The notes under the pieces were generated by a model that saw only the letters and a list, made by a program, of their open reading frames with translations, was not told the origin of the DNA and ran no database searches. A stretch of DNA of 64,000 bases from Aquabacterium humicola (lineage in GTDB: Bacteria > Pseudomonadota > Gammaproteobacteria > Burkholderiales > Burkholderiaceae_C). The stretch is taken from positions 186,001 through 250,000 of the forward strand of contig NZ_JARGNB010000006.1 of assembly GCF_030167915.1 (NCBI RefSeq), written 5' to 3'. The translations under genes and the position numbers were made by a program. This document shows, in pieces, positions 1 to 64,000 of this stretch (positions within the stretch are counted from its first letter, which is position 1; every line of letters begins with the position of its first letter).

Positions 1-1
1 C

Positions 2-1159
2 TGGAGCCTGTCGGACGAGCCGCGCAAGGGCGCCGGCTACCTGCTGTCGGCCGGGGAGCGTGCACGGGTGCTGTACGCGAACGACGACGCGATGCGGCAC
101 TTCGAGCGCGTGCTGCACACGCTGGGCGAGGAGTCGGCGCTGGCCGAAGCGCTGGCCGCCCGCGAGGCGCTGGCCGACCTCTGCGGCCTCGTCGGCCGCC
201 GCGACGACGCGCTGGCGCACTACGGCGCCTTGCTCGCGCGGCGCAGCGACCGCGACGACCCCGTGCGCACGGCCCGCCTGCAGCGCAAGATCGGCGGCCT
301 GCAGTGGGAAGCCGGTGAACGCGAGCGTGCACTGGCCTGCTTCGACGCCGGCCTGACCGCGCTCGGTGTCGAAGCGTCGCCCGTCGCGGCGATCGAACGC
401 GGGTGGCTGCTGCAGGAGCGTGGCCGCCTCGCGTTCCGCGCCGGCGACCACCCGTCGGCGATCGCGCTGGCCGAACAGGCGCTGCGGTCCATCGCGGGCG
501 TCGAGGGCCGCGATGCCGTCATGGTCGAGGTGCAGGCGCGCAACACGCTGGGCATCGCGCTCGCGCGCAGCGGCCGGCCCGCCGATGCGGTGGCGCAGAT
601 CGAGCGCAGCATCGCGCTCGCCGAACGCCACGAGCTGCTGCAGACGGCCTGCCGCGGCCACACCAACCTCGGCGTGCTGTACGCGTCGCTCGACCCGCCG
701 CGCAGCATCGAGACCTGCCAGCGCGGCCTGGCGCTGGCGCGCCAGGTCGGCGACCTGGGCTTCCAGTCGCGCCTGTACGCGAACCTCGCGGTCGCCTACT
801 GCGCGCTGACGAACCGCTGCGAGGCCGAAGGCATCGAGGCCGCGCAGGCGGCCGTTCAGCTCGACCGCCGGCTCGGGCTGCTGGACCACCTGGCCGTGCC
901 GCTGATCGTGCTGGGCCAGATCGCGCAATGCCACGGCGACCTCGGCCAGGCGCTGGCCTGCTACCGCGAAGCGCTGGCGCTGGCCGAACGCATCGGCGAA
1001 CCACAGCTGCTCTTCCCTTGCTACGATGGCCTGGCGACCCTGCATCTCGACGCGGGCGACCCGGCCCAGGCCGAGGCCTACCTGGCGCAGGCACAGGCGG
1101 TGTGCGAGCGCGCGGGCCTCGACCCCGACGCGCTGACGCTGCTGCCCTTCCTGTGCTGA
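2..1159 (+). CDS. TPR-repeat protein, C-terminal part (5' cut by window)
   Basis: The reading frame is open from the first bases of the window to a TGA at 1157-1159, so this is the 3' part of a longer gene. The protein is an almost continuous array of Ala/Leu/Arg-rich helical pairs of the TPR type (for example Y-A-N-D-D-A-M-R-H-F-E-R and later A-L-A-C-Y-R-E-A-L-A-L-A-E-R). Such arrays are typical of the C-terminal half of AAA/STAND ATPase regulators and class III adenylate-cyclase-like proteins, where they sense or bind partners. The catalytic or DNA-binding N-terminus lies outside the window, so the exact function cannot be given. The internal GTG at 68 is not needed as a start. Confidence 0.6.
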   Translation, partial: WSLSDEPRKGAGYLLSAGERARVLYANDDAMRHFERVLHTLGEESALAEALAAREALADLCGLVGRRDDALAHYGALLARRSDRDDPVRTARLQRKIGGLQWEAGERERALACFDAGLTALGVEASPVAAIERGWLLQERGRLAFRAGDHPSAIALAEQALRSIAGVEGRDAVMVEVQARNTLGIALARSGRPADAVAQIERSIALAERHELLQTACRGHTNLGVLYASLDPPRSIETCQRGLALARQVGDLGFQSRLYANLAVAYCALTNRCEAEGIEAAQAAVQLDRRLGLLDHLAVPLIVLGQIAQCHGDLGQALACYREALALAERIGEPQLLFPCYDGLATLHLDAGDPAQAEAYLAQAQAVCERAGLDPDALTLLPFLC

Positions 1160-1197
1160 CCGCGCCGCGACGTCACCCGGCCGCGAAGGAGATCGTC

Positions 1198-1863
1198 ATG
1201 TCGACCCCCGCACCCCGACCGCCCGTCGGCCCCGGCGAAGCGGCGCCACCGTTCGCGCTGCCGGCCGTCGCCCGGCCCGACCGCTTGGTCACGCTCGACG
1301 ACTACCGCGATCAGAGCCCCTTGTTCCTGGCGCTGATGGTCGGGCTGTGGTGCCCGTTCTGCCGCCGCCAGCTGGTGCAGCTGGCCGCTGTCGACCAGAA
1401 GCTGAAGGCGCTGGGCGTGCAGAGCCTGGCGGTCGTCGCGACGGCGCCGGAGAACGCGCAGGTCTACTTCCGCTTCCGCCCGACGACGCTGATGCTCGCG
1501 TCCGACCCGGCGCTGGCCACGCACCGCGCCTATGGCGTGCCGAAGCCGGAGGTCACGCCGGCCCTGCTGTCGGAGATGGAGGCGACGCGCATCAACCCCT
1601 TCGGCGATGCGCCCGCGCCGATGGCGCCGAGCCAGCTCGGCGCCTGGATGCAGCAGCGCGACGGCTACCAGCCCACGCCGTCCGACCAGGGCGACGTCGA
1701 CCGCCAGTGGCCGCAGCTGAAGGGCCAGTTCCTGATCGACCGCCACGGCATCGTGCGCTGGGCCTACATCGAATGCGCCACCGAGGGGCTGGCGGGCCTG
1801 GGCAAGCTGCCGACCGACGAGACGATCCTGGCCGCGGCGCAGTCGGTGCTGAATCCCCATTGA
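1198..1863 (+). CDS. peroxiredoxin/thioredoxin-fold protein
   Basis: A 221-residue protein of the AhpC/TSA-redoxin fold. After a proline-rich start (P-G-E-A-A-P-P-F-A-L-P) comes the active-site stretch G-L-W-C-P-F-C-R-R-Q around residues 48-57, a thioredoxin-like CxxC rather than the single peroxidatic Cys of a classical 2-Cys peroxiredoxin. The C-terminal strand G-Q-F-L-I-D-R-H-G-I-V-R-W matches the family. It probably reduces peroxides or disulphides in the cytoplasm; there is no signal peptide. The ATG at 1198 was chosen because AAGGAG lies 6 bases upstream. It starts 38 bases after the TPR gene and may be co-transcribed with it. Confidence 0.7.
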   Translation: MSTPAPRPPVGPGEAAPPFALPAVARPDRLVTLDDYRDQSPLFLALMVGLWCPFCRRQLVQLAAVDQKLKALGVQSLAVVATAPENAQVYFRFRPTTLMLASDPALATHRAYGVPKPEVTPALLSEMEATRINPFGDAPAPMAPSQLGAWMQQRDGYQPTPSDQGDVDRQWPQLKGQFLIDRHGIVRWAYIECATEGLAGLGKLPTDETILAAAQSVLNPH

Positions 1864-1936
1864 GCGCTGCAGGGGCATCGCCGACCGATCGCACAATGGT
1901 CCGATCGCGGGCACGGCGCCTGCAACGCCACCCGCC

Positions 1937-4900
1937 ATGCCCGCGAACCTGCCTCTGCCTTTCCATCCGGCCGTCGCCGGCTGGTTCCTCGACCGTTTCG
2001 GCCAGCCCACCGAGGTGCAGGCCCGCGCCTGGGCGGTTACCACGCAGCACCGCCACGCGCTGATCGCCGCGCCGACCGGCTCGGGCAAGACGCTCGCGGC
2101 CTTCCTGTCGGCGATCAATGACCTGGTGGTCGAAGGCCTGGCGACCGGACGCGAGGGCCAGGGCACCGGCCTGGCCGACGAGGTGCACGTGCTCTACGTG
2201 TCGCCGCTGAAGGCGCTGTCCAACGACATCCGCAAGAACCTGCAGGAACCGCTGGCCGGCATCCGCGCGGCGCTGCAGGCGCAAGGCCTGCCCGACGTGC
2301 CCATCCGCGACGCGGTGCGCACCGGCGACACGCCGCAGGCCGACCGTGACCGCATGCGCCGCCAGCCGCCGCACATCCTGGTGACGACGCCGGAATCGCT
2401 GTACATCCTGCTGACCTCGGCCGCCGGCCGCACGATGCTGCGCTCGGTGAAGAGCGTGATCGTCGACGAGCTGCATGCGGTGGCCGGCAGCAAACGCGGC
2501 GCGCACCTGATGCTGAGCCTGGAACGGCTCGAGGCGCTCGCCGAGCGGCCGCCGGTGCGCATCGGGCTGTCGGCGACGGTGAAGCCGCTGGACGAGATGG
2601 CGCGCTTCCTGGTCGGCGCGCGCGATCCCGGCGCCGGCGGCGCGGTCGAGGTCATCGACACCGGCCACGCGCGCCGGCGCGACATCGCGCTCGAGCTGCC
2701 GCGCTCGCCGCTGGCGGCGGTGATGGCCAACGAGGTCTGGGACGAGATCTACGACCGCCTCGCCGAGCTGATCGCCCAGCACCGCACGACGCTGATCTTC
2801 GTCAACCAGCGGCGCGTCGCCGAGCGGGCGGCGCGGCACCTGGCCGAACGTCTCGGCGAAGAACACGTCACCGCGCACCACGGCAGCCTGGCGCGCGAGC
2901 ACCGCCTGCAGGCCGAGCAGCGGCTGAAGGCCGGCGCGCTGAAGGCGCTGGTGGCGACCAGCTCGCTGGAGCTGGGCATCGACATCGGCGATGTCGACCT
3001 CGTCTGCCAGCTCGGCTCGCCGCGCGGCATCAACGCCTTCCTGCAGCGCGTGGGCCGTGCCGGGCATGCGGTGCGCGCGGTGCCGAAGGGGCGGCTGTTC
3101 CCGCTGTCGCTCGACGACCTGCTCGAGTGCAGCGCGCTGCTCGATGCGGTGGCGCGCGGCGAGCTCGACCGCATCCGCACGCCGCTCGCCCCGATCGATG
3201 CGCTGGCGCAGCAGATCGTCGCCGAGGTGGCGTGCCGCGAGTGGGGTGTGCAGGCGCTGTACGAATGCTTCGTGCGGGCGCAGCCCTACCGGCGGCTGTC
3301 TCGTGCGACCTTCGACGACGTGGTGCGCATGCTCGCCGAGGCCTACACCACGCGCCGCGGCCGCGCCGGCGCCTACCTGCACCACGACGCGGTCAACGGC
3401 ATGCTGCGCGCGCGCCGCGGCGCGCAGCTGACGGCGGTCACCAACGCCGGCGTGATTCCCGACCAGTTCGATTCCGACGTCGTGCTGCTGCCCGAGGAGC
3501 ACCGCGTCGGCACGCTGAACGAGGACTTCGCGTTCGAAAGCCTCGCCGGCGACGTGTTCCAGCTCGGCAATACCTCGTACCGCATCGTCAAGGTGGAGAC
3601 CGGCAAGGTCTTCGTCGAGGACGCCAGGGGCCAGCCGCCGTCGATGCCGTTCTGGCTCGGCGATGCGCTGGGCCGCAGCGACGAGCTGAGCCAGGCGGTC
3701 GCGCGGCTGATGGAGAACGCCAGCGGCTGGCTCGGCGACGCGCGGGACGAGAGCGGCACTGTGCTGGTCGATAGCGAACGATGTGAGCGTCAGCTGCGCG
3801 ACGAGCTCCACCTGCCCGAGCCCGCCGCCCGGCAGCTGGCGCACTACCTCGGCGCCGCCAAGGCCGCGCTCGGCGTGCTGCCGGGCGACCGGCGCGTGGT
3901 GATCGAGCGCTTCTTCGACGAGGTCGGCGACACCCACCTCGTGATCCATGCGCCGGCCGGCTCGCGCATCAACAAGGCGTGGGGGCTGGCGCTGCGCAAG
4001 CGCTTCTGCCGCCAGTTCAACTTCGAGCTGCAGGCCAGCGCGCTGGAGGATTCGATCGTGCTGTCGCTCGGGCCGACGCACAGCTTCGCGCTCGACGACG
4101 TCAAGCGCTACCTGCGCTCGGCCAGCGCGCGCGACGTGCTGGTGCAGGCGCTGCTCGACGCGCCGATGTTCGCCACCCGCTGGCGCTGGAACGCGACCGC
4201 CGCGCTGGCCGTCAAGCGCATGCGCGGCGCGCGCAAGGTGCCGCCGCAGTTCCAGCGCAGCGATGCGCAGGACCTGCTGTGCGTGGTCTTCCCGGACCAG
4301 GTGGCCTGCGCCGAGAACATCACCGGCCCGCGCGAGATTCCCGACCATCCGCTGGTGCAGCAGACGCTGCACGACTGCCTGCACGACACGATGGACGTCG
4401 ACGGCTTCCTGCGGCTGCTGTCGCGCATCGAATCGGGCGACATCGAGGTGGTCACGCGCGAGCTGACGGCGCCTTCGCCGCTGTCGCTGGCGGTGCTGAA
4501 CGCGCGGCCCTATGCCTTCCTCGACGACGGCGCGGCGGAGGAGCGCCGGACCAAGGCCGTTCGGCAGGGCGGGCTGCCGGACCTGCACAGCGCGGCGGAC
4601 ATCGGGCGGCTGAACCCGGAGGCGATCGCGCAGGTGCGCGACGAGGCGCGGCCGTCGATCGCGCACGCGGACGAGTTGCACGATGCGCTGGTCGTGCACG
4701 GTTTCCTGACGGCCGATGACGTGCGCGACGGCGGCGCCGAGGCGGTGGACGTGTGGATCGAGGCGCTGCAGGCCCAGCGCCGCTGCACCTGGCTACAGGC
4801 GCCGTCCGGCGCACCGCTGCTGGTGGCGGCCGAACGGCTGCACGAACTGCAGGCGGTGTTGCCGGGTGCGCCGATCCGGCCGCCGATCACGGCGGTCGGC

Positions 4901-6424
4901 GCGGTGCCGGCCGATGCCGGCGACGCGCTGCGCGAGCTGGTGCGCAACCGGCTCGAGATGCTCGGTCCGGTGACGCTGGCCGCGCTCGCGGCACCGCTGG
5001 GTCTGGCGCCCGATGCCGTGCACGGCGCGTTGCTGCGCCTGCAGGCCGAAGGCGCGGTGATGCAGGGGGGCTTCACCTCGGCGAGTGCCGACGAGTGGTG
5101 TGACCGGCGCCTGCTCGCCCGCATGCACCGCCATACCCGCGACCAGCGGCGTGCCGAGATCCGGCCAGTGACTGCTGCGCAGTTCATGCGCTTCCTGTTC
5201 CGCTGGCACCAGCTGAGCGGCGCCGACGGCCGCGCGGACGACATCGACGAGCGGCCCGACGGCGAGCCGGGCCTGCTGGCCGCGCTGCGCCGGCTCGAAG
5301 GTTTCGGCGCGCCGGTGGCCGCCTGGGAGGACGACCTGCTGGCGGCCCGCGTGCGCGACTATTCGCCGGCGATGCTCGACCGGCTGTGTGCGACCGGGCG
5401 GATCAGCTGGTGGCGGCCGGTCAGGGCGGTCGCCGCCGACAGCCCGCAGGAGGCCCGGCCGAAGTCCGGCCCGATCCGCGCGACGCCGGTGCTGCTGTGC
5501 GAGCGCGAGGCGCTGGTGCACTGGCAGCTGGCGGCGGCCGGCGAGTCGGTCGAAGGCGGGGAAGGCCCGGCGCTGTCGCCCAAGGCCGCGCGCGTGCTGG
5601 ACGTGCTGCGCACGCAGGGCGCGAGCTTCTTCGCCGACCTGCTGCACGACACGCGGCTGCTCGGCACCGAGCTGGAGAACGCGCTGGCCGAGCTGGTGGC
5701 GCAGGGCCTCGTCAGCTGCGACAGCTTCGCCGGCCTGCGGGCGCTGGTGATGCCCGCCGACCGGCGCGACAAGCTGCGCCGCCGTCATCCGGGCCGCGAC
5801 CCGGCGATGGACGATGCCGGACGCTGGTCGCTCGCGCGGCGGCAGCGTGCGGCGGTCGACGCACCGGGCGCGCTGGCCGATCCGCATGTGGAGCACATCG
5901 CGCGTGTGCTGCTGCGGCGCTACGGCGTGGTCTTCCGCATGCTGCTCGAGCGCGAGGACGGCCTGCCGCCGTGGCGCGACCTGCACTACGTGCTGCGCCG
6001 GCTCGAGGCGCGCGGCGAGATCCGCGGCGGGCGCTTCGTCGGCGGTTTCGCCGGCGAGCAGTTCGCGTTGCCGGAAGCGGCGGCGGCGCTGCGCGCGCTG
6101 GCGCGTGAACCGCGAGACGCCGGCTCGGCGTCGGTGGACGGGGCCGGCGACGGGCCCGGGGAGGCCGCCGCGCTCGAACGCGTGACGATCTCGGCCGCCG
6201 ATCCGCTGAACCTCGTCGGCATCCTGGTGCCGGGCGAGAAGGTGCCGCGGCTGCCCGGCAACCGCGTGCTGTTCGAGCGCGGGGTGCCGGTGGCCGTCGA
6301 GGTCGGCGGCGACGTGCGCTACCTGAAGCCGCTCGACGCGGCGCAGCAGTGGGCGCTGAAGAACCTGCTGATCCGCCGCCAGCGGCCGGGCAGCCTGCTG
6401 CCGCCGGGGCGGTTGGCGCATTGA
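1937..6424 (+). CDS. lhr: Lhr-family large ATP-dependent helicase
   Basis: A 1495-residue superfamily 2 helicase. The Walker A motif A-P-T-G-S-G-K-T is at about residues 45-52, the DEAH-type box V-D-E-L-H near 175, S-A-T-V near 213, and the second RecA domain has T-S-S-L-E-L-G-I-D-I-G and Q-R-V-G-R-A-G-H. These are Lhr hallmarks. The length matches the long Lhr form, an Lhr core plus a large C-terminal extension of winged-helix-like segments. Family members are 3'-5' single-stranded-DNA translocases and RNA:DNA helicases linked to DNA repair. The gene is single and intact, with no clear partner; it is followed by an AT-richer gap, so it is probably the end of its transcription unit. Confidence 0.92.
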   Translation: MPANLPLPFHPAVAGWFLDRFGQPTEVQARAWAVTTQHRHALIAAPTGSGKTLAAFLSAINDLVVEGLATGREGQGTGLADEVHVLYVSPLKALSNDIRKNLQEPLAGIRAALQAQGLPDVPIRDAVRTGDTPQADRDRMRRQPPHILVTTPESLYILLTSAAGRTMLRSVKSVIVDELHAVAGSKRGAHLMLSLERLEALAERPPVRIGLSATVKPLDEMARFLVGARDPGAGGAVEVIDTGHARRRDIALELPRSPLAAVMANEVWDEIYDRLAELIAQHRTTLIFVNQRRVAERAARHLAERLGEEHVTAHHGSLAREHRLQAEQRLKAGALKALVATSSLELGIDIGDVDLVCQLGSPRGINAFLQRVGRAGHAVRAVPKGRLFPLSLDDLLECSALLDAVARGELDRIRTPLAPIDALAQQIVAEVACREWGVQALYECFVRAQPYRRLSRATFDDVVRMLAEAYTTRRGRAGAYLHHDAVNGMLRARRGAQLTAVTNAGVIPDQFDSDVVLLPEEHRVGTLNEDFAFESLAGDVFQLGNTSYRIVKVETGKVFVEDARGQPPSMPFWLGDALGRSDELSQAVARLMENASGWLGDARDESGTVLVDSERCERQLRDELHLPEPAARQLAHYLGAAKAALGVLPGDRRVVIERFFDEVGDTHLVIHAPAGSRINKAWGLALRKRFCRQFNFELQASALEDSIVLSLGPTHSFALDDVKRYLRSASARDVLVQALLDAPMFATRWRWNATAALAVKRMRGARKVPPQFQRSDAQDLLCVVFPDQVACAENITGPREIPDHPLVQQTLHDCLHDTMDVDGFLRLLSRIESGDIEVVTRELTAPSPLSLAVLNARPYAFLDDGAAEERRTKAVRQGGLPDLHSAADIGRLNPEAIAQVRDEARPSIAHADELHDALVVHGFLTADDVRDGGAEAVDVWIEALQAQRRCTWLQAPSGAPLLVAAERLHELQAVLPGAPIRPPITAVGAVPADAGDALRELVRNRLEMLGPVTLAALAAPLGLAPDAVHGALLRLQAEGAVMQGGFTSASADEWCDRRLLARMHRHTRDQRRAEIRPVTAAQFMRFLFRWHQLSGADGRADDIDERPDGEPGLLAALRRLEGFGAPVAAWEDDLLAARVRDYSPAMLDRLCATGRISWWRPVRAVAADSPQEARPKSGPIRATPVLLCEREALVHWQLAAAGESVEGGEGPALSPKAARVLDVLRTQGASFFADLLHDTRLLGTELENALAELVAQGLVSCDSFAGLRALVMPADRRDKLRRRHPGRDPAMDDAGRWSLARRQRAAVDAPGALADPHVEHIARVLLRRYGVVFRMLLEREDGLPPWRDLHYVLRRLEARGEIRGGRFVGGFAGEQFALPEAAAALRALAREPRDAGSASVDGAGDGPGEAAALERVTISAADPLNLVGILVPGEKVPRLPGNRVLFERGVPVAVEVGGDVRYLKPLDAAQQWALKNLLIRRQRPGSLLPPGRLAH

Positions 6425-6554
6425 GCAGGCTTTCTAGTTAACGCATTGAATTACTGAGGCAGGCTTTCAATCGCCGTTTTGGTGTTGAAGTAGGTATTTT
6501 CCCGAGTCATCTTCATTCACTTACTGAACTACATTGACGGCAACAGGAGGCCGC
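6425..6554 (+). promoter_or_regulatory. AT-richer upstream region of the hydroxycinnamate operon
   Basis: This 130-base gap between lhr and the crotonase gene is clearly less GC-rich than its surroundings, as expected for a promoter/operator. Seen directly: the 9-mer GCAGGCTTT occurs at 6425-6433 and 6459-6467; the short inverted pair ATTGAA (6445-6450) and TTCAAT (6466-6471); TTACTGA occurs at 6451 and again near 6521. A strong Shine-Dalgarno AGGAGG sits at 6545-6550. Hydroxycinnamate operons elsewhere are commonly controlled by MarR-type repressors binding such inverted repeats; no such regulator gene is in the window. I cannot assign a confident -35/-10 pair. Confidence 0.45.
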
Positions 6555-7367
6555 ATGAGCCACGTCTTCACGCCCGTCACCGAAGGTCCGCTCGCCGCGC
6601 TGGACCTGCTGCAGATCAGCACCGACGGTGCCGTCGCGCACATCCGGCTGAACCGCCCCGCCAAGCGCAATGCACTGAGCGATGCGCTGATCCAGCAGCT
6701 GCACACCGCCTTCGTCAACCTGCCCGCCGGCATCGGCGCGGCCGTGGTCAGCGGCGAGGGTGAACATTTCTGCGCCGGGCTGGACCTGGCCGAACTGGTC
6801 GAGCGCGACGTCGCCGGCGGCGTGCTGCATTCGCGCATGTGGCATGCGGCCTTCGACCAGGTGCAGTTCGGCCGCGTGCCGGTGGTCGCGGTGCTGCACG
6901 GCGCGGTGGTCGGCGGCGGGCTGGAACTGGCGGCCTCGTGCCATGTGCGCATCGCCGAACAGTCCGCCTACTACGGCCTGCCCGAAGGCCAGCGCGGCCT
7001 GTTCGTCGGCGGCGGCGGCTCGGCGCGCATCCCGCGCCTGATCGGCGTCGCGCGCATGAGCGACATGATGCTCACCGGCCGCGTGCTCGACGCCGCCGAA
7101 GGCGAACGCGTCGGCCTCGCGCAGTACCTCGTCGCCGACGGCGCTGGCCTCGCCAAGGGCATCGAGCTCGCGCGCCGCATCGCGACCAACTCGCCGATGT
7201 CGAACTTCGCGGTGATGCAGGCGCTGCCGCGCATCGCCGAGCAGTCGCAGAGCGAGGGGCTGTTCACCGAATCGCTGATGGCCGCGGTGGCCGAGAGCAC
7301 GCCGGACGCGCAGGCGCGGTTGCGCGCCTTCCTGGAAAAGCGCGCTGGCAAGGTCGTGAAGGGCTGA
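6555..7367 (+). CDS. crotonase / enoyl-CoA hydratase (hydroxycinnamoyl-CoA hydratase candidate)
   Basis: A 270-residue crotonase-fold protein: I-R-L-N-R-P-A-K-R-N-A-L-S near residues 27-39, the first oxyanion-hole segment E-H-F-C-A-G-L-D-L near 70-78 and the second H-G-A-V-V-G-G-G-L-E-L near 115-125. It precedes a feruloyl-CoA-synthase-like ligase by 2 bases, so hydration of a p-hydroxycinnamoyl-CoA double bond is the most likely reaction. Whether it only hydrates, or also cleaves to an aldehyde like feruloyl-CoA hydratase-lyase, cannot be read from the sequence; the dehydrogenase and amidohydrolase downstream argue for hydration followed by beta-oxidation. ATG 6555 has AGGAGG five bases upstream. 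Confidence 0.8.
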   Translation: MSHVFTPVTEGPLAALDLLQISTDGAVAHIRLNRPAKRNALSDALIQQLHTAFVNLPAGIGAAVVSGEGEHFCAGLDLAELVERDVAGGVLHSRMWHAAFDQVQFGRVPVVAVLHGAVVGGGLELAASCHVRIAEQSAYYGLPEGQRGLFVGGGGSARIPRLIGVARMSDMMLTGRVLDAAEGERVGLAQYLVADGAGLAKGIELARRIATNSPMSNFAVMQALPRIAEQSQSEGLFTESLMAAVAESTPDAQARLRAFLEKRAGKVVKG

Positions 7368-7369
7368 GC

Positions 7370-9211
7370 ATGGCCGCTCCTCGTTATCGCGATGCGAACG
7401 TCGGCGGCTGCGTCGCCGCCACCCTCGAACGCCGGGCCGACGGCAGCACGCTGCTGCGCTCGACGACGCCGCTCGGCGCGCATCCGCCGCGGCTGACCGA
7501 TCACCTCGAACACTGGGCCCGCGAAGCGCCGCAGCGCACCTTCGCCGCCCGGCGTGATCAGGGCGGCGACTGGCGCCGCATCGGCTACGCCGAGATGCTG
7601 CAGCGCGTGCAGTCGGTCGGCCAGGCGCTGCTGGACCTCGGGCTGTCGGTCGAGCGGCCGCTGGTGATCCTGTCGGGCAACGACCTCGAGCACCTGACGC
7701 TGGCGCTCGCCGCGATGTGGGCCGGCATCGCGCACGCGCCGGTGTCGCCGGCGTATTCGCTGATCGCGCAGGACTTCGGCAAGCTGCGGCACATCGCCCA
7801 GACGCTGACGCCGGGCGCGGTCTATGCGGCCGATGCGTCGTACGGGCGCGCGATCGACGCGGTCTTCGACGGGCTGCCGGTGATCCTCGGCCAAGGCACG
7901 TTGGAAGGCCGGGCCAGCCTGGCGTTCGACGCACTGCTCGACACCGCGCCCGGTGAATCGCTGCAGCGCGCGCACGCGGCGGTCGGCCCGGACACGGTGG
8001 CCAAGTTCCTCTTCACCTCCGGCTCGACCAAGCTGCCGAAGGCGGTGCCGAACACCCAGCGCATGCTGACGGCGAACCAGCAGATGCTGCGCCAGTGCAT
8101 GCGTTTCCTGGCCGACGCACCGCCGGTGCTGGTCGACTGGCTGCCGTGGAACCACACCTTCGGCGGCAACCACAACGTCGGCATCGTGCTGAGCAACGGC
8201 GGCACGCTGTACATCGACGACGGCAAGCCGACGCCCGCGGGCATGGCCGAAACGCTGCGCAACCTGCGCGAGATCTCGCCCAGCGTGTACTTCAACGTGC
8301 CCAAGGGCTTCGAGGAGATCGCGCGTGCAATGGACGACGACGCGGTGCTGCGCACGACGCTGTTCCGCGAGGTCAAGGCCTTCATGTTCGCCGGCGCCGG
8401 CCTGGCGCAGGCCGTGTGGGATCATCTCGACGCGCATGCCGAGGCCACCATCGGCGAGCGCATCCGCGTGATCACCGGCCTCGGCATGACCGAGACCGCG
8501 CCCAGCTGCACCTTCGCGGTCGGCACCGACGTGCGCGCCGGCTGGATCGGGCTGCCGGTGCCGGGCGTCGACGTGAAGCTGGTGCCGCTCGGAGACAAGA
8601 CCGAGATCCGCTTCCGCGGCCCCAACGTGATGACGGGTTATTGGCGCGCCCCCGAAGAGACCGCCGCGGCCTTCGACGATGAAGGCTTCTACTGCACCGG
8701 CGATGCCGTGGTCGGCGTCGACCCGGCCGACCCGACGCGGGGCCTGATGTTCGACGGCCGCATCGCCGAGGACTTCAAGCTCTCCAGCGGCACCTTCGTC
8801 AGCGTCGGCCCGCTGCGCGCGAAGGTGCTGGCGCTGGGCGCCCCGATGGTGCAGGACTCGGTGGTCGCCGGGCTGAACCGCGACGACATCGCGCTGCTGG
8901 TGTTCCCGCGCCTGGAGGACTGCCGCCGCCTCGCGGGCCTCGACGCGGGCAGCGCCGCGCCTGCTGTGGTCCGGCATCCGGCGGTGCGCCACTTCTTCCA
9001 GCAGCTCGCCGACCGCCTCTGGCACGAGGGCACCGGCAGCGCGAACCGCGTCGCCCGCCTGCACGTGCTCGCCGAGCCGCCGTCGCTGGAGGCCGGCGAG
9101 CTGACCGACAAGGGCTCGATCAACCAGCGCGCGGTGCTCAAGCGCCGCGCCTCGCTGGTCGACGCGCTGTACGAGGGCGCGGACCCGCTGGTCATCCTGC
9201 CCAACCGCTGA
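7370..9211 (+). CDS. fcs: feruloyl-CoA synthase-like acyl-CoA ligase
   Basis: A 613-residue AMP-forming acyl-CoA synthetase. The P-loop-like motif [11 protein letters not shown] is near residue 215, G-M-T-E-T-A-P near 370, and the adenylate-binding Y-C-T-G-D-A near 440. The overall layout, including [12 protein letters not shown] near 258 and the C-terminal D-K-G-S-I-N-Q-R, matches the feruloyl-CoA synthase branch, which activates ferulate, p-coumarate or caffeate with ATP and CoA. The ATG at 7370 is two bases after the upstream stop. It should be the first enzyme of the operon's pathway. Substrate range among cinnamates is not determinable. Confidence 0.82.
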
Positions 9212-9227
9212 TCACGAGGAGACACGC

Positions 9228-10010
9228 ATGAAGATCGAAGGCCATGTGGCGATCGTCACCGGCGGCGGCTCGGGGCTCGGCGCGCAGACCGCGCGCGGGC
9301 TGGCGGCGCTCGGCGCGAAGGTGGCGGTGCTGGACATCAACGGCGATGGCGCCGAGCGCGTGGCCGGCGAGATCGACGCCGACCGCGGGAACCGCGCCAT
9401 CGGCCTGCGCTGCGACATCACCGACGAGGCCAGCGTCGAGGCCGCGCTGGCCGCCGTGCGCGAACGCTTCGGCCCGGTGCGCCTGCTGATGAACGTCGCC
9501 GGCATCGGCAGCGCCAAGCGCATCGTCGGCAAGGACGGCCGCGCCGCGCCGCTGGCCGACTTCCGCCGCGTCATCGAGGTCAACCTGATCGGCACCTACA
9601 ACGTCGCGCGCCTCGTCGCGGCGCAGATGGCCGCGCTGGAGCCGCTGGCGGACGGCGAACGCGGCGTGATCGTCAACACCGCGTCGGTCGCCGCCTTCGA
9701 CGGCCAGGTCGGCCAGGAAGCGTATTCGGCGTCCAAGGGCGGCATCGTCTCGATGACCTTGCCGATGGCGCGCGACCTCGCGCAGCACGGCATCCGCGTC
9801 GTGACGATCGCGCCGGGGCTGTTCCTGACGCCGCTGGTCGCCGAGCTGCCCGAAGCCGTGCAGGCGTCGCTGGCCGCCAGCATCCCGTTCCCGCAGCGCC
9901 TGGGCAAGCCCGAGGAATTCGCGCAGCTGGCGGCGGCGATCGTCGAGAACGTCGCGCTCAACGGCGAGGTGATCCGCCTCGACGGCGCGCTGCGCATGGC
10001 GCCGCGCTGA
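9228..10010 (+). CDS. SDR-family 3-hydroxyacyl-CoA dehydrogenase
   Basis: A 260-residue classical short-chain dehydrogenase: NAD-binding T-G-G-G-S-G-L-G at residues 11-18, D-I near 37 favouring NAD over NADP, N-V-A-G near 90, catalytic Ser in N-T-A-S-V-A-A-F near 150 and Y-S-A-S-K near 166. It resembles the type-10 17-beta-HSD/3-hydroxyacyl-CoA dehydrogenase group. In this operon it would oxidise the 3-hydroxy-3-arylpropionyl-CoA made by the hydratase to the 3-keto thioester. GAGGAG lies just upstream of ATG 9228 and the gap to the ligase is 16 bases, so co-transcription is very likely. Confidence 0.8.
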
Positions 10011-10018
10011 TCCCGCGT

Positions 10019-10051
10019 TAGCGACAAGGTAGCGACAAGGTAGCGACAAGG
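10019..10051 (+). repeat. three tandem copies of an 11-base unit upstream of the amidohydrolase gene
   Basis: The unit TAGCGACAAGG is repeated three times without interruption (10019-10029, 10030-10040, 10041-10051). The last AAGG lies 8 bases before ATG 10060, so the repeat multiplies the ribosome-binding sequence. The first unit starts 9 bases after the preceding stop. Such an array could change copy number by slippage and tune translation of the amidohydrolase. Confidence 0.85.
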
Positions 10052-10059
10052 ACCCCGCG

Positions 10060-10941
10060 ATGAATCCCGACGCGCTGATCGCCATCGACACGCACACCCA
10101 CCTCGAGGTGTCGTGCCGCAACCCGTTCGACAACTACGGCGAGGAATACGACCGCGCCGCCGACAAGTACTTCAAGTCCTCGCGCCGGCCGACGATGCAG
10201 GAGACGATCGACTTCTACCGCGAGAAGAAGATCGGCTTCGTCAACTTCACCGTCGATGCCGAGACCCAGCTCGGCCGCCGCCGCATCCCGAACGAGGAGA
10301 TCGCCGAGGCCGCGCTCGCGAATCCGGACATCATGATCGCCTTCGGCTCGATCGATCCGCACAAGGGCAGGATGGGCGGGCGCGAGGCCCGCAAGCTGGT
10401 CGAGGAGTTCGGCGTCAAGGGCTTCAAGTTCCACCCGACGGTGCAGGGCTTCGAGCCGGCCGACCGCATGGCCTGGCCGATCTACGAGGTCATCAACGAG
10501 CACAAGCTGCCGGCGGTGTTCCACAGCGGCCACTCGGGCATCGGCAGCGGCATGCGCTGCGGCGGGGGCCTGCGGCTGCAGAACTCGAACCCGATGCTGC
10601 TCGAGGACGTGGCGATCGCCTTCCCCGACATGCAGATCATCATCGCCCACCCGTCGTGGCCGTGGCAGGACGAGGCGATCTCGCTGGCGATGCACAAGCC
10701 CAACATCTGGATCGACCTGTCGGGCTGGAGCCCGAAGTACTTCCCGCCGCAGCTGGTGCAGTACGCGAACACGCTGCTGAAGGACCGCATCCTCTTCGGC
10801 AGCGACTTCCCGCTGATCTCGCCCGACCGCTGGCTCGCCGACTTCGAGCAGGCGGGCTTCAAGGACGAGGTCAAGCCGCTGATCCTCAAGCGCAATGCGA
10901 TGCGCCTGCTCGGACTGGAAGGCAGCAACAAGACTGCCTAG
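10060..10941 (+). CDS. amidohydrolase-2 family metal-dependent hydrolase (arylketoacyl-CoA hydrolase candidate)
   Basis: A 293-residue TIM-barrel amidohydrolase of the ACMSD-like group. Metal ligands are visible: D-T-H-T-H-L at residues 9-14, the mid-barrel F-H-S-G-H near 150, A-H-P-S-W near 195 and the late F-G-S-D-F-P with its Asp near 247. In Rhodococcus jostii p-hydroxycinnamate catabolism an amidohydrolase of this type (CouO), encoded with a dehydrogenase, is proposed to split the 3-keto-3-arylpropionyl-CoA into acetyl-CoA and 4-hydroxybenzoate or vanillate. The same neighbours here support that role instead of a thiolase. A decarboxylase role, also known in this family, is the main alternative. 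Confidence 0.7.
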
Positions 10942-10987
10942 TTCCTGAAAGGAGCGTCATCGGGGCGCTCCACCCCTCGGAGACTTC

Positions 10988-11995
10988 ATGCAACGCAGAG
11001 ACCTTCTGCTGGCCGCCGCCACGGCCAGCATGGCGCCGCTCGCCCTGGCGCAGCCAGTGCCATCCCCGCAGCCCGCGCAACCGGCGCCCGCCGCGCCGCT
11101 GGACACGTCGCGCATCCTCACCGGCTTCCCGGCCGGCGGCACGGTCGACGTCGTCGCCCGCCGCATCGCCGACCGGCTGCGCGGCCCGCTCGCGAAGACC
11201 GTGCTGGTCGACAACCGCGCCGGCGCCGGCGGCCGGCTGGCGGTCGACGAGCTGCGCCGCAGCGCGGCCGACGGCTCGACCTTGCTGGTCAGCCCGGCGG
11301 CAATGGTCACGCTGTACCCGCACCTGTACCTGAAGCTGCCCTACGGCCTCGACGACGTGACGCCGGTGGCCGGGCTGACCTCGGTGGTCTTCGGCCTCGC
11401 GGTCGGTCCCGCGGTGCCGGAGTCGGTGAAGACGCTGAAGGACTTCCTGGCCTGGGCCAAGTTGAATCCGAACGCCGCCAGCTACGGTTCACCCGGCGCC
11501 GGCTCGCCGCCGCACCTCGTCGGCGCGCTGCTGGAGAAGGAGAGCGGCGTCGCGCTGAACCACGTGCCCTACCGCGGCACGATGCCCGGCATCCAGGACC
11601 TGCTGGGCGGCCAGATCGCCAGCTTCAGCGGCCCGATCGGCGACTACCTGCCGCACGTGAAGACCGGCAAGCTGCGCGTGCTGGCGACCTCCGGTCCGAA
11701 GCGCTCGCGCTACCTGGCCGAGGTGCCCACCTATGCCGAGCTGGGCTTCAAGGCGCTGGAGCAGGTCGAGTGGTACGGCCTGTTCCTGCCGGGCAGGGCG
11801 TCGCCGGAACTGGTCAGGCGCGTGTCGGAGCAGGTGCGCGCGGCGATGCTGGCGCCCGAGATGGCGCCGGCGCTGGCGCAGTTCGGCCTGGAGGTCGCGC
11901 CGACCTCGCCCGCGGAGCTTCAGAAGGCGGTGCGCGACGAACACGCCGCGTGGGGGCCGATCGTCAAGCGCGTGGGCTTCACGCCGGAATCCTGA
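10988..11995 (+). CDS. Bug/TctC-family periplasmic binding protein
   Basis: A 335-residue tripartite-tricarboxylate-transporter receptor. It starts M-Q-R-R-D-L-L-L-A-A-A, a secretion signal with a twin-arginine look, cleaved probably after A-L-A-Q-P near residue 22, followed by a proline-rich linker. Family features are G-F-P-A-G-G-T-V-D near 48-56, N-R-A-G-A-G-G near 77-83 and the H-V-P-Y-R-G-T segment near 195. Bug proteins bind carboxylates in the periplasm. No TctA/TctB membrane partners are nearby, as is usual for orphan Bugs. As last gene of the hydroxycinnamate operon it probably binds a phenolic acid. GGAG precedes ATG 10988. Confidence 0.85.
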   Translation: MQRRDLLLAAATASMAPLALAQPVPSPQPAQPAPAAPLDTSRILTGFPAGGTVDVVARRIADRLRGPLAKTVLVDNRAGAGGRLAVDELRRSAADGSTLLVSPAAMVTLYPHLYLKLPYGLDDVTPVAGLTSVVFGLAVGPAVPESVKTLKDFLAWAKLNPNAASYGSPGAGSPPHLVGALLEKESGVALNHVPYRGTMPGIQDLLGGQIASFSGPIGDYLPHVKTGKLRVLATSGPKRSRYLAEVPTYAELGFKALEQVEWYGLFLPGRASPELVRRVSEQVRAAMLAPEMAPALAQFGLEVAPTSPAELQKAVRDEHAAWGPIVKRVGFTPES

Positions 11996-12040
11996 CGCCC
12001 GAAAGACGCGGCAGGGCGGGACGCGGCAGGACCGGGCGAA

Positions 12041-14317
12041 TCAGGCCCCTGCGCCGCCGACGCGCCCCAGGTCGAAGGGCAGCGCGCGCAGCCGCCGCCC
12101 GGTCGCCGCGAACACCGCATTGGCCAGCGCCGCGGCGGTGCAGTGCGACGCCGGCTCGCCGATGCCGGTCGGCGGCGCGTCGCTGTCGACGAGCACCGTC
12201 TCGATCGCCGGCATCTCGTCGAAGCGCAGCAGCGGCAGGTCGTGGAAGTTGCTCTGCTGCAGGCGGCCGTCGACCACCGTCGGCGCGGGCTTCAGCGCCG
12301 CGGTCAGCGCGAAGACGATGCTGCCCTCGACCTGCGCCTTCACCAGCTGCGGGTTGATCACTCGGCCGCAGTCGATGGCGCTGATCACGCGCACGATCTT
12401 CAGGCCGGGGCCCTGCGGCGCGAGCTCGATCACCTGCGCGACGTAGCTGTCGGTGCAGGTGCTCGCCAGGCCCCGGCCGGCGCCGGCGGGCATCGCGCGG
12501 CCCCAGCCGGCGGCCTCGCAGGCCAGGCGCTGCACGGCCGCGAGGCGGCCGGTGTCGATGGTCTCGAAGTCGCCCTCGTTCTCGTAGCGCAGCATCCGCG
12601 CCGGCGCGAGCAGGCGCTGGCGGTACGCCAGCGGATCTTCCTTCGCGGCGTGCGCGCACTCGTCGAGCAGCACTTCGTTGACCAGCGTGTTGTTGGCGGT
12701 GAAGCCGCGCCGCCACCACAACACGCGCATCGTCTGCTCGACGATGCGGTGACGCACGTGCATCTGCGCGGCGCCATAGGGGAACTTCTCGCCGTCGATG
12801 ACGATGCTGCGGTCCAGGCCGCTCGGCGCGATCGACGCGCGTTCGCTCTGCTGGCGCACCGACAGCGCGGCCACCGAATGTTCCAGCGCGGCGATGCGGC
12901 CGTCGGCGGCGAGCGCCGCGCGCACGCGGTGGCGGCTGGGCGGCGAGAAGAAGCCGTGCTGGAAGTCGTCCTCGCGTGTCCACAGCAGCTGCACCGGCCG
13001 CCCGGCCTCGCGCGACAGCATCGCCGCCTCGATCGCGTAGTCCGGCATCAGCCGGCGGCCGAAGCTGCCGCCCAGCAGCGGGGTGTGGATGATCACGCGC
13101 TCCGCCGGCAGCCCGGTGAGCTCGCGCAGCGCGCGCAGCAGCAGGCTCTGGAAATGGCAGGGCGCCCAGACCTCGCAGCGCTCGGCGCTCCAGTGCGCCA
13201 CGGCGTTCATCGGCTCCATCGGCGCATGCGGGAGCATCGGCACGTCGACCTCGAAGTCCAGCACCTGGCGTGCGCCGGCGAAAGCCTGCGCCAGGCCCTC
13301 TGGCGTGCCGGTGTGCAGGCCGCTGACCCACGGGTGCAGGCCTTCGCGCGGGGCGTCGGGGGTACCGTCGGCGAGCGCGCGCCTGAAGTCCTCGGCCAGC
13401 GATGCGGTCGAGGCCAGTCGGCCGCCGCGCGGCTTGCGGTCGGCGCCGCGCTCGTTCCACGTCGCCTTCAGGCGGCGCCGGCCCTGCAGCGCGGCCCAGG
13501 TCGAATCGGCCAGCACCGCGACGCCGTCGCGGATGTAGAGCTCGGCATCGGGGAAGGTATTGCCGCGCATCGGGATCACGTGGCGCACGCCCTTCACCGC
13601 GCGCGCCGCACGCTCGTCGAAGCCGGCGAGGCGGCCGTTGATGACCGGGCTGCGCTCGATGCTGGCGAACAGCATGCCGGGCACGCGCACGTCGATGCCG
13701 TAGACGGCCTGGCCGCGCACGATGGGCGTCAGGTTCTTGGCGGGCAACGGGCGGCCGATCAGCTGTTGCGCGGCGCGGTCCTTCAGCGCGGGCTGGGCCG
13801 GCACCGGCAGCGTGGCGGCGCGCGCGGCGAGCTCGCCGTAGCCCGCGCGCCGGCCGCTGGCCGGGTGCAGCACCGCGTGGCGCTCGGTGCGGCAGTCGGC
13901 CGCCGGAACGCCCCAGGCCAACGCGGCCGCCTCGCGCAGCATCTCGCGCGCCTGGGCGCCCGCGATGCGGGCCGGCTGCCACGCGCCGCTGATGCTGTAC
14001 GAGCCGCCGGTGATCATGAACTGCTTGCCGTCGGGCCGCATCGTGCCGACGGCGACGCGGTCCCAGTCGGCGTCGAGCTCGTCGGCCACCAGCATCGCGA
14101 GGCCGGTCGCGGTGCCCTGGCCCATCTCGGTCTTCGAGATCGAGACCCGCACGGCGCCGTCGCGCGCGATCGTGAGCCAGGCGTTCGGCCGGAAGTCGGC
14201 CGCCGGCGCGGCGGCTTGCGCGTGGGCCGCGCCGCCGAGGCGGAAGCCCAGCACCAATGCGGCGCCGGCGCGCATCAGGTCGCGCCGCGTCGGCGCAGGC
14301 TGCAGCGCGGCGCTCAC
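12041..14317 (-). CDS. molybdopterin-binding subunit of an isoquinoline-oxidoreductase-like (aldehyde) dehydrogenase
   Basis: A 758-residue xanthine-oxidase-family large subunit. The N-terminus has a Tat-like signal (T-R-R-D-L-M-R-A-G then a hydrophobic run ending A-A-H-A-Q-A near residue 35), so the enzyme is predicted to be periplasmic. Cofactor-region motifs include L-L-G-G-S-F-G-R-R, and the Glu-containing T-G-I-G-E-P-A near the C-terminus is the expected catalytic glutamate. The Tat signal, duplicated N-terminal organisation and the lack of an FAD subunit place it in the IorB/membrane aldehyde dehydrogenase branch rather than with HcrA at 53296. It starts with GTG overlapping the stop of the small-subunit gene by 4 bases. 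The substrate is unknown; an aromatic aldehyde or N-heterocycle is plausible. Confidence 0.85.
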
Positions 14318-14802
14318 GAGCGCCTCCCGCGGTCGGTCATCAGCGCTGCCGCGCGGTGCACCGCGGCGCGGATGCGCGCATAGGTGCCGCAGCGGCACAG
14401 GTTGGCGCGCATCGCGTCGTCGATCTGCGCATCGGTCGGCCGCGGCACGCGCTGCAGCAGCGCGGCGGCCGACATCATCTGGCCGGCCTGGCAGTAGCCG
14501 CACTGCGGCACGTGGTGCTCGGCCCAGGCCTGCTGCACCGGGTGCAGGCGCTCGCCCTGGCCGAGTCCTTCGCACGTCAGCACATTCCGGCCGTCGAGCG
14601 CCGTCATCGGCTGCGCGCAGGCGCGCACCGCCTGGCCGTCGACGTGCACCGTGCAGGCGCCGCAGGCGCCGATGCCGCAGCCGTATTTGGTCGCCGTCAG
14701 GCCGAGCTCGTCGCGCAGCATCCACAGCAGCGGCTGCTCGCCGTCGCCCGCGTACGAACGCGCGACGCCGTTGACCGTCAGCCGTATCCGTCGTGCCGCC
14801 AT
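14314..14802 (-). CDS. 2[2Fe-2S] subunit of the isoquinoline-oxidoreductase-like dehydrogenase
   Basis: A 162-residue small subunit with both cluster motifs: the plant-ferredoxin type C-G-I-G-A-C-G-A-C (with a fourth Cys about 12 residues on) and the C-terminal C-G-Y-C-Q-A-G-Q ... C-R-C-G-T-Y. It passes electrons from the molybdenum centre of the partner subunit to an acceptor, probably a c-type cytochrome, although no cytochrome gene is adjacent. ATG 14802 gives [12 protein letters not shown], the normal start of this family. Its own stop overlaps the partner's GTG, indicating translational coupling. Confidence 0.88.
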
Positions 14803-14909
14803 GCCGGCCTCCCGTGAAAGGTATTCGGGCGGCATTCTTCGGCGCCAGCGGCCGCGCCACCAGCGCACATCGACGGACGACGGTATTCGAACCGCGAACC
14901 GCGGTGATC

Positions 14910-15073
14910 CCACAGGCGGTGGGGTTTGCCGGCCGGGCGACGATTCAGGGACGCGGAGGCTGGACGTGTGGCAGCCCCTGCGGGCTGCCGCACGCCTGCC
15001 GACGGGCCCGAGCTCTGCGAGGGCGCGGCCTGCAAGGCTGAGGAGCCCGGCCGGCAAACCCCGCCGCCTGTGG
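14910..15073. repeat. long imperfect inverted repeat with a nested hairpin
   Basis: The 28-base arms at 14910-14937 and 15046-15073 are reverse complements at 27 of 28 positions. Between them lies a second, perfect-looking hairpin: 14965-14977 pairs with 14982-14994 (13 base pairs including one G-T) around the four-base loop CTGC. The element fills most of the gap between the start of the small dehydrogenase subunit and the end of the histidine kinase gene, both on the minus strand. It contains no reading frame I can support. It could be a terminator-like structure, a small RNA or a non-autonomous mobile element. Confidence 0.8.
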
Positions 15074-15090
15074 CGCAGGCCACCAGCCCG

Positions 15091-16974
15091 CTACTCCGCG
15101 TACACCCAGTCCAGCCCCAGCCGCGCGCCGATCTGCGCCACCAGCTCGTCGGGCCGCAGCGGCTTGGTGATCACGTCGTCCGCCCCGGCATCGAGCGACG
15201 CGCGCAGGTCCTCGGCGAAGGCGCCGGCGGTCACGGTGAGGATGGGCGTGCGGCGGAACTCGTCCATCGCCCGCAGCCGGCGCGTCGCCTCCAGCCCGTC
15301 CATCACCGGCATCACGCAGTCCATCAGGATCAGGTCCGGCCGCAGGCGGCGCGCGGTGTCGATGCCGGTCGCGCCGTTGTCGGCCTCGATCACCTGGAAG
15401 TCCAGTTCCTGCAGCAGGTCGCCGATCAGCGCGCGGTTCTCGTCGACATCGTCGACCACCAGCACTGCGCGCCGCGCGCCCTGGTAGCCGATCGGTCGGC
15501 GCGCCGGCCGCGGGGCATCGTCGGGCGAGGGCAGCACCGGCAGCATCAGCTCGAAGCGGAAGACGCTGCCCTGGCCCGGCGTGCTGTCCAGCGCGATGTC
15601 GCTGCCCATCGTGCGCACCAGCTGGCGGCTGATCGCCAGGCCGAGCCCGGTGCCGGCGGCGCGCCGCTGCGCGTCACCCAGTTGTTCGAAGGGCTGGAAC
15701 ACCATCTCGTGGCCGCTGGCCGGGATGCCGGGGCCGGTGTCCTGCACCTCGAAGCGCAGCACGGCCTGCAGGGCGTCGCCGCCCAGGCAGCGCCGGATGC
15801 GCAGCGTGACCTCGCCACGCTCGGTGAACTTGATCGCGTTGCCGACCAGGTTCAACAACACCTGCCGCAGCCGGCGCTCGTCGGCCAGCACCTGTGCCGG
15901 CAGGTCCGGGTCGAGGTCGAGCGCGAAGCGCAGCTGGCGTGTCTGCGCCTGCACGCGCGCCAGGTCGGCGACCCCGGCCAGCAGCCGCTGCAGCTCGAAA
16001 GGCGCGGGCACCAGCGCGAAGCGGCCCGCTTCCACCTTCGCGAGGTCCAGCACGTCCTCGATCAGCCGCAGCAGGTGGGCGCCGCTGTCCTCGATCGTGC
16101 GCAGCCGCGCGACCACCTTCGGCGCCAGCCCGGGCGTGCGCTGCAGCAGCTGCGCGAAGCCCATGATCGCGTTCAGCGGCGTGCGCAGCTCGTGGCTCAT
16201 GCTGGCGAGGAAGCGGCTCTTGGCCTGGTTCGCGGCTTCGGCCGCCTCGCGCGCGCGGCGCTCGGCCTCGGCCCGGCGCGTCGCCTCCATCATCGATCCG
16301 ATCGAGTGGCCGAGCTGCTCGAACTCGGCGACGCCCTCGTAGCTCGGCGGCCGGTTGTGCTGCACGTCGTCCATGATGTGGCGGATCGGCGCCTCCAGCC
16401 GCGACGCGATCAGGAACATCATCAGCGCGACGCCGACGGCCAGCGCCAGCGAGGCCACGCCGGCCAGCGCGAACAGCTCGCCGAAGAGTCGTGAATACGG
16501 CGCGAGGTCCTGCACCACCGTCAGCTGCCAGCGCCAGGGCTCGAAGCGGCGCGTCATCTGCCGCGCATCGTCGGGCATCAGCGACAGCAGCCCCCGCGCG
16601 GCCGGTGCCGCGGCGCCCAGGTCCTCGATGCGGCCCTCGTCGCCGGCATCGATGCGCACCGCCAGGCGGTTCACTCGTGCATAGTCCTCCACGGCGACCA
16701 GCGCCAGCAGGCGGCGTTCGCGGATCGCGGCCGCGTCGCGCTGACGGCCGGTGCGCTGCAGCTCGTCGTGGCTGGACTCGACGATCTGCATCACGCCGAG
16801 CGAGCGCCAGTGCAGGTCGGCGGCCGCCTGCCGGCCGACGAACTCGGCGACCGCGGCGGTCGCGGCCACCAGTGCGATCAGCCCGAGCAGCAGCGCGAAC
16901 AGCCCGGCCGGGGCCATCAGCCGGAAGGCCAGGCGGCGGCGCAGCGGGACCGGTGGCGCGGCGGTGGGGCCCAT
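15091..16974 (-). CDS. hybrid sensor histidine kinase with C-terminal receiver domain
   Basis: A 627-residue membrane kinase. Transmembrane segments are at about residues 20-45 and 168-190, enclosing a periplasmic sensor region. A HAMP-like stretch and a coiled linker (R-R-A-E-A-E-R-R-A-R-E-A-A) follow. The phospho-acceptor is His261 in S-M-S-H-E-L-R-T-P-L-N, and the N, G1 and G2 ATP boxes are L-V-G-N-A-I-K-F-T, D-T-G-P-G-I-P and G-T-G-L-G-L-A. The receiver domain has its Asp at about residue 552 (L-M-D-C-V-M-P). No separate output regulator is adjacent. The start M-G-P-T-A-A follows the binding-protein stop by only 8 bases, so the two act as a pair. Confidence 0.9.
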   Translation of the reverse strand: MGPTAAPPVPLRRRLAFRLMAPAGLFALLLGLIALVAATAAVAEFVGRQAAADLHWRSLGVMQIVESSHDELQRTGRQRDAAAIRERRLLALVAVEDYARVNRLAVRIDAGDEGRIEDLGAAAPAARGLLSLMPDDARQMTRRFEPWRWQLTVVQDLAPYSRLFGELFALAGVASLALAVGVALMMFLIASRLEAPIRHIMDDVQHNRPPSYEGVAEFEQLGHSIGSMMEATRRAEAERRAREAAEAANQAKSRFLASMSHELRTPLNAIMGFAQLLQRTPGLAPKVVARLRTIEDSGAHLLRLIEDVLDLAKVEAGRFALVPAPFELQRLLAGVADLARVQAQTRQLRFALDLDPDLPAQVLADERRLRQVLLNLVGNAIKFTERGEVTLRIRRCLGGDALQAVLRFEVQDTGPGIPASGHEMVFQPFEQLGDAQRRAAGTGLGLAISRQLVRTMGSDIALDSTPGQGSVFRFELMLPVLPSPDDAPRPARRPIGYQGARRAVLVVDDVDENRALIGDLLQELDFQVIEADNGATGIDTARRLRPDLILMDCVMPVMDGLEATRRLRAMDEFRRTPILTVTAGAFAEDLRASLDAGADDVITKPLRPDELVAQIGARLGLDWVYAE

Positions 16975-16982
16975 GGACCGGT

Positions 16983-18149
16983 TCAGCGCACGAACAGCGG
17001 CGGCGCGGTGCGCAGCTCGCTGGGCCAGACGATCTCGCGCTTGCCGCCCTGCCACTGCACGATCAGCGCCAGCGCCCTGGCCTGCGCGCCGGTGGCGTCG
17101 GCGGCATAGCGGCCGATGATGGTGGTGGTGTCCAGCGTCGCGAGCGCGCGCCGCACCGCGGGCCGCTCGGCGCTGCCGGCCCGGGCCACCGCCTGCTCCA
17201 GCAGCTGCCCGCCCGCAAAACACAGCGCCGCGTGGTAGGACGGCGCTTCACCGAAACGCTGCAGGAAATCGCGCAGGAAGTCGGGCGAGCCGGGATGCGC
17301 GAGGTCCGGACGCGGCTCCCACAGCGAGGTGCCGAAGGTGCCCTGCGCGTCCGCGCCGAGCTGCTCGTGGTAGCGCGGCATCGCGGCACCGGCGGAGACG
17401 TAGTACGGCGGCGACCACGCCAGCGCCTTCAGCACCCGCCGCATCGCGACGCCTTCGTCGAGCCGGCCGGCCAGCAGCAGGGCCTGCGCGCCGGCGTCGC
17501 GCGCCTGCACGGCCAGGCGCTCGAAGTCCTCCACCCCGGAGGCCGCGATCGCGAAGGCGACCAGCCGCAGCCCGACCACCGGCGCCCATTTGCGCGCGCC
17601 CTCGGCGACGCTGCGCGGACCGGCATCCGGCAGGCCGATCACGGCGATGCGCTCGATGCCGGCTTCGCGGAACAGCGACAGCGCGCCGAGCGCGTAGCGG
17701 CTGGTCAGCGGGTACAGGCCGAACAGGTGGTCGTAGCCGGCGTTCCACAGCTCGTCGCTGGCGCCGCCGACGGCCAGCAGCGGATGCCGGTGGCGCTGCG
17801 CCACCGGCGCCACCGCCGCGGTGATGGCGCTCGAATAGGGCCCGAGCAGCAGGTCGACGCGGTCCTCGCGGATCAGCTGCTCGTAGGCGCTGGCGGCGCG
17901 CGCGGGGTCGCTGGCATCGTCGCGCACCACCAGCTCGATGCGCCGGCCGAGCAGGCCGCCGCGGCGATTGACGTCGGCTTCCCAGAGCCGGCAGCCCTTG
18001 GCCTGCATGCCGGCCAGCGCCGAGTAGGGGCCGCTCAGGCTGAGCGACATGCCCACGCGCAGCGGCGAGGTCGTCGCGGCGGGGCAGGTCGCCATGGCGA
18101 GTGCGGCGAGCGCAAACGCCGCGATCGGTCGTCGGTGGGACGGTGACAA
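16983..18149 (-). CDS. ABC-type branched-chain-amino-acid-like periplasmic binding protein (sensor partner)
   Basis: A 388-residue type I periplasmic binding protein. A signal peptide (S-H-R-R-P-I-A-A-F-A-L-A-A-L-A-M-A) is followed by the family opening L-R-V-G-M-S-L-S-L-S-G-P-Y and the L-L-G-P-Y-S-S-A-I-T ligand-loop region. There is no permease or ATPase next to it; instead it lies 8 bases before a hybrid histidine kinase, so it more likely presents a ligand to the kinase than feeds a transporter. The start is TTG at 18149, chosen because GGGGGAG lies just upstream and the signal peptide would be lost with any later Met. Confidence 0.8.
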   Translation of the reverse strand: MSPSHRRPIAAFALAALAMATCPAATTSPLRVGMSLSLSGPYSALAGMQAKGCRLWEADVNRRGGLLGRRIELVVRDDASDPARAASAYEQLIREDRVDLLLGPYSSAITAAVAPVAQRHRHPLLAVGGASDELWNAGYDHLFGLYPLTSRYALGALSLFREAGIERIAVIGLPDAGPRSVAEGARKWAPVVGLRLVAFAIAASGVEDFERLAVQARDAGAQALLLAGRLDEGVAMRRVLKALAWSPPYYVSAGAAMPRYHEQLGADAQGTFGTSLWEPRPDLAHPGSPDFLRDFLQRFGEAPSYHAALCFAGGQLLEQAVARAGSAERPAVRRALATLDTTTIIGRYAADATGAQARALALIVQWQGGKREIVWPSELRTAPPLFVR

Positions 18150-18261
18150 GCGCAGCTCCCCCGATGTGGCGGGCTGCGTCGGATCTTAGGCGCGTCGGCG
18201 GTGCCGGGTCATGGCTGAAAACGCGGAAGGCGGCGGCCGAAGGCCGCTGCGCTGACGGATT

Positions 18262-18477
18262 TCACCAGCCGCGCTGCAGCTTCGCCTCTCGCGCCGGGCC
18301 GTCCGCCGACGGCGCGGACCAGGGGCCGTCCGGTGGCGCGTCGTAGTCCGACGCGGGATCGATCCGCGAATCGATCATCCATTCCAGCGGACGCTGCAGC
18401 TGTCGGCTGATCCAGCCCATCATCGCCAGCGCGGCGACGGCCAGACCTGCGACGACCAGCCATTCATGCCATTCCAT
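18262..18477 (-). CDS. small single-pass membrane protein
   Basis: A 71-residue predicted protein starting M-E-W-H-E-W, with one transmembrane segment at about residues 7-24 ([17 protein letters not shown]) and a short charged, proline-rich tail ending L-Q-R-G-W. I do not recognise a family. The membrane-protein composition supports it as a real gene, but there is no obvious strong ribosome-binding site and no conserved partner. The gaps on either side (18150-18261 and 18478-18763) hold nothing else I can support. Confidence 0.5.
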   Translation of the reverse strand: MEWHEWLVVAGLAVAALAMMGWISRQLQRPLEWMIDSRIDPASDYDAPPDGPWSAPSADGPAREAKLQRGW

Positions 18478-18763
18478 GACCGCTCCCCGTCCGTGCGCCG
18501 GCTCGGGTGCCGGCAGCTGGACGTCAGTGTCCGGCGCGGGGGTGCCCGAGCGGGCGGGCAGGCGCCGGCTTCTTCTGCCAGCCAACACTGCGCCGTCCCG
18601 TAGGAAGGCGCCGACAGCAGTCGGTTGGCTCCGACAGGACAACCCGTCCATGACCGATCCGGCCCGCGGGGGGCGCCGCCTATCGTTGACACCAGCCGCC
18701 GGTCATGCGGCGCGAGTACCCACCGCTCATCCGCTCCATCCACCTTTCGCAAGGAGAACTTTC

Positions 18764-19132
18764 ATGAACGCTTCGATGACCCGCACTTCGCTGATCGCCG
18801 CCGCCTGCGCGGCCGCGCTGACCATGGGCCTGGCCGGCTGCGACCGCCGCGAGGCGGCAGCGCCCAAGGACGGCACGGTGACCGGCCAGGTGGAACGTGG
18901 CGCCGACAACGCGCAGGTCGCCATCAACGACGCCGCGATCACCGCCTCGGTCAACGCCCGCCTCGCGCGCGACAACGAACTGAGCGCGCTGCGCATCGAC
19001 GTCGACACCGTCGACGGCAAGGTCGCGCTGAAGGGCACGGCGCCGAATGAAAGCGCGCGTGAGCGCGCGGCGAAGCTGGCGCAGGCCGTCGATGGCGTGC
19101 GCACGGTCGACAACCAGCTGACGATCGGCTGA
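18764..19132 (+). CDS. BON-domain lipoprotein (OsmY-like)
   Basis: A 122-residue secreted protein. A signal peptide ends in the lipobox L-A-G-C near residue 26, so it is predicted to be a lipoprotein. The mature part is one BON domain (about 60-120): A-I-T-A-S-V-N-A-R-L-A-R-D, then V-D-T-V-D-G-K-V-A-L-K-G-T-A, and the terminal G-V-R-T-V-D-N-Q-L. BON domains bind phospholipid or peptidoglycan and are often induced by envelope stress. AAGGAG precedes ATG 18764 closely and a strong terminator follows, so it is a single-gene unit. Confidence 0.85.
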   Translation: MNASMTRTSLIAAACAAALTMGLAGCDRREAAAPKDGTVTGQVERGADNAQVAINDAAITASVNARLARDNELSALRIDVDTVDGKVALKGTAPNESARERAAKLAQAVDGVRTVDNQLTIG

Positions 19133-19179
19133 GCCTCGGCCGGCCGCCGCGTCGGCCACGTCAATCGCACTGGATCCTG

Positions 19180-19222
19180 GACGCCGGCCCGCGGGCAACC
19201 CGGGCCGGCGTCGTGTTTCTTC
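19180..19222 (+). terminator. rho-independent terminator after the BON lipoprotein gene
   Basis: A 12-base-pair perfect stem, 19180-19191 with 19201-19212, closes a 9-base loop and is followed by GTGTTTCTT. It lies 48 bases after the lipoprotein stop. The reverse strand has no U-rich tail, so it mainly serves the plus-strand gene. Confidence 0.75.
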
Positions 19223-19227
19223 CCCGC

Positions 19228-22200
19228 TCAGCGCCGCTCGACCGCCTTCAGGTTGTCATCGCTGAGCCGGTCGATGCGCTTGTTGTACGGATCGACGCCG
19301 GCCCACTGCGGCTCGCGGTCGAGCACCAGGTTGAAGGTCTGGCGGCCGCTGCGCAGCGGCTGCACCGCCAGCGACAGCACCGCCGCCGGCCCGAAGCCGG
19401 CCTTGCCCGGTTCCGCTGCGAACACGCCGATCTCCACCGGCTCGTCCTGCAGCGGCGCGTCGGTTTCCTTGCCCAGGCCGTCGGCGTAGCGCTTGTGCGC
19501 CTCGATCACGAGCTCCAGCTCCCAGCGCCTGTCCTCGCGCGGGCGCTTGATCGCCGACACTGTCTTCAGGTCCAGCAGCGTGATCTTCTCGAACAGGTCG
19601 GTGATCAGCGCGTCGTGCTGCGGGCCGGCCTCGGCGCGCAGCAGCGCGAGGAAGTCGCGTGTGTTCGGATACGGCGCGGCCTTGAACGCATGCTGCGCGA
19701 GGAACTTCGACAGCGCCCGGTTCAGCGCCGGCTCGCCGACGCGCTCCTTGAGCCAGTACATCGCGAGCGAGCCCTTGTTGTAGTGGATGTAGGGCTGGTT
19801 CTCGACGCGCGCCAGCGGCAGCTCCTCGACCACTTCGCCGCCGCGCGCGCGCAGGTAGCGGTCGAGCTCGTACTTGAGGAACCTGCGGATCTGCTCCGGC
19901 CCGTACAGCCGCTCCATCACCAGCAGCGCCGAGTACTGCGCGAAGGTCTCGACCAGCATCGTCGCGCCCTGCTGGTACGCCGGCACCAGCTGGTGGCCCC
20001 ACCACTGGTGCGCGATCTCGTGCGCGGTGACGTAGCTGACCATGTCGATCTTCTCCGGGTCGACCTGGCGGTGGATGAAGCCGATCGTCTCCGAGTACGG
20101 GATGGTGTTCGCGAAGCTCTGCGCGAAGTCGGCGTAGGCCGGGAACTCCAGGATGCGCGCCTGCTGGAACTGGTAGGGGCTGAACTGCTCGGAGAAGACC
20201 TGCAGCGACAGCTTCATCGCCGCCAGCATGCGGTCGACGTTGTACGGATGCGCCTCGTGGTAGTAGACGGCGAGCTGCACGTCCTGGCCCGGCGACGCCT
20301 GCGGAGCCTGCGGATTCGCCGACCCGGTGGGCCGCCAGCTGTCGCGCCTGACCGCGTAGCGCGCCGACTGGATCGAATAGAAGTGCTCGATCGGCGCATC
20401 GGGCTTGAAGCGCACGGTGCGGCGGCCACCGGTCACCGTGTCGGACAGCGTGGTGCCGGGGGCGATCGGCGTCTGGTCGGCATCGGTGGTGACGCTCATT
20501 TCGAGCGTCACGAATCCGCTGTCGGGCCGGAACAGCGTGCGGGCGCGTCCGCTGTCGTCCTCCAGCGTCGGCGGCCGCAGGTCCGGCGGCAGGCCGTGCT
20601 TGCGGCGCTTGCTGCGGTCCTTCAGCAGCGCCTCGCGCGATGCGCCGATGAAGGGGGTGATCTCGGTGTTGTCGAGGAAGCTGCCGTTGGCGACGATGCG
20701 CGTCAGCGGCGCGCGGTTCGGGAAACCGCGTTCTTCCAGCGTGGTCGTGAAGCCCAGCGTGCGTCGCTCGCCGGGCTGCATCGGCTGCGCGAGCCGGTAG
20801 ATGCGGTAGTGCAGCGTCGGCCATTCCTGCTCGAGGCGCGCGCCGTCGAGCTCGACCGCATCGAGCTTCAGCGCCGGCACCCACGCCAGGTGCAGCGTGT
20901 CGATCGCGGCGGCCGTGCGGTTCTCGATGACATAGCGGCCGCGCGTGATCGCGCGCGCCTCGCGCGGATGCAGGTCGACGTCCAGCGTGACCGCGGTGAT
21001 GGTCGGCTGGGCCACCGTCTCGAACTTCAGCAGCGTCTTCTCGGCCTCGGCGAGCAGCGCTTCCTGCTCGGGTTCGGGCCGGTAGCGGTTCAGCACGTTG
21101 GTATTGAAGAAGATCCACGCGCCGCTGCCGGCCCAGACGGCGAGCGCGCCGCCGAGCACGATCAGCGCGCGGCCGCGCAGGCGGCGCGTCAGCTGCGCCA
21201 GGCGCGGGCGCAGCGCAATCGTCGCGCCCCGGCGCCACAGCGCGTAGGCGAAGACCGTCAGCACCAGCGCGAAGGCCGACCAGTAGACCTGCGTCCACGC
21301 GGCGCCGATCCAGAAGCGGCCGAGCCCGTTCATGTCCGACAGCGGCACCGGCGTCGTCGCGCCGTAGTTGTAGAGCACGTGCTCGAAGCCGGCATTGCCG
21401 AGCGAGATCGATGCCACCAGGAACACCAGCATCGCGCCCCAGCCGAGGAACTTCTGCGGCACCAGCACCTGCACGAAGACCGACAGCACCGCCAGCTGCA
21501 GCGCGCCGATCGCCGTGGGCAGGACGAACCACAGCACGTAGGCGTCGAGCTGGTAGCGGTGGAAGCCCTTGATCGTCTGCACGACGATGCCCGCCAGCGC
21601 GCCGACCGCCGCGGTGGCCAGCAGCACCAGCGCGATCGCGATGATCTTCGGCACCAGATGGGCCCAGTCCGGCGCCGCGGTGGCATCGACGATCTCGTGC
21701 ATGCGGCGCTCGCGGTCGCGCCAGACCAGCTCGCCGCCGTAGTAGATCGCGATGATCACCGGCATGATCGTGTAGGCGTTGTTGAGCGCCTGCACCATCA
21801 GCCGCGTCACCGGCCACGACGGGCTGCCGTAGAGCTCGCCGTCGAACCACAGGCTCGCGCCGGCGTTCAGCAGGCCGATCGCCAGCAGCACGAAGAAGGC
21901 CGGGCTGCGGAAGACGAAGGCCATGTCGAAGCGCGCGAGGGCCCAGGCCTGGGCCCGGCGCGTGGCGCCATCGCTGCGCGGCGAGGGCAGCGCGACCGGG
22001 CCGCGCTGGGCATCGGCCAGGCGCGCCAGGCGCGCGGCGGTGCTGGCGTCGTCATCGGCCGCCGCAGCAGTGACGCTGCGCTGCGTGCGGCCCTCGAAAC
22101 GGAACAGCCGGTAGGCCAGCGCGAACAGCGCCAGCGCGATGCCGGTCCACAGCACGCGGTTGGCCAGCAGCAGGCCGGCGAGCGCGGGCAGCTGGCTGTT

Positions 22201-22881
22201 GCGTTCGGCGGCGGTCCAGTAGCGCGTGGTGATGCGCAGCACCGACATGCCGAAGGGATCGACCAACGCCGCCACCGCATCGTGGCGCGGGTCGCGCAGC
22301 AGCACGCTGGTGACGAAGTACAGCACCAGCAGCCCGACCGTGCCGACGTAGGTCCACATCATCGAGCGCGTGGCGGTGGCCAGCGCGAAGAAGGCCGCGG
22401 CGGTGATCAGCAGCGTCGGCAGCGCGAAGACGAACAGCGGCCACAGGTAGTCGGCCCAGCGCCAGGGGCCGATCTTCTCGGCATCGAGCCAGGGCATCAG
22501 CGTGCCGAGCGCGATGGCCAGCGGAATCGTGCACAGCACCAGGAAGGCGGCCGCGCTGGCGCCCACGAAACGGCCACCGAGGTAGGCGCCCTTGCTGACC
22601 GAGGTCGAGCGCAGGATCGGCGCGAAGCCGGTCTCGTCGTCGCGGATCACGACGTTGGCGACCATCGCGACGGTGACGAAGACCGCGAACAGGCTCATCA
22701 CCGCCAGCGTCTGCAGGATCGCGTACGGCGCGTTGACGTTGACGTTGCCGCGGCTGCCGATCTGGATCTGCTCGATCGTCGTCGCGCCGAAGGTCAGCAG
22801 GAAGAAGATCAGGCAGCCGACCCAGAACACCGGGCTCTTCAGCTGGTAGCGCCACTCGAAGGCGGCGATGTGTCGAAACAT
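19228..22881 (-). CDS. ABC-2 permease fused to an M1-type metallopeptidase
   Basis: A 1217-residue fusion. Residues 1 to about 560 hold two blocks of transmembrane helices of ABC-2 permease type separated by a cytoplasmic linker rich in Ala/Asp. The rest is a soluble domain of the M1 aminopeptidase fold with zinc motif H-E-I-A-H at residues 954-958 and a downstream Glu in M-L-V-E-T-F-A. The permease works with the ATPase encoded 17 bases upstream. Proteins with this architecture are known in bacteria; their substrate is not established. The peptidase part is predicted to lie on the outer side of the membrane. The ligand spacing between HEXXH and the Glu is one residue longer than in classical M1 enzymes by my count. 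Confidence 0.85.
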   Translation of the reverse strand: MFRHIAAFEWRYQLKSPVFWVGCLIFFLLTFGATTIEQIQIGSRGNVNVNAPYAILQTLAVMSLFAVFVTVAMVANVVIRDDETGFAPILRSTSVSKGAYLGGRFVGASAAAFLVLCTIPLAIALGTLMPWLDAEKIGPWRWADYLWPLFVFALPTLLITAAAFFALATATRSMMWTYVGTVGLLVLYFVTSVLLRDPRHDAVAALVDPFGMSVLRITTRYWTAAERNSQLPALAGLLLANRVLWTGIALALFALAYRLFRFEGRTQRSVTAAAADDDASTAARLARLADAQRGPVALPSPRSDGATRRAQAWALARFDMAFVFRSPAFFVLLAIGLLNAGASLWFDGELYGSPSWPVTRLMVQALNNAYTIMPVIIAIYYGGELVWRDRERRMHEIVDATAAPDWAHLVPKIIAIALVLLATAAVGALAGIVVQTIKGFHRYQLDAYVLWFVLPTAIGALQLAVLSVFVQVLVPQKFLGWGAMLVFLVASISLGNAGFEHVLYNYGATTPVPLSDMNGLGRFWIGAAWTQVYWSAFALVLTVFAYALWRRGATIALRPRLAQLTRRLRGRALIVLGGALAVWAGSGAWIFFNTNVLNRYRPEPEQEALLAEAEKTLLKFETVAQPTITAVTLDVDLHPREARAITRGRYVIENRTAAAIDTLHLAWVPALKLDAVELDGARLEQEWPTLHYRIYRLAQPMQPGERRTLGFTTTLEERGFPNRAPLTRIVANGSFLDNTEITPFIGASREALLKDRSKRRKHGLPPDLRPPTLEDDSGRARTLFRPDSGFVTLEMSVTTDADQTPIAPGTTLSDTVTGGRRTVRFKPDAPIEHFYSIQSARYAVRRDSWRPTGSANPQAPQASPGQDVQLAVYYHEAHPYNVDRMLAAMKLSLQVFSEQFSPYQFQQARILEFPAYADFAQSFANTIPYSETIGFIHRQVDPEKIDMVSYVTAHEIAHQWWGHQLVPAYQQGATMLVETFAQYSALLVMERLYGPEQIRRFLKYELDRYLRARGGEVVEELPLARVENQPYIHYNKGSLAMYWLKERVGEPALNRALSKFLAQHAFKAAPYPNTRDFLALLRAEAGPQHDALITDLFEKITLLDLKTVSAIKRPREDRRWELELVIEAHKRYADGLGKETDAPLQDEPVEIGVFAAEPGKAGFGPAAVLSLAVQPLRSGRQTFNLVLDREPQWAGVDPYNKRIDRLSDDNLKAVERR

Positions 22882-22898
22882 CGTTCAGGCCTTTCGAG

Positions 22899-23807
<909 letters not shown>

Positions 23808-23954
23808 CTCGGGGCTCTCCGGAAGCTGGCTCGGGCGCCATGTTCCCACCTCGCCGCGCGAGGACAAGCGCGGGGCGACGAAGCGGCAGGGCGGAGGGAC
23901 GAGGCGTCGGGCCGGCGCCACAGGCGGGCCCGCGCGGGGCGGCGGGGCCGAGGC

Positions 23955-24554
23955 TCAGCCGTGCAGCCGGCTCGAGCGCGGCACGCTCGCCAGCAGGAAT
24001 TCCATCTGGTCGGTCAGGATGCGGCGGCCGCGCAGGATCATGTCCTCGTGCAGGCTCGGGATGTAGGGCAGGTACAGCAGGGTCATGCGCGCTTCTTCGG
24101 GCATGCGATTGCCCTTGCGGCCGTTGCAGGCGCGGCACGCGGTGATGCAGTTCATCCAGGTGTCGCGGCCGCCGCGCGAGACCGGCACGATGTGCTCGCG
24201 CGTCAGCGTGTCGAAGCCGAAGCGGCCGCCGCAATAGGCGCAGACATGGCGGTCGCGCACGAAGAGCTTGGTGTTCGTCAGCGCCGGGGTCTGCCGCCAG
24301 GCGCGGCTGGGGATGGCGCCGCGCACCGCGACGATCGAGTGCACCTCGATGCGCGACTGCAGGCCGGTGGTGCGCTGGATGCCGCCGCGCAGCACGTGGC
24401 AGGCGCGGCCGAGGGTCCAGGCGATGCCGTCGCTGGCGTAAAGCAGGGCCGCCTCCCGCGGCGTGATCCACGCTTGCGGGCGTCCGGATACATCGAGCTG
24501 CAAAACGTCCAAAGGGCCAGGCCTCCGGTGCACGACGTCCCGAGCGTAATGCAT
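23955..24554 (-). CDS. HNH endonuclease-family protein
   Basis: A 199-residue HNH protein. Zinc-finger cysteines are Cys105/Cys108 (C-A-Y-C-G-G) and Cys140/Cys143 (C-R-A-C-N-G-R-K), with catalytic-type T-R-E-H-I-V-P at 118-124 and the later Asn. Such stand-alone HNH genes are widespread in proteobacterial chromosomes, with no firm role; nicking or cutting DNA is inferred from the fold. There are no phage, restriction or toxin neighbours. The start M-H-Y-A-R-D is at 24554. Confidence 0.82.
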   Translation of the reverse strand: MHYARDVVHRRPGPLDVLQLDVSGRPQAWITPREAALLYASDGIAWTLGRACHVLRGGIQRTTGLQSRIEVHSIVAVRGAIPSRAWRQTPALTNTKLFVRDRHVCAYCGGRFGFDTLTREHIVPVSRGGRDTWMNCITACRACNGRKGNRMPEEARMTLLYLPYIPSLHEDMILRGRRILTDQMEFLLASVPRSSRLHG

Positions 24555-24610
24555 TCCGGTGTCATTCCATCACTACAAGGCATCTTTCGTGCCGTGATGC
24601 GCCAGAGGGA

Positions 24611-24656
24611 CGGACTCGCACCCCCGGGTGAACCCGGACGGGGCGCCGCGAGGGGG
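24611..24656. repeat. GC-rich two-hairpin-like intergenic element
   Basis: Between the HNH and TetR genes lies a run of C and G blocks: CCCCCGGGT, then ACCCGG, then GGGGCGCCGCGAGGGGG, able to fold into consecutive hairpins. It resembles, in composition and block order, the elements at 27764 and 50481. It could terminate an antisense transcript or be a degenerate copy of a dispersed intergenic repeat. Confidence 0.35.
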
Positions 24657-24740
24657 AAATTGCTGCAGCTTCTAGAACCTGAACCCTAGAAAAACCGGGA
24701 TTTCCTGGCGACACGGCGGATCGGACTTCTGCAAAATAGC

Positions 24741-24752
24741 ACGATCGTTCGT
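24741..24752 (+). promoter_or_regulatory. candidate operator upstream of the TetR/beta-oxidation operon
   Basis: The palindrome ACGATCGT, continued as ACGATCGTTCGT, sits 19-30 bases before the GTG start of the TetR gene in a locally AT-richer stretch. A TetR repressor bound here could control its own operon in response to acyl-CoA. This is inference from position and symmetry only. Confidence 0.35.
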
Positions 24753-24770
24753 TCCATTCGGGACCCCACC

Positions 24771-25460
24771 GTGACCGTCACGCCCCTGCCTCCGCCGCGC
24801 AAACGCTCCTCCGCCAGCGCCGCCGCGCGTTCGCTGCAGAAGGGCCAGCAGACCCGCGCCGCGATCCTCGAAGCCGCGCTGGGCCTGGCGTCGCACATGG
24901 GCCTGGAAGGCCTGTCGATCGGCGCGCTGGCCGAAGTGACGCAGATGAGCAAGTCGGGTGTCTTCGCCCACTTCGGCTCGCGCGAGGAACTGCAGATCGC
25001 GGTGATCCGCGAGTACCACCAGCGCTTCGAGGAAGAGGTGTTCTTCCCCGCGGTGCGCGAGGCGCGCGGCCTGCCGCGGCTGCGCGCGCTGTTCGAGCGC
25101 TGGGTCCGGCGCGTCTCGGTCGAGCTCGACTCGGGCTGCATCTACATCAGCGGCGCCGTCGAGTTCGACGACCGGCCCGGCCCGGTGCGCGATGCGCTGG
25201 CGTCGATGGTGCGCGCCTGGCAGGCCGCGCTGGAGCGCGCGATCCGGCTGTCGATCGACGAAGGCCACCTGCGCGCCGACACCGACACCCTGCAGATGTT
25301 GTTCGAGATCCACGGCCTGATCCTCGCGCTGCACCACGACGCGCGCTTCCTGCGCCTGCCGGGCGCCGTCGAGCGCGCGCGCACCGGCTTCGAACGCATC
25401 GTCACCCAGTACGTCACCGCGACGCCGGACCGCAAGGCCGCGCGGGCCGCGGTGCGCTGA
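24771..25460 (+). CDS. TetR-family transcriptional regulator
   Basis: A 229-residue regulator. The helix-turn-helix region runs T-R-A-A-I-L-E-A-A-L through M-S-K-S-G-V-F-A-H-F-G-S-R-E-E-L at about residues 28-73, as usual for TetR repressors, after a basic N-terminal tail. The ligand domain is of the C-terminal TetR type. It starts with GTG at 24771. It stands 35 bases before an acyl-CoA dehydrogenase gene and ahead of the bifunctional hydroxyacyl-CoA dehydrogenase and thiolase genes, so control of fatty-acid beta-oxidation by an acyl-CoA ligand is the likely job. Confidence 0.85.
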   Translation: MTVTPLPPPRKRSSASAAARSLQKGQQTRAAILEAALGLASHMGLEGLSIGALAEVTQMSKSGVFAHFGSREELQIAVIREYHQRFEEEVFFPAVREARGLPRLRALFERWVRRVSVELDSGCIYISGAVEFDDRPGPVRDALASMVRAWQAALERAIRLSIDEGHLRADTDTLQMLFEIHGLILALHHDARFLRLPGAVERARTGFERIVTQYVTATPDRKAARAAVR

Positions 25461-25495
25461 TCGTTTCCCTTCGTCGTCACTTCAGGAGCTGTCCC

Positions 25496-27286
25496 ATGCC
25501 CCAGTACACCCCGCCGCTTCGCGACATGCAGTTCCTGATGCACGAGGTGCTGAACGCCGTCGACGAACTGAAGCTGCTGCCCAAGCATGCCGACGTCGAC
25601 GCCGAGACGCTGAACGCCGTGCTGGAAGAGGGCGGCAAGTTCGCCGCCGAGGTCATCGCGCCGGTGAACCTGTCCGGCGACGCCGAAGGCTGCAAGCTGG
25701 ACAAGGCCACGCACGAGGTCAAGACGCCCAAGGGCTTCAAGGAAGCCTATGCGACCTACGTCGAAGGCGGCTGGCCGGCGCTGAGCGTCGACCCCGAGTT
25801 CGGCGGCCAGGGCCTGCCGATCCTGGTGAACCAGTGCTTCTACGAGATGCTGAACTCGGCCAACCAGGCCTGGACCATGTACCCCGGCCTGTCGCACGGC
25901 GCCTACGAGGCGCTGCATGCGCACGGCACGCCGGAGCAGAAGGCGTTGTACCTGCCGAAGCTGACCAGCGGCAAGTGGACCGGCACGATGTGCCTGACCG
26001 AGCCGCACTGCGGCACCGACCTCGGCATGCTGCGCAGCAAGGCCGAGCCGCAACCCGACGGCACCTACCGCATCAACGGGCAGAAGATCTTCATCTCGGC
26101 CGGCGAACATGACCTGGCCGACAACATCGTGCACCTGGTGCTCGCGCGCCTGCCGGACGCGCCGGCCGGCTCGAAGGGCATCTCGCTGTTCGTCGTGCCG
26201 AAGTACCTGGTCAATGCCGATGGGTCGATCGGCGAGCGCAACGGCATCTTCTGCTCGGGCCTCGAGCACAAGATGGGCATTCACGGCAATTCCACCTGCC
26301 AGATGACGCTGGAGGACGCCGTCGGCACGATGGTCGGCGAGCCCAACAAGGGCCTGATGGCGATGTTCGTGATGATGAACGCGGCCCGCCTGGGCGTGGG
26401 CAACCAGTCGCTCGGCCTGACCGAGGTGGCCTACCAGAACGCCGTGGCCTACGCGAAGGACCGCATCCAGATGCGCGCGCTGTCCGGCCCGAAGGCGCCC
26501 GACAAGCCGGCCGATCCGATCATCGTGCACCCGGACGTGCGCAAGATGCTGCTGACCGCCCGCGCCTACGCCGAGGGCGGCCGCGCGCTGTCGATGTTCA
26601 CCGCGCTGCAGCTGGACAAGCTGCTGGCCAGCGACGACGAGGACGAGCGCCGGGACGCCGACGACCTCGTCGCACTGCTGACGCCGATCATCAAGGCCTT
26701 CCTGACCGACAACGGCTGGATCGCCACCTCGCACTGCATGCAGGTCTTCGGCGGCCACGGCTACATCCACGAATCGGGCATGGAGCAGTACGTGCGCGAC
26801 GCGCGCATCAACATGATCTACGAAGGTACGAACACCGTGCAGTCGCTGGACCTGCTGGGCCGCAAGGTGCTGTCGGACAACGGCAAGAAGCTGAAGAAGT
26901 TCGGCAAGCTGATCGCCGAGTTCGTCGAGGAAGAAGGCGTCGACGAGGCGATGCAGGAGTTCGTCAACCCGCTCGCCGACCTGGGCGACAAGGTGACCAA
27001 GCTGACCACCGAGCTCGGCATGAAGGCCTTCGGCAATGCCGACGAAGTGGGCGCCGCGGCGGTGGACTACCTGCGCATCGTCGGCCACCTGTGCTTCGCC
27101 TACTTCTTCGCCCGCATGGCGAAGGTGGCGCTGGCCAAGCAGGGCGCGGGCGATCCGTTCTACACCGCCAAGCTGCACACCGCGCGCTTCTACTTCGCCA
27201 AGCTGCTGCCCGAGACCGCGTCGCTGATCCGCAGCGCGCGCGCCGGCCTGGCGCCGCTGATGGCGATGGACGAGGCCTTGTTCTAA
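25496..27286 (+). CDS. acyl-CoA dehydrogenase, long form
   Basis: A 596-residue FAD flavoprotein of the long acyl-CoA dehydrogenase branch with an extended C-terminal domain. Visible signatures are M-C-L-T-E-P-H-C-G-T-D-L-G (about 162-174) and Q-V-F-G-G-H-G-Y-I near 420, with E-Q-Y-V-R-D-A-R-I and Y-E-G-T-N-T-V-Q-S-L-D close behind; the catalytic Glu is probably in Y-E-G-T. It catalyses the first dehydrogenation of acyl-CoAs with electrons going to ETF. AGGAGCTG precedes ATG 25496. The length of about 600 residues is typical for FadE5-like enzymes. Confidence 0.9.
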   Translation: MPQYTPPLRDMQFLMHEVLNAVDELKLLPKHADVDAETLNAVLEEGGKFAAEVIAPVNLSGDAEGCKLDKATHEVKTPKGFKEAYATYVEGGWPALSVDPEFGGQGLPILVNQCFYEMLNSANQAWTMYPGLSHGAYEALHAHGTPEQKALYLPKLTSGKWTGTMCLTEPHCGTDLGMLRSKAEPQPDGTYRINGQKIFISAGEHDLADNIVHLVLARLPDAPAGSKGISLFVVPKYLVNADGSIGERNGIFCSGLEHKMGIHGNSTCQMTLEDAVGTMVGEPNKGLMAMFVMMNAARLGVGNQSLGLTEVAYQNAVAYAKDRIQMRALSGPKAPDKPADPIIVHPDVRKMLLTARAYAEGGRALSMFTALQLDKLLASDDEDERRDADDLVALLTPIIKAFLTDNGWIATSHCMQVFGGHGYIHESGMEQYVRDARINMIYEGTNTVQSLDLLGRKVLSDNGKKLKKFGKLIAEFVEEEGVDEAMQEFVNPLADLGDKVTKLTTELGMKAFGNADEVGAAAVDYLRIVGHLCFAYFFARMAKVALAKQGAGDPFYTAKLHTARFYFAKLLPETASLIRSARAGLAPLMAMDEALF

Positions 27287-27318
27287 GCTGCCGCCTCCTA
27301 ACCTTGGAGACGCACGCC

Positions 27319-27753
27319 ATGAAGAAGCCTCTTGTTGCAATCGCCCTCGCCCTGACCGCCGGCGTCGCCTTCGCGCAGGCCTCGCCGGTGGGTCTGTGGA
27401 AGACGATCGACGACGAGACCAAGACCGAGAAGTCGCACGTGCGCATCAGCGAATCGGGCGGCGTGCTGACCGGCAAGATCGAGAAGTTCCTCGATCCGAA
27501 GGCCAAGCAGGACGCCGTCTGCGACAAGTGCAGCGACGAGCGCAAGGACAAGCCGATCCTCGGCATGACCATCGTCCGCAATGCCAAGCCCGATGCCGAG
27601 AAGGAGCACTGGGAAGGCGGCGACATCCTCGACCCGAACAACGGCAAGGTCTACCGGCTGCGCCTGAAGCCGCTGGACGGCGGCAAGAAGCTCGAAGTGC
27701 GCGGCTACATGGGCCCGTTCTACCGAAATCAACAATGGATCAGGGTGGAATGA
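27319..27753 (+). CDS. DUF2147-family exported protein
   Basis: A 144-residue secreted protein: signal peptide M-K-K-P-L-V-A-I-A-L-A-L-T-A-G-V-A-F-A cleaved before Q-A-S-P-V. The mature part has the DUF2147 pattern V-G-L-W-K-T-I-D-D near the start, two Cys in V-C-D-K-C-S-D, then I-L-G-M-T-I-V and G-G-D-I-L-D-P-N-N-G-K-V-Y. The function of the family is unknown; a small periplasmic lipocalin-like fold is likely. It sits between two beta-oxidation genes, an arrangement common in Burkholderiales. Confidence 0.8.
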   Translation: MKKPLVAIALALTAGVAFAQASPVGLWKTIDDETKTEKSHVRISESGGVLTGKIEKFLDPKAKQDAVCDKCSDERKDKPILGMTIVRNAKPDAEKEHWEGGDILDPNNGKVYRLRLKPLDGGKKLEVRGYMGPFYRNQQWIRVE

Positions 27754-27763
27754 CCCCCCCGTA

Positions 27764-27791
27764 GCGCCTGCGGCGCCTCCCCCCAGGGGGC
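27764..27791. repeat. two-hairpin GC-rich intergenic element
   Basis: GCGCC-TGC-GGCGC (27764-27776) is followed directly by a C-run and G-run hairpin (about 27779-27790). It begins just after the DUF2147 stop. The same two hairpins, in reverse order as expected for the opposite orientation, occur at 50481-50508. Elements of this look are common between genes in Burkholderiales (recollection, not checked). It may attenuate or stabilise the operon transcript. Confidence 0.6.
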
Positions 27792-27879
27792 ACCGCCAGC
27801 GGCCCGGCAGAGCCGGTTCCGCGTCGGTCGCTTGGGAAGGCACGACGGTGGCTACAGCAACGATTTTTCTGGAGAAGAC

Positions 27880-30261
27880 ATGAGCAAGTTCAACGTGCGC
27901 AAGGTCGCCGTGCTGGGCGCTGGCGTGATGGGGGCGCAGATCGCGGCCCACCTCGTCAACGTCAAGGTGCCGGTCGTTCTGTTCGACCTTCCGGCCAAGG
28001 AAGGCCACAAGAACGGCATCGTCACCAAGGCGATCGAGGGCTTGAAGAAGCTGAAGCCCTCGCCGATCGGCAACGCCGACGACCTGGGTTTCATCCAGGC
28101 CGCGAACTACGAAGAGCACCTGGACCTGCTCAAGGACTGCGACCTGGTGATCGAGGCGATCGCCGAGCGCATGGACTGGAAGCTCGACCTCTACACGAAG
28201 ATCGCGCCGCACGTCGCCCCGCACGCGATCGTCGCCTCCAACACCTCGGGCCTGTCGATCACCAAGCTCGCGCAAGCGTTGCCGGAGTCGATCAAGCCGC
28301 GCTTCTGCGGCATCCACTTCTTCAACCCGCCGCGGTACATGTACCTCGTCGAGCTGATCCCCACCCCGACCACGCAGCCGCAGGTGCTGGACCAGCTCGA
28401 GACCTTCGTGACCTCGGGCCTGGGCAAGGGCGTCGTGCGCGCCATGGACACGCCGAACTTCGTCGCCAACCGCGTCGGCATCGCCGGCATGCTGTCGACG
28501 ATCAAGGAGGCCGAGAACTACGGCCTCACGTACGACATCGTCGATGACCTGACCGGCAAGAAGCTCGGCCGCGCCAGCTCGGGCACCTTCCGCACCGCGG
28601 ACGTCGTCGGCCTCGACACGATGGCCCACGTCGTCAAGACGCTGCAGGACAACCTGCAGGACGACCCCTTCTATCCCGCCTACGCCACGCCGCCGGCGGT
28701 GCAGAAGCTGCTGGACGCCAAGGCGCTGGGCCAGAAGACCGGTGCCGGCTTCTACAAGAAGGTCGGCAAGGACATCCTGCGCTTCGATCTCGCCAAGGGC
28801 GACTACGTGCCCGCGGGCGCGAAGGCCGAGGCCATCGTCGACCGCATCCTGAAGAAGCCCGCCGCCGAGCGCCTGAAGCTGCTGCGCGAATCGAGCCATC
28901 CGCAGGCGCAGTTCCTGTGGGCCATCCTGCGCAACAGCTTCCACTACGCCGCGGTGCACCTGGCCGAGATCGCCGACTCCGCGCGCGAAGTGGACCAGGC
29001 GATGCGCTGGGGCTTCGGCACCAAGCAGGGCCCGTTCGAGCTGTGGCAGGAAGCCGGTTGGCAGCAGGTGGCGACCTGGGTCAAGGAAGACATCGATGCC
29101 GGCAAGGCGCTGTCGAAGGCGCCGCTGCCCGCGTGGGTGTTCGACGGTCGCACTGGCGTGCACACGCCGGAAGGCTCGTGGAGCGCGTCGCAGAACAAAT
29201 ACCTGGCGCGCTCGTCGCTGCCGGTCTATGCGCGCCAGCTGTTCCCCGAGGCGCTGCTGGGCGAAGGCGCGACGTCGCCGCTGCAAGCCGGCACCGAGGA
29301 ATTCAAGAACGACGAGCTGCGCGCGTGGACGCTCGACGGCGAGGTGCTGATCGCGACGATCACCTCGAAGATGCACCTGATCGGCCCGGGCGTGATCGAT
29401 GGCCTCTTGAAGGCGGTCGAGCTGGCCGAGGCCAAGTACAAGGGCCTGGTGATCTGGTCGCCGGATGAGCCGTTCTCGGCCGGCGCCAACCTCGAGGCGA
29501 TGCTGCCGACCTTCATGAAGTCGGGTGCCAAGGGCATCGCGCCGGAGATCAAGAAGCTGCAGGATGCGCTGCTGCGCGTGCGCTACGCTTCCGTGCCGAC
29601 GATCGCCGCGGTGCGCGGCATGGCGCTGGGCGGCGGCTGCGAGATCGCGGTGGCCTGCGCGAAGCGCGTCGCTCACATGGAAAGTTATGTGGGCCTGGTG
29701 GAAGTGGGCGTCGGCCTGCTGCCCGGCGGCGGCGGCCTGACCTACATCGCGCGCCGCGGCGCCGAGAAGGCGAAGGCAGCCAACAACACCGACTACCTGG
29801 CGTTCGTCAAGGATGGCTTCCAGGCCGCGGCGATGGCCACCGTCGGCACCAGCGCGCTGGAAAGCCGCAAGCTGGGCTACCTGCTGGATGACGACGTGAT
29901 CGTCGCCAACAAGGACGAACTGCTCTACGTCGCGATCGCGCAGGCCAAGGCGATGACCGACGCCGGCTGGCGTGCGCCCTTGAAGGCCTTGATTCCGGTG
30001 GCCGGCCGTTCCGGCATCGCGACCATCAAGGCCCAGCTCGTCGCGATGCGCGACGGCGGCTTCATCGGCCCGCACGACTACCACATCGCCAGCCTGATCG
30101 CCGACGTGGTCTGCGGCGGCGAGGTCGATGCCGGCTCGCTGGTGACCGAGGAATACCTGATGACGCTGGAGCGCAAGCACTTCTGCTCGCTCTTGGAACA
30201 TCCCAAGACTCAGGAGCGGGTCATGGGCTTCCTGCAGACCGGCAAGCCCGTGCGCAACTGA
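27880..30261 (+). CDS. 3-hydroxyacyl-CoA dehydrogenase / enoyl-CoA hydratase bifunctional enzyme
   Basis: A 793-residue multifunctional beta-oxidation enzyme with the dehydrogenase first and the crotonase domain last, the order of FadN-type rather than E. coli FadB-type proteins. The N-terminal NAD site is V-A-V-L-G-A-G-V-M-G-A-Q (residues 8-19), the dehydrogenase motif G-I-H-F-F-N-P-P near 146, and the hydratase oxyanion segments F-S-A-G-A-N-L near 530 and G-M-A-L-G-G-G-C-E near 580. It converts enoyl-CoA to 3-ketoacyl-CoA. GGAGAAG lies just before ATG 27880; the thiolase gene follows after 14 bases, forming the usual pair. Confidence 0.92.
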   Translation: MSKFNVRKVAVLGAGVMGAQIAAHLVNVKVPVVLFDLPAKEGHKNGIVTKAIEGLKKLKPSPIGNADDLGFIQAANYEEHLDLLKDCDLVIEAIAERMDWKLDLYTKIAPHVAPHAIVASNTSGLSITKLAQALPESIKPRFCGIHFFNPPRYMYLVELIPTPTTQPQVLDQLETFVTSGLGKGVVRAMDTPNFVANRVGIAGMLSTIKEAENYGLTYDIVDDLTGKKLGRASSGTFRTADVVGLDTMAHVVKTLQDNLQDDPFYPAYATPPAVQKLLDAKALGQKTGAGFYKKVGKDILRFDLAKGDYVPAGAKAEAIVDRILKKPAAERLKLLRESSHPQAQFLWAILRNSFHYAAVHLAEIADSAREVDQAMRWGFGTKQGPFELWQEAGWQQVATWVKEDIDAGKALSKAPLPAWVFDGRTGVHTPEGSWSASQNKYLARSSLPVYARQLFPEALLGEGATSPLQAGTEEFKNDELRAWTLDGEVLIATITSKMHLIGPGVIDGLLKAVELAEAKYKGLVIWSPDEPFSAGANLEAMLPTFMKSGAKGIAPEIKKLQDALLRVRYASVPTIAAVRGMALGGGCEIAVACAKRVAHMESYVGLVEVGVGLLPGGGGLTYIARRGAEKAKAANNTDYLAFVKDGFQAAAMATVGTSALESRKLGYLLDDDVIVANKDELLYVAIAQAKAMTDAGWRAPLKALIPVAGRSGIATIKAQLVAMRDGGFIGPHDYHIASLIADVVCGGEVDAGSLVTEEYLMTLERKHFCSLLEHPKTQERVMGFLQTGKPVRN

Positions 30262-30275
30262 TCGGAGCAAGAGAC

Positions 30276-31505
30276 ATGAGCAAGCAGATTCAAGACGCCT
30301 ACATCGTCGCCGCCGCCCGCACGCCGATCGGCCGCTCGCACCGCGGTTTCTTCCGCAACACCCGTCCGGACGACCTGCTGGTCGCGGCGATCCAGGGCGC
30401 GCTGCGCCAGGTGCCCTCGCTGGACCCGAAGGCGATCGAGGACGCGATCGTCGGCTGCGCGATGCCCGAGGGCGAGCAGGGCCTGAACGTGGCGCGTGTC
30501 GCCGCGCTGCTGGCCGGCCTGCCGAATTCGGTCGGCGGCATCACCGTCAACCGCTTCTGTGCCTCCGGCCTGTCGGCCGTGCAGATGGCGGCTGACCGCA
30601 TCCGCGTCGGCGAGGCCGACGTGATGATCGCCGGCGGCGCCGAGAGCATGAGCATGGTGCCGATGAGCGGCAACAAGCCCTCGTTCAACCCGGCCGTGTT
30701 CGCCAAGGACGAGAACGTCGGCATCGCCTACGGCATGGGCCTGACGGCCGAGAAGGTCGCGCAGCAGTGGAAGGTCAGCCGCGAGGCGCAGGACGCCTTC
30801 GCGCTGCAGTCGCACCTGAAGGCGATCAAGGCGCAGCAGGCCGGCGAATTCACCGACGAGATCGTGCCGGTCGACGTGCTCGAGCGCCTGCCGAACCTCG
30901 CCACCGGCGAGGTCGACATCAAGACGCGCACCGTGGCGCTCGACGAAGGCCCGCGCGGCGACACCACGCTGGAAGCGCTGGCCAAGCTGAAGACCGTCTT
31001 CGCGTCGGCCAAGACCCCGGGCGGCCAGCCCACCGGCCTCGGCTCGGTCACCGCCGGCAACAGCTCGCAGACCAGCGACGGCGCCGGCTGCCTGATCCTG
31101 GCCAGCGAGAAGGCCGTCAAGCAGTTCGACCTGAAGCCGCTGGCGCGCTTCGTCAGCTTCGCGTCGCGCGGCGTGCCGCCGGAGATCATGGGCATCGGCC
31201 CGATCGAGGCGATTCCCGCGGCGCTGAAGTACGCGAACCTGAAGCTCGAGGACATGGGCTGGATCGAGCTGAACGAGGCCTTCGCGGCGCAGGCGCTGGC
31301 GGTGATCAACACCGTGGGTCTGAACCCGGACGTCGTCAACCCGATGGGCGGCGCGATCGCGCTGGGCCACCCGCTGGGCGCCACCGGGGCGATCCGCGCG
31401 GCCACCGTCGTGCATGCGCTGCGCCGCCACAACCACAAGTACGGCATGGTGACGATGTGCGTCGGCACGGGGCAGGGCGCCGCCGGCATCTTCGAGCGCG
31501 TCTGA
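30276..31505 (+). CDS. fadA: acetyl-CoA C-acyltransferase (thiolase)
   Basis: A 409-residue thiolase. The nucleophile is Cys95 in N-R-F-C-A-S-G-L, the general-base region is G-G-A-I-A-L-G-H-P-L-G-A-T-G, and the second catalytic Cys is in M-C-V-G-T-G-Q-G near the C-terminus. It cleaves 3-ketoacyl-CoA with CoA and completes the cycle with the upstream bifunctional enzyme. The assignment to the degradative type is inferred from this neighbourhood; a biosynthetic acetoacetyl-CoA thiolase is less likely. Confidence 0.92.
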   Translation: MSKQIQDAYIVAAARTPIGRSHRGFFRNTRPDDLLVAAIQGALRQVPSLDPKAIEDAIVGCAMPEGEQGLNVARVAALLAGLPNSVGGITVNRFCASGLSAVQMAADRIRVGEADVMIAGGAESMSMVPMSGNKPSFNPAVFAKDENVGIAYGMGLTAEKVAQQWKVSREAQDAFALQSHLKAIKAQQAGEFTDEIVPVDVLERLPNLATGEVDIKTRTVALDEGPRGDTTLEALAKLKTVFASAKTPGGQPTGLGSVTAGNSSQTSDGAGCLILASEKAVKQFDLKPLARFVSFASRGVPPEIMGIGPIEAIPAALKYANLKLEDMGWIELNEAFAAQALAVINTVGLNPDVVNPMGGAIALGHPLGATGAIRAATVVHALRRHNHKYGMVTMCVGTGQGAAGIFERV

Positions 31506-31509
31506 TCCG

Positions 31510-32040
31510 ATGCTGCGCCGGCGACACCTGATCGTTGCCGGCGTGGCCGGCAGTGCGCTGCCGTTGTCCGGTTGCAGCGAGACACCGCCGCAGCTCTTCG
31601 CCTCGATTGCCGCGGCGCGGGATGCGGTGGCGGCGCTGCCGAAGCGAACAGGCGCGCGCAGCACCGGCGCCTGGGGCCTGCCCCAGGTGCTGCAGCATGC
31701 GGCGCAGAGCATCGAGTACTCGATCGACGGCTACCCGGCCATGAAGTCGGTGCTGTTCCAGGGCACCGTCGGTGCGGCGGCGTGGCGCGTCTTCAGCGCG
31801 CGCGGCCGCATGAACCATTCGCTGGACGAGCCGATCCCCGGCGCGCCGGCGTTGGACACGTCCCTGACGCTCGAGGCCGCTGCCACGCGCCTGCTGGCCG
31901 CCTTCGAGCGCTTCGACAAGCACACCGGCGCGCTTCGGCCGCACTTCGCCTATGGCGCGCTCGACAAGGCTGCCTACACCCGCGCTCACCTGATGCACCT
32001 GGCCAACCACTGGTCCGAGGTGTCCTTCGCCACCGCCTGA
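31510..32040 (+). CDS. DUF1569-family putative lipoprotein
   Basis: A 176-residue protein with a basic start (M-L-R-R-R-H-L-I-V-A-G), a hydrophobic stretch and a lipobox-like L-P-L-S-G-C at residues 17-22, so it is probably a lipoprotein. The mature part has the DUF1569/DinB-like helical pattern with His residues spaced as possible metal ligands (L-Q-H-A-A-Q-S near 62, H-L-M-H-L-A-N-H-W near the end). Function unknown. It begins 4 bases after the thiolase stop and is therefore part of the same operon. Confidence 0.72.
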   Translation: MLRRRHLIVAGVAGSALPLSGCSETPPQLFASIAAARDAVAALPKRTGARSTGAWGLPQVLQHAAQSIEYSIDGYPAMKSVLFQGTVGAAAWRVFSARGRMNHSLDEPIPGAPALDTSLTLEAAATRLLAAFERFDKHTGALRPHFAYGALDKAAYTRAHLMHLANHWSEVSFATA

Positions 32041-32062
32041 TCCGCCAACAGGAGTTGAAGCG

Positions 32063-32923
32063 ATGCAGTCGATCACCATCACCACGGCCGACGGCTTCGC
32101 GCTCGCCGGCACCGTCTACGGCGACCCCGCCACCGCGCGCGCGGCCCTGCTGATCGCGCCGGCGATGGGCGTCGCGCAGAACTACTACGCGTCCTTTGCG
32201 CGTTGGCTGGTTGGGCAGGGCCTCGTCGTGCTGAGCTTCGACTACCGCGGCATGGGCCAGTCCCGCCCGTCCGAACACGCGCGCTCGCTGCGCGGCTTCG
32301 AGGCCGACATCCACACCTGGGCCGAGCAGGACGCCGCGGCCGCGCTGGCGGCGCTCGACGGCCTGGTGCCGGCGGCTACGCCGATCCACTGGCTCGGCCA
32401 CAGCCTGGGCGGCCAGATCTTCGGGCTGGTGCCCAACCGCGCGCGCGTCGATCGCCTGGTCACCGTCGGCTGCGGCTCGGGCTATTGGCTCGAGAACGCG
32501 CCGCCGCTCAAGCGCATGGTCTGGTGGCTGTGGTTCGTGATCGTGCCGGTGGTGCTGCCGCTGGCCGGCTACTTCCCGGGGCGGCGGCTGAAGAAGGTCG
32601 GCGACCTGCCGGCCGGCGTGATCGCGCAATGGCGCCGCTGGTGCCTGGATCGTGACTACATGATGGGCGAAGGCGGCCCCGAGCTGCGCGAGCAGTACGC
32701 CCGCGTGCCGACGCCGATCCTCTCCTTGAGCTTCACCGACGACGAGTTCATGTCGGCGCGCAACATCGAGTCGCTGCACGGCTTCTATGCCGGCGCACCG
32801 CGCACGATGCGCCGCATCGCGCCGGCCGAAGTCGGCGAGCGCCGCATCGGCCACTTCGGCTTCTTCCGCCCGCAATTCCAGGCGTCGCTGTGGCCGCACG
32901 TGAGCGGCTTCCTGGCCACCTGA
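32063..32923 (+). CDS. alpha/beta hydrolase
   Basis: A 286-residue alpha/beta-hydrolase-fold protein. The nucleophile elbow is G-H-S-L-G-G near residues 112-117, with A-M-G-V-A-Q-N-Y-Y forming the oxyanion region near 34-42 and F-D-Y-R-G-M-G-Q-S near 58-66. A late His (I-G-H-F-G) completes the triad. There is no signal peptide. The conserved hydrophobic insert W-W-L-W-F-V-I-V-P-V-V-L-P may touch the membrane. Substrate unknown; placement in a beta-oxidation operon suggests an ester or thioester. AGGAGTTG lies before the ATG. Confidence 0.8.
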   Translation: MQSITITTADGFALAGTVYGDPATARAALLIAPAMGVAQNYYASFARWLVGQGLVVLSFDYRGMGQSRPSEHARSLRGFEADIHTWAEQDAAAALAALDGLVPAATPIHWLGHSLGGQIFGLVPNRARVDRLVTVGCGSGYWLENAPPLKRMVWWLWFVIVPVVLPLAGYFPGRRLKKVGDLPAGVIAQWRRWCLDRDYMMGEGGPELREQYARVPTPILSLSFTDDEFMSARNIESLHGFYAGAPRTMRRIAPAEVGERRIGHFGFFRPQFQASLWPHVSGFLAT

Positions 32924-32944
32924 ACGATCCAACGAGGAGACACC

Positions 32945-33712
32945 ATGACGGACCACATCAAGACCGCGACGATCAACGGCGTGCTGACGATCGAGATCGC
33001 GCGGCCGGAGAAGAAGAACGCGCTGACGCAGGCGATGTACCAGGCGATGGCCGACGCGATCAACGGTGCGGCCCAGGACAACGCGGTGCGCGCGCTGCTG
33101 ATCACCGGGCAGCCCGGCATCTTCACCTCGGGCAACGACCTCGAGGACTTCATGCAGCGTCCGCCGCAGGGCGCCGACTCGCCGGTGTTCCGCTTCATGC
33201 AGGCGCTGGTGGCCTGCGACAAGCCGGTCATCGCCGCGGTGACCGGCGGCGCGGTCGGCATCGGCACGACGCTGCTGCTGCATTGCGACTTCGTCTACGT
33301 CAGCGACGAGGCGCGCCTGGCGATGCCCTTCGTCAGCCTGGGCCTGGTGCCGGAGTACGCGTCCAGCCTGGTGCTGCCGGCACTGATGGGCCATGTGCGC
33401 GCGGCCGAGAAGCTGCTGCTCGGCGAACCCTTCACCGGCGCCACGGCGGTCGAGTGCGGCATCGCCAACGCGGTGCTGCCGGCCGCCGAAGTGGTGCCGC
33501 ATGCGCGTCGCATGGCCGAGCGCTTCAACGCGCTGCCGCCCGGCGCCGTGCGCGACACCAAGAAGCTGATGCGCGCGCCGCAGCGCGAGGCCATCCTGAA
33601 GACCATCGCCACCGAGGGCGAGATCTTCGGCGCACGGCTGCGCAGCCCCGAGGCGATGGAAGCCTTCCAGGCCTTCTTCCAGAAGCGCAAGCCGGACTTC
33701 TCGAAGTTCTGA
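32945..33712 (+). CDS. enoyl-CoA hydratase/isomerase family protein
   Basis: A 255-residue crotonase: I-A-R-P-E-K-K-N-A-L-T near residues 19-29, oxyanion segments F-T-S-G-N-D-L-E-D near 60-68 and T-G-G-A-V-G-I-G-T near 101-109. F-T-S-G-N-D rather than the hydratase-type F-C-A-G-x-D, together with P-F-V-S-L-G-L-V-P-E, is seen in Delta3-Delta2-enoyl-CoA isomerase-like members, so isomerase activity is quite possible. It belongs to the beta-oxidation operon, 21 bases after the hydrolase gene. Confidence 0.85.
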   Translation: MTDHIKTATINGVLTIEIARPEKKNALTQAMYQAMADAINGAAQDNAVRALLITGQPGIFTSGNDLEDFMQRPPQGADSPVFRFMQALVACDKPVIAAVTGGAVGIGTTLLLHCDFVYVSDEARLAMPFVSLGLVPEYASSLVLPALMGHVRAAEKLLLGEPFTGATAVECGIANAVLPAAEVVPHARRMAERFNALPPGAVRDTKKLMRAPQREAILKTIATEGEIFGARLRSPEAMEAFQAFFQKRKPDFSKF

Positions 33713-33732
33713 TCGCGTCCGCCACAGGTCCG

Positions 33733-34464
33733 ATGTCGCTGGCGCTGAAGCTCGCGCTGTCGCCGCTGCTGCTGACGCAGGCGGTGCTGACGCGCCGGCG
33801 CCTGCCGAGGCTGCCCGAGGCCGACGGCCCGCGCCGGGGCAGTGTCGGCCGCGGGCGCGTGCTGTCGCTGCTGGTGGTCGGCGATTCGTCGGCCGCCGGC
33901 GTCGGCGTCGACACGCAGGACGACGCGCTGGCGCTGCAGTTGGCGACCGCGCTGGCGGGGCAGGGCGGCCGGCGCGTGCGCTGGCAGCTCTGCGCGCGCT
34001 CGGGCGTCACGACGGCCCAGGCGCTGGACCTGCTGCGCGAGGACGCGCCGAGCCCGGCCGCGGTCGCGGTGCTGGTGACCGGCGTCAACGACGTGATCGA
34101 CCAGGTGCCGACGGCGCGCGCCGTCGCCGCCCGCGAGACGCTGCACCGCACGCTGCGCCACGATCATGGCGTGCGCCACCTCGTGCTGACGCCGGTGCCG
34201 CCGATGCAGCGCTTCGCCGGGCTGCCGCAGCCGCTGCGCTGGATTGCCGGGCGCGACGCCGCGGCGCATGATCGCGCGATGGCGGCCTGGGCGGCCGGCC
34301 GCGACGACGTCAGCCACCTGCCGTTCGACCTGCCGCTGGACGGCCCGCTGCTGGCGCGCGACGGCTTCCATCCCGGCCCGCAGGTGTACCGGGCCTGGGC
34401 GCAGACGCTGGCCGATCACATCAGCCGGCAGGTGCTGCCGCGCATCGAACGCACCAACCACTGA
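33733..34464 (+). CDS. SGNH/GDSL-family lipase or esterase
   Basis: A 243-residue SGNH hydrolase. Block I is L-L-V-V-G-D-S-S-A-A-G-V-G near residues 47-59 with the nucleophilic Ser, block III is V-T-G-V-N-D-V near 118-124 and the terminal D-G-F-H-P-G provides the catalytic Asp and His near 219-224. The N-terminal hydrophobic segment (L-A-L-K-L-A-L-S-P-L-L-L) could be a signal or membrane anchor. The ATG at 33733 is 20 bases after the upstream stop. Probably hydrolyses acyl esters in or near the envelope. Confidence 0.82.
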   Translation: MSLALKLALSPLLLTQAVLTRRRLPRLPEADGPRRGSVGRGRVLSLLVVGDSSAAGVGVDTQDDALALQLATALAGQGGRRVRWQLCARSGVTTAQALDLLREDAPSPAAVAVLVTGVNDVIDQVPTARAVAARETLHRTLRHDHGVRHLVLTPVPPMQRFAGLPQPLRWIAGRDAAAHDRAMAAWAAGRDDVSHLPFDLPLDGPLLARDGFHPGPQVYRAWAQTLADHISRQVLPRIERTNH

Positions 34465-34475
34465 GGAGACATGCC

Positions 34476-35318
34476 ATGACACAGGAACGCACGCTGAAGG
34501 GCCAGACGCTGTTCATCACCGGCGCATCGCGCGGCATCGGCCTGGCCATCGCGAAGCGCGCCGCGCAGGACGGCGCGAACATCGTGCTGGTCGCCAAGAC
34601 CACCGAGCCGAACCCCAAGCTGCCCGGCACGCTGTACAGCGCCGCGGAAGAGATCCAGGCCGCCGGCGGCCAGGCGCTGCCGGTGCAGACCGACATCCGC
34701 GACGAGGAGGCGGTGGCCCGTGCGGTGGCCGCGGGCATCGAGCGCTTCGGTGGCATCGATATCCTGGTGAACAACGCCAGCGCGATCAACCTGACGCCGA
34801 CGGCCGCCACGCCGATGAAGCGCTTCGACCTGATGATGGGTGTCAATGCGCGCGGCACCTACTGCTGCACGCAGGCCGCGCTGCCGGCGCTGATCAAGTC
34901 GGCGCAGGCCGGCCGCAACCCGCACGTGCTGAACATGTCGCCGCCGCTGTCGATGAAGGACCACTGGTTCGCGCCGCATGTCGCGTACACGATGGCCAAG
35001 TACGGCATGAGCATGTGCACGCTGGGCCATGCGCGCGAGTTCAGGAAGCACGGCATCGGCGTCAACAGCCTGTGGCCGCGCACGGCGATCGCCACCGCCG
35101 CGCTGCAGATGATTCCCGGCGTCGACACCAACAAGTGCCGCGTGCCGGAGATCCTGTCCGACGCCGCGTACTTCATCCTCACGAGCGACGCGAAGGCCAC
35201 CAGCGGCAACTTCTTCATCGACGACGAGCTGCTGGCGCAGCACGGCATCACCGACCTCGACAAGTACGCGGTCGTGCCGGGCACGACCGACTTCATCCCC
35301 GACTTCTTCATCGACTGA
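34476..35318 (+). CDS. short-chain dehydrogenase of the HSDL2-like group
   Basis: A 280-residue SDR. T-G-A-S-R-G-I-G-L at 16-24 is the cofactor site, N-N-A-S-A near 100-104, and Y-T-M-A-K-Y-G-M-S near 171-179 contains the catalytic Tyr and Lys. The usual Ser position lies in N-M-S-P-P-L-S. The conserved K-T-T-E-P-N-P-K-L-P-G-T segment and the C-terminus resemble the HSDL2-like family found in lipid metabolism. Exact substrate unknown. It starts 11 bases after the esterase gene and GAGGAG is upstream of the ATG. Confidence 0.85.
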   Translation: MTQERTLKGQTLFITGASRGIGLAIAKRAAQDGANIVLVAKTTEPNPKLPGTLYSAAEEIQAAGGQALPVQTDIRDEEAVARAVAAGIERFGGIDILVNNASAINLTPTAATPMKRFDLMMGVNARGTYCCTQAALPALIKSAQAGRNPHVLNMSPPLSMKDHWFAPHVAYTMAKYGMSMCTLGHAREFRKHGIGVNSLWPRTAIATAALQMIPGVDTNKCRVPEILSDAAYFILTSDAKATSGNFFIDDELLAQHGITDLDKYAVVPGTTDFIPDFFID

Positions 35319-35328
35319 AAGCCGTTCG

Positions 35329-35856
35329 ATGCGCGCCGCCTTCGCGATCGCCTTCGGCACGCTGGTTCTCTCGGGCTGCGCCACGCTGTCCGAGAAGGAA
35401 TGCCGCAACGCGAACTGGCAGAGCATCGGCCAGCGCGACGGTGCGTCCGGCTACACGATGAGCCGCCTCGACGAACATGCGAAAGCCTGCCGCGAGGTCG
35501 GCGTGGTGCCCGATCCCGCGGCCTGGGCACGCGGCCGCGAGCAGGGGCTGCTGCAGTACTGCCAGCCGGCCGTCGGCCGCACGAAAGGGGCGGAGGGTGC
35601 GAGCTACTACAACGTCTGCAGCGGCCCGGCCGAAGTCGGTTTCCTGCGCGGCTACCAGGTCGGCAAGCAGATCCACGACCTGAAGAAGCTGCAGGACAGC
35701 AACCGCCGCCAGCGCAAGGAGCTGACCGACGCGCTGGCGAAGAAGGACATCAAGGAAGACGAGAGCAAGCGCATCCGGCGCGAGCTGGAGCGGCTGGACA
35801 ACGACGACCGGCGGCTGCAGCGGCTGGTCGAGCAGGCGTACCAGATCCCCCTCTAG
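35329..35856 (+). CDS. DUF2799-family lipoprotein
   Basis: A 175-residue predicted lipoprotein with lipobox L-S-G-C at residues 13-16. The body has the DUF2799 pattern C-R-N-A-N-W-Q-S-I-G-Q-R-D-G followed by G-R-x-Q-G-L-L-Q-Y-C and G-F-L-R-G-Y. The C-terminal third is highly charged and predicted coiled coil (about 115-165). Function unknown; probably inner face of the outer membrane. It is the last gene of the plus-strand run and converges with the gene at 35862, five bases away, with no clear terminator between. Confidence 0.78.
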   Translation: MRAAFAIAFGTLVLSGCATLSEKECRNANWQSIGQRDGASGYTMSRLDEHAKACREVGVVPDPAAWARGREQGLLQYCQPAVGRTKGAEGASYYNVCSGPAEVGFLRGYQVGKQIHDLKKLQDSNRRQRKELTDALAKKDIKEDESKRIRRELERLDNDDRRLQRLVEQAYQIPL

Positions 35857-35861
35857 AGCGT

Positions 35862-36536
35862 TCAGGCGGCCCGGAGGCGGGCTGCCCGCAGCGCCGCCGC
35901 CGTGGCCAGGTCATCCACCCGCTCGGTCACGTGCGTGCCCTCGCCGCGCCAGTGGCGCACGATGCTGGCGAATCGTTCTCCGTAGCGCTCGCCGGTGCGC
36001 AGGTCGCTGGCCGGTATGGACTGCTCGAGCGGCAGATCGGTGATCGCCTGGCTCATCGGGCCCAGGAAGGCACCGAGCCGGTTGTTGTCGTCCGCGCTTC
36101 CCCCGCTCCAGTTGGCGCCGGGGTGGTCGCCCATCGGCACCCACATCATCCCCATCTGCGCGGCGAATACGAGCAATTGGATCTGGGTATTGGTCTTGTC
36201 GCCATTGAGCGAGGCCGAGTTGGTGAAGCCCCCCGCGAACTTGTCCTTCCAGCCTTGTGCCGCCCAGGGCACGAAGGCGCCTTCCATGAAGGCCTTGAAG
36301 GGTGCGCTGACCATGCCCATCAGCGTGGGACAGCCGAAGACGACGCCATCGGCGGCCATGATCGCGGCGCTGATCGTGTCGTCGCGCCAGCGGCCGTTGG
36401 CGCCGATCTGGGTCGCGGTGATGCGGTGCGTCGCCACGTCGACGTGTTCCAGCCGTGCCGCGCCGCGGTGCACGGCCTGCGCCAGCAAGGCGGTGTGGTT
36501 GCTGCCGGAGTGGTAGACGATCACGATGCGGGCCAT
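35862..36536 (-). CDS. flavodoxin-fold NAD(P)H:quinone oxidoreductase, WrbA-like
   Basis: A 224-residue flavodoxin-like protein. The phosphate-binding loop is Y-H-S-G-S-N-H-T near residues 7-14, the FMN-binding stretch G-C-P-T-L-M-G near 70-76 and the later G-G-F-T-N-S-A-S-L near 105-113. It is longer at the C-terminus than E. coli WrbA. Two-electron reduction of quinones is inferred from the family. ATG 36536 lies inside the end of the MaoC-like gene (16-base overlap), so the two are translationally coupled. Confidence 0.82.
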   Translation of the reverse strand: MARIVIVYHSGSNHTALLAQAVHRGAARLEHVDVATHRITATQIGANGRWRDDTISAAIMAADGVVFGCPTLMGMVSAPFKAFMEGAFVPWAAQGWKDKFAGGFTNSASLNGDKTNTQIQLLVFAAQMGMMWVPMGDHPGANWSGGSADDNNRLGAFLGPMSQAITDLPLEQSIPASDLRTGERYGERFASIVRHWRGEGTHVTERVDDLATAAALRAARLRAA

Positions 36537-37429
36537 GCGCGGTTCCTTCGAAGTTGGGGCATCAGCGAGCCGGTGAGATGCGGCTTGCCGCTGCGGGAAT
36601 CGGCCAGGCCAAAGGCCGTGCCGCCCCCGGCCTGCCGCTCGACACTGAAGTCGACCTGTGCCGGCAGCAGCACGGGCGACTTGAATTGCACGTCGACGCT
36701 GAAGGCATCGGGAAGGCTGTGCTCGAGCGCCGCGAGGCAACGCGCCTTGGTCCACATGCCGTGGGCGATGGCACGCGGAAATCCGAACAGCCTGGCCGTG
36801 ATCGGGTAGAGATGAATCGGGTTGTGGTCGCCCGAGGCACTGGCATATCGGCGTCCGGTATCGGCGGGAACCGTCCATTGCTCGGCGGCGTGCGCCGCGG
36901 GCGCATCGGCGCCACGCGCCGCGGGCGCATCGGCGCCGCGCGCCGCCTTGGCCGGGCTGCCACTGCCCTGTCGACGCAAGGTGCTGCTCACCGACTCCCA
37001 GACCACTTCGTCGGCCACGCTGAGCGTGACGAGGGTGTCGAACTGCAAGCCCTTGTCGTGGGGTCGCAGGTTGGCCGCCCTGACGCTCAAGGTGAGCGGC
37101 TCGGCGAGGCCGATGGGCCGATGCTGCCGAATCCTGTTCTGCAGATGCACCACGCCGATGATCGGGAACGGGAACGCCGCATCGGTGAGGATTTCCATCT
37201 GCAAGGGAAAGGCCAGCACGAAGGGATACGTCGGCGACAGCATGTCCGCACGGCGGAAGCCGCAGGCCTGGTTGTAGGCAGCGAGGTGCGCGTGGTCGAC
37301 GGTGACGTGGCGCCTCACCAGTTCCAGTTCGGGCAAGGTGCCTTCGGTGCGCCTTGCAAAGGCACCGAGCAGGGCGCGCGTCAGAAGGGTGGTCGACCGT
37401 GCCGGCGCGGCGACTTCTCGAACGGTCAT
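36521..37429 (-). CDS. MaoC-like hotdog-fold dehydratase
   Basis: A 302-residue protein with two hotdog domains. The second contains Y-A-S-A-S-G-D-H-N-P-I-H-L near residues 196-208 with Asp and His of the R-hydratase motif, followed by F-G-F-P-R-A-I-A-H-G-M-W. The linker carries a tandem A-R-G-A-D-A-P-A repeat encoded by two 24-base copies at 36892-36939. It probably hydrates an enoyl-CoA or acts as a thioester-binding protein. Transcribed away from the LysR gene 90 bases upstream, which is a likely regulator of this gene and the WrbA-like gene. Confidence 0.75.
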   Translation of the reverse strand: MTVREVAAPARSTTLLTRALLGAFARRTEGTLPELELVRRHVTVDHAHLAAYNQACGFRRADMLSPTYPFVLAFPLQMEILTDAAFPFPIIGVVHLQNRIRQHRPIGLAEPLTLSVRAANLRPHDKGLQFDTLVTLSVADEVVWESVSSTLRRQGSGSPAKAARGADAPAARGADAPAAHAAEQWTVPADTGRRYASASGDHNPIHLYPITARLFGFPRAIAHGMWTKARCLAALEHSLPDAFSVDVQFKSPVLLPAQVDFSVERQAGGGTAFGLADSRSGKPHLTGSLMPQLRRNRAWPAS

Positions 37430-37519
37430 GTGCGGGGTGTCCTTTCGTCGCGGGCCGCGTGGGGGTTGGGGCATGGGCGGGATCGGCCCACGCCGGGAGC
37501 GGACTCTACAATTCCGTCC

Positions 37520-38473
37520 ATGCAATCGAAATGCGCACCCGTGGAATCAACGATTGCATCGGCGCAATACAGGGTGTCGACCGACGAGCTGGTCACGCTG
37601 CTGTCCCTGGCACGCTCGCGCACGCTGGCGCAAGCCGCCCTGCAATGCGGCGTGGCCGCCTCGACGGTCTTCCGTACCGTCCAGCGGATGGAGCAGGGGC
37701 TCGGGCGGCGACTCTTCGAGCGTTCCAGGGCAGGCTACCGGCCCACGGAGCTGGGCGAGCAGCTGTGCCGGCACGCGCTGGCCATCGAGGAAGCGCTGCA
37801 GGCCGCGCACGGCGCTTGCGCCCTGACCGACAGCGAGGTGTCCGGCGTCGTGCGCATCAGCGCGGTCGACGCGGTCCTGCACCGGTTCGTGGTCCCGGCG
37901 CTCGGTTCCATGCTGGCGGCCCACCCGATGCTGCGCGTCGAGCTGCAGGGGTCCAATGCACTTCGCAGCCTGACCCACCGCGATGCGGACATCGCGCTGC
38001 GTTCGACGGACCGCCCACCCGAACACCTGGTGGGCAAGCGCCTGGGCGCGATGCACTTCGCGGTCTACGCCGGGCGAGGCTTGAAGCGCGGCCAGCGCGG
38101 GGCCCTGTCCTTGCCGCAGCTGGCGGCCATGCCCTGGATCGGCATCGACGAGGCCATGCCCGACCACCCCGGCGTCGCCTGGCGCAAGCGCATGCTGCCG
38201 AAGGTGCAGCCGGTGCTGCAGGTCAACAGCATGGTCACGGCAGTCCAGGCGATCGAGGCCGGACTCGGCGTCGGCGTGGTGGCCCTGTTCCATGCCGCGC
38301 AGCGCAAGGCGCTGGTGCAAGTCAGCCCGACCCTGGACCATTGCGAAATCGGCCTGTGGTTGTTGACCCATCCGGAGTCGCGCCACTTGCGGCGAATCGC
38401 CGCGGTGGCCGGCCGGATCGAGCAGCACAGCTTGTCCGTCGGGGTGGATGGGCAGCGCGATCCGCCCCCTTAG
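37520..38473 (+). CDS. LysR-family transcriptional regulator
   Basis: A 317-residue LysR regulator. The helix-turn-helix is near residues 20-78 (L-V-T-L-L-S-L-A-R-S-R-T-L-A-Q-A-A through S-T-V-F-R-T-V-Q-R-M-E). The effector domain follows the type I/II periplasmic-binding fold (V-S-G-V-V-R-I-S-A-V-D-A-V through the C-terminus). It is divergent from the MaoC-like/WrbA-like pair, the usual arrangement for a LysR regulator and its target; operators should lie at about 37430-37519. The ATG at 37520 was chosen because the upstream frame has no family sequence. Confidence 0.85.
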   Translation: MQSKCAPVESTIASAQYRVSTDELVTLLSLARSRTLAQAALQCGVAASTVFRTVQRMEQGLGRRLFERSRAGYRPTELGEQLCRHALAIEEALQAAHGACALTDSEVSGVVRISAVDAVLHRFVVPALGSMLAAHPMLRVELQGSNALRSLTHRDADIALRSTDRPPEHLVGKRLGAMHFAVYAGRGLKRGQRGALSLPQLAAMPWIGIDEAMPDHPGVAWRKRMLPKVQPVLQVNSMVTAVQAIEAGLGVGVVALFHAAQRKALVQVSPTLDHCEIGLWLLTHPESRHLRRIAAVAGRIEQHSLSVGVDGQRDPPP

Positions 38474-38520
38474 CGCTGCTGGCCCCAGGCTTCCCCGGCG
38501 CCGTTGAAGTCGCGCTGCGC

Positions 38521-38931
38521 TCAGCCCCGCGCTGCGCGCGCGACCATCTTCAACATCGTCGCGATCGTCACCGATCCGAACGTGGCCTGCGAGATCTGGT
38601 CGATCTCGGCCAGCACGCCGGCCAGCGCCAGCTGCACCGGCGTGCTGCTGCCGGCGGCCGCCGGCGACTCGGGGTCCAGGTTCTCGAAGAGGCGGATCAC
38701 GTCCAGCAGCGTCAGCCGGCGCGCGTTGCCGACGAAGCGGTAGCCGCCACCGACGCCGCGCACCGAGTCGACGAGGCCGGCGCGTGCGAGGTCGGACATC
38801 ACCTTCGCCAGGTGGTGCGCGGATTCGCCGTACGTCTCCGCCACCTCGATCGCCGAGACGAACTGCCCCGGCCGCGCCGCGAGCTCCAGCACGCTGTAGA
38901 GCGCCAGGCGGGTGTTCTTCTGCAGTTTCAT
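38521..38931 (-). CDS. badM: Rrf2-family regulator without cluster cysteines, BadM-like
   Basis: A 136-residue Rrf2 regulator. The winged helix is evident from T-R-L-A-L-Y-S-V-L-E-L-A-A through H-L-A-K-V-M-S-D-L-A-R-A-G-L-V and the wing G-V-G-G-G-Y-R. The region that in NsrR or IscR carries three Fe-S cysteines here has none; the whole protein lacks Cys. This fits BadM, an Rrf2 repressor of benzoyl-CoA reductase genes in Rhodopseudomonas palustris, which responds to an aromatic metabolite rather than using a cluster. The preceding gene, 10 bases away in the same operon, is BadL-like, as in R. palustris. The symbol is inferred from context. Confidence 0.75.
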   Translation of the reverse strand: MKLQKNTRLALYSVLELAARPGQFVSAIEVAETYGESAHHLAKVMSDLARAGLVDSVRGVGGGYRFVGNARRLTLLDVIRLFENLDPESPAAAGSSTPVQLALAGVLAEIDQISQATFGSVTIATMLKMVARAARG

Positions 38932-38941
38932 GCGGCCGTCC

Positions 38942-39430
38942 TCAGGCGCCCGGGCCGATCGGCAGTTCCAGCGGCAGCAGCTTGCCCGCCGTCATGCCCT
39001 GGCTGCGGAAGAACGACAGGATCAGCGTGTTGTCGACGTGCAGCATCGTGCGCAGCATGTCGACGCCGACGTGCTCGAAACATTCGCGCAGCGCCGCCAG
39101 CAGCTTCGCGCCCAGGCCGTGCTCGCGCCAGCGCGGGTCGACGTCGATCGCGAACAGCCAGCCGCAGGGCGGGGAGCCGAACTCCCAGTCGCGCACCTCG
39201 CCGATGACGAAGCCGGCGACCTCGCCGTCGCAGGTGGCCACCAGGAAGTGCCGCAGGCCTTCGCCGGCCTGGCCGTAGCGGCGGTAGATGCGCTGCCAGT
39301 AGTCGGCCTTGTGCAGCCCGGTGACGGTGGCATCCAGCGCGATCACCGCCGGCAGGTCGGCGCGGCGCACCGGGCGCACCTTGACCACCGTCTCGCGGTC
39401 CGGCGCCGCCCGCCTGGCGTTCCCTCGCAT
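38942..39430 (-). CDS. badL: GNAT-family N-acetyltransferase, BadL-like
   Basis: A 162-residue single-domain GNAT. The acetyl-CoA loop region is F-A-I-D-V-D-P-R-W-R-E-H-G-L-G-A-K-L-L near residues 93-111. The N-terminal block A-V-I-A-L-D-A-T-V-T-G-L-H is closely similar to both halves of the protein at 60403. BadL of R. palustris, encoded beside badM, acetylates amino-aromatic acids and so protects against them; the same pairing here suggests the same job, but the substrate is not provable from sequence. ATG 39430 is the only start with family sequence. First gene of the badL-badM unit, with a palindromic operator about 42-58 bases upstream. Confidence 0.75.
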   Translation of the reverse strand: MRGNARRAAPDRETVVKVRPVRRADLPAVIALDATVTGLHKADYWQRIYRRYGQAGEGLRHFLVATCDGEVAGFVIGEVRDWEFGSPPCGWLFAIDVDPRWREHGLGAKLLAALRECFEHVGVDMLRTMLHVDNTLILSFFRSQGMTAGKLLPLELPIGPGA

Positions 39431-39471
39431 CGACGTCTCCTCGAGCCTGTGCGGAGCGGATTCTAAAGTTG

Positions 39472-39488
39472 TATTCCAGTACCGGAAT
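39472..39488 (-). promoter_or_regulatory. predicted BadM-type operator 1 (badL-badM promoter)
   Basis: TATTCCAGTACCGGAAT contains the near-perfect palindrome ATTCC-a-GTAC-c-GGAAT. On the minus strand it is followed by ACAACTTTAGAATCC, where TAGAAT is a reasonable -10, so the palindrome overlaps the -35 region and binding would repress badL-badM. Autoregulation is known for BadM. Confidence 0.6.
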
Positions 39489-39534
39489 GGGTCTGGGCGG
39501 ATCGATCGACGGCCCGCCGCCCTGTGCGCAGCGC

Positions 39535-40776
39535 TCACCAAGCCAGCTTCGCACGCAGGCCGATCACGGTGAAGCCCGGCGCGCCGGCCTGGGCGGCCGC
39601 GCGGCCGATCCACTGCAGGTCCGGAGACAGCTCGATCCGATCGGTGACGTGCCAGCGGTAGTACAGCTCGGCGATGCGCTCGGCGCGGAGGGCGTGCTGG
39701 CCTGCAAAGGACGCGTCCGAGGCGGCGCTGCGCCCGGCCGAGCCCGCGGGCAGCCAGGCCAGCGCGACGCCGAAGCCATCGGCCGGGCGGCGCCACGCCT
39801 CGCCGCTGATCTCGGCGCCGAGCGTCGTCGCGCGGTCGAAGGCACCGTGGCCGGTGGTGCGGCGCCCGTGGCGGCCGAACAGCCGCACCGAGTCGCTCAA
39901 CGCCTGGTCCACCGAGACGCCCCAGCCGCGGTGCCTGCGCGTGCTGCCATCGGCTTCGGTGGCCTCCCCGTTGTGCCAGGCGTAGAAGCGCCAGTGCCCC
40001 TGCAGCGTGCGCCACGGGAACCAGATGGTCTCCAACTGCCCGATCACGAAGGCGCGTCCGGGCAAGCCGGAGAAGCGGGCGGCCGTGCCGGCGCCGAAGA
40101 CGCCCAGCGACGCGCCCCAGGCCGGACCCGCATCGGCCCCTCTCCGATACGCCAGGCGCAGTCCGGGCGCGAATCCGTAGGCATCGGCACCCACGTCGCC
40201 GCCCGAGTCGAGCAGCGGGTTGTGCACGAACACGTTGTTGACGAAGCGGGTGGATTCGTCGTCGGCCGCGGCGTTCTGGTCGAAGAAGACGAAGGGGTCG
40301 AGCTTGCCCACGGTGAGCTCGAGGCGGCGACCGGCGGGTTGCTCGGCGCCACCCGGCGACAGCGGCAGCGTGAGCTGGTACCACGCCTGGGCCAGCACGG
40401 CGAAGGACGAGTGCGCGCCATCGTCGCCGGAGAACTCGAAGGCGGTGCTGTTGGCGCTGCTGGTGAAGGTCGGCCGCAGGGCCACGCCCTGGCCGCGGCC
40501 GAAGCGCAGGTGGGCGAAGAGCTGCCCCTCGGCCTCACCCGGTGCGGCGGCCGGCAGCGTGAGCGTCAGGTCGCCGCGGACGTTGGCGCGCGTGGCCGGG
40601 TGGCCGTCGGCGCTGCCGCCACCGCCTGCCCGCTGCACCATCGACGTGAGCGCGACGCTCACCGTGGGTCCGTCCGGCGCCTCCCCGGCGGGCGCGCTGT
40701 CGGCGATGGCGGGCGCGGCGGCCAGCGCGAGCAGCGCCGCCGCGGCGAGCGCCCTGGGTGGTGCGGATGCGGCCAT
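39535..40776 (-). CDS. outer-membrane porin of the OprB-like type
   Basis: A 413-residue beta-barrel protein. A signal peptide (A-L-A-A-A-A-L-L-A-L-A-A-A-P-A-I-A) is cleaved near residue 26. The mature part alternates short amphipathic strands and Gly/Asp-rich loops and ends in L-R-A-K-L-A-W, the C-terminal aromatic residue needed by the Bam machinery. F-V-F-F-D-Q-N-A-A-A-D-D-E-S and F-V-N-N-V-F are typical of carbohydrate-selective OprB-like porins; aromatic-acid porins of similar design also exist. It lies between the badL promoter and the aromatic ABC transporter operon, so it may admit aromatic acids. The ATG at 40776 gives the signal peptide directly. Confidence 0.8.
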   Translation of the reverse strand: MAASAPPRALAAAALLALAAAPAIADSAPAGEAPDGPTVSVALTSMVQRAGGGGSADGHPATRANVRGDLTLTLPAAAPGEAEGQLFAHLRFGRGQGVALRPTFTSSANSTAFEFSGDDGAHSSFAVLAQAWYQLTLPLSPGGAEQPAGRRLELTVGKLDPFVFFDQNAAADDESTRFVNNVFVHNPLLDSGGDVGADAYGFAPGLRLAYRRGADAGPAWGASLGVFGAGTAARFSGLPGRAFVIGQLETIWFPWRTLQGHWRFYAWHNGEATEADGSTRRHRGWGVSVDQALSDSVRLFGRHGRRTTGHGAFDRATTLGAEISGEAWRRPADGFGVALAWLPAGSAGRSAASDASFAGQHALRAERIAELYYRWHVTDRIELSPDLQWIGRAAAQAGAPGFTVIGLRAKLAW

Positions 40777-40976
40777 GGTCAGTGTCTGCCTTTGTCCTGC
40801 GGACGGGTCCGTGCAGTGTTGACGACGGTGTCGGGCCGGTGCAAGGCGACTCCTCGGATGCAAACACGAATGCTTCGCAACGGTCAGGGGCTTCGATCGA
40901 CTTCACCCTGCGCTGGCTCACCCGCGATGTTCGCCTAGGGTTCCCTCGCATCGCGAGTCTCTGCCGACCTAATCCA

Positions 40977-41021
40977 GATCAAACTTCAAAGCGGTATTCC
41001 AGTACCAGAATGGGTTTGATC
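40977..41021 (+). promoter_or_regulatory. predicted BadM-type operator 2 inside a larger palindrome (transporter/pad/hcr promoter)
   Basis: TATTCCAGTACCAGAATGG at 40995-41013 matches operator 1 at all but one of its first 17 bases and continues to match it in GGGT. It is bracketed by an 8-base perfect inverted pair, GATCAAAC (40977-40984) and GTTTGATC (41014-41021). TTGATC at 41016 could be a -35 but no good -10 follows. The site ends 39 bases before the ATG of the binding-protein gene and is the only promoter-like region before the long operon. The rest of the 283-base gap 40777-41059 shows no gene. Confidence 0.6.
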
Positions 41022-41059
41022 GGGTCCCGTTGCGTTCCTTTGCCTACCAGGAGACGACC

Positions 41060-42208
41060 ATGACCGTTCCTTGCCGCGCCCGCCGCTGGGCCCTGGCCAC
41101 GATGCTCGCGCTGCCGCTGTGTGCCGCCTGGGCCGAGGAGCCGATCCGCGTCGGCGCCTTCCTGTCGGTCACCGGCCCGGCCGCCTTCCTCGGCGACCCG
41201 GAGCTGAAGACGCTGGAGATGCTGGTCGACAAGCTCAATGCCGACGGCGGCGTGCTCGGCCGCAAGCTGCAGCTGATCGCCTACGACGACGCCGGCGATG
41301 CCGAGAAGGCGCGCACCTTCGCCAAGCGGCTGCTGGAACAGGACAAGGTCGACCTGATCGTCGGCGGCTCGACCACCGGCACCACGATGGCCGCGGTGCC
41401 GCTGGCCGAGCAGGCCGGCGTGCCCTTCGTCTCGCTGGCCGGCGCGGTGGTGATCGTCGAGCCGGTCAAGCGCTGGGTGTTCAAGACGCCGCACACCGAC
41501 CGCATGGCCTGCGACAAGATCTTCGTCGACATGAAGGCCCGCGGCTTCACGCGCGCGGCGCTGATCTCCGGCGGCGGCGGCTTCGACAAGTCGATGCGCG
41601 GCGAGTGCCTGAAGGTGGCGGGCAACCACGGCGTGCAGATCGTCGCCGACGAGACCTACGGCGCGGCCGACAACGACATGACCGCGCAGCTGACGAAGAT
41701 CCGCGGCTCGGGTGCGCAGGCGGTGCTCAACGCCGGTTTCGGCCAGGGCCCGGCGATCGTCACGCGCAACCACCGCCAGCTCGGGCTGGCGCAGCCGCTG
41801 TACCAGTCGCACGGGGTCGCGTCGAAGGAATACATCAAGCTCTCGGGCGACGCCGCCGAGGGCGTGCGCCTGCCGGCCGCGGCGCTGCTGGTGGCCAACC
41901 TGCTGCCCGCGGGCGACCCGCAGAAGCCGGTCGTCACCGCCTACCGCGATGCCTACGAGACGCGCTACAAGAGCGAGGTCTCGACCTTCGGCGGCCATGC
42001 CTACGACGGCCTGATGCTCGCGGTGCAGGCGCTGAAGACCGCCGGCAGCGCCGACAAGGCGAAGGCGCGCGATGCGCTGGAGGCCACGCGCGGTTATGTC
42101 GGCACCGGCGGCATCGTCAACATGTCCGCGAACGACCACATGGGTCTGGACCTGAGCGCCTTCCGCATGCTGGAAGTGCGCAACGGCCAGTGGACGCTGG
42201 TCCGGTAG
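41060..42208 (+). CDS. ABC transporter periplasmic binding protein for aromatic acids (LivK-like)
   Basis: A 382-residue type I periplasmic binding protein. The signal peptide R-R-W-A-L-A-T-M-L-A-L-P-L-C-A-A-W-A is cleaved near residue 25, followed by I-R-V-G-A-F-L-S-V-T-G-P-A. The ligand loop V-G-G-S-T-T-G-T-T and S-L-A-G-A-V-V-I are as in branched-chain-amino-acid/aromatic binding proteins. It leads LivH, LivM, LivG and LivF-type genes and is followed by pad and hcr enzymes, so benzoate, 4-hydroxybenzoate or phenylacetate is the likely ligand. The ATG at 41060 has CAGGAG upstream and is preferred over the in-frame start at 41030. Confidence 0.85.
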   Translation: MTVPCRARRWALATMLALPLCAAWAEEPIRVGAFLSVTGPAAFLGDPELKTLEMLVDKLNADGGVLGRKLQLIAYDDAGDAEKARTFAKRLLEQDKVDLIVGGSTTGTTMAAVPLAEQAGVPFVSLAGAVVIVEPVKRWVFKTPHTDRMACDKIFVDMKARGFTRAALISGGGGFDKSMRGECLKVAGNHGVQIVADETYGAADNDMTAQLTKIRGSGAQAVLNAGFGQGPAIVTRNHRQLGLAQPLYQSHGVASKEYIKLSGDAAEGVRLPAAALLVANLLPAGDPQKPVVTAYRDAYETRYKSEVSTFGGHAYDGLMLAVQALKTAGSADKAKARDALEATRGYVGTGGIVNMSANDHMGLDLSAFRMLEVRNGQWTLVR

Positions 42209-42244
42209 CGCCCGGACGACGGCTCCACCCGACAGCGCGACACC

Positions 42245-43120
42245 ATGGGCGGCTCGTGGCTGCAATTCGTCGCCGGCGGCGTCACCGCCGGCTCGATCTA
42301 CGCGCTGGTCGCGCTCGGCTTCTCGATCGTCTACGGCGCCAGCCACGCGATCAACTTCGCGCAGGGCGAGTTCGTGATGGCCGGCGGGCTGGGCGCGGTG
42401 TCGCTGCTCGCGCTGGGGCTGCCGCTGATCGTCGCGGTGCCGCTGGCGGTGGCCGGCGCGGCGCTGGCCGGCCTGCTGGTCGAGCGCTGCGCGATCGAGC
42501 CGGCCGGTGATGCCAGCGTGGTCACGCTGATCATCATCACGATCGGCGTCTCGCTGGTGCTGCGCGGGCTGGCGCAGGTGGTGTGGGGCAAGGGCCTGCA
42601 CGTGCTGCCGGCCTTCACGGGCAGCGCGCCGATCACGTTCTTCGGCGCGTCCATCGTGCCGCAGAGCCTGTGGGTGCTGGGCGGCAGCGCGCTGGCGGTG
42701 GGTGCCCTCGGCTGGTTCTTCAACCGCACGCTGTTCGGCAAGGCGATGCGCGCAACCGCGCTGAACCCGCTGGCCGCGCGGCTGATGGGCATCGATACGC
42801 GGCTGGTGATGCGGGTCAGCTTCGCACTCGCCGCGATGCTGGGCGCGCTGGGCGGTGCGCTGACCGCGCCGATCACCTTCGCCTCCTACGACGTCGGCGT
42901 GATGCTCGGCCTGAAGGGCTTCGCCGCGGCGATCCTCGGCGGGCTGGGCAGCTTCGGCGGCGCGGTGGCCGGCGGGCTGCTGCTGGGCCTGCTCGAGAGC
43001 TTCAGCGCGGGTTTCATCTCGTCGGCCTACAAGGACGCGATCGCCTTCGTCGTGCTGCTGGCCGTGTTGTTCTTCCTGCCAAGGGGGCTGTTCGGTGCCG
43101 GCCATTCCGAACGCGTCTGA
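42245..43120 (+). CDS. livH: branched-chain-type ABC permease, LivH-like
   Basis: A 291-residue inner-membrane permease with about eight transmembrane segments. Family signatures are G-S-I-Y-A-L-V-A-L-G-F-S-I-V-Y-G near residues 17-32, I-N-F-A-Q-G-E-F near 37-44 and the EAA-like cytoplasmic loop G-K-A-M-R-A-T-A-L-N-P-L-A-A-R-L-M-G. It forms half of the channel of the aromatic-acid transporter. It starts 36 bases after the binding protein gene. Confidence 0.9.
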   Translation: MGGSWLQFVAGGVTAGSIYALVALGFSIVYGASHAINFAQGEFVMAGGLGAVSLLALGLPLIVAVPLAVAGAALAGLLVERCAIEPAGDASVVTLIIITIGVSLVLRGLAQVVWGKGLHVLPAFTGSAPITFFGASIVPQSLWVLGGSALAVGALGWFFNRTLFGKAMRATALNPLAARLMGIDTRLVMRVSFALAAMLGALGGALTAPITFASYDVGVMLGLKGFAAAILGGLGSFGGAVAGGLLLGLLESFSAGFISSAYKDAIAFVVLLAVLFFLPRGLFGAGHSERV

Positions 43121-44090
43121 ACGCGCCGCCCCGCGCGCCAGCGGCCGGCCGTCGCTGCGGCTGCCGTCGCGCCGCGCGGCGCTGGCCGGCTTCGCGCTGG
43201 CGCTGGCGCTGCTGCCCTTCGCGCTGCCGAACAGCTACTTCCACGAGCTGGCGATCACCGTCGCGTTGAACGCGATCGTCTGCATCGGCCTGAACCTGCT
43301 GATCGGCTACGCCGGACAGATCAGCCTCGGCCATGCGGCCTTCTATGCGCTGGGCGGCTACGGCAGTGCGCTGCTGGCCGCGCATGCCGGCTGGCCGCCG
43401 CTGCTGGCGATGCCGGCGTCGGTGGGCGCGGTCGGCGCACTGGCCTGGCTCGTCGGCCGGCCGACGCTGCGCTTCTCGGGCCACACGCTGGCCATGGGCA
43501 CGCTGGGGCTGGGCGTCATCGTGTCGATCGTGCTGACGAACGAGGACCGCCTGACCGGCGGGCCCGATGGCATGGCCGTGCCGCCGCTGGGCTTCGGCAG
43601 CGTCGCGCTCGCCGGCGAGCACACCTGGTACGTGATCGTCGCGCTCGCGCTGTGGCTGGCGGTGTGGGGCGCGCTGAACCTGATCGAGTCGCCCACCGGC
43701 CGCGCGCTGCGGGCGCTGCACGGCTCGCCGATCGCCGCCGAGACGCTGGGCATCCCGGTCGCGCGCTACAAGCTGCGGGCCTTCGTGCTGTCCGCGGTGT
43801 TCGCCGCCGCCGCGGGCGCGCTGGCCGCGCACCACGCCGGCTTCATCACGCCGGCCAAGGCCTCGTTCCTGCACTCGGTCGAGCTGGTGATCATGGTGGT
43901 CTTCGGCGGCATGGCCTCGGTCGGCGGCGCGCTGCTCGGCGCGGTGGTGCTGACCCTGCTGCCGCAGCTGCTGACCGCCCTGAAGGACTACGAGATGGTC
44001 GCCTTCGGTGCCGTGCTGGTGGCGACGATGGTGTTCTTCCCGCGCGGCGTCGTGCCCACGCTGGCGCGCTGGCTGGGGGAACGACGATGA
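43095..44090 (+). CDS. livM: branched-chain-type ABC permease, LivM-like
   Basis: A 331-residue permease. N-terminal basic tail, then about eight hydrophobic segments; G-Y-A-G-Q-I-S-L-G-H-A-A-F-Y-A-L-G-G-Y is the LivM signature near 70-90, and the cytoplasmic loop G-R-A-L-R-A-L-H-G-S-P-I-A-A-E-T-L-G is present. The start is GTG at 43095, inside the end of livH (26-base overlap). Later starts would remove the first transmembrane helix. Partner of LivH in the same transporter. Confidence 0.88.
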   Translation: MPAIPNASERAAPRASGRPSLRLPSRRAALAGFALALALLPFALPNSYFHELAITVALNAIVCIGLNLLIGYAGQISLGHAAFYALGGYGSALLAAHAGWPPLLAMPASVGAVGALAWLVGRPTLRFSGHTLAMGTLGLGVIVSIVLTNEDRLTGGPDGMAVPPLGFGSVALAGEHTWYVIVALALWLAVWGALNLIESPTGRALRALHGSPIAAETLGIPVARYKLRAFVLSAVFAAAAGALAAHHAGFITPAKASFLHSVELVIMVVFGGMASVGGALLGAVVLTLLPQLLTALKDYEMVAFGAVLVATMVFFPRGVVPTLARWLGERR

Positions 44091-44881
44091 ACCCGCTGCT
44101 GACGGTGCGGGGCCTGGGCAAGCGCTTCGGCGGCCTGCAGGTGCTCGACGGCGTGGGCTTCGACGCCGAGGCCGGCCGCGTGTTCTCGATCATCGGCCCG
44201 AACGGCGCCGGCAAGACCACGCTGCTGAACCTGCTGGCCGGCGTCTACCGGCCCGATGAAGGCCACATCACGCTCGGCGGCCAGGTGCTGAACGGCCCGT
44301 CGCCGCATCGCCATGCCGCCGCGGGCCTGGGACGCACGTTCCAGAACCTGCAGGTGTTCTTCAACATGAGCGCGCTCGACAACGTGATGACCGGGCGCCA
44401 CCTGCACGAGCCGCAGGGCATGGCGGCGGCGATGTGGCGCGCGCCGTCGGTCCGGCGCGCCGAAACCGCGAGCCGCGCGCGGGCGGTCGCACTGCTGCAG
44501 CAGCTGGGCCTCGACGCCTGGCTCGACGCCCCCGCCGACGCGATGCCCTACGGCGCGCTGAAGCGCCTGGAGATCGCCCGCGCGCTGGCCGCCGAGCCGC
44601 GCCTGCTGCTGCTGGACGAGCCGGCCGCCGGCCTCAACGCCACCGAAGCGCAGGAGATCGGCGCGCTGGTGCGCCGCCTCGCGGCCGACGGCATGGCGGT
44701 GCTGCTGGTCGAGCACAACATGCGGCTGGTGATGTCGGCCTCCGACCGGGTGCTGGTGCTGGACCATGGCCGCAAGCTGGCCGAAGGCACGCCGCAGCAG
44801 GTGGCGGGCGATGCGCGCGTGATCGAGGCCTACCTCGGCGCGCAGCCGGCGGCCGAGGCCGAGGAGCCCAGCCATGCCTGA
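44087..44881 (+). CDS. livG: ABC transporter ATPase, LivG-like
   Basis: A 264-residue ABC ATPase: Walker [10 protein letters not shown] near 38-46, an LivG-type R-T-F-Q-N-L-Q-V-F at 84-92, Walker [13 protein letters not shown] near 180 and V-E-H-N-M near 214. The ABC signature position is Y-G-A-L-K-R-L-E, lacking the canonical LSGGQ wording, as often in LivG-type proteins (YGxxRxLE). ATG overlaps the livM stop by 4 bases. Confidence 0.9.
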
Positions 44882-44892
44882 GGAGCGCGCTC

Positions 44893-45585
44893 ATGCTTGA
44901 AGTGCGGGCACTCGGCAGCCGCTACGGCCGCATCCCGGCCCTGAGCGGCATCGACCTCGACGTGCGCGCCGGCGAGCTCGTCGCCGTGGTCGGCGCCAAC
45001 GGCGCGGGCAAGACCACGCTGCTGCGCACGCTGTCGGGCGTGCAGCCGGCTTGCGGCGGCACGCTGCGCTTCGAGGGCCGCGACATCGGCCGCACGTCGC
45101 CGCGCGAGCGGGTGAAGCTGGGCATCGTGCAGGTGCCCGAGGGCCGGCAGCTCTTCGGCGCGCTGAGCGTCGAGGACAACCTGCTGCTCGGCGCCTTCGC
45201 GCGCGGCGCGGCATCGCGCATCGACGAGGTGTGGGCCCTGTTCCCCATCCTGCACGACAAGCGCGCGCAGCCGGCCGGCATGCTCTCCGGCGGGCAGCAG
45301 CAGATGCTGGCGATCGGCCGCGCGCTGATGGCCGAGCCGACGCTGCTGCTGCTCGACGAGCCCAGCATGGGCCTGGCGCCGAAGCTGGTGGCCGAGATCT
45401 TCGGCCACGTCGCTGCCCTGAAGCGCCGTGGCACGACGGTGCTGCTGGTCGACCAGAACGCGCAGGCCGCGCTGTCGATCGCCGATCGCGGCTACGTGAT
45501 GGAGACCGGCCGCATCGTCGACGCCGGCCCCGCCCAGACGCTGCTGCGCGACCCCCGCGTGCGCGAGGCCTACCTCGGACTCTGA
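44893..45585 (+). CDS. livF: ABC transporter ATPase, LivF-like
   Basis: A 230-residue ABC ATPase: Walker A G-A-N-G-A-G-K-T-T near 35-43, signature L-S-G-G-Q-Q-Q near 133-139, Walker B L-L-L-L-D-E-P-S-M-G-L-A-P near 152-164 and L-V-D-Q-N near 188. L-G-I-V-Q-V-P-E-G-R is the LivF hallmark. It completes the five-part transporter with the genes from 41060. The start at 44893 is 11 bases after livG. Confidence 0.9.
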   Translation: MLEVRALGSRYGRIPALSGIDLDVRAGELVAVVGANGAGKTTLLRTLSGVQPACGGTLRFEGRDIGRTSPRERVKLGIVQVPEGRQLFGALSVEDNLLLGAFARGAASRIDEVWALFPILHDKRAQPAGMLSGGQQQMLAIGRALMAEPTLLLLDEPSMGLAPKLVAEIFGHVAALKRRGTTVLLVDQNAQAALSIADRGYVMETGRIVDAGPAQTLLRDPRVREAYLGL

Positions 45586-45606
45586 ACTTCGCGAAGGAAC
45601 GACACC

Positions 45607-46053
45607 ATGAAGACCACGCTGCAAGCCGGACTCGCCGACACGGTCACGCTGACCGTCGACCGTGAGCGCACGATCGATTTCATGGGCGAGGCCGCGCGCG
45701 TCTACGCCACGCCGATGCTGGTGCGCGACATCGAGATCGCCTGCCGCGAGCTGCTGCTGAAGCACCTTGATCCGGGCGAGGACTCGGTGGGCACGCGGGT
45801 CGAGATCGACCACCTCGCCGCGACGCTGCTGGGCATGGCGGTGACGCTGGAGGTGCGCCTCGTCGGGCTCGACGGCCGCGCGGCGGTCTTCGAGATCGAA
45901 GGCCGCGATGCGGTCGAGCCGATCGTGCGCGGCCGCCACCACCGCTTCATCGTCGACACCGCGAAGACCGCGCAGCGGCTCGCGGGCAAGGCGCAGAAGG
46001 CCCGGCAGGCCCAGCAAGCCCAGCAGGCGCCCACCGCCGCCGGCGCGGCCTGA
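45607..46053 (+). CDS. FlK-like hotdog thioesterase
   Basis: A 148-residue protein of the FlK-like thioesterase group. Visible features are A-T-P-M-L-V-R-D-I-E near residues 35-44, E-D-S-V-G-T-R-V-E-I-D-H-L-A-A-T near 58-73 with a conserved Thr, Glu and His, and the strand G-M-A-V-T-L-E-V-R-L. The last 25 residues are a Gln/Ala-rich tail of no recognised function. It lies between the transporter and the PadB-like gene. Hydrolysis of an aromatic or inhibitory CoA thioester, freeing CoA, is an inference from family and context. Confidence 0.75.
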   Translation: MKTTLQAGLADTVTLTVDRERTIDFMGEAARVYATPMLVRDIEIACRELLLKHLDPGEDSVGTRVEIDHLAATLLGMAVTLEVRLVGLDGRAAVFEIEGRDAVEPIVRGRHHRFIVDTAKTAQRLAGKAQKARQAQQAQQAPTAAGAA

Positions 46054-46072
46054 GCTGGCAGGAGCATCCACC

Positions 46073-48886
46073 ATGTCCTCGACCGCCCACGACATCCGGC
46101 GCGTACCGACGTACTGCTACCAGTGCGTCGCCGGCCCCGACCTGATGACGGTGAAGGTCGAGGACGGCGTCGCCACCGAGGTCGGCCCGAATGCCAAGGC
46201 CGCCGGCATCCATCCCGCCGACGGTCGGCCCTGCGTGCGCGCCTACGGGCTGATCCAGAAGACCTACAACCCGCACCGCGTGCTGACGCCGATGAAGCGC
46301 AGCAACCCGAAGAAGGGCCGCGACGAAGATCCCGGCTTCGTGCCGATCTCGTGGGACGAGGCCCTGGACGCCATCGCCGCGAAGCTCAATGACATCCGCG
46401 CGCGCGGCCTGCTCGACGAGCAGGGGCTGCCGCGCGTGGCCGCGACCTTCGGCCATGGCGGCACGCCGGCCAGCTACATGGGCAGCTTCCCGGCGTTCCT
46501 CGCGGCGTGGGGACCGATCGACTACAGCCTGGGCTCCGGCCAGGGCGTCAAGTGCGTGCACTCCGAGCACCTCTACGGCGAGTTCTGGCACCGCGGCTTC
46601 ACCGTCTGCGCCGACACGCCGCACACGCGATTCGTGCTCTCGTTCGGCGCCAACGTCGAGGTCTCCGGCGGCGCCTGCGCGGTGCGCCGCCATGCCGATG
46701 CGCGCGTGCGCGGCGTGCGGCGCATCAACATCGAGCCGCACCTGTCGGTCACCGGCGCCTGCTCGGCCGAATGGGTGCCGATCAAGCCGAAGACCGACGC
46801 GGCCTTCATGTTCGCGCTGCTGCACGTGCTGCTGTGCGAGGTGGCGCCGGAGCGGCTGGACCAGGCCTTCCTGCGCGACCGCAGCGCGTCGCCCTACCTC
46901 GTCGGCCCCGACGGCCATTACCTGCGTGATCCGGCCAGCGGCAAGCCGCTGCTGTGGGACACGCGGTCGATGCAGGCGGTGCCGCACGATACGCCGGGCG
47001 CGGTGCCGGCGCTCAACGGCCAGTTCCTGGTCGAGCATGCCGTGAGCCAGCGTGCCGACGGTGAACGCGCAGAGCACCACGACGTGCTCGGCCGCACCGC
47101 GCTCGACGAGACGATCCACGCGATGCGCGACTGCACGCCCGAGTGGGCGGCGGTGATCTGCGACGTGCCGGCGGCGACGATCCGCCGCGTCGCCATGGAG
47201 TACCTCGACGCGGCCTGCATCGGCGAGACGGTGGTGATCGACGGCCGCACGCTGCCCTTCCGTCCGGTCGCGGTGACGCTGGGCAAGACCGTGAACAACG
47301 GCTGGGGCGCCTACGAATGCTGCTGGGCGCGCACGATGCTGGCGCTGCTGGTGGGTGCGCTCGAAGTGCCCGGCGGCACGCTGGGCTCGACGGTGCGCCT
47401 GAACAAGCCGCACGACAACCGCCTGGCGAGCGTGACGGCCGGCGACGACGGCTTCATGACGTGCCACTTCAACCCCACCGGGGAGAAGACCTGGGCCGCG
47501 AAGCCCACCGGCCGCAACGCGCACCGCACGCTGGTGCCGCACGTCGGCAACTCGCCGTGGAGCCAGGCGCTGGGGCCGACGCACCTGGCGTGGCTCTTCA
47601 TGCGGGAGGCCCCGCCGCGCTGGACGCAACCCACGCTGCCCGAGCTCTGGTTCGCCTATCGCACCAACCCGGCGATCTCGTTCTGGGGCAACGATCGCCA
47701 GGTCGAGACCATCGCGAAGCTGCCGTTCATCGTCGCCTTCGCGTACACGATGGACGAGACCAACCACCAGGCCGACATCCTGCTGCCCGAGGCCACCGAC
47801 CTCGAGAGCACGCAGCTGATCCGCTGCGGCGGCACCAAGTTCGTCGAGCAGGCCTGGTATTACCGCGGCGTCGTGCTGCGCCAGCCGGCGGTCGAACCGC
47901 GCGGCGAATCGCGCGACTTCAGCTGGATCGCCACCGAGCTCGCGCGCCGCAGCGGGCTGCTGGCCGAGTACGTCGACCGCATCAACCGCGGCAACGCGCT
48001 GGTGCCGCTGAAGACCGCCGGCCACGACTTCTCGCTGCCGACCGACCGCGCGCCCGACGTCCAGCAGATCTGGGACGCGGTGTGCAAGGCCGCGACCGCG
48101 GAGTTGAGCGGCGGCGCCGAGGTGCACGGCCTCGACTGGATGAAGAAGGAGGGCTTCTACGTCGTGCCGCACACCCGGCTCGACTGGTACCTGACGCCGA
48201 CGATGGAAGACCTGGGCCTGCGCTACGAGCTGCCGTACCAGGAACGGCTGCTGCGCATCGGCGAGGAACTGCGCCGCCGGCTGCACGGCCAGGGCATCAG
48301 CTGGTGGGACAAGCAGCTGGCCGAGTACACCGCGCTGCCGGCCTGGCACGACTTCCCCGGCCTGTGGAAGCAGGCGGTGCGCGCGGTCGGCGAAGACCCG
48401 GACGACTACCCGTTCTGGGGCCTGACGACCAAGGTGATGGCCTACAGCGCCGGCGCCAACGTCGGCATTCCGCTGATGGACGAAGTAGGCGCCAATGTAC
48501 GCGGCCACGGCCGGGTGGTGATGAATGCCGGGGCCGCCGGGCGGCTGGGCATCGTGCAGGACGACTGGGTCGAGGTGCAGTCGACGACCGGCCGCACGCG
48601 CGGCCGCGCCGAGCTGGTGCAGGGCTGCCGGCCCGACACGATCGTGATCCCGGGCCAGTTCGAGCACTGGAAGACGCCGTACGCGAAGGACCTGCAGTAC
48701 CCGTCGCTGAACGCGGTGACGCCGATGAGCCGCGAGACGCTGGACCTGACCGACGCCACCGGCTCGGGCGCCGACATCGTGCGCGTGCGCGTGCGGCGCG
48801 TGGCGGGGCCGCTCAGCGGGCAGGACAGCGGGCAGGACAGCGGGTCCGACAGCTCGGCGGTGACCGCCGCAAGGAGGGCCGCATGA
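46073..48886 (+). CDS. padB: molybdopterin oxidoreductase, phenylacetyl-CoA:acceptor oxidoreductase large subunit (PadB-like)
   Basis: A 937-residue DMSO-reductase-family catalytic subunit. The N-terminus has Cys15 and Cys18 in Y-C-Y-Q-C-V-A-G-P-D and Cys54 in R-P-C-V-R-A-Y-G; the middle cysteine of the usual four-cysteine cluster motif is missing. Molybdopterin-dinucleotide-binding regions are spread through the protein (D-E-T-N-H-Q-A-D-I-L-L-P and the C-terminal domain). With the PadC- and PadD-like genes it matches PadBCD, which oxidises phenylacetyl-CoA at the alpha carbon to phenylglyoxylate. No Tat signal is visible. The tail carries three 12-base repeats (48815-48850). Other complex iron-sulphur molybdoenzymes are less likely because of the CoA ligase and Hcr neighbours. 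Confidence 0.78.
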   Translation: MSSTAHDIRRVPTYCYQCVAGPDLMTVKVEDGVATEVGPNAKAAGIHPADGRPCVRAYGLIQKTYNPHRVLTPMKRSNPKKGRDEDPGFVPISWDEALDAIAAKLNDIRARGLLDEQGLPRVAATFGHGGTPASYMGSFPAFLAAWGPIDYSLGSGQGVKCVHSEHLYGEFWHRGFTVCADTPHTRFVLSFGANVEVSGGACAVRRHADARVRGVRRINIEPHLSVTGACSAEWVPIKPKTDAAFMFALLHVLLCEVAPERLDQAFLRDRSASPYLVGPDGHYLRDPASGKPLLWDTRSMQAVPHDTPGAVPALNGQFLVEHAVSQRADGERAEHHDVLGRTALDETIHAMRDCTPEWAAVICDVPAATIRRVAMEYLDAACIGETVVIDGRTLPFRPVAVTLGKTVNNGWGAYECCWARTMLALLVGALEVPGGTLGSTVRLNKPHDNRLASVTAGDDGFMTCHFNPTGEKTWAAKPTGRNAHRTLVPHVGNSPWSQALGPTHLAWLFMREAPPRWTQPTLPELWFAYRTNPAISFWGNDRQVETIAKLPFIVAFAYTMDETNHQADILLPEATDLESTQLIRCGGTKFVEQAWYYRGVVLRQPAVEPRGESRDFSWIATELARRSGLLAEYVDRINRGNALVPLKTAGHDFSLPTDRAPDVQQIWDAVCKAATAELSGGAEVHGLDWMKKEGFYVVPHTRLDWYLTPTMEDLGLRYELPYQERLLRIGEELRRRLHGQGISWWDKQLAEYTALPAWHDFPGLWKQAVRAVGEDPDDYPFWGLTTKVMAYSAGANVGIPLMDEVGANVRGHGRVVMNAGAAGRLGIVQDDWVEVQSTTGRTRGRAELVQGCRPDTIVIPGQFEHWKTPYAKDLQYPSLNAVTPMSRETLDLTDATGSGADIVRVRVRRVAGPLSGQDSGQDSGSDSSAVTAARRAA

Positions 48887-49782
48887 TCGCGATGCCGGTG
48901 GCCGCACGCTGGACCGATGCCGTCCCGGCGGCCGACGAGACGCCCGACGACGAGCTGGGCACGCTGTCGCCGCTGAGCGTGCAGCGCTGGCGGCACGGGC
49001 ACGTCGAGACCGACGTCGACTGGCTGGCCGAGGAAGTGCCGGTGGCGCTCGAGTACAACGGCGTCGGCCATGCGGTGATGATGGCCACGCCCGATGCGCT
49101 GGAAGAGCTGGGCCTGGGCTTCAGCGTCAGCGAAGGCATCGTTGCCGACGCCGCCGAGGTGCTGGACCTCGATCTGCAGCGCGCACCGAACGGCGTGCGC
49201 GTCGCGATGCGCATCACCGCGCAGCGTTTCGACGCGCTGAAACAGCGCCGCCGCAACCTGGCCGGCCGCACCGGCTGCGGCCTGTGCGGCGTCGACAGCC
49301 TGGACCAGGCGCTGCGGGCCGTGCCGACGCTGCCGCCGATGCTGCACAGGCTCGACCCGGCCCGGCTCGTGGCCGCGATGGCGGCGCTGGACGATGCGCA
49401 GCCGCTGCGCCGCCAGACCGGGGCGGCCCATGCGGCCGCGTGGATGTCGCCCGAGGGCCGACTGCAATCGGTGCGCGAGGACGTCGGCCGCCACAACGCG
49501 CTCGACAAGGTGATCGGCACGCTGCTGTTCGCCGGTGTCGACACCGGCCGCGGCGCGGCGCTGGTGACCAGCCGCGCCAGCGTCGAGCTGGTGCAGAAGG
49601 CGGCGAGCGCCGGCATCGGCGTGCTGGTCGCGCGTTCGGCGCCGACCGCGCTGGCGGTGCGACAGGCGCAGGCGCTGGGGCTGGCGCTGGCCGGCTTCGC
49701 GCGCGACGGCCGCCTCGTCGCATATGCCCATGCCGGCCGCCTGCTCGGCGGCGGCACCGGGCTCCGGGGAGACATTGCATGA
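48883..49782 (+). CDS. fdhD: FdhD-like sulfurtransferase for molybdoenzyme maturation
   Basis: A 299-residue FdhD protein. The catalytic C-G-L-C-G is near residues 127-131 (T-G-C-G-L-C-G-V), with E-E-V-P-V-A-L near 49 and S-V-R-E-D-V-G-R-H-N-A-L-D-K near 200. FdhD transfers sulphur from IscS to the molybdenum cofactor of formate-dehydrogenase-like enzymes. Its ATG overlaps the padB stop by 4 bases and AAGGAGG lies upstream, so it is a dedicated maturation partner of the PadB-like enzyme. Its presence inside the operon implies that the enzyme needs a sulphido ligand on Mo. Confidence 0.9.
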   Translation: MIAMPVAARWTDAVPAADETPDDELGTLSPLSVQRWRHGHVETDVDWLAEEVPVALEYNGVGHAVMMATPDALEELGLGFSVSEGIVADAAEVLDLDLQRAPNGVRVAMRITAQRFDALKQRRRNLAGRTGCGLCGVDSLDQALRAVPTLPPMLHRLDPARLVAAMAALDDAQPLRRQTGAAHAAAWMSPEGRLQSVREDVGRHNALDKVIGTLLFAGVDTGRGAALVTSRASVELVQKAASAGIGVLVARSAPTALAVRQAQALGLALAGFARDGRLVAYAHAGRLLGGGTGLRGDIA

Positions 49783-49792
49783 GGGCGCTGCC

Positions 49793-50452
49793 ATGACCCG
49801 CTACGCGATGGTCGCCGACCTGCGCCGCTGCGTCGGCTGCCAGACCTGCACCGCGGCCTGCAAACATGCCAACGCGACACCGCCCGGCGTGCAGTGGCGG
49901 CGCGTGCTGGACATGGAATTCGGAAGTTATCCCGACGTGCAGCGCGCCTTCGTGCCGGTCGGCTGCCAGCATTGCGACGACCCGCCGTGCGCTTCGGTCT
50001 GCCCGACCACCGCGACGAAGAAGCGGCCCGACGGCATCGTCACGATCGACTACGACGTCTGCATCGGCTGCGCCTACTGCGCCGTCGCCTGCCCCTACCA
50101 GGCCCGCACCAAGGTCGACCGCGCCACCTTCGCCTATGGCGACGAACCGGGCGAGTCCGAGGCCCTGCGCTTCGACCCCGACCGGCTCGGCGTGTCGACC
50201 AAGTGCACCTTCTGCGTCGACCGCATCGACGCCGGACTGGCGCGCGGCCTCGTGCCCGGCGTCGACGTGGCCGCGACGCCGGCCTGCGTCAACGCCTGCA
50301 TCGCCGACGCGCTGGCATTCGGCGACATCGAGGACCCGGCGAGCAATGTCTCGACGCTGCTCGCCGAGAACCAGCACTTCCGCATGCACGAGGAACTGGG
50401 CACCGGCCCGGGCTTCTTCTACCTGTGGGACCGCGCGGAGTCGACGTCATGA
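49793..50452 (+). CDS. padC: four-cluster iron-sulphur subunit (PadC-like)
   Basis: A 219-residue ferredoxin-like subunit with four cysteine groups: C-V-G-C-Q-T-C-T-A-A-C at 13-23, C-Q-H-C-D-D-P-P-C-A-S-V-C, C-I-G-C-A-Y-C-A-V-A-C-P and C-T-F-C ... C-V-N-A-C, enough for four [4Fe-4S] clusters. This is the DmsB/NrfC type of electron-transfer subunit, which moves electrons between the PadB-like and PadD-like subunits. ATG 49793 is preferred over the earlier in-frame start at 49724, whose extra residues are not family-like and overlap fdhD. Confidence 0.88.
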   Translation: MTRYAMVADLRRCVGCQTCTAACKHANATPPGVQWRRVLDMEFGSYPDVQRAFVPVGCQHCDDPPCASVCPTTATKKRPDGIVTIDYDVCIGCAYCAVACPYQARTKVDRATFAYGDEPGESEALRFDPDRLGVSTKCTFCVDRIDAGLARGLVPGVDVAATPACVNACIADALAFGDIEDPASNVSTLLAENQHFRMHEELGTGPGFFYLWDRAESTS

Positions 50453-50480
50453 GCCCGCACGGCCGCCCGAAGGGCGAATT

Positions 50481-50508
50481 CCCCCGCGGGGGGACGGCGC
50501 GCAGCGCC
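50481..50508. repeat. two-hairpin GC-rich intergenic element inside the pad operon
   Basis: CCCCCGCGGGGG at 50481-50492 is followed by GGCGC-GCA-GCGCC at 50496-50508. It is the reverse-orientation counterpart of the element at 27764-27791. It ends 11 bases before the ATG of the padD-like gene, so it could influence that gene's translation or mRNA processing. Confidence 0.6.
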
Positions 50509-50519
50509 AAGGGGGCCAC

Positions 50520-51362
50520 ATGAGCAGTTCCACGATGCGTTTCGGCGCCGCGCCTCGCCAGCAGCCGGTGTGGGACTGGCGGGCCGCGGGCAACTTCATG
50601 GCCGGTGGCGCCGGCAGCGGGCTGATCGTGTTGACCGGTTGGCCGGGCGCGGGCGGCTGGCCGCTGGGGCTCGGCCTGGCACTGGTCGGCCTGGGCCTCT
50701 TCTGCGTGTGGCTGGAGATCGGCCGGCCGTGGCGCGCGCTGAACGTGTTCCTGAACCCGCGGCGCTCGTGGATGTCGCGCGAGTCGATCGTCGCGCTGCT
50801 GCTGATGCCCGCCGGCGCGGCGGCCTTGCTCGGCGTGCCGGGCGCCGGCTGGCTGTGCGCGCCGCTGGCGTTGGCTTTCCTGGTCTGCCAGGCCGGCATC
50901 CTGCATGCGGCCAAGGGCATCCCGACCTGGCGGGAGCCGCGCCTCGTGCCGCTGATCATCACCACCGGGCTCGCCGAAGGCGGCGGGCTGCTGCTGCTGG
51001 CCGCGCTGGTCCACGGGCTGACGGTGCCGCGTCTTTCGGCCGTCATCATGGTGCTCGCGCTGCTGGCGCGGCTGGCGCTGTGGCGCGCCTGGCGACTGCG
51101 GCTGCGCACCGCTGACCGCGCGCTGCAGGAGATCGACCGCGGCGCCGTCTTCTTCATCACCTGCACGCTGGCGTCGCTGATCGCGCTGGTCACGCTGCTG
51201 GCGGCGGCGCCGCCCGATCCGGCCGCGGCGCTGCTGCAGGCCGCGGCCGGCCTGCTGGCCGTCGCCGGCGGCCAGTGGTTCAAGTTCACGCTGATCACGC
51301 GGGCCGCCTTCACCCCGGGCTTCACCTTGCCGCACCGGCCGGTGCGCGGCGCGGTCCGCTGA
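50520..51362 (+). CDS. padD: membrane anchor subunit of the DmsC/NrfD type (PadD-like)
   Basis: A 280-residue integral membrane protein with about eight hydrophobic segments. It has the DmsC/NrfD-like start W-D-W-R-A-A-G-N-F-M-A-G-G-A-G-S-G near 18-33 and W-L-E-I-G-R-P-W-R-A-L-N-V-F near 62-75 with Arg and His residues facing the membrane. It would pass electrons from the iron-sulphur subunit to the quinone pool. ATG 50520 follows a GGGGG stretch. Together with the padB- and padC-like genes it completes the three-subunit complex. Confidence 0.85.
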   Translation: MSSSTMRFGAAPRQQPVWDWRAAGNFMAGGAGSGLIVLTGWPGAGGWPLGLGLALVGLGLFCVWLEIGRPWRALNVFLNPRRSWMSRESIVALLLMPAGAAALLGVPGAGWLCAPLALAFLVCQAGILHAAKGIPTWREPRLVPLIITTGLAEGGGLLLLAALVHGLTVPRLSAVIMVLALLARLALWRAWRLRLRTADRALQEIDRGAVFFITCTLASLIALVTLLAAAPPDPAAALLQAAAGLLAVAGGQWFKFTLITRAAFTPGFTLPHRPVRGAVR

Positions 51363-51386
51363 GCCCCCTCCCACTGGAGTGTCGCG

Positions 51387-52718
51387 ATGCATGCCGTGAT
51401 CGATTCCGAACGCACGAGTGCCGGCCGGCTCGACGCCGCCGAGACGCTGTCGCGCGATGCGCTGGCAGCGCTGCAGCTGGAACGCCTGCGCGGCGTGCTG
51501 CGCAACGCCTGGACGAACGTGCCCTGGCAGCGCGAGCGCCTGGAGGCGGCCGGGCTGCATCCGGAAGCGCTGCTGCAACTCGATCAACTGAGCGCGCTGC
51601 CGTTCACCTTGAAGACCGACCTGCGCGACCACTACCCGTTCGGCCTGTTCGCACGGCCGGTGGAACAGCTGGCGCGCGTGCATGCCTCCTCGGGCACCAC
51701 CGGCAAACCGACCGTCGTCGGCTACACCGCGCGCGATCTCGAGCACTGGGCCGCGCTGATGGCGCGCTCGATGCGCGCGGTGGGCGTGCGGCCGGGCGAC
51801 CTGGTGCACAACGCCTACGGCTATGGCCTCTTCACCGGCGGGCTGGGCGCGCATGCCGGCGCCGAGCGCCTGGGTTGTCCGGTCGTGCCGATCTCGGGCG
51901 GCGGCACCGAGCGCCAGGTTGCTCTGCTGGTCGACTTCGGCGCGCGCGTGCTGTGCTCGACGCCGTCGTACGCGCTGGCGATCGCCGAGGTCGCCGAGAC
52001 GATGGGCGTCGACCCGCGGCAGGCGGGCAAGCTGAAGATCGGCCTCTTCGGCGCCGAGCCCTGGAGCGCCGCGATGCGGGCCGAGATCGAGGCCCGGCTG
52101 GGCCTCACGGCCTACGACGTCTACGGCCTGTCGGAGATCATGGGTCCCGGCGTGGCCTGCGAATGCGCCTGCCGCGACGGCCTGCACGGCTGGGAAGACC
52201 ACTTCCTGTTCGAGCTGATCGACCCGGAGACCGGCACGCCGGTGCCCGACGGCGCGGCCGGCGAGCTGGTGATCACCACGCTCAGCAAGCAGGCGCTGCC
52301 GATGCTGCGCTACCGCACGCGCGACATCACGCGCCTGGTCACCACGCCCTGCGCCTGCGGCCGCACGCACCTGCGCATCCTGCGCGTGGCCGGCCGCAGC
52401 GACGACATGCTGATCATCCGCGGCGTCAACGTCTACCCGTCGCAGATCGAGGCGGTGCTGCTCACCTTGCCCGCGCTGTCGCCGCACTACCAGCTGGTGG
52501 TCGAGCGCGACGGCAAGCTCGACCGGCTGACGGTGCAGGTGGAGGCGCAACCCGGCGTCGCCGCCGAGGGTTTCGAGGCGCTGGCGCGCGGCGCTGCGCA
52601 CCACATCAAGTCCACCGTCGGCGTCAGCACCACGGTCGAGGTGCTCACGCCGGGCACGCTGCCACGTTCGCAGGGCAAGGCGGTGCGGGTGCGGGACCTG
52701 CGGCCGAAGGCGGGTTGA
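51387..52718 (+). CDS. paaK: phenylacetate-CoA ligase
   Basis: A 443-residue PaaK-type AMP-forming ligase. The P-loop motif S-S-G-T-T-G-K-P-T is at about residues 99-107, Y-G-L-S-E-I near 247-252, and R-T-R-D-I near 310. The C-terminal domain has R-G-V-N-V-Y-P-S-Q-I-E. It forms phenylacetyl-CoA (or 4-hydroxyphenylacetyl-CoA) from the acid, ATP and CoA, the substrate of the PadBCD-like complex encoded just upstream. No aerobic paa (ring-epoxidation) genes are in the window. AGTG and CACTGGAG precede ATG 51387. Confidence 0.9.
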   Translation: MHAVIDSERTSAGRLDAAETLSRDALAALQLERLRGVLRNAWTNVPWQRERLEAAGLHPEALLQLDQLSALPFTLKTDLRDHYPFGLFARPVEQLARVHASSGTTGKPTVVGYTARDLEHWAALMARSMRAVGVRPGDLVHNAYGYGLFTGGLGAHAGAERLGCPVVPISGGGTERQVALLVDFGARVLCSTPSYALAIAEVAETMGVDPRQAGKLKIGLFGAEPWSAAMRAEIEARLGLTAYDVYGLSEIMGPGVACECACRDGLHGWEDHFLFELIDPETGTPVPDGAAGELVITTLSKQALPMLRYRTRDITRLVTTPCACGRTHLRILRVAGRSDDMLIIRGVNVYPSQIEAVLLTLPALSPHYQLVVERDGKLDRLTVQVEAQPGVAAEGFEALARGAAHHIKSTVGVSTTVEVLTPGTLPRSQGKAVRVRDLRPKAG

Positions 52719-52798
52719 CATGCAGCCGCCGCGCCCACGCCTGTCGCAGCCCCGCGAGGGGGCGTTCAACGGCTGCGCAGCGGCCGGGGGGCGCTGAC
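52719..52798. repeat. degenerate GC-rich hairpin element in the paaK-hcrC gap
   Basis: This 80-base gap contains CCCCGCGAGGGGG (about 52750-52762) and the palindromic GGCTGCGCAGC (about 52771-52781), then a GGGGGGC just before the hcrC start. The order of C/G-run hairpin followed by GCGC-type hairpin resembles the element at 50481-50508 in degenerate form. Confidence 0.4.
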
Positions 52799-53299
52799 AT
52801 GCCCAAGCGCCTGCTCACCCTGCACGTCAACGGCCGCGAGCACACCGTGGCCGCGGCCGACGGGGCGCTGCTGATCGACGTGCTGCGCGATGCGCTGCAG
52901 CTGACCGGCACCAAACAAGGCTGCGACGGCGGCGAGTGCGGCGCCTGCACCGTGCTCGTCGACGACCGGCCGCGCCTGGCCTGCTCCACGCTGGCGGTGC
53001 AGGTCGAGGGCAAGCGGATCGAGACGATCGAGGGCCAGGCGCGGCAGGGCCGCGGGGGCCGCGAGGGCAGCCAGGGCTGCCTGTCGCCGCTGCAGCAGGC
53101 CTTCCACGAGCGGCTCGGTGCCCAATGCGGCTTCTGCACGCCGGGCATGGTGATGGCGTCCGAGGGCCTGCTGCGCGCCCATCCGGATCCGACGGTCGAC
53201 CAGATCAAGGCCGCGCTCGCCGGCAACCTGTGCCGCTGCACCGGCTACGTGAAGATCATCGAATCGGTGCAGGCTGCCGCGAAAGGCTCGTCGCGATGA
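52799..53299 (+). CDS. hcrC: 4-hydroxybenzoyl-CoA reductase, 2[2Fe-2S] gamma subunit
   Basis: A 166-residue small subunit of the xanthine-oxidase family. First cluster: Cys42, Cys47, Cys50 and Cys62; second cluster: Cys110, Cys113, Cys145 and Cys147 (C-G-F-C-T-P-G and C-R-C-T-G-Y). It carries electrons between the FAD/[4Fe-4S] subunit HcrB and the molybdenum subunit HcrA; in this enzyme the flow is toward Mo to remove the ring hydroxyl. ATG 52799 gives the normal family N-terminus [13 protein letters not shown] much longer upstream frame is spurious. Confidence 0.9.
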
Positions 53300-55641
53300 A
53301 GCCCCGCTTCACCCGCGCCGGCGGCATCGGCACGCGCACGCCGCTGATCGACGGCATCGACAAGGTCACCGGCCGCGCCCGCTACACCGCGGACATCGCG
53401 GCGCCCGGCGCGCTGGTCGGCCGCATCCTGCGCAGTCCGCATGCGCACGCGCGCATCGTCGCCATCGACACCCGCGCGGCGCGGGCGCTGCCCGGCGTGC
53501 ACGCGGTGTGCACCGGCGAGGACACGCCGGTGCCCTTCGGCGTGCTGCCGATCGCCGAGAACGAGTACCCGCTGGCGCGCGGCAAGGTGCGCTACCGCGG
53601 CGACCCGGTGGCCGCGGTGGCCGCGGTCGACGAGGCCACCGCCGAGCGCGCGCTGGCGGCCATCGAGGTGACGTACGAGGTGCTGCCGGCGCTGTTCACG
53701 CCCAAGGCGGCGATGAAGCCCGGCGCGGCCGTGATCCACGACGACAAACCGGACAACGTGCTGCGCGAGGTGCATGCCGAGTTCGGCGACACGGCGGCCG
53801 GCTTCGCTGCCGCCGACCTGGTGCGCGAGAAGACCTTCACCTTCGCCGAGGTGAACCACGCGCACCTGGAGCCGAACGCCACGCTGGCGGCCTACGACGC
53901 CGAGCGCGACGGCGTCACCCTGCACACCACCACGCAGGTGCCGTACTACGTGCACCTGAAGGTGGCGTCCTGCCTGCAGATCGAGGAATCGCAGGTGCGC
54001 GTGATCAAGCCCTTTCTCGGCGGCGGCTTCGGCGCGCGCACCGAATGCCTGCACTTCGAGATCATCGCGGCGCTGCTGGCGCGCCAGGCGCGCGGCACCG
54101 TGCGCCTGCTGCAGACGCGCGAGGAAACCTTCATCGCGCACCGCGGCCGGCCGTGGACGCTGGTGAAGATGAAGATCGGCCTGACGAGCGAGGGCCGCAT
54201 CACCGCGCTGGCGCTCGAGGCCACGCAGGCCGGCGGCGCCTACGCCGGCTACGGGATCATCACCATCCTCTACACCGGCGCCTTGATGCACGCGCTCTAC
54301 GACATCCCGGCGATCAAGCACGACGCCTGGCGCGTCTATACCAACACGCCGCCGTGCGGGGCGCAGCGTGGCCACGGCACGGTCGACACCCGCGCCGCCT
54401 TCGAGGCGCTGCTCACCGACATGGCCGCGGAACTGGGGCTCGATGCACTGGCGGTGCGCCGGAAGAACCTGCTGCCGCAGATTCCCTACCGCACGATGTA
54501 CGCGCAGAACGTGCTGAGCTACGGCCTGCCCGAGTGCCTGGAGCGGGTCAAGGCGGCGTCGGGCTGGGCCGAGCGCAAGGGCCGCATGCCCAAGGGGCGC
54601 GGCCTCGGGCTTGCCTGCTCGCACTTCGTCTCGGGCACCTCGACGCCCAAGCACTGGACCGGCGAGCCGCATGCCACGGTGCAGCTGCGGCTGGACTTCG
54701 ACGGCGGCGTGACCCTGTTCACCGGCGCTTCCGACATCGGCCAGGGCTCCAGCACGATGGCCGCGCAGTGCGCCGCCGAGGTGCTGGACATCGCGCTGTC
54801 GCGCATCCGCGTGATCGCGTCCGACAGCGCGCTGACGCCCAAGGACAACGGCAGCTATTCCTCGCGCGTGACCTTCATGGTCGGGCGGGCGTCGATCGCC
54901 GCGGCGCAGGAACTGAAGGCGCTGATGGTCAGGGCGGCGGCCGCCCGGCTCCAGGCGCCGGAGGCCGACATCGAGGTGCGCGACGGGGTGTTCTGCGTCC
55001 GCGACGGCGATCCGGCGGCGGGCCTGCCGTGGATCGAGGCGGTGCGCGCGACGATGGTCGGCAGCGGTGCCGTGACGGTGAAGGGCACCTACACCTGCCC
55101 GATCGAGTTCCAGGGCGACAAGAAGATCCGCGGCAGCGCGATCGGCGCGACGATGGGCTTCTGTTATGCGGCACAGGTGGTGGAGGCCTCAGTCGACGAG
55201 CTGACCGGCCGCGTCACCGCGCACAAGGTGTGGGTGGCGGTCGATGTCGGGCGCGCGCTCAATCCGCTCGCGGTGGAAGGCCAGACGCAGGGCGGCGTCT
55301 GGATGGGCATGGGCCAGGCGCTGTGCGAGGCCACCGACCACGATGCCGGCCGCATGCTGCACGGCAACCTGCTCGACTACCGCGTCCCGACGATGGCCGA
55401 GAGCCCCGACATCGAGGTCATCATCGTCGAGAGCATCGATCCGAACGGGCCCTTCGGCGCCAAGGAGTCGTCCGAAGGCATGCTGGCCGGCTTCCTGCCC
55501 GCGGTGCGCGAAGCGGTGCACGAAGCCGCCGGCGTGCGCTGCGACAGCTTCCCGCTCAGCCCCGACCGCATCGCCGACCTGATCGACGCCCGCGATGCGG
55601 CGGCGGCGCGGGCGGCGAAGGCCGCCGAGGAAGTGGCGTGA
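53296..55641 (+). CDS. hcrA: 4-hydroxybenzoyl-CoA reductase, molybdenum alpha subunit
   Basis: A 781-residue molybdenum-binding subunit without signal peptide. It starts with the typical [15 protein letters not shown] (about 18-32). Mo-cofactor loops include F-L-G-G-G-F-G-A-R (about 244-252), C-G-A-Q-R-G-H-G near 355 and [12 protein letters not shown] near 480. The catalytic Glu lies in F-G-A-K-E-S-S-E-G near 720. It reduces 4-hydroxybenzoyl-CoA to benzoyl-CoA. Overlap with hcrC is ATGA. Assignment over other xanthine-dehydrogenase-like enzymes rests on the HcrB cysteines and the CoA-ligase context. Confidence 0.88.
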
Positions 55642-55663
55642 GCCCGCACGCCAGGGGGGCGAC

Positions 55664-56638
55664 ATGAACGCACTGCACGAACTGCGCACGGTGCGGCCGT
55701 CCAGCGTCGATGACGCGACACGGGCGCTCGCCGAGAGCGGCGCGCAGGCGCTGGCCGGCGGCACCGACCTGCTGCCGAACCTGCGGCGCGGCATCGGTGC
55801 ACCCCTCGTGCTGGTCGACCTGGGCGCCGTCGCCGGGCTGGCCGGCATCGACGTGCAGCCCGACGGCAGCCTGCGCCTGGGCGCCGCGACGACGCTGGCC
55901 GCGCTGGCCGGCCATCCGTCGGTGCGCGCCGACTGGCCGGTGCTGGCCAAGGCCGCGAGCCTCGTCGCCGGCCCGACGCACCGCGAGGCCGCCACGCTCG
56001 GCGGCAACCTGTGCCAGGACACGCGCTGCGTGTTCTACAACCAGAGCGACTGGTGGCGCGCCGGCAACGGCTGGTGCCTGAAGTACCGCGGCGACAAGTG
56101 CCACGTCGTCGTCAAGAGCGACCGCTGTTACGCCACCTACCACGGTGACGTCGCGCCGGCGCTGATCGCGCTCGACGCCGGCGTCGAGATCGCCGGACCC
56201 GGCGGCATGCGCACGCTGCCGCTGGCGGCGCTGTACGTCGAGGACGGCCGGCAGCGCCTCACACTGTCGTCCGGCGAGTGGCTCACCGCCGTGGTCGTGC
56301 CGCCGAGCGCCGGCTGGCGCGCCGACTACGCCAAGGCGCGCATCCGCGACGCGGTGGACTTCCCGCTCGCCGGCGCCGCGGTGGCGCTGCGGCGCGACGG
56401 CCATCGGATCGCCGGGTTGCGCGTGGCCATCACCGGCACCAACTCCGCGCCGCTGGTCGTGCCGACGCTCGGCGTCGTCGGCGCCACGTGGGATGCCGAG
56501 TCCGCGGCCGTGTTGGCCAAGGCGGTGCAGGCCACGGCCAACGTGCTGGCGACCACCGTCGCGCCGGTGCGGTACCGTCGTCGCATGCTGCTGGCGCTGG
56601 TGCGCCGGCTCGTCGACGAGCTCTGGAACGAAGGCTGA
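55664..56638 (+). CDS. hcrB: 4-hydroxybenzoyl-CoA reductase, FAD and [4Fe-4S] beta subunit
   Basis: A 324-residue FAD-binding subunit. The FAD loop L-A-G-G-T-D-L-L near residues 30-37 and T-L-G-G-N-L-C near 111-117 are present. An insertion then holds Cys122, Cys138, Cys146 and Cys155 (C-V-F-Y-N, G-W-C-L-K, D-K-C-H, D-R-C-Y). This extra cysteine block, which binds a low-potential [4Fe-4S] cluster, is unique to 4-hydroxybenzoyl-CoA reductase among the xanthine-oxidase family and is the strongest evidence for the hcr assignment. GGGGGGC lies before ATG 55664. Confidence 0.93.
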   Translation: MNALHELRTVRPSSVDDATRALAESGAQALAGGTDLLPNLRRGIGAPLVLVDLGAVAGLAGIDVQPDGSLRLGAATTLAALAGHPSVRADWPVLAKAASLVAGPTHREAATLGGNLCQDTRCVFYNQSDWWRAGNGWCLKYRGDKCHVVVKSDRCYATYHGDVAPALIALDAGVEIAGPGGMRTLPLAALYVEDGRQRLTLSSGEWLTAVVVPPSAGWRADYAKARIRDAVDFPLAGAAVALRRDGHRIAGLRVAITGTNSAPLVVPTLGVVGATWDAESAAVLAKAVQATANVLATTVAPVRYRRRMLLALVRRLVDELWNEG

Positions 56639-56676
56639 GCGGTCACGGCCGGCCACCACCGGAAGGCGCCGACACC

Positions 56677-58176
56677 ATGCCGTGCCCCCCGTGCCATCCG
56701 CCGCAGGCCACCGGCGCCCCGCTCAATGGGGCCGAGTTGCTGCTCGGCGCGCACGACGCCGCGGCGACCGCGATCGAGTGCGATGGCCGGCGCATCGGCT
56801 ACGGCGCGCTGCGCGAGCGCGTCGCACGCGCCGGGGCCCTGTGGCGCGCGCGTGGGGTGCAGCCGGGCAGCCGCGTCGCCGTCAAGCTGCCCGACGGCAT
56901 CGACTGGGTGATCGCCTGGCTGGGCGCGATCTGGGCCGGTGGCGTCGCCGTCGGCATCAACCCGAAGATCCCTGCGCCCGAGTGGCAGTACATCCTCGAC
57001 GAGGCGGGCTTCGACCTCATCGTCGCCGAGTCGGACGAGGGCACGCCGGCGCCGTGGTGCACGCGCGTGATCCGGGTCGACGACGCCCGGCGCGCGGTGG
57101 CCGCGATGGCGCCGATGCGCGCGCTGCCGATGCCGGCCGAGGCGCCCGCCTTCTGGGTGCACTCGTCGGGCACCTCGGGCAAGCCCAAGGCGGTGGTGCA
57201 CGCGCAGCGCAGCCTTGGCGACATCGCGTGCATCTCGGCCGAACGGCTGGGCATCGAGCCGGGCGACCGGCTGTTCTCGAGCTCGCGCCTGTTCTTCTGC
57301 TATCCGCTGGTGAACGTGCTGCTGGCCGGCCTGCGCATCGGCGCGACGCTGCTGCTGGAGCCGCAGTGGCCCACCGCGGAGAACGTCGCCGCCACGGTGG
57401 CGCGCACGCGGCCGACGGTGCTGTTCTGCGTGCCCGCGCTGTACCGCGACATGCTGCGCCGAGGCATTGCGCCGCAGCTGGCCGCTGCCGGCGTGCGACG
57501 CTTCGTGTCGGCCGGCGAGGCGCTGCCGGCCACGCTGCGCGAGGCCTGGCGTGCCGCGACGGCGCGGCCGATGATCGACGGCTACGGCGCCTCGGAAGTG
57601 CTGTGCCTGGTGCTGACCGCGCTCGACGGCGACGACGGCCTGCGGCCCTCGCCCGGCGTGCAGGCGCGGCCGCTGGACGCCCGGGCCGCCGACGCCGGCG
57701 GGCCCACGCGCCTGCTGATCCGCACCTCGACGCTCGCGCTCGGCTACCTCGACCGCCCCGCGGCGCAGGCCGACAGCTTCCGCGACGGCGCGTTCTGCCC
57801 GGCCGACCTGTTCGTGCGCACGGCCGGCGGAGGCTGGCGCTTCGCCGGCCGCGAGGACGCGCTGGTGAAGGTGCGCGGCCGCTGGGTCGACCTCACCGCG
57901 CTGGGCGAGCAGCTCGGCGAGGGCCTCGAGGGCCTGCGCGAGGGCGCCTGCGCCTGCGTGCACGACGCCGACGGCGTGGAGGCGCTGGCCTACTTCTACG
58001 CCGCCGAGCCGCACGACGCCGAACGGCTGGCCGAGGCGCTGCGCGCGCGCGTCGCCCGGCTGTCGCCGTACCAGCGTCCGGCCTGGCTGCGTCGGCTGGA
58101 CGCGCTGCCGCGCACCGCGGCGGGCAAGCTGCTGCGGCGCCAGCTCGCGGCCGCGCTGGACGAGTCGGCCCGATGA
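56677..58176 (+). CDS. benzoate-CoA ligase-family enzyme
   Basis: A 499-residue AMP-forming ligase of the benzoate-CoA-ligase branch: H-S-S-G-T-S-G-K-P-K-A-V-V near 165-177, Y-G-A-S-E-V near 303-308, and S-F-R-D-G-A-F-C-P-A-D-L-F with the R-E-D-A-L-V-K-V-R-G hinge near 395. The C-terminal catalytic Lys is in A-A-G-K-L-L-R-R. It is close in length to benzoate- and 4-hydroxybenzoate-CoA ligases. Position after hcrB suggests activation of 4-hydroxybenzoate to the substrate of HcrCAB, or of benzoate directly. The start ATG 56677 follows GGAAGG. Confidence 0.85.
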   Translation: MPCPPCHPPQATGAPLNGAELLLGAHDAAATAIECDGRRIGYGALRERVARAGALWRARGVQPGSRVAVKLPDGIDWVIAWLGAIWAGGVAVGINPKIPAPEWQYILDEAGFDLIVAESDEGTPAPWCTRVIRVDDARRAVAAMAPMRALPMPAEAPAFWVHSSGTSGKPKAVVHAQRSLGDIACISAERLGIEPGDRLFSSSRLFFCYPLVNVLLAGLRIGATLLLEPQWPTAENVAATVARTRPTVLFCVPALYRDMLRRGIAPQLAAAGVRRFVSAGEALPATLREAWRAATARPMIDGYGASEVLCLVLTALDGDDGLRPSPGVQARPLDARAADAGGPTRLLIRTSTLALGYLDRPAAQADSFRDGAFCPADLFVRTAGGGWRFAGREDALVKVRGRWVDLTALGEQLGEGLEGLREGACACVHDADGVEALAYFYAAEPHDAERLAEALRARVARLSPYQRPAWLRRLDALPRTAAGKLLRRQLAAALDESAR

Positions 58177-58246
58177 GCGCCGCAGGGATGCGCCCTGCAC
58201 GGCGGCCGCGCGGCCGCGCCGCGGGCACCGAGGGCAGGACCTTCCG

Positions 58247-58513
58247 ATGACCGCTCCGGACCCCATCGGCGCCCGCACCTGGCACGAGGCCGACGGCCTG
58301 CATGTCGACGTGCGCGGGCTGCCGCCGCCGCAGCCGCTGGTGCTGGTGCTGCGGCTCATCGATGGCCCGCAGGCGCCGCCGGTGGTGATCCTGCACCACG
58401 ACCGCGAGCCGAGGCTGCTGTACCCGGAGCTCGCCGAACGCGGCTGGCAGGCTTCGCACCTGGCGGGCGATCCGGGCGAGGTGCGGTTGCGGCTCGAACC
58501 CTTCGTGCCGTGA
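58247..58513 (+). CDS. DUF2249-domain protein
   Basis: An 88-residue protein with the DUF2249 pattern: D-V-R-G-L-P-P-P-Q-P-L-V at about 21-32, V-V-I-L-H-H-D-R-E-P near 45-54, L-L-Y-P-E-L-A-E-R-G-W near 57-67, and a final G-E-V-R-L-R-L. DUF2249 proteins are small, TusA-like, and frequently occur with hemerythrin and NnrS genes; they are associated with nitric-oxide or redox responses but have no firmly assigned activity. The gene starts 70 bases after the CoA ligase gene, with AGGACC upstream. Confidence 0.72.
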   Translation: MTAPDPIGARTWHEADGLHVDVRGLPPPQPLVLVLRLIDGPQAPPVVILHHDREPRLLYPELAERGWQASHLAGDPGEVRLRLEPFVP

Positions 58514-58529
58514 TCGCGGCGCTGCAACC

Positions 58530-59837
58530 GTGAAGACCCCGCTCGCCCGGCCCGCCGCTGCGGCGCCCGGCATCGTGCTGGCCGGCGCGCGCGGCCGGCT
58601 GCTGCCGGCCTCGATCCCGCTGCGCTTCTTCGGCGCCGCGGTGGTCTTCCACGTGCTGGCCTGGGTGGCGCTGGCGGTGGGCACGATGCAGGGCGCCGGC
58701 TGGCACGGCGGGCTCGGCTGGCCGCTGGCGGCCCTGCACCTGGTGACCCTGGGCACGCTGATGTCGGCGGCGATCGGCGCCAGCCTGCAGCTGCTGCCGG
58801 TGGCCACGCGCCAGCCGCTGCAGTCGCACCGGCTGGCCGCGGCGCTGTGGTGGGGCTTCACGCCCGGCGTGGTGCTGCTGGTGCTGGGCATGGGCCTGGC
58901 GCGGCCGCCGTGGCTCGCCGCCGGCGCGGCGCTGGTGATCGGGGCGCTGCTGCTTCACGCCGTGCTGCTGGTGGCCAACCTGCGCGCCGCGCGCGGCATG
59001 CCGGGGGTCGTGCTGCACGGCTGGGGCGCGCTGGCCGGGCTGGCGCTGCTGCTGGCGAGTGCCGCGGCGCTGGTGCTGGGCTGGCTCGGCCGGCCGCTCA
59101 TCGACCGCGATAGCGCGCGCGCCCTGCACCTGCTGGCCGGCGTGTTCGGCACGATGGGCCTGCTGGCGTTCGGGCTGTCGGCCATCCTGCTGCCGATGTT
59201 CGCGCTGGCGCCGGTGCCCCCGCTGCGCGGGCAGCTCGCCTCGGGCACGGCGGCGCTGGCGGCGATCTCGATCGGCGCCGCCGCCGCCGCGGGCCTCGCG
59301 CCGCTGCCGCTGCGCGCGGCCGCGCTGGCGCTGGGCGCGCTGGGGGTCGCGATCCACCTCGTGCAGATGCAGCGCACGCTGGCGCAGGGCATGCGGCAGG
59401 ACCTCGGCCTGTCGCTGTCGATGATGCGCGGCGGCTGGGCCGCGCTGGTGGCCGCGCTGGTGCTGGCGGCGCTGCAGCTGGTGACCGGCCACGGGCCATC
59501 GGGCCACGTGGTGCTGGTGCTGCTGGTCGGCGGCTGGCTGACGAGCTTCCTGTTCGGCGTGCTGCAGCGCATCCTGCCCTTCCTGGTGGCGATGCACTGT
59601 CCGCCCGGACGGCGCGCACCGACGCCGTCGGCCCTGACGGTGCAGGCGCCGCTGCGCGTGCATGCCGTCGCGCACGCCGCCGCGCTGGCGCTGCTGCTGG
59701 CCGGCCTGCTGGCCGACGAGGCGGGGCTGCTCGTGTCCGCGGCGGCCGTCGGCGCCGTCGGCGCGCTGGCCTTCGGATGGTTCTTCGCCGTGCTGCTGCG
59801 GCGCTGGCAGCGCGCGCTCGCGCCGGTTTTGCGCTGA
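58530..59837 (+). CDS. polytopic membrane protein, NnrS/cytochrome-oxidase-I-like
   Basis: A 435-residue protein with about twelve transmembrane segments. His residues occur in the helices (A-A-L-H-L-V-T-L-G-T-L near 71-81, F-H-V-L-A-W near 40) and the motif G-A-S-L-Q-L-L-P-V-A-T near 90 resembles NnrS and cbb3-oxidase subunit-I-like membrane proteins. NnrS proteins contain haem and copper and help cells tolerate nitric oxide. Neighbours DUF2249 and hemerythrin are typical for this group. The start is GTG at 58530 with no convincing ribosome-binding site, so a later start is possible. Family assignment is moderate only. Confidence 0.62.
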   Translation: MKTPLARPAAAAPGIVLAGARGRLLPASIPLRFFGAAVVFHVLAWVALAVGTMQGAGWHGGLGWPLAALHLVTLGTLMSAAIGASLQLLPVATRQPLQSHRLAAALWWGFTPGVVLLVLGMGLARPPWLAAGAALVIGALLLHAVLLVANLRAARGMPGVVLHGWGALAGLALLLASAAALVLGWLGRPLIDRDSARALHLLAGVFGTMGLLAFGLSAILLPMFALAPVPPLRGQLASGTAALAAISIGAAAAAGLAPLPLRAAALALGALGVAIHLVQMQRTLAQGMRQDLGLSLSMMRGGWAALVAALVLAALQLVTGHGPSGHVVLVLLVGGWLTSFLFGVLQRILPFLVAMHCPPGRRAPTPSALTVQAPLRVHAVAHAAALALLLAGLLADEAGLLVSAAAVGAVGALAFGWFFAVLLRRWQRALAPVLR

Positions 59838-59863
59838 CGCAAGCGCCGCCGCGCTGATTCCTC

Positions 59864-59890
59864 TATTCTGGTACTTCAATACCGGAATTG
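59864..59890 (+). promoter_or_regulatory. predicted BadM-type operator 3 (hemerythrin/double-GNAT promoter), spaced variant
   Basis: ATTCTGGTA at 59865-59873 and TACCGGAAT at 59880-59888 are inverted at 8 of 9 positions. Compared with operators 1 and 2 the two half-sites do not share the central GTAC but are separated by six bases. The site ends 6 bases before the hemerythrin ATG, so binding would block promoter escape or translation start. Weaker evidence than the other two. Confidence 0.45.
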
Positions 59891-59894
59891 AGCC

Positions 59895-60371
59895 ATGAGC
59901 TTCTCGCGCCAGACCGCCCGACTGCTCGATGACGAGCACCGCGCCAACCTGCAGCTGCTGGAGCGCGTCGAACGCGCGCTGCGCGGCGACGATGCGGGGC
60001 TCGCGGCGCTGGCCGCGCCGCTGGTGCGTCAGCTCGATCACGAGATAGGCCGCCACTTCAACTTCGAGGAAGAGGCGCTGTTCCCGCTGATGGCCGACGC
60101 CGGCGACGGCGACCTCGCGACCTTGCTGGCCGAGGAGCACGCGACGCTGCGCGAAGTGGCCGCCGAGCTGCTGCCGCTGGCCCGCGCCGCCGCCGCCGGA
60201 CCGCTCGGCAGCGAGGACGCTGCGGCGCTGCGGCGCCTCGCGGCCGAGCTGGTCGAGCGCCTCGTCGCGCACATCCAGAAGGAGACGATGGGCCTGCTGC
60301 CGCTGCTGGACGACCTGCTCGACGACGAGGCCGACCGGCGCCTGGCCTTCGAGTACGCGGTCGACGCCTGA
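59895..60371 (+). CDS. hemerythrin-domain protein
   Basis: A 158-residue four-helix protein with the di-iron ligand set expected for hemerythrin: His15 (D-D-E-H), His49, His54 and Glu58 (D-H-E-I-G-R-H-F-N-F-E-E), His82 (E-E-H-A-T-L), His126 and Glu130 (H-I-Q-K-E). It should bind a non-haem di-iron centre that can bind oxygen or nitric oxide. The family includes oxygen sensors and Fe-S repair proteins; no signalling domain is fused here. It follows the DUF2249 and NnrS-like genes but has its own palindrome, so it probably starts its own transcript. Confidence 0.85.
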   Translation: MSFSRQTARLLDDEHRANLQLLERVERALRGDDAGLAALAAPLVRQLDHEIGRHFNFEEEALFPLMADAGDGDLATLLAEEHATLREVAAELLPLARAAAAGPLGSEDAAALRRLAAELVERLVAHIQKETMGLLPLLDDLLDDEADRRLAFEYAVDA

Positions 60372-60402
60372 CCCCGCTTTGAATCCCCCTGCAGGAACCG
60401 CC

Positions 60403-61416
60403 ATGCCGCACCCGAACACCGACCACTCCTGCGCCGTGCGCGCGCTGACCGCCGCCGACCTCGATGCCGTCGTCACGATCGACGCCGCGCTCGAAGGCCG
60501 CTCGCGCCGCGACTACGTCGAACGCCGCCTCGCCGCCGCGCGCCGCGAACCCGCGCTGCACGCGCAGTTCGCGGTGGACGAGGGCGGCGAGCTCGCCGCC
60601 TACCTGCTGGCGCGCGTGCTGCACGGCGAGTTCGGCCGCAGCCGGCCGTCGCTGCGCATCGAGCTGGTCGGCGTGCGGCCCGAGCGCCGCGGTCGCGGTT
60701 ATGCCAGCGCGCTGCTGCGTGCGCTGCAGGACTGGGGCCGGCGCCACGGTGCCGACGAGATCCACACGCTGGCCGCGTGGACCGACGCCGGCCTGCTGCC
60801 CTGGCTGCACCGCCGCGGCTTCGCGCTGGCACCGCACCACGTCATCGAATCGGCGGTCGACGAGGGCCGCTGGCGGCCCGAGCGCGACGGCCCGGTCTCG
60901 CTGCCGCCGGGCTTCGGCGCGCCGGCCGAGATCGACTACGGCCGCACCGAGAGCAACGACCATGAGCGCCTCGCGCGCGACGAGGCCGACGTGCGCGCGA
61001 TGACGGCCGACGACCTCGACGCGATCGTGCGCATCGACCGCGACATCGTCGGCAGCGACCGCCGCGACTACATCGCCGCGCGCCTGGCCGAGGCGCTGCA
61101 CGACGCGGCGATCCGCATCTCGCTGGTCGCGCGCCGCGGCGGCGCGATCGTCGGCTACCTGATGGCGCGCGCCGACTTCGGCGACTACGGCCGCACCGAG
61201 CCGGTCGCGGTGCTCGACACCATCGGCGTCGACCCCGCGTGGACGCAGCGCGGCGTCGGCCATGCGCTGCTGTCGCAGCTGTTCGCCAACCTCGGCGCGC
61301 TGCGCGTCGAACGGGCCGAGACGGTGGTCGCGCAGCGGTCGCTCGGCCTGCTGGGCTTTCTCTACGCCACCGGTTTCGCGCCGTCGCAGCGGCTGATGTT
61401 CGTCATCCCGGTGTGA
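60403..61416 (+). CDS. tandem GNAT N-acetyltransferase (two BadL-like domains)
   Basis: A 337-residue protein with two GNAT domains, about residues 10-170 and 198-337. Each starts with a matching block: V-V-T-I-D-A-A-L-E-G-R-S-R-R-D-Y and I-V-R-I-D-R-D-I-V-G-S-D-R-R-D-Y, both like A-V-I-A-L-D-A-T-V-T-G-L-H of the BadL-like protein at 38942. Acetyl-CoA loops are P-E-R-R-G-R-G-Y-A-S-A-L-L in domain 1 and P-A-W-T-Q-R-G-V-G-H-A-L-L in domain 2, so both look able to bind the cofactor. Substrate unknown; acetylation of an aminobenzoate-like analogue is inferred from similarity to BadL. ATG 60403 is chosen for its AGGA and is 31 bases after hemerythrin. Confidence 0.75.
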   Translation: MPHPNTDHSCAVRALTAADLDAVVTIDAALEGRSRRDYVERRLAAARREPALHAQFAVDEGGELAAYLLARVLHGEFGRSRPSLRIELVGVRPERRGRGYASALLRALQDWGRRHGADEIHTLAAWTDAGLLPWLHRRGFALAPHHVIESAVDEGRWRPERDGPVSLPPGFGAPAEIDYGRTESNDHERLARDEADVRAMTADDLDAIVRIDRDIVGSDRRDYIAARLAEALHDAAIRISLVARRGGAIVGYLMARADFGDYGRTEPVAVLDTIGVDPAWTQRGVGHALLSQLFANLGALRVERAETVVAQRSLGLLGFLYATGFAPSQRLMFVIPV

Positions 61417-62005
61417 GCCCCGACGCCGCGCCGGCCTGCGTGGCCGGCCGTTTCGTGAACACGATGCGCACGAGCGGATGCGCATTCGGCTTCACGATGC
61501 CGAGCTGGAAGAAGCTGAAGATGCGGGTGTCGCCCTTGAATTCCTCGGTGGCGCGGTAGTCCACCGAGTGGCCTTCGCCGTCGTTGACCTTCGACGACCA
61601 GATCATCGTCTGCTCGGGCGCATGCCAGTAGCCGTGGTCGATGCGCACCGAACGGTCGTTGGTATCGACCCAGGTGTTGACGTAGTGCTTGGCCACCGGG
61701 TCCCAGCCCCAGGTGCCGATGCCCTGGTAGGCGGGCAGCTTGGCCATGGCCGGGATGCGGAAGTCGTTGACGATCCAGTGGCCGTTGACCAGCAGCGTAT
61801 TGACCTGCACGCCCTTGGCGCTGCCGCTGGGCTGGCCGTTCTCGAAGAAGGTGACCTCGGCATCCCACGTGCCGGCTTCCATGCGCAGCGGTTCGTAGAC
61901 CGAGTCGGGCACCGGGTTGGCGGCGCGCACCGGCATGGCGAGCAGGCTGAACGCGGCGGCGCCGGCCGCGAGCGCGGCGGGCCATGAGGGCATCGACAGG
62001 GACAT
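61403..62005 (-). CDS. DUF1579-family exported protein
   Basis: A 200-residue protein with signal peptide (A-A-L-A-A-G-A-A-A-F-S-L-L-A-M-P-V-R-A-A) and a single beta-rich domain: G-T-W-D-A-E-V-T-F-F, G-H-W-I-V-N-D-F, Y-Q-G-I-G-T-W-G-W-D and F-Q-L-G-I-V-K-P. The pattern matches DUF1579 lipocalin-like proteins of unknown function. Its last 14 bases overlap convergently with the end of the double-GNAT gene. It has no evident link to the aromatic pathway. Confidence 0.65.
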   Translation of the reverse strand: MSLSMPSWPAALAAGAAAFSLLAMPVRAANPVPDSVYEPLRMEAGTWDAEVTFFENGQPSGSAKGVQVNTLLVNGHWIVNDFRIPAMAKLPAYQGIGTWGWDPVAKHYVNTWVDTNDRSVRIDHGYWHAPEQTMIWSSKVNDGEGHSVDYRATEEFKGDTRIFSFFQLGIVKPNAHPLVRIVFTKRPATQAGAASGLTPG

Positions 62006-62110
62006 GGCGATCGGCGGGCAGTCGTTGGAAGGGGCTGATGATAGTCAGCCCTGTCGCATGCCCTCGCGTGCCGAATGCGCCGCGCCGGCCACCGGCCGCG
62101 CCGCGTCCGT

Positions 62111-62356
62111 TCAGCCGTGCAGCGACTCGTACTTCGCCTGCAGCTCTTCGGGCGACTCGACGAAGTCCGGGTTCGGCACGATGCAGTCGGCCGGGCAGAC
62201 GAGCTTGCACTGCGGCTCGTCCTCTGCGCCGACGCATTCGGTGCAGCGCAGCGCGTCGATCACGTAGATCGGGTCGCCGACCGAGATCGCCTCGTTCGGG
62301 CACACCGGCTTGCAGGCATCGCAGGCGGTGCAGTTGTCGTTGATCAGCAGGGCCAT
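62111..62356 (-). CDS. fdx: 2[4Fe-4S] ferredoxin, electron donor of benzoyl-CoA reductase
   Basis: An 81-residue ferredoxin. Cluster 1 ligands Cys9, Cys12, Cys15 and a shared Cys54; cluster 2 ligands Cys38, Cys41, Cys50 and Cys19, with an eight-residue insertion between Cys41 and Cys50 of the Allochromatium/Thauera ferredoxin type. Such low-potential ferredoxins donate electrons to ATP-dependent benzoyl-CoA reductase. The gene follows bcrD by 41 bases on the same strand, as in Thauera-type bcr operons. M-A-L-L-I-N-D-N-C is the family start. Confidence 0.9.
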   Translation of the reverse strand: MALLINDNCTACDACKPVCPNEAISVGDPIYVIDALRCTECVGAEDEPQCKLVCPADCIVPNPDFVESPEELQAKYESLHG

Positions 62357-62397
62357 GGCGGGTCTCCGGCGGGGTCAGGCGAGGTTCGGGCTCGTTG

Positions 62398-63243
62398 TCA
62401 GGCGGTGGCGGCTTCGTGCTCAAGCGCGGCGATGCGGGCGTGGCGGAAGGCGCCCCACAGCGCGGCGCCGATCGCGCCGGCATAGATCGAGTCGGCATGC
62501 GAACGCACGTCGACCTTCACCTTCTCGTTCTGCATCTCTTCCTGGATGGCCGCCAGCAGCCCGGTGTCCAGCGCCAGGCCGCCGGTCAGCAGCGCGCTGC
62601 CTTCCTTCACGCCGGTCACCTTCAGCAGCTTGACGATGCGCGAGGCCATCGACAGGTGGATGCCCTTCAGGATGTCGGGCGTCGCGATGCCGCGGCTGAC
62701 CATGTTGATGACGTCGGTCTCGGCCAGCACCGCGCAGATCGAGCTGACCTTCTCGGGGTCCTGCGAGGTCTTCGACAGCGGCCCGATCTCCTCGACCGCG
62801 ACGCCGAGGTAACGCGCGATGTTCTCGAGGAACTGGCCCGAGCCCGACGCGCACTGGCTGGTCATCTTGTAGCTCAGCACCTTACCGCGGCCGTCGATCG
62901 AGATCGCGCGGCCGTTGAGCGCGCCGATGTCGACCACCGCGCGCGCCTCGGGCGCGAGGAAGACGCCGCCGCGCGCATGCGTGGTCATCGAGTAGAAGTG
63001 ACCGGTCGCGAAGCTGACGTTCTCGCCTTCGCCGGTGGTCGCGACGTAGGCCACGTCGCCGCGGGCCAGTCCCGCGTCGGCCAGCACGCCGTCGTGGCCT
63101 TCGCGCGCCAAGGTCATCGGGTCGCGGCGGCGGATGCGCTCGCAGCGGCGCGCCAGCCAGCGCGGCGACGCGGGGTCGGAACTGTCGAACAGCACGGTCT
63201 TCACCGCGCCGGAGCCGATGTCGATGCCGATGGTCAGCGTCAT
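62398..63243 (-). CDS. bcrD: benzoyl-CoA reductase ATPase subunit D
   Basis: A 281-residue ATPase of the BadF/BcrA/2-hydroxyglutaryl-CoA-dehydratase-activator fold. The phosphate loop is [11 protein letters not shown] near residues 5-15, the cluster cysteines are Cys131 (S-Q-C-A-S-G-S-G) and Cys170 (S-S-I-C-A-V-L), and a second ATP loop is D-I-G-A-L-N-G near 105. BcrD and BcrA together bind one [4Fe-4S] and couple two ATP per two electrons to ring reduction. ATG 63243 overlaps the bcrA stop by 4 bases. Length matches the 30-kDa subunit. Confidence 0.9.
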
Positions 63244-64000
63244 GCTCTTGCCTCCGCGGTCTTGCCTTCTTCCACCACCGCGCGCCACGCGAAGGTCGCG
63301 CCGCCGAGCGCGCCGGTGTAGATCGAGTCGGGGTTGATGTTCAAGGTCAGCCGGCCGTAGTTCTCCTCGACCAGGTCGGTCAGGGCCTTCACCGCGGCCT
63401 CGTTCTTCGCGACGCCGCCGGTGAAGGTGAACTGGTCGCGGATGCCGCCCGAGCGCGCCAGGATCGACATCGCGCGCAGGATGATCGCGCGGTGCAGGCC
63501 GGCCATGATGTCCTCGCGCTTGTCGCCCAGCGCGAGACGGTCGCGCAGCTCGGCGCCGGCGAACACGGTGCAGGTGGAATTGATGCGGATCGACTTGGTC
63601 GACTGCATCGCCAGCGGCCCGAGCTCGTGCAGGCCCATGTTCATCTCGTCGGCGATGTAGCCGAGGTAGCGGCCGCAGCCGGCGGCGCAGCGGTCGTTCA
63701 TCTGGAAGCTCTCGACGATGCCGGCCGGGTCGACCTGGATCGCCTTGGTGTCCTGGCCGCCGATGTCCAGCACGGTCGCGGTGCCGGGGTACATCACGTG
63801 CGCGCCGAGCCCGTGGCAGAGGATCTCGCTGCGGATGTGCTCCTTCGAGAACGGCAGCCGCGCGCGGCCGTAGCCGGTGCCGACGATGTAGGTCTCCTCC
63901 ATCTCGGTGTCCAGCACCTGCTTGATCGGCGCCTCGATCGCGCCGCGCCGGGCTTCGGTCTCCGGCAGTGCCGCGAAGCTGCGTTCGAGCGCCGACAGCA
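63240..64000 (-). CDS. bcrA: benzoyl-CoA reductase ATPase subunit A (5' cut by window)
   Basis: The C-terminal about 253 residues of a BcrA/BadF-type ATPase; the frame is open to the last base of the window, so the start and the bcrC and bcrB genes should lie beyond. Seen: [15 protein letters not shown], the ATP loop [10 protein letters not shown], cluster cysteine in [10 protein letters not shown], the second in N-S-T-C-T-V-F-A-G and the C-terminal T-F-T-G-G-V-A-K-N. This identifies class I, ATP-dependent, oxygen-sensitive benzoyl-CoA reductase. The order A, D, ferredoxin is that of Thauera-like operons. Confidence 0.92.

Follow-up and report, generated by a model that had tools for sequence, protein, structure and literature searches.

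The window, a 64-kb stretch of the Aquabacterium humicola genome, contains a GNAT-Rrf2 gene pair, a transporter/pad/hcr array, a hemerythrin gene paired with a double-GNAT gene, and the distal part of a had-oah-dch-bcrCBAD-fdx operon. Their features, in window coordinates, are as follows:

38521..38931, minus strand: Rrf2-family regulator, 136 aa, no cysteine, proposed BadM-type repressor (Pfam PF02082, 82.9 bits)
38942..39430, minus strand: GNAT acetyltransferase, 162 aa, first gene of the operon, before Rrf2, proposed BadL counterpart (Pfam PF00583, 44.4 bits)
39465..39496, minus strand: operator 1 (32 bp, core palindrome 39472-39488), 5′ of GNAT-Rrf2, predicted autoregulation (20.5 bits)
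39535..40776, minus strand: OprB-type porin, between operators 1 and 2 (Pfam PF04966)
40969..40982, plus strand: FNR-type box CTAATCCAGATCAA, 2/10 mismatches, its centre 20.5 bp ahead of the operator 2 core (16 bp)
40988..41019, plus strand: operator 2 (32 bp), 5′ of the transporter/pad/hcr array (23.7 bits)
41060..42208, plus strand: ABC transporter substrate-binding protein (Pfam PF13458)
42245..45585, plus strand: LivHMGF-type permeases and ATPases, ATPase starts provisional (Pfam PF02653, PF00005)
45607..50452, plus strand: thioesterase (FlK fold), molybdopterin oxidoreductase (PadB-like by context only), FdhD/NarQ and 4Fe-4S protein, starts provisional (PF22636, PF02634, PF13247, PF00384)
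51387..52718, plus strand: phenylacetate-CoA ligase (TIGR02155, 582 bits, under the curated cut-off of 646.3)
52798..58176, plus strand: 4-hydroxybenzoyl-CoA reductase subunits (2Fe-2S protein, HcrA, HcrB) and AMP-binding ligase, starts provisional (PF01799, PF00501, TIGR03194 1259 bits, TIGR03195 468 bits)
59857..59888, plus strand: operator 3 (24-bp 9-6-9 core 59865-59888), whose end lies 6 bp short of the start codon of hemerythrin (17.9 bits)
59895..60371, plus strand: hemerythrin HHE protein (Pfam PF01814)
60403..61416, plus strand: double-GNAT protein (Pfam PF00583, two stretches)
62111..63917, minus strand: distal had-oah-dch-bcrCBAD-fdx, namely ferredoxin-like ORF, BcrD and BcrA (cut) (TIGR02261, 420 bits)
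70648-70679, beyond the window: operator 4, had/korA intergenic region, weak model match

The remainder of the had-oah-dch-bcrCBAD-fdx operon lies beyond the window, with BcrC at G000:C41:252452-253582 and Had recognised by TIGR03201; BcrA, BcrB, oah and dch were assigned by position and ORF start only, and the ferredoxin by its CxxC pattern only, the Pfam search of this ORF returning no match. The 38521 protein belongs to the Rrf2 family: its winged-helix domain fills the protein, with PF02082 spanning residues 3-128 and TIGR00738 scoring 89.1 bits (cut-off 73.3). A PDB sequence search with it yielded nothing beyond further Rrf2 proteins and regulators without a name. A gene for a LysR-type protein (37571-38473) adjoins the Rrf2 gene.

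A single motif at three promoters

The palindromes TATTCCAGTACCGGAAT (39472-39488) and TATTCCAGTACCAGAAT (40995-41011) are identical but for one base in 17, with GGGT on the 3′ side of each, and a spaced site, ATTCTGGTA-N6-TACCGGAAT, occupies 59865-59888. All three had been picked out in a preliminary description of this DNA and are present as described there, far above chance: allowing up to 3 mismatches, the window yielded five strand-matches against a shuffle mean of 0.03, and five were reached in 0/100 shuffles. Read on one strand, the three sites form a gap-free alignment of a 24-bp 9-6-9 element (ATTCTGGTACTGGAATACCGCTTT, ATTCCGGTACTGGAATACAACTTT, ATTCTGGTACTTCAATACCGGAAT). The 59865 site, described earlier as a spaced version, is indeed the same motif but not a looser or unrelated variant, which its common register with the other two rules out. 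The 17-base motif first taken as the full operator proved too short, and the three sites are one motif forming the core of an operator of either 24 bp (9-6-9) or 32 bp with four half-sites. The operator scores listed above come from a model trained on the sites of relatives only, with the sites of this genome absent from the training set.

With 2 mismatches allowed, ATTCYRGTACYRGAAT occurred at these three places only in the whole genome of 7.39 Mb; the reversed control also gave 2 forward matches, so at this tolerance the third site does not reach significance by itself. The pattern ATTCYRGTA-N0..12-TACYRGAAT had a single genomic occurrence, at 59865 (control, 0). The relatives-only model, applied to 150 of 517 first-look candidates, returned four places at E ≤10, all within ~31 kb, lying at the GNAT-Rrf2 operon, the transporter/pad/hcr array, the hemerythrin-double GNAT pair, and had-oah-dch-bcrCBAD-fdx/korAB. 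The last of these, operator 4, fell where a site before the bcr operon had been predicted past the window edge, and is both diverged and weak (12.8 bits, E 0.99). Frequent random occurrence had been named as grounds for doubting the motif; the scan found three places by pattern and four by model. A chance origin is ruled out by the window shuffles, the genome pattern controls and the genome model scan.

Conservation with the regulator and its target genes

A GNAT homologue lies directly 5′ of Rrf2 in 80/80 loci of relatives, the same order as in the window. The 16-mer (within 2 mismatches) was found 5′ of GNAT, 503-790 bp before Rrf2, in 41 of these 80 loci, with none for the reversed pattern, bearing out the expectation of the motif before orthologous genes in related genomes. 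A further measure, the 32-bp matrix, gave 12 bits or less at 22/80 loci (3 with under 700 bp of upstream sequence), some of which carry a changed motif of the ATTCYTGCA class.

Relatives carry the operator before GNAT-Rrf2, had/kor-bcr, hcr and hemerythrin genes, as well as before a second benzoyl-CoA-reductase-like operon. Within the 80 regulator genomes, pattern matches defined 61 regions, 43 of them before regulon genes: the second benzoyl-CoA-reductase-like operon (16), bcrC (1), had and/or korA (15), hcr (4), hemerythrin (3), a Mo-oxidoreductase (1), and GNAT/PBP (3, two of which, L119 and L217, are the panel loci themselves and not second sites). The other 18 were taken as chance matches, given that 16 lie inside ORFs, as chosen by a GC-by-codon-position rule. 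In a blind test, a matrix trained without had sites was applied to 20 regions 5′ of bcrC places from genomes without a known had/kor site; had was found in 15, and in 15/15 of these the best site lay between had and korA, reaching at least 16.7 bits in 14. Of 17 "bcrC" operators, only that of L191 directly precedes a true bcrC, the other 16 preceding a paralogue that scores about 280-300 bits, under the family cut-off of 421. The 16-bp palindrome is perfect at several reductase-like operators, and operators also precede the same hemerythrin pair in relatives. Anaerobic breakdown of aromatics has benzoyl-CoA reduction as its central step. This step, represented by had/kor-bcr and the reductase-like operons in relatives, is the centre of the predicted regulon, and not phenylacetate/4-hydroxybenzoate alone as in the preliminary description.

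The operator and the regulator gene co-occur. In a 300-genome sample (7 regulator-positive, 293 negative; 24 first-look candidates scored per genome), model matches were found in 4/7 positive versus 0/293 negative genomes at E ≤0.001, 6/7 versus 4/293 at E ≤0.01, and 6/7 versus 18/293 at E ≤0.05. The best regulator-negative genome, G235 (E 0.00256), ranks right after the weakest positive, G179 (E 0.00251), and the positive G271 had no model match among the candidates scored. Two of the seven positives (G010 and G179) are also panel genomes; excluding both leaves p = 1e-6 (E ≤0.01) and 1e-4 (E ≤0.05). An exact 16-mer search of 300 genomes of the order matched this genome only, a search that was too strict given the degenerate sites later found by the model. 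Likewise, bcrC or its paralogue is present in 65/80 regulator genomes versus 3/398 in a phylum sample (3/3 of those with the regulator).

Further afield, a plasmid search gave one useful locus, on an Agrobacterium plasmid, where GNAT-Rrf2 is flanked by a molybdenum hydroxylase and an ABC transporter/benzoate-CoA ligase, with no operator recognised there. A plasmid search with the BcrC-like protein gave one distant match. In G515, from another class, a double GNAT-hemerythrin-GNAT-Rrf2 run adjoins bcr; the stretches read gave no operator-model match. By eye only, we noted a ATTTTCGTA-N6-TGCGAAAAT repeat before this run.

Most transporter, reductase-like and hcr operators have an FNR-type box on their upstream side: 13/17 bcrC/bcrC-like, 4/4 hcr and 45/56 GNAT/PBP operators (shuffles, 0.5-2.2%), with 10 of the 45 GNAT/PBP boxes departing from the 20/40 bp spacing (13.5-14.5 bp). 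There is none at operator 1, the box at the hemerythrin site of this genome has 4 mismatches, and 2/3 hemerythrin promoters of relatives lack one.

A predicted BadM-type regulon and its alternatives

Taken together, the palindromes are very probably the operators of the BadM-type Rrf2 repressor encoded at 38521-38931, predicted to repress its own expression as well as the anaerobic benzoyl-CoA pathway, with FNR-type activation acting beside it. Were the sites instead those of another transcription factor, the Rrf2 gene would be a fellow target; the LysR-type gene beside it makes a ready candidate, as would some distant regulator, and binding by the Rrf2 protein is itself a prediction. However, none of 80 Rrf2 loci, flanks examined, holds a homologue of that LysR (E ≤1e-40), model matches accompany the Rrf2 gene (6/7 versus 4/293, E ≤0.01), and operator variants track Rrf2 clades, making this quite unlikely, with a distant co-inherited regulator still conceivable. 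That covariation is clade-level co-divergence; its peak, with relatedness uncorrected, is residue 14, outside the recognition helix, which is not singled out. The protein might alternatively be an NsrR/IscR-like Fe-S sensor of NO, iron or oxygen that controls aromatic genes by happenstance, with hemerythrin as an NO/oxygen response gene. Hemerythrin is among the targets, and the NsrR, SUF-regulator, RirA, CymR and IscR models do match weakly (≤49.4 bits, all far under cut-off). Conserved cysteine ligands are a trait of the Fe-S sensing branch (NsrR/IscR/RirA), and none were found in 81 aligned Rrf2 sequences; 75 have no cysteine and 6 have one, so there is no multi-cysteine cluster site. With targets in the benzoyl-CoA pathway as well, we hold this reading highly improbable.

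A narrower operator is also conceivable, in which the compact 16-bp palindrome alone binds one dimer through abutting half-sites and the 59865 site is chance or something different. Conservation is highest in the compact core, and the perfect palindromes at several reductase-like operators fit this; against it, T15-R16-C17 and T21-W22-T23 beside the core are conserved (C17 in 56/56), the sites of this genome fit the 9-6-9 register, operators precede the same hemerythrin pair in relatives, and the Rrf2 protein RisR uses a spaced GAC-N7-GTC, so we regard it as unlikely. Scarcely credible is a promoter element or chance likeness with no repressor: the right half at times resembles a -10 box (TAGAAT, TATAAT), but 43/61 matched regions precede one functional gene set, 16/18 of the others lie inside ORFs, distances to the FNR-type boxes vary, and the sequence tracks the regulator gene.

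Under the BadM-type reading, an Rrf2 dimer would bind the 24-bp site ATTCYGGTA-N6-TACCRGAAT (9-6-9), and at the other promoters two such sites, interleaved by 8 bp, would form the 32-bp four-half-site operator centred on the 16-bp palindrome. Without inducer, the protein would repress its own GNAT-Rrf2 operon, the uptake/pad/hcr array and hemerythrin-double GNAT, and, via the weaker site, had-oah-dch-bcrCBAD-fdx and the divergent korAB. The FNR-type boxes 5′ of many operators may add activation in the absence of oxygen, so that the genes would need both anoxia and an aromatic signal. By analogy with Rhodopseudomonas palustris, the GNAT may make an acetylated aromatic signal that releases the repressor.

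Relation to known regulators

The likeness to BadM rests on the Rrf2 family, the adjacent GNAT and the target genes. In the R. palustris system, BadM is an Rrf2 regulator with an aromatic-cluster GNAT acetyltransferase (BadL), is reported to be released by acetamidobenzoate, targets the benzoyl-CoA reductase operon (a predicted target here), and is paired with the FNR/Crp-type activator AadR (PMC6191541); in the present genomes we find FNR-type boxes. Unlike that system as outlined there, the present hosts are betaproteobacterial, GNAT-Rrf2 is one gene pair behind an operator, and direct control is predicted for uptake, pad, hcr, had/kor and hemerythrin genes. BzdR/BoxR of Azoarcus/Aromatoleum are likewise benzoyl-CoA pathway repressors in Betaproteobacteria, but have an XRE plus shikimate-kinase-like fold and TGCA-repeat operators (PMC6449761, PMC6678401). 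RisR and IscR share the Rrf2 family, and RisR a spaced palindrome, but are Fe-S cluster proteins acting on isc/suf (PMC9973013, PMC12594620), whereas the 38521 protein lacks cysteine and has a predicted aromatic regulon.

A 2019 survey of 32 betaproteobacterial species, which had already noted hemerythrin genes in aromatic clusters, reports that had-oah-dch-bcrCBAD-fdx of Thauera sp. MZ1T has no BzdR/BoxR candidate upstream (PMC6449761); operons of this type are where the new operator is seen here. A 2024 survey of benzoate-CoA ligase contexts placed BadM in Alphaproteobacteria only (PMC10803450); given these two observations, the new operator addresses a gap. It is possible, though we advance this tentatively, that a pathway-wide BadM regulon with an interleaved 32-bp four-half-site operator supplies the Thauera-type had-oah-dch-bcrCBAD operon, across several families of the order, with its missing regulator, and reaches another class of Pseudomonadota, with a GNAT-made acetylated aromatic as conserved internal signal and hemerythrin/double-GNAT as a regulon-wide accessory of the oxygen-sensitive reductase. 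For the Thauera-type bcr operon, the operator supplies a candidate regulator, a target list and a promoter logic of anoxia plus aromatic signal; it brings hemerythrin and the double acetyltransferase into the predicted regulon and, in uncultured Burkholderiales, can serve as a sequence marker of genes for anaerobic aromatic breakdown.

The GNAT-Rrf2 gene pair and its predicted operators

The preliminary description proposed that the Rrf2 protein encoded at 38521, a candidate BadM-type repressor, binds a palindrome shared by three promoters. The genes and predicted sites are listed here; E-values are those of the own-genome scan with the sequence model described below.

38521-38931: Rrf2 protein (assigned by PF02082)
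38942-39430: GNAT acetyltransferase, ending 10 bases before the Rrf2 gene
39465-39496: operator 1, before GNAT-Rrf2 (E 0.0033)
40988-41019: operator 2, before the transporter/pad/hcr array (E 3.1e-4)
59857-59888: operator 3, before hemerythrin-double GNAT (E 0.022)
Beyond the window edge: operator 4, the had/korA site (E 0.99)

The best 80 of 207 Rrf2 relatives from a collection scan (56-76% identity; titles include Burkholderiales, Rubrivivax and Ramlibacter) all have a GNAT homologue immediately 5′ of the Rrf2 gene. A role as an Fe-S sensor is disfavoured, because cysteine is absent from 75 of the 81 aligned Rrf2 sequences (the window's and these 80) and occurs once in the other six. A divergent gene for the transporter substrate-binding protein (PBP) is found at 44 of these 80 loci, whereas in the window an OprB porin gene lies between two near-identical operators (39465-41019); an insertion that also duplicated the operator would leave each of the three genes regulated.

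Both 17-mers and the spaced palindrome were confirmed at the positions first reported, and the motif family gave five strand-matches in the 64-kb window, compared to a shuffle mean of 0.03. With up to two mismatches, the 16-mer ATTCYRGTACYRGAAT occurs at three places in the 7.39 Mb genome, all inside the window; given the reversed control (the motif read backwards) gave two matches, the third site requires additional support at this stringency, which is provided by its spaced palindrome, a single occurrence in the genome, and by the comparative results. Of 300 genomes sampled from the order, the own one alone contained the exact 16-mer, which the remaining 299 lacked. A 32-position model built from 53 relatives' sites, to which the own genome contributed none, recovered four places spanning about 31 kb with E no higher than 10 (scoring covered 150 of the 517 first-look candidates, and such models give rough E-values), so the motif is not frequent at random places in the 7.39 Mb. 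The bcr operon begins past the right window edge and extends back into the window, and a further site near it had been anticipated beyond that edge; the had/korA intergenic region does carry AATGCGGTACCGATTTACCTCATT at the relatives' operator position, as a weak match.

Operator architecture and FNR-type boxes

Among the best 80 of 207 relatives' loci, 42 carry the 16-mer with up to two mismatches, in 41 cases 503-790 bp before the Rrf2 start, and the reversed pattern gave none. Alignment of 56 promoters (scores >12 bits) revealed conservation beyond the 16-mer (A0TTCTGGTA8, T15-R16-C17 and T21-W22-T23), with C17 invariant in all 56. The operator is a 24-bp dyad of 9-6-9 layout, and the window's three sites share one register. 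The characterised Rrf2 protein RisR has a spaced core, GAC-N7-GTC, as reported in PMC9973013, to be compared with the 9-6-9 dyad predicted here. Many reductase-like and had promoters have symmetric flanks on both sides, giving four 8-bp half-sites (e.g., AAATCGGT-ATTGTGGT-ACCGCAAT-ACCACTAT), which we interpret as two possible interleaved dimer sites. A changed operator (ATTSYTGCA class) is common to L052, L066, L068-L072, L075 and L080, several of them named Rhodoferax, and tracks their Rrf2 clade.

FNR-type boxes (TTGATNNNNATCAA, up to two of 10 mismatches, within 60 bp upstream of the operator) accompany 13/17 bcrC or bcrC-like operators, 4/4 hcr operators, 45/56 GNAT/PBP operators and one of three hemerythrin operators of relatives, against a background of 0.5-2.2% in single-base shuffles. 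The distance from box centre to core (the 16-bp central palindrome) is about 39-42 bp at bcrC-like and 20 bp at hcr operators, and at GNAT/PBP operators 18.5-20.5 bp in 35 of the 45 and 13.5-14.5 bp in the other 10. Before the own transporter genes the box is CTAATCCAGATCAA, centred 20.5 bp from the core. No box by this definition accompanies operator 1, and the own hemerythrin promoter carries a four-mismatch one at 29.5 bp, a spacing shared with relative L118. As reported in PMC6191541, the badDEFGAB genes of R. palustris are activated by AadR and repressed by BadM; here, FNR-type boxes lie upstream of many of the predicted operators.

Predicted target genes and co-occurrence with the regulator

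At up to one mismatch, 30 of 31 genomes contained the pattern and none of the 31 its reversed form; among 49 genomes scanned with a wider ATTS version, 27 had a match and nine a match to the reversed control. Genes in 61 regions around matches, nearly all second sites, were assigned by tblastn against a reference set of proteins, the majority named by NCBIfam or Pfam. As anticipated for orthologous genes in related genomes, the site precedes regulon genes in 43 of the 61; 16 of the remaining 18 sites lie within ORFs.

Genes behind the site in the 43 regions
BcrCB-like reductase operon: 16
bcrC: 1
had and/or korA: 15 (three with korA only)
hcr: 4
hemerythrin-double GNAT: 3
molybdopterin oxidoreductase: 1
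GNAT/PBP: 3

The 16 BcrC-like proteins are a paralogue of BcrC, with four examined scoring 279-298 bits by NCBIfam versus a cut-off of 421. Their operon, a second one resembling class I benzoyl-CoA reductase operons (BcrC-like scores of about 280-300 bits), lies directly behind the operator in L115, L117, L121, L124-L127, L130, L131, L184, L185, L195, L199, L201, L204 and L216. Further operators occur near Fer4/FAD-NAD(P) oxidoreductases, which possibly supply reductase electrons, and a RidA-like gene (L303:3961, L302:10282).

The over-cut-off bcrC genes that could be placed lie mostly in had-oah-dch-bcrC operons. In a blind test using a matrix whose training set contained no had sites, we scored the regions 5′ of 20 bcrC places, out of 59 scoring over the cut-off, in genomes without a known had/kor site; had was present in 15, and in all 15 the top-scoring site lay between had and korA (at least 16.7 bits in 14; 1.0 in the fifteenth).

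Of the 80 regulator genomes (best 80 of 207 relatives), 65 contain bcrC or its paralogue at E up to 1e-50; in the phylum sample the count is 3 of 398 (E up to 1e-60), namely the own genome, G515 and G550, the latter two also carrying the regulator. In the order sample, an Rrf2 ortholog (E up to 1e-25) defined seven positive and 293 negative genomes. Model matches occurred in 4/7 versus 0/293 at E up to 0.001 (p 1e-7), 6/7 versus 4/293 at 0.01 (p 1.5e-9) and 6/7 versus 18/293 at 0.05 (p 9e-7), the last 18 being about the chance expectation. The scan gave no match in the positive G271, and the top negative, G235 (E 0.00256; the site lies where an unrelated ORF ends), ranks right behind the weakest positive (E 0.00251). 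Two positives overlap the relatives' panel (G010 matches L053 and G179 matches L042, both 100% identical); without them, p is 1e-6 at E up to 0.01 and 1e-4 at 0.05. G103 has two sites, one within an ORF.

G083, from another family, reproduces the gene order seen in the window (Rrf2-GNAT, site, transporter, phenylacetate-CoA ligase, site, hemerythrin-double GNAT) and a had/kor site as well. In G550, which shares only the phylum label and so belongs to another class, a site separates hcr from GNAT-Rrf2 (53% identity), and a second one precedes hemerythrin-double GNAT adjoining bcr. In G515 (C33:67994-70581, L142), also another class, the genes for double GNAT, hemerythrin, GNAT and Rrf2 follow one another in a single run beside bcr, which indicates that the hemerythrin/double-GNAT pair accompanies the GNAT-Rrf2 system more widely. 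On an Agrobacterium plasmid typed as conjugative (L140, NZ_CP123840.1, 238073-250480), the GNAT-Rrf2 pair has a molybdenum hydroxylase operon on one side and an operon for an ABC transporter and benzoate-CoA ligase on the other; no operator was recognised at this locus.

Proposed mechanism and relation to BadM

The sites documented here, with their rarity, conservation, gene association, co-occurrence with the regulator and FNR-type boxes, are consistent with a model in which the Rrf2 protein would bind the operators, presumably as dimers, and act as a repressor, with the product of the GNAT enzyme releasing it. According to PMC6191541, the BadM protein of R. palustris has a lower affinity for the badDEFGAB promoter in the presence of the acetylated products that BadL makes from aminobenzoates. 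The preliminary description considered a betaproteobacterial BadM regulon with this content and operator undescribed, and no description was found among titles and abstract openings of the top-ranked open-licence literature. The main text of PMC6449761 is without mention of Rrf2 or BadM; its authors looked for a BzdR/BoxR site upstream of the Thauera sp. MZ1T bcr operon and found none, and they mention hemerythrin genes within aromatic clusters that other regulators control.
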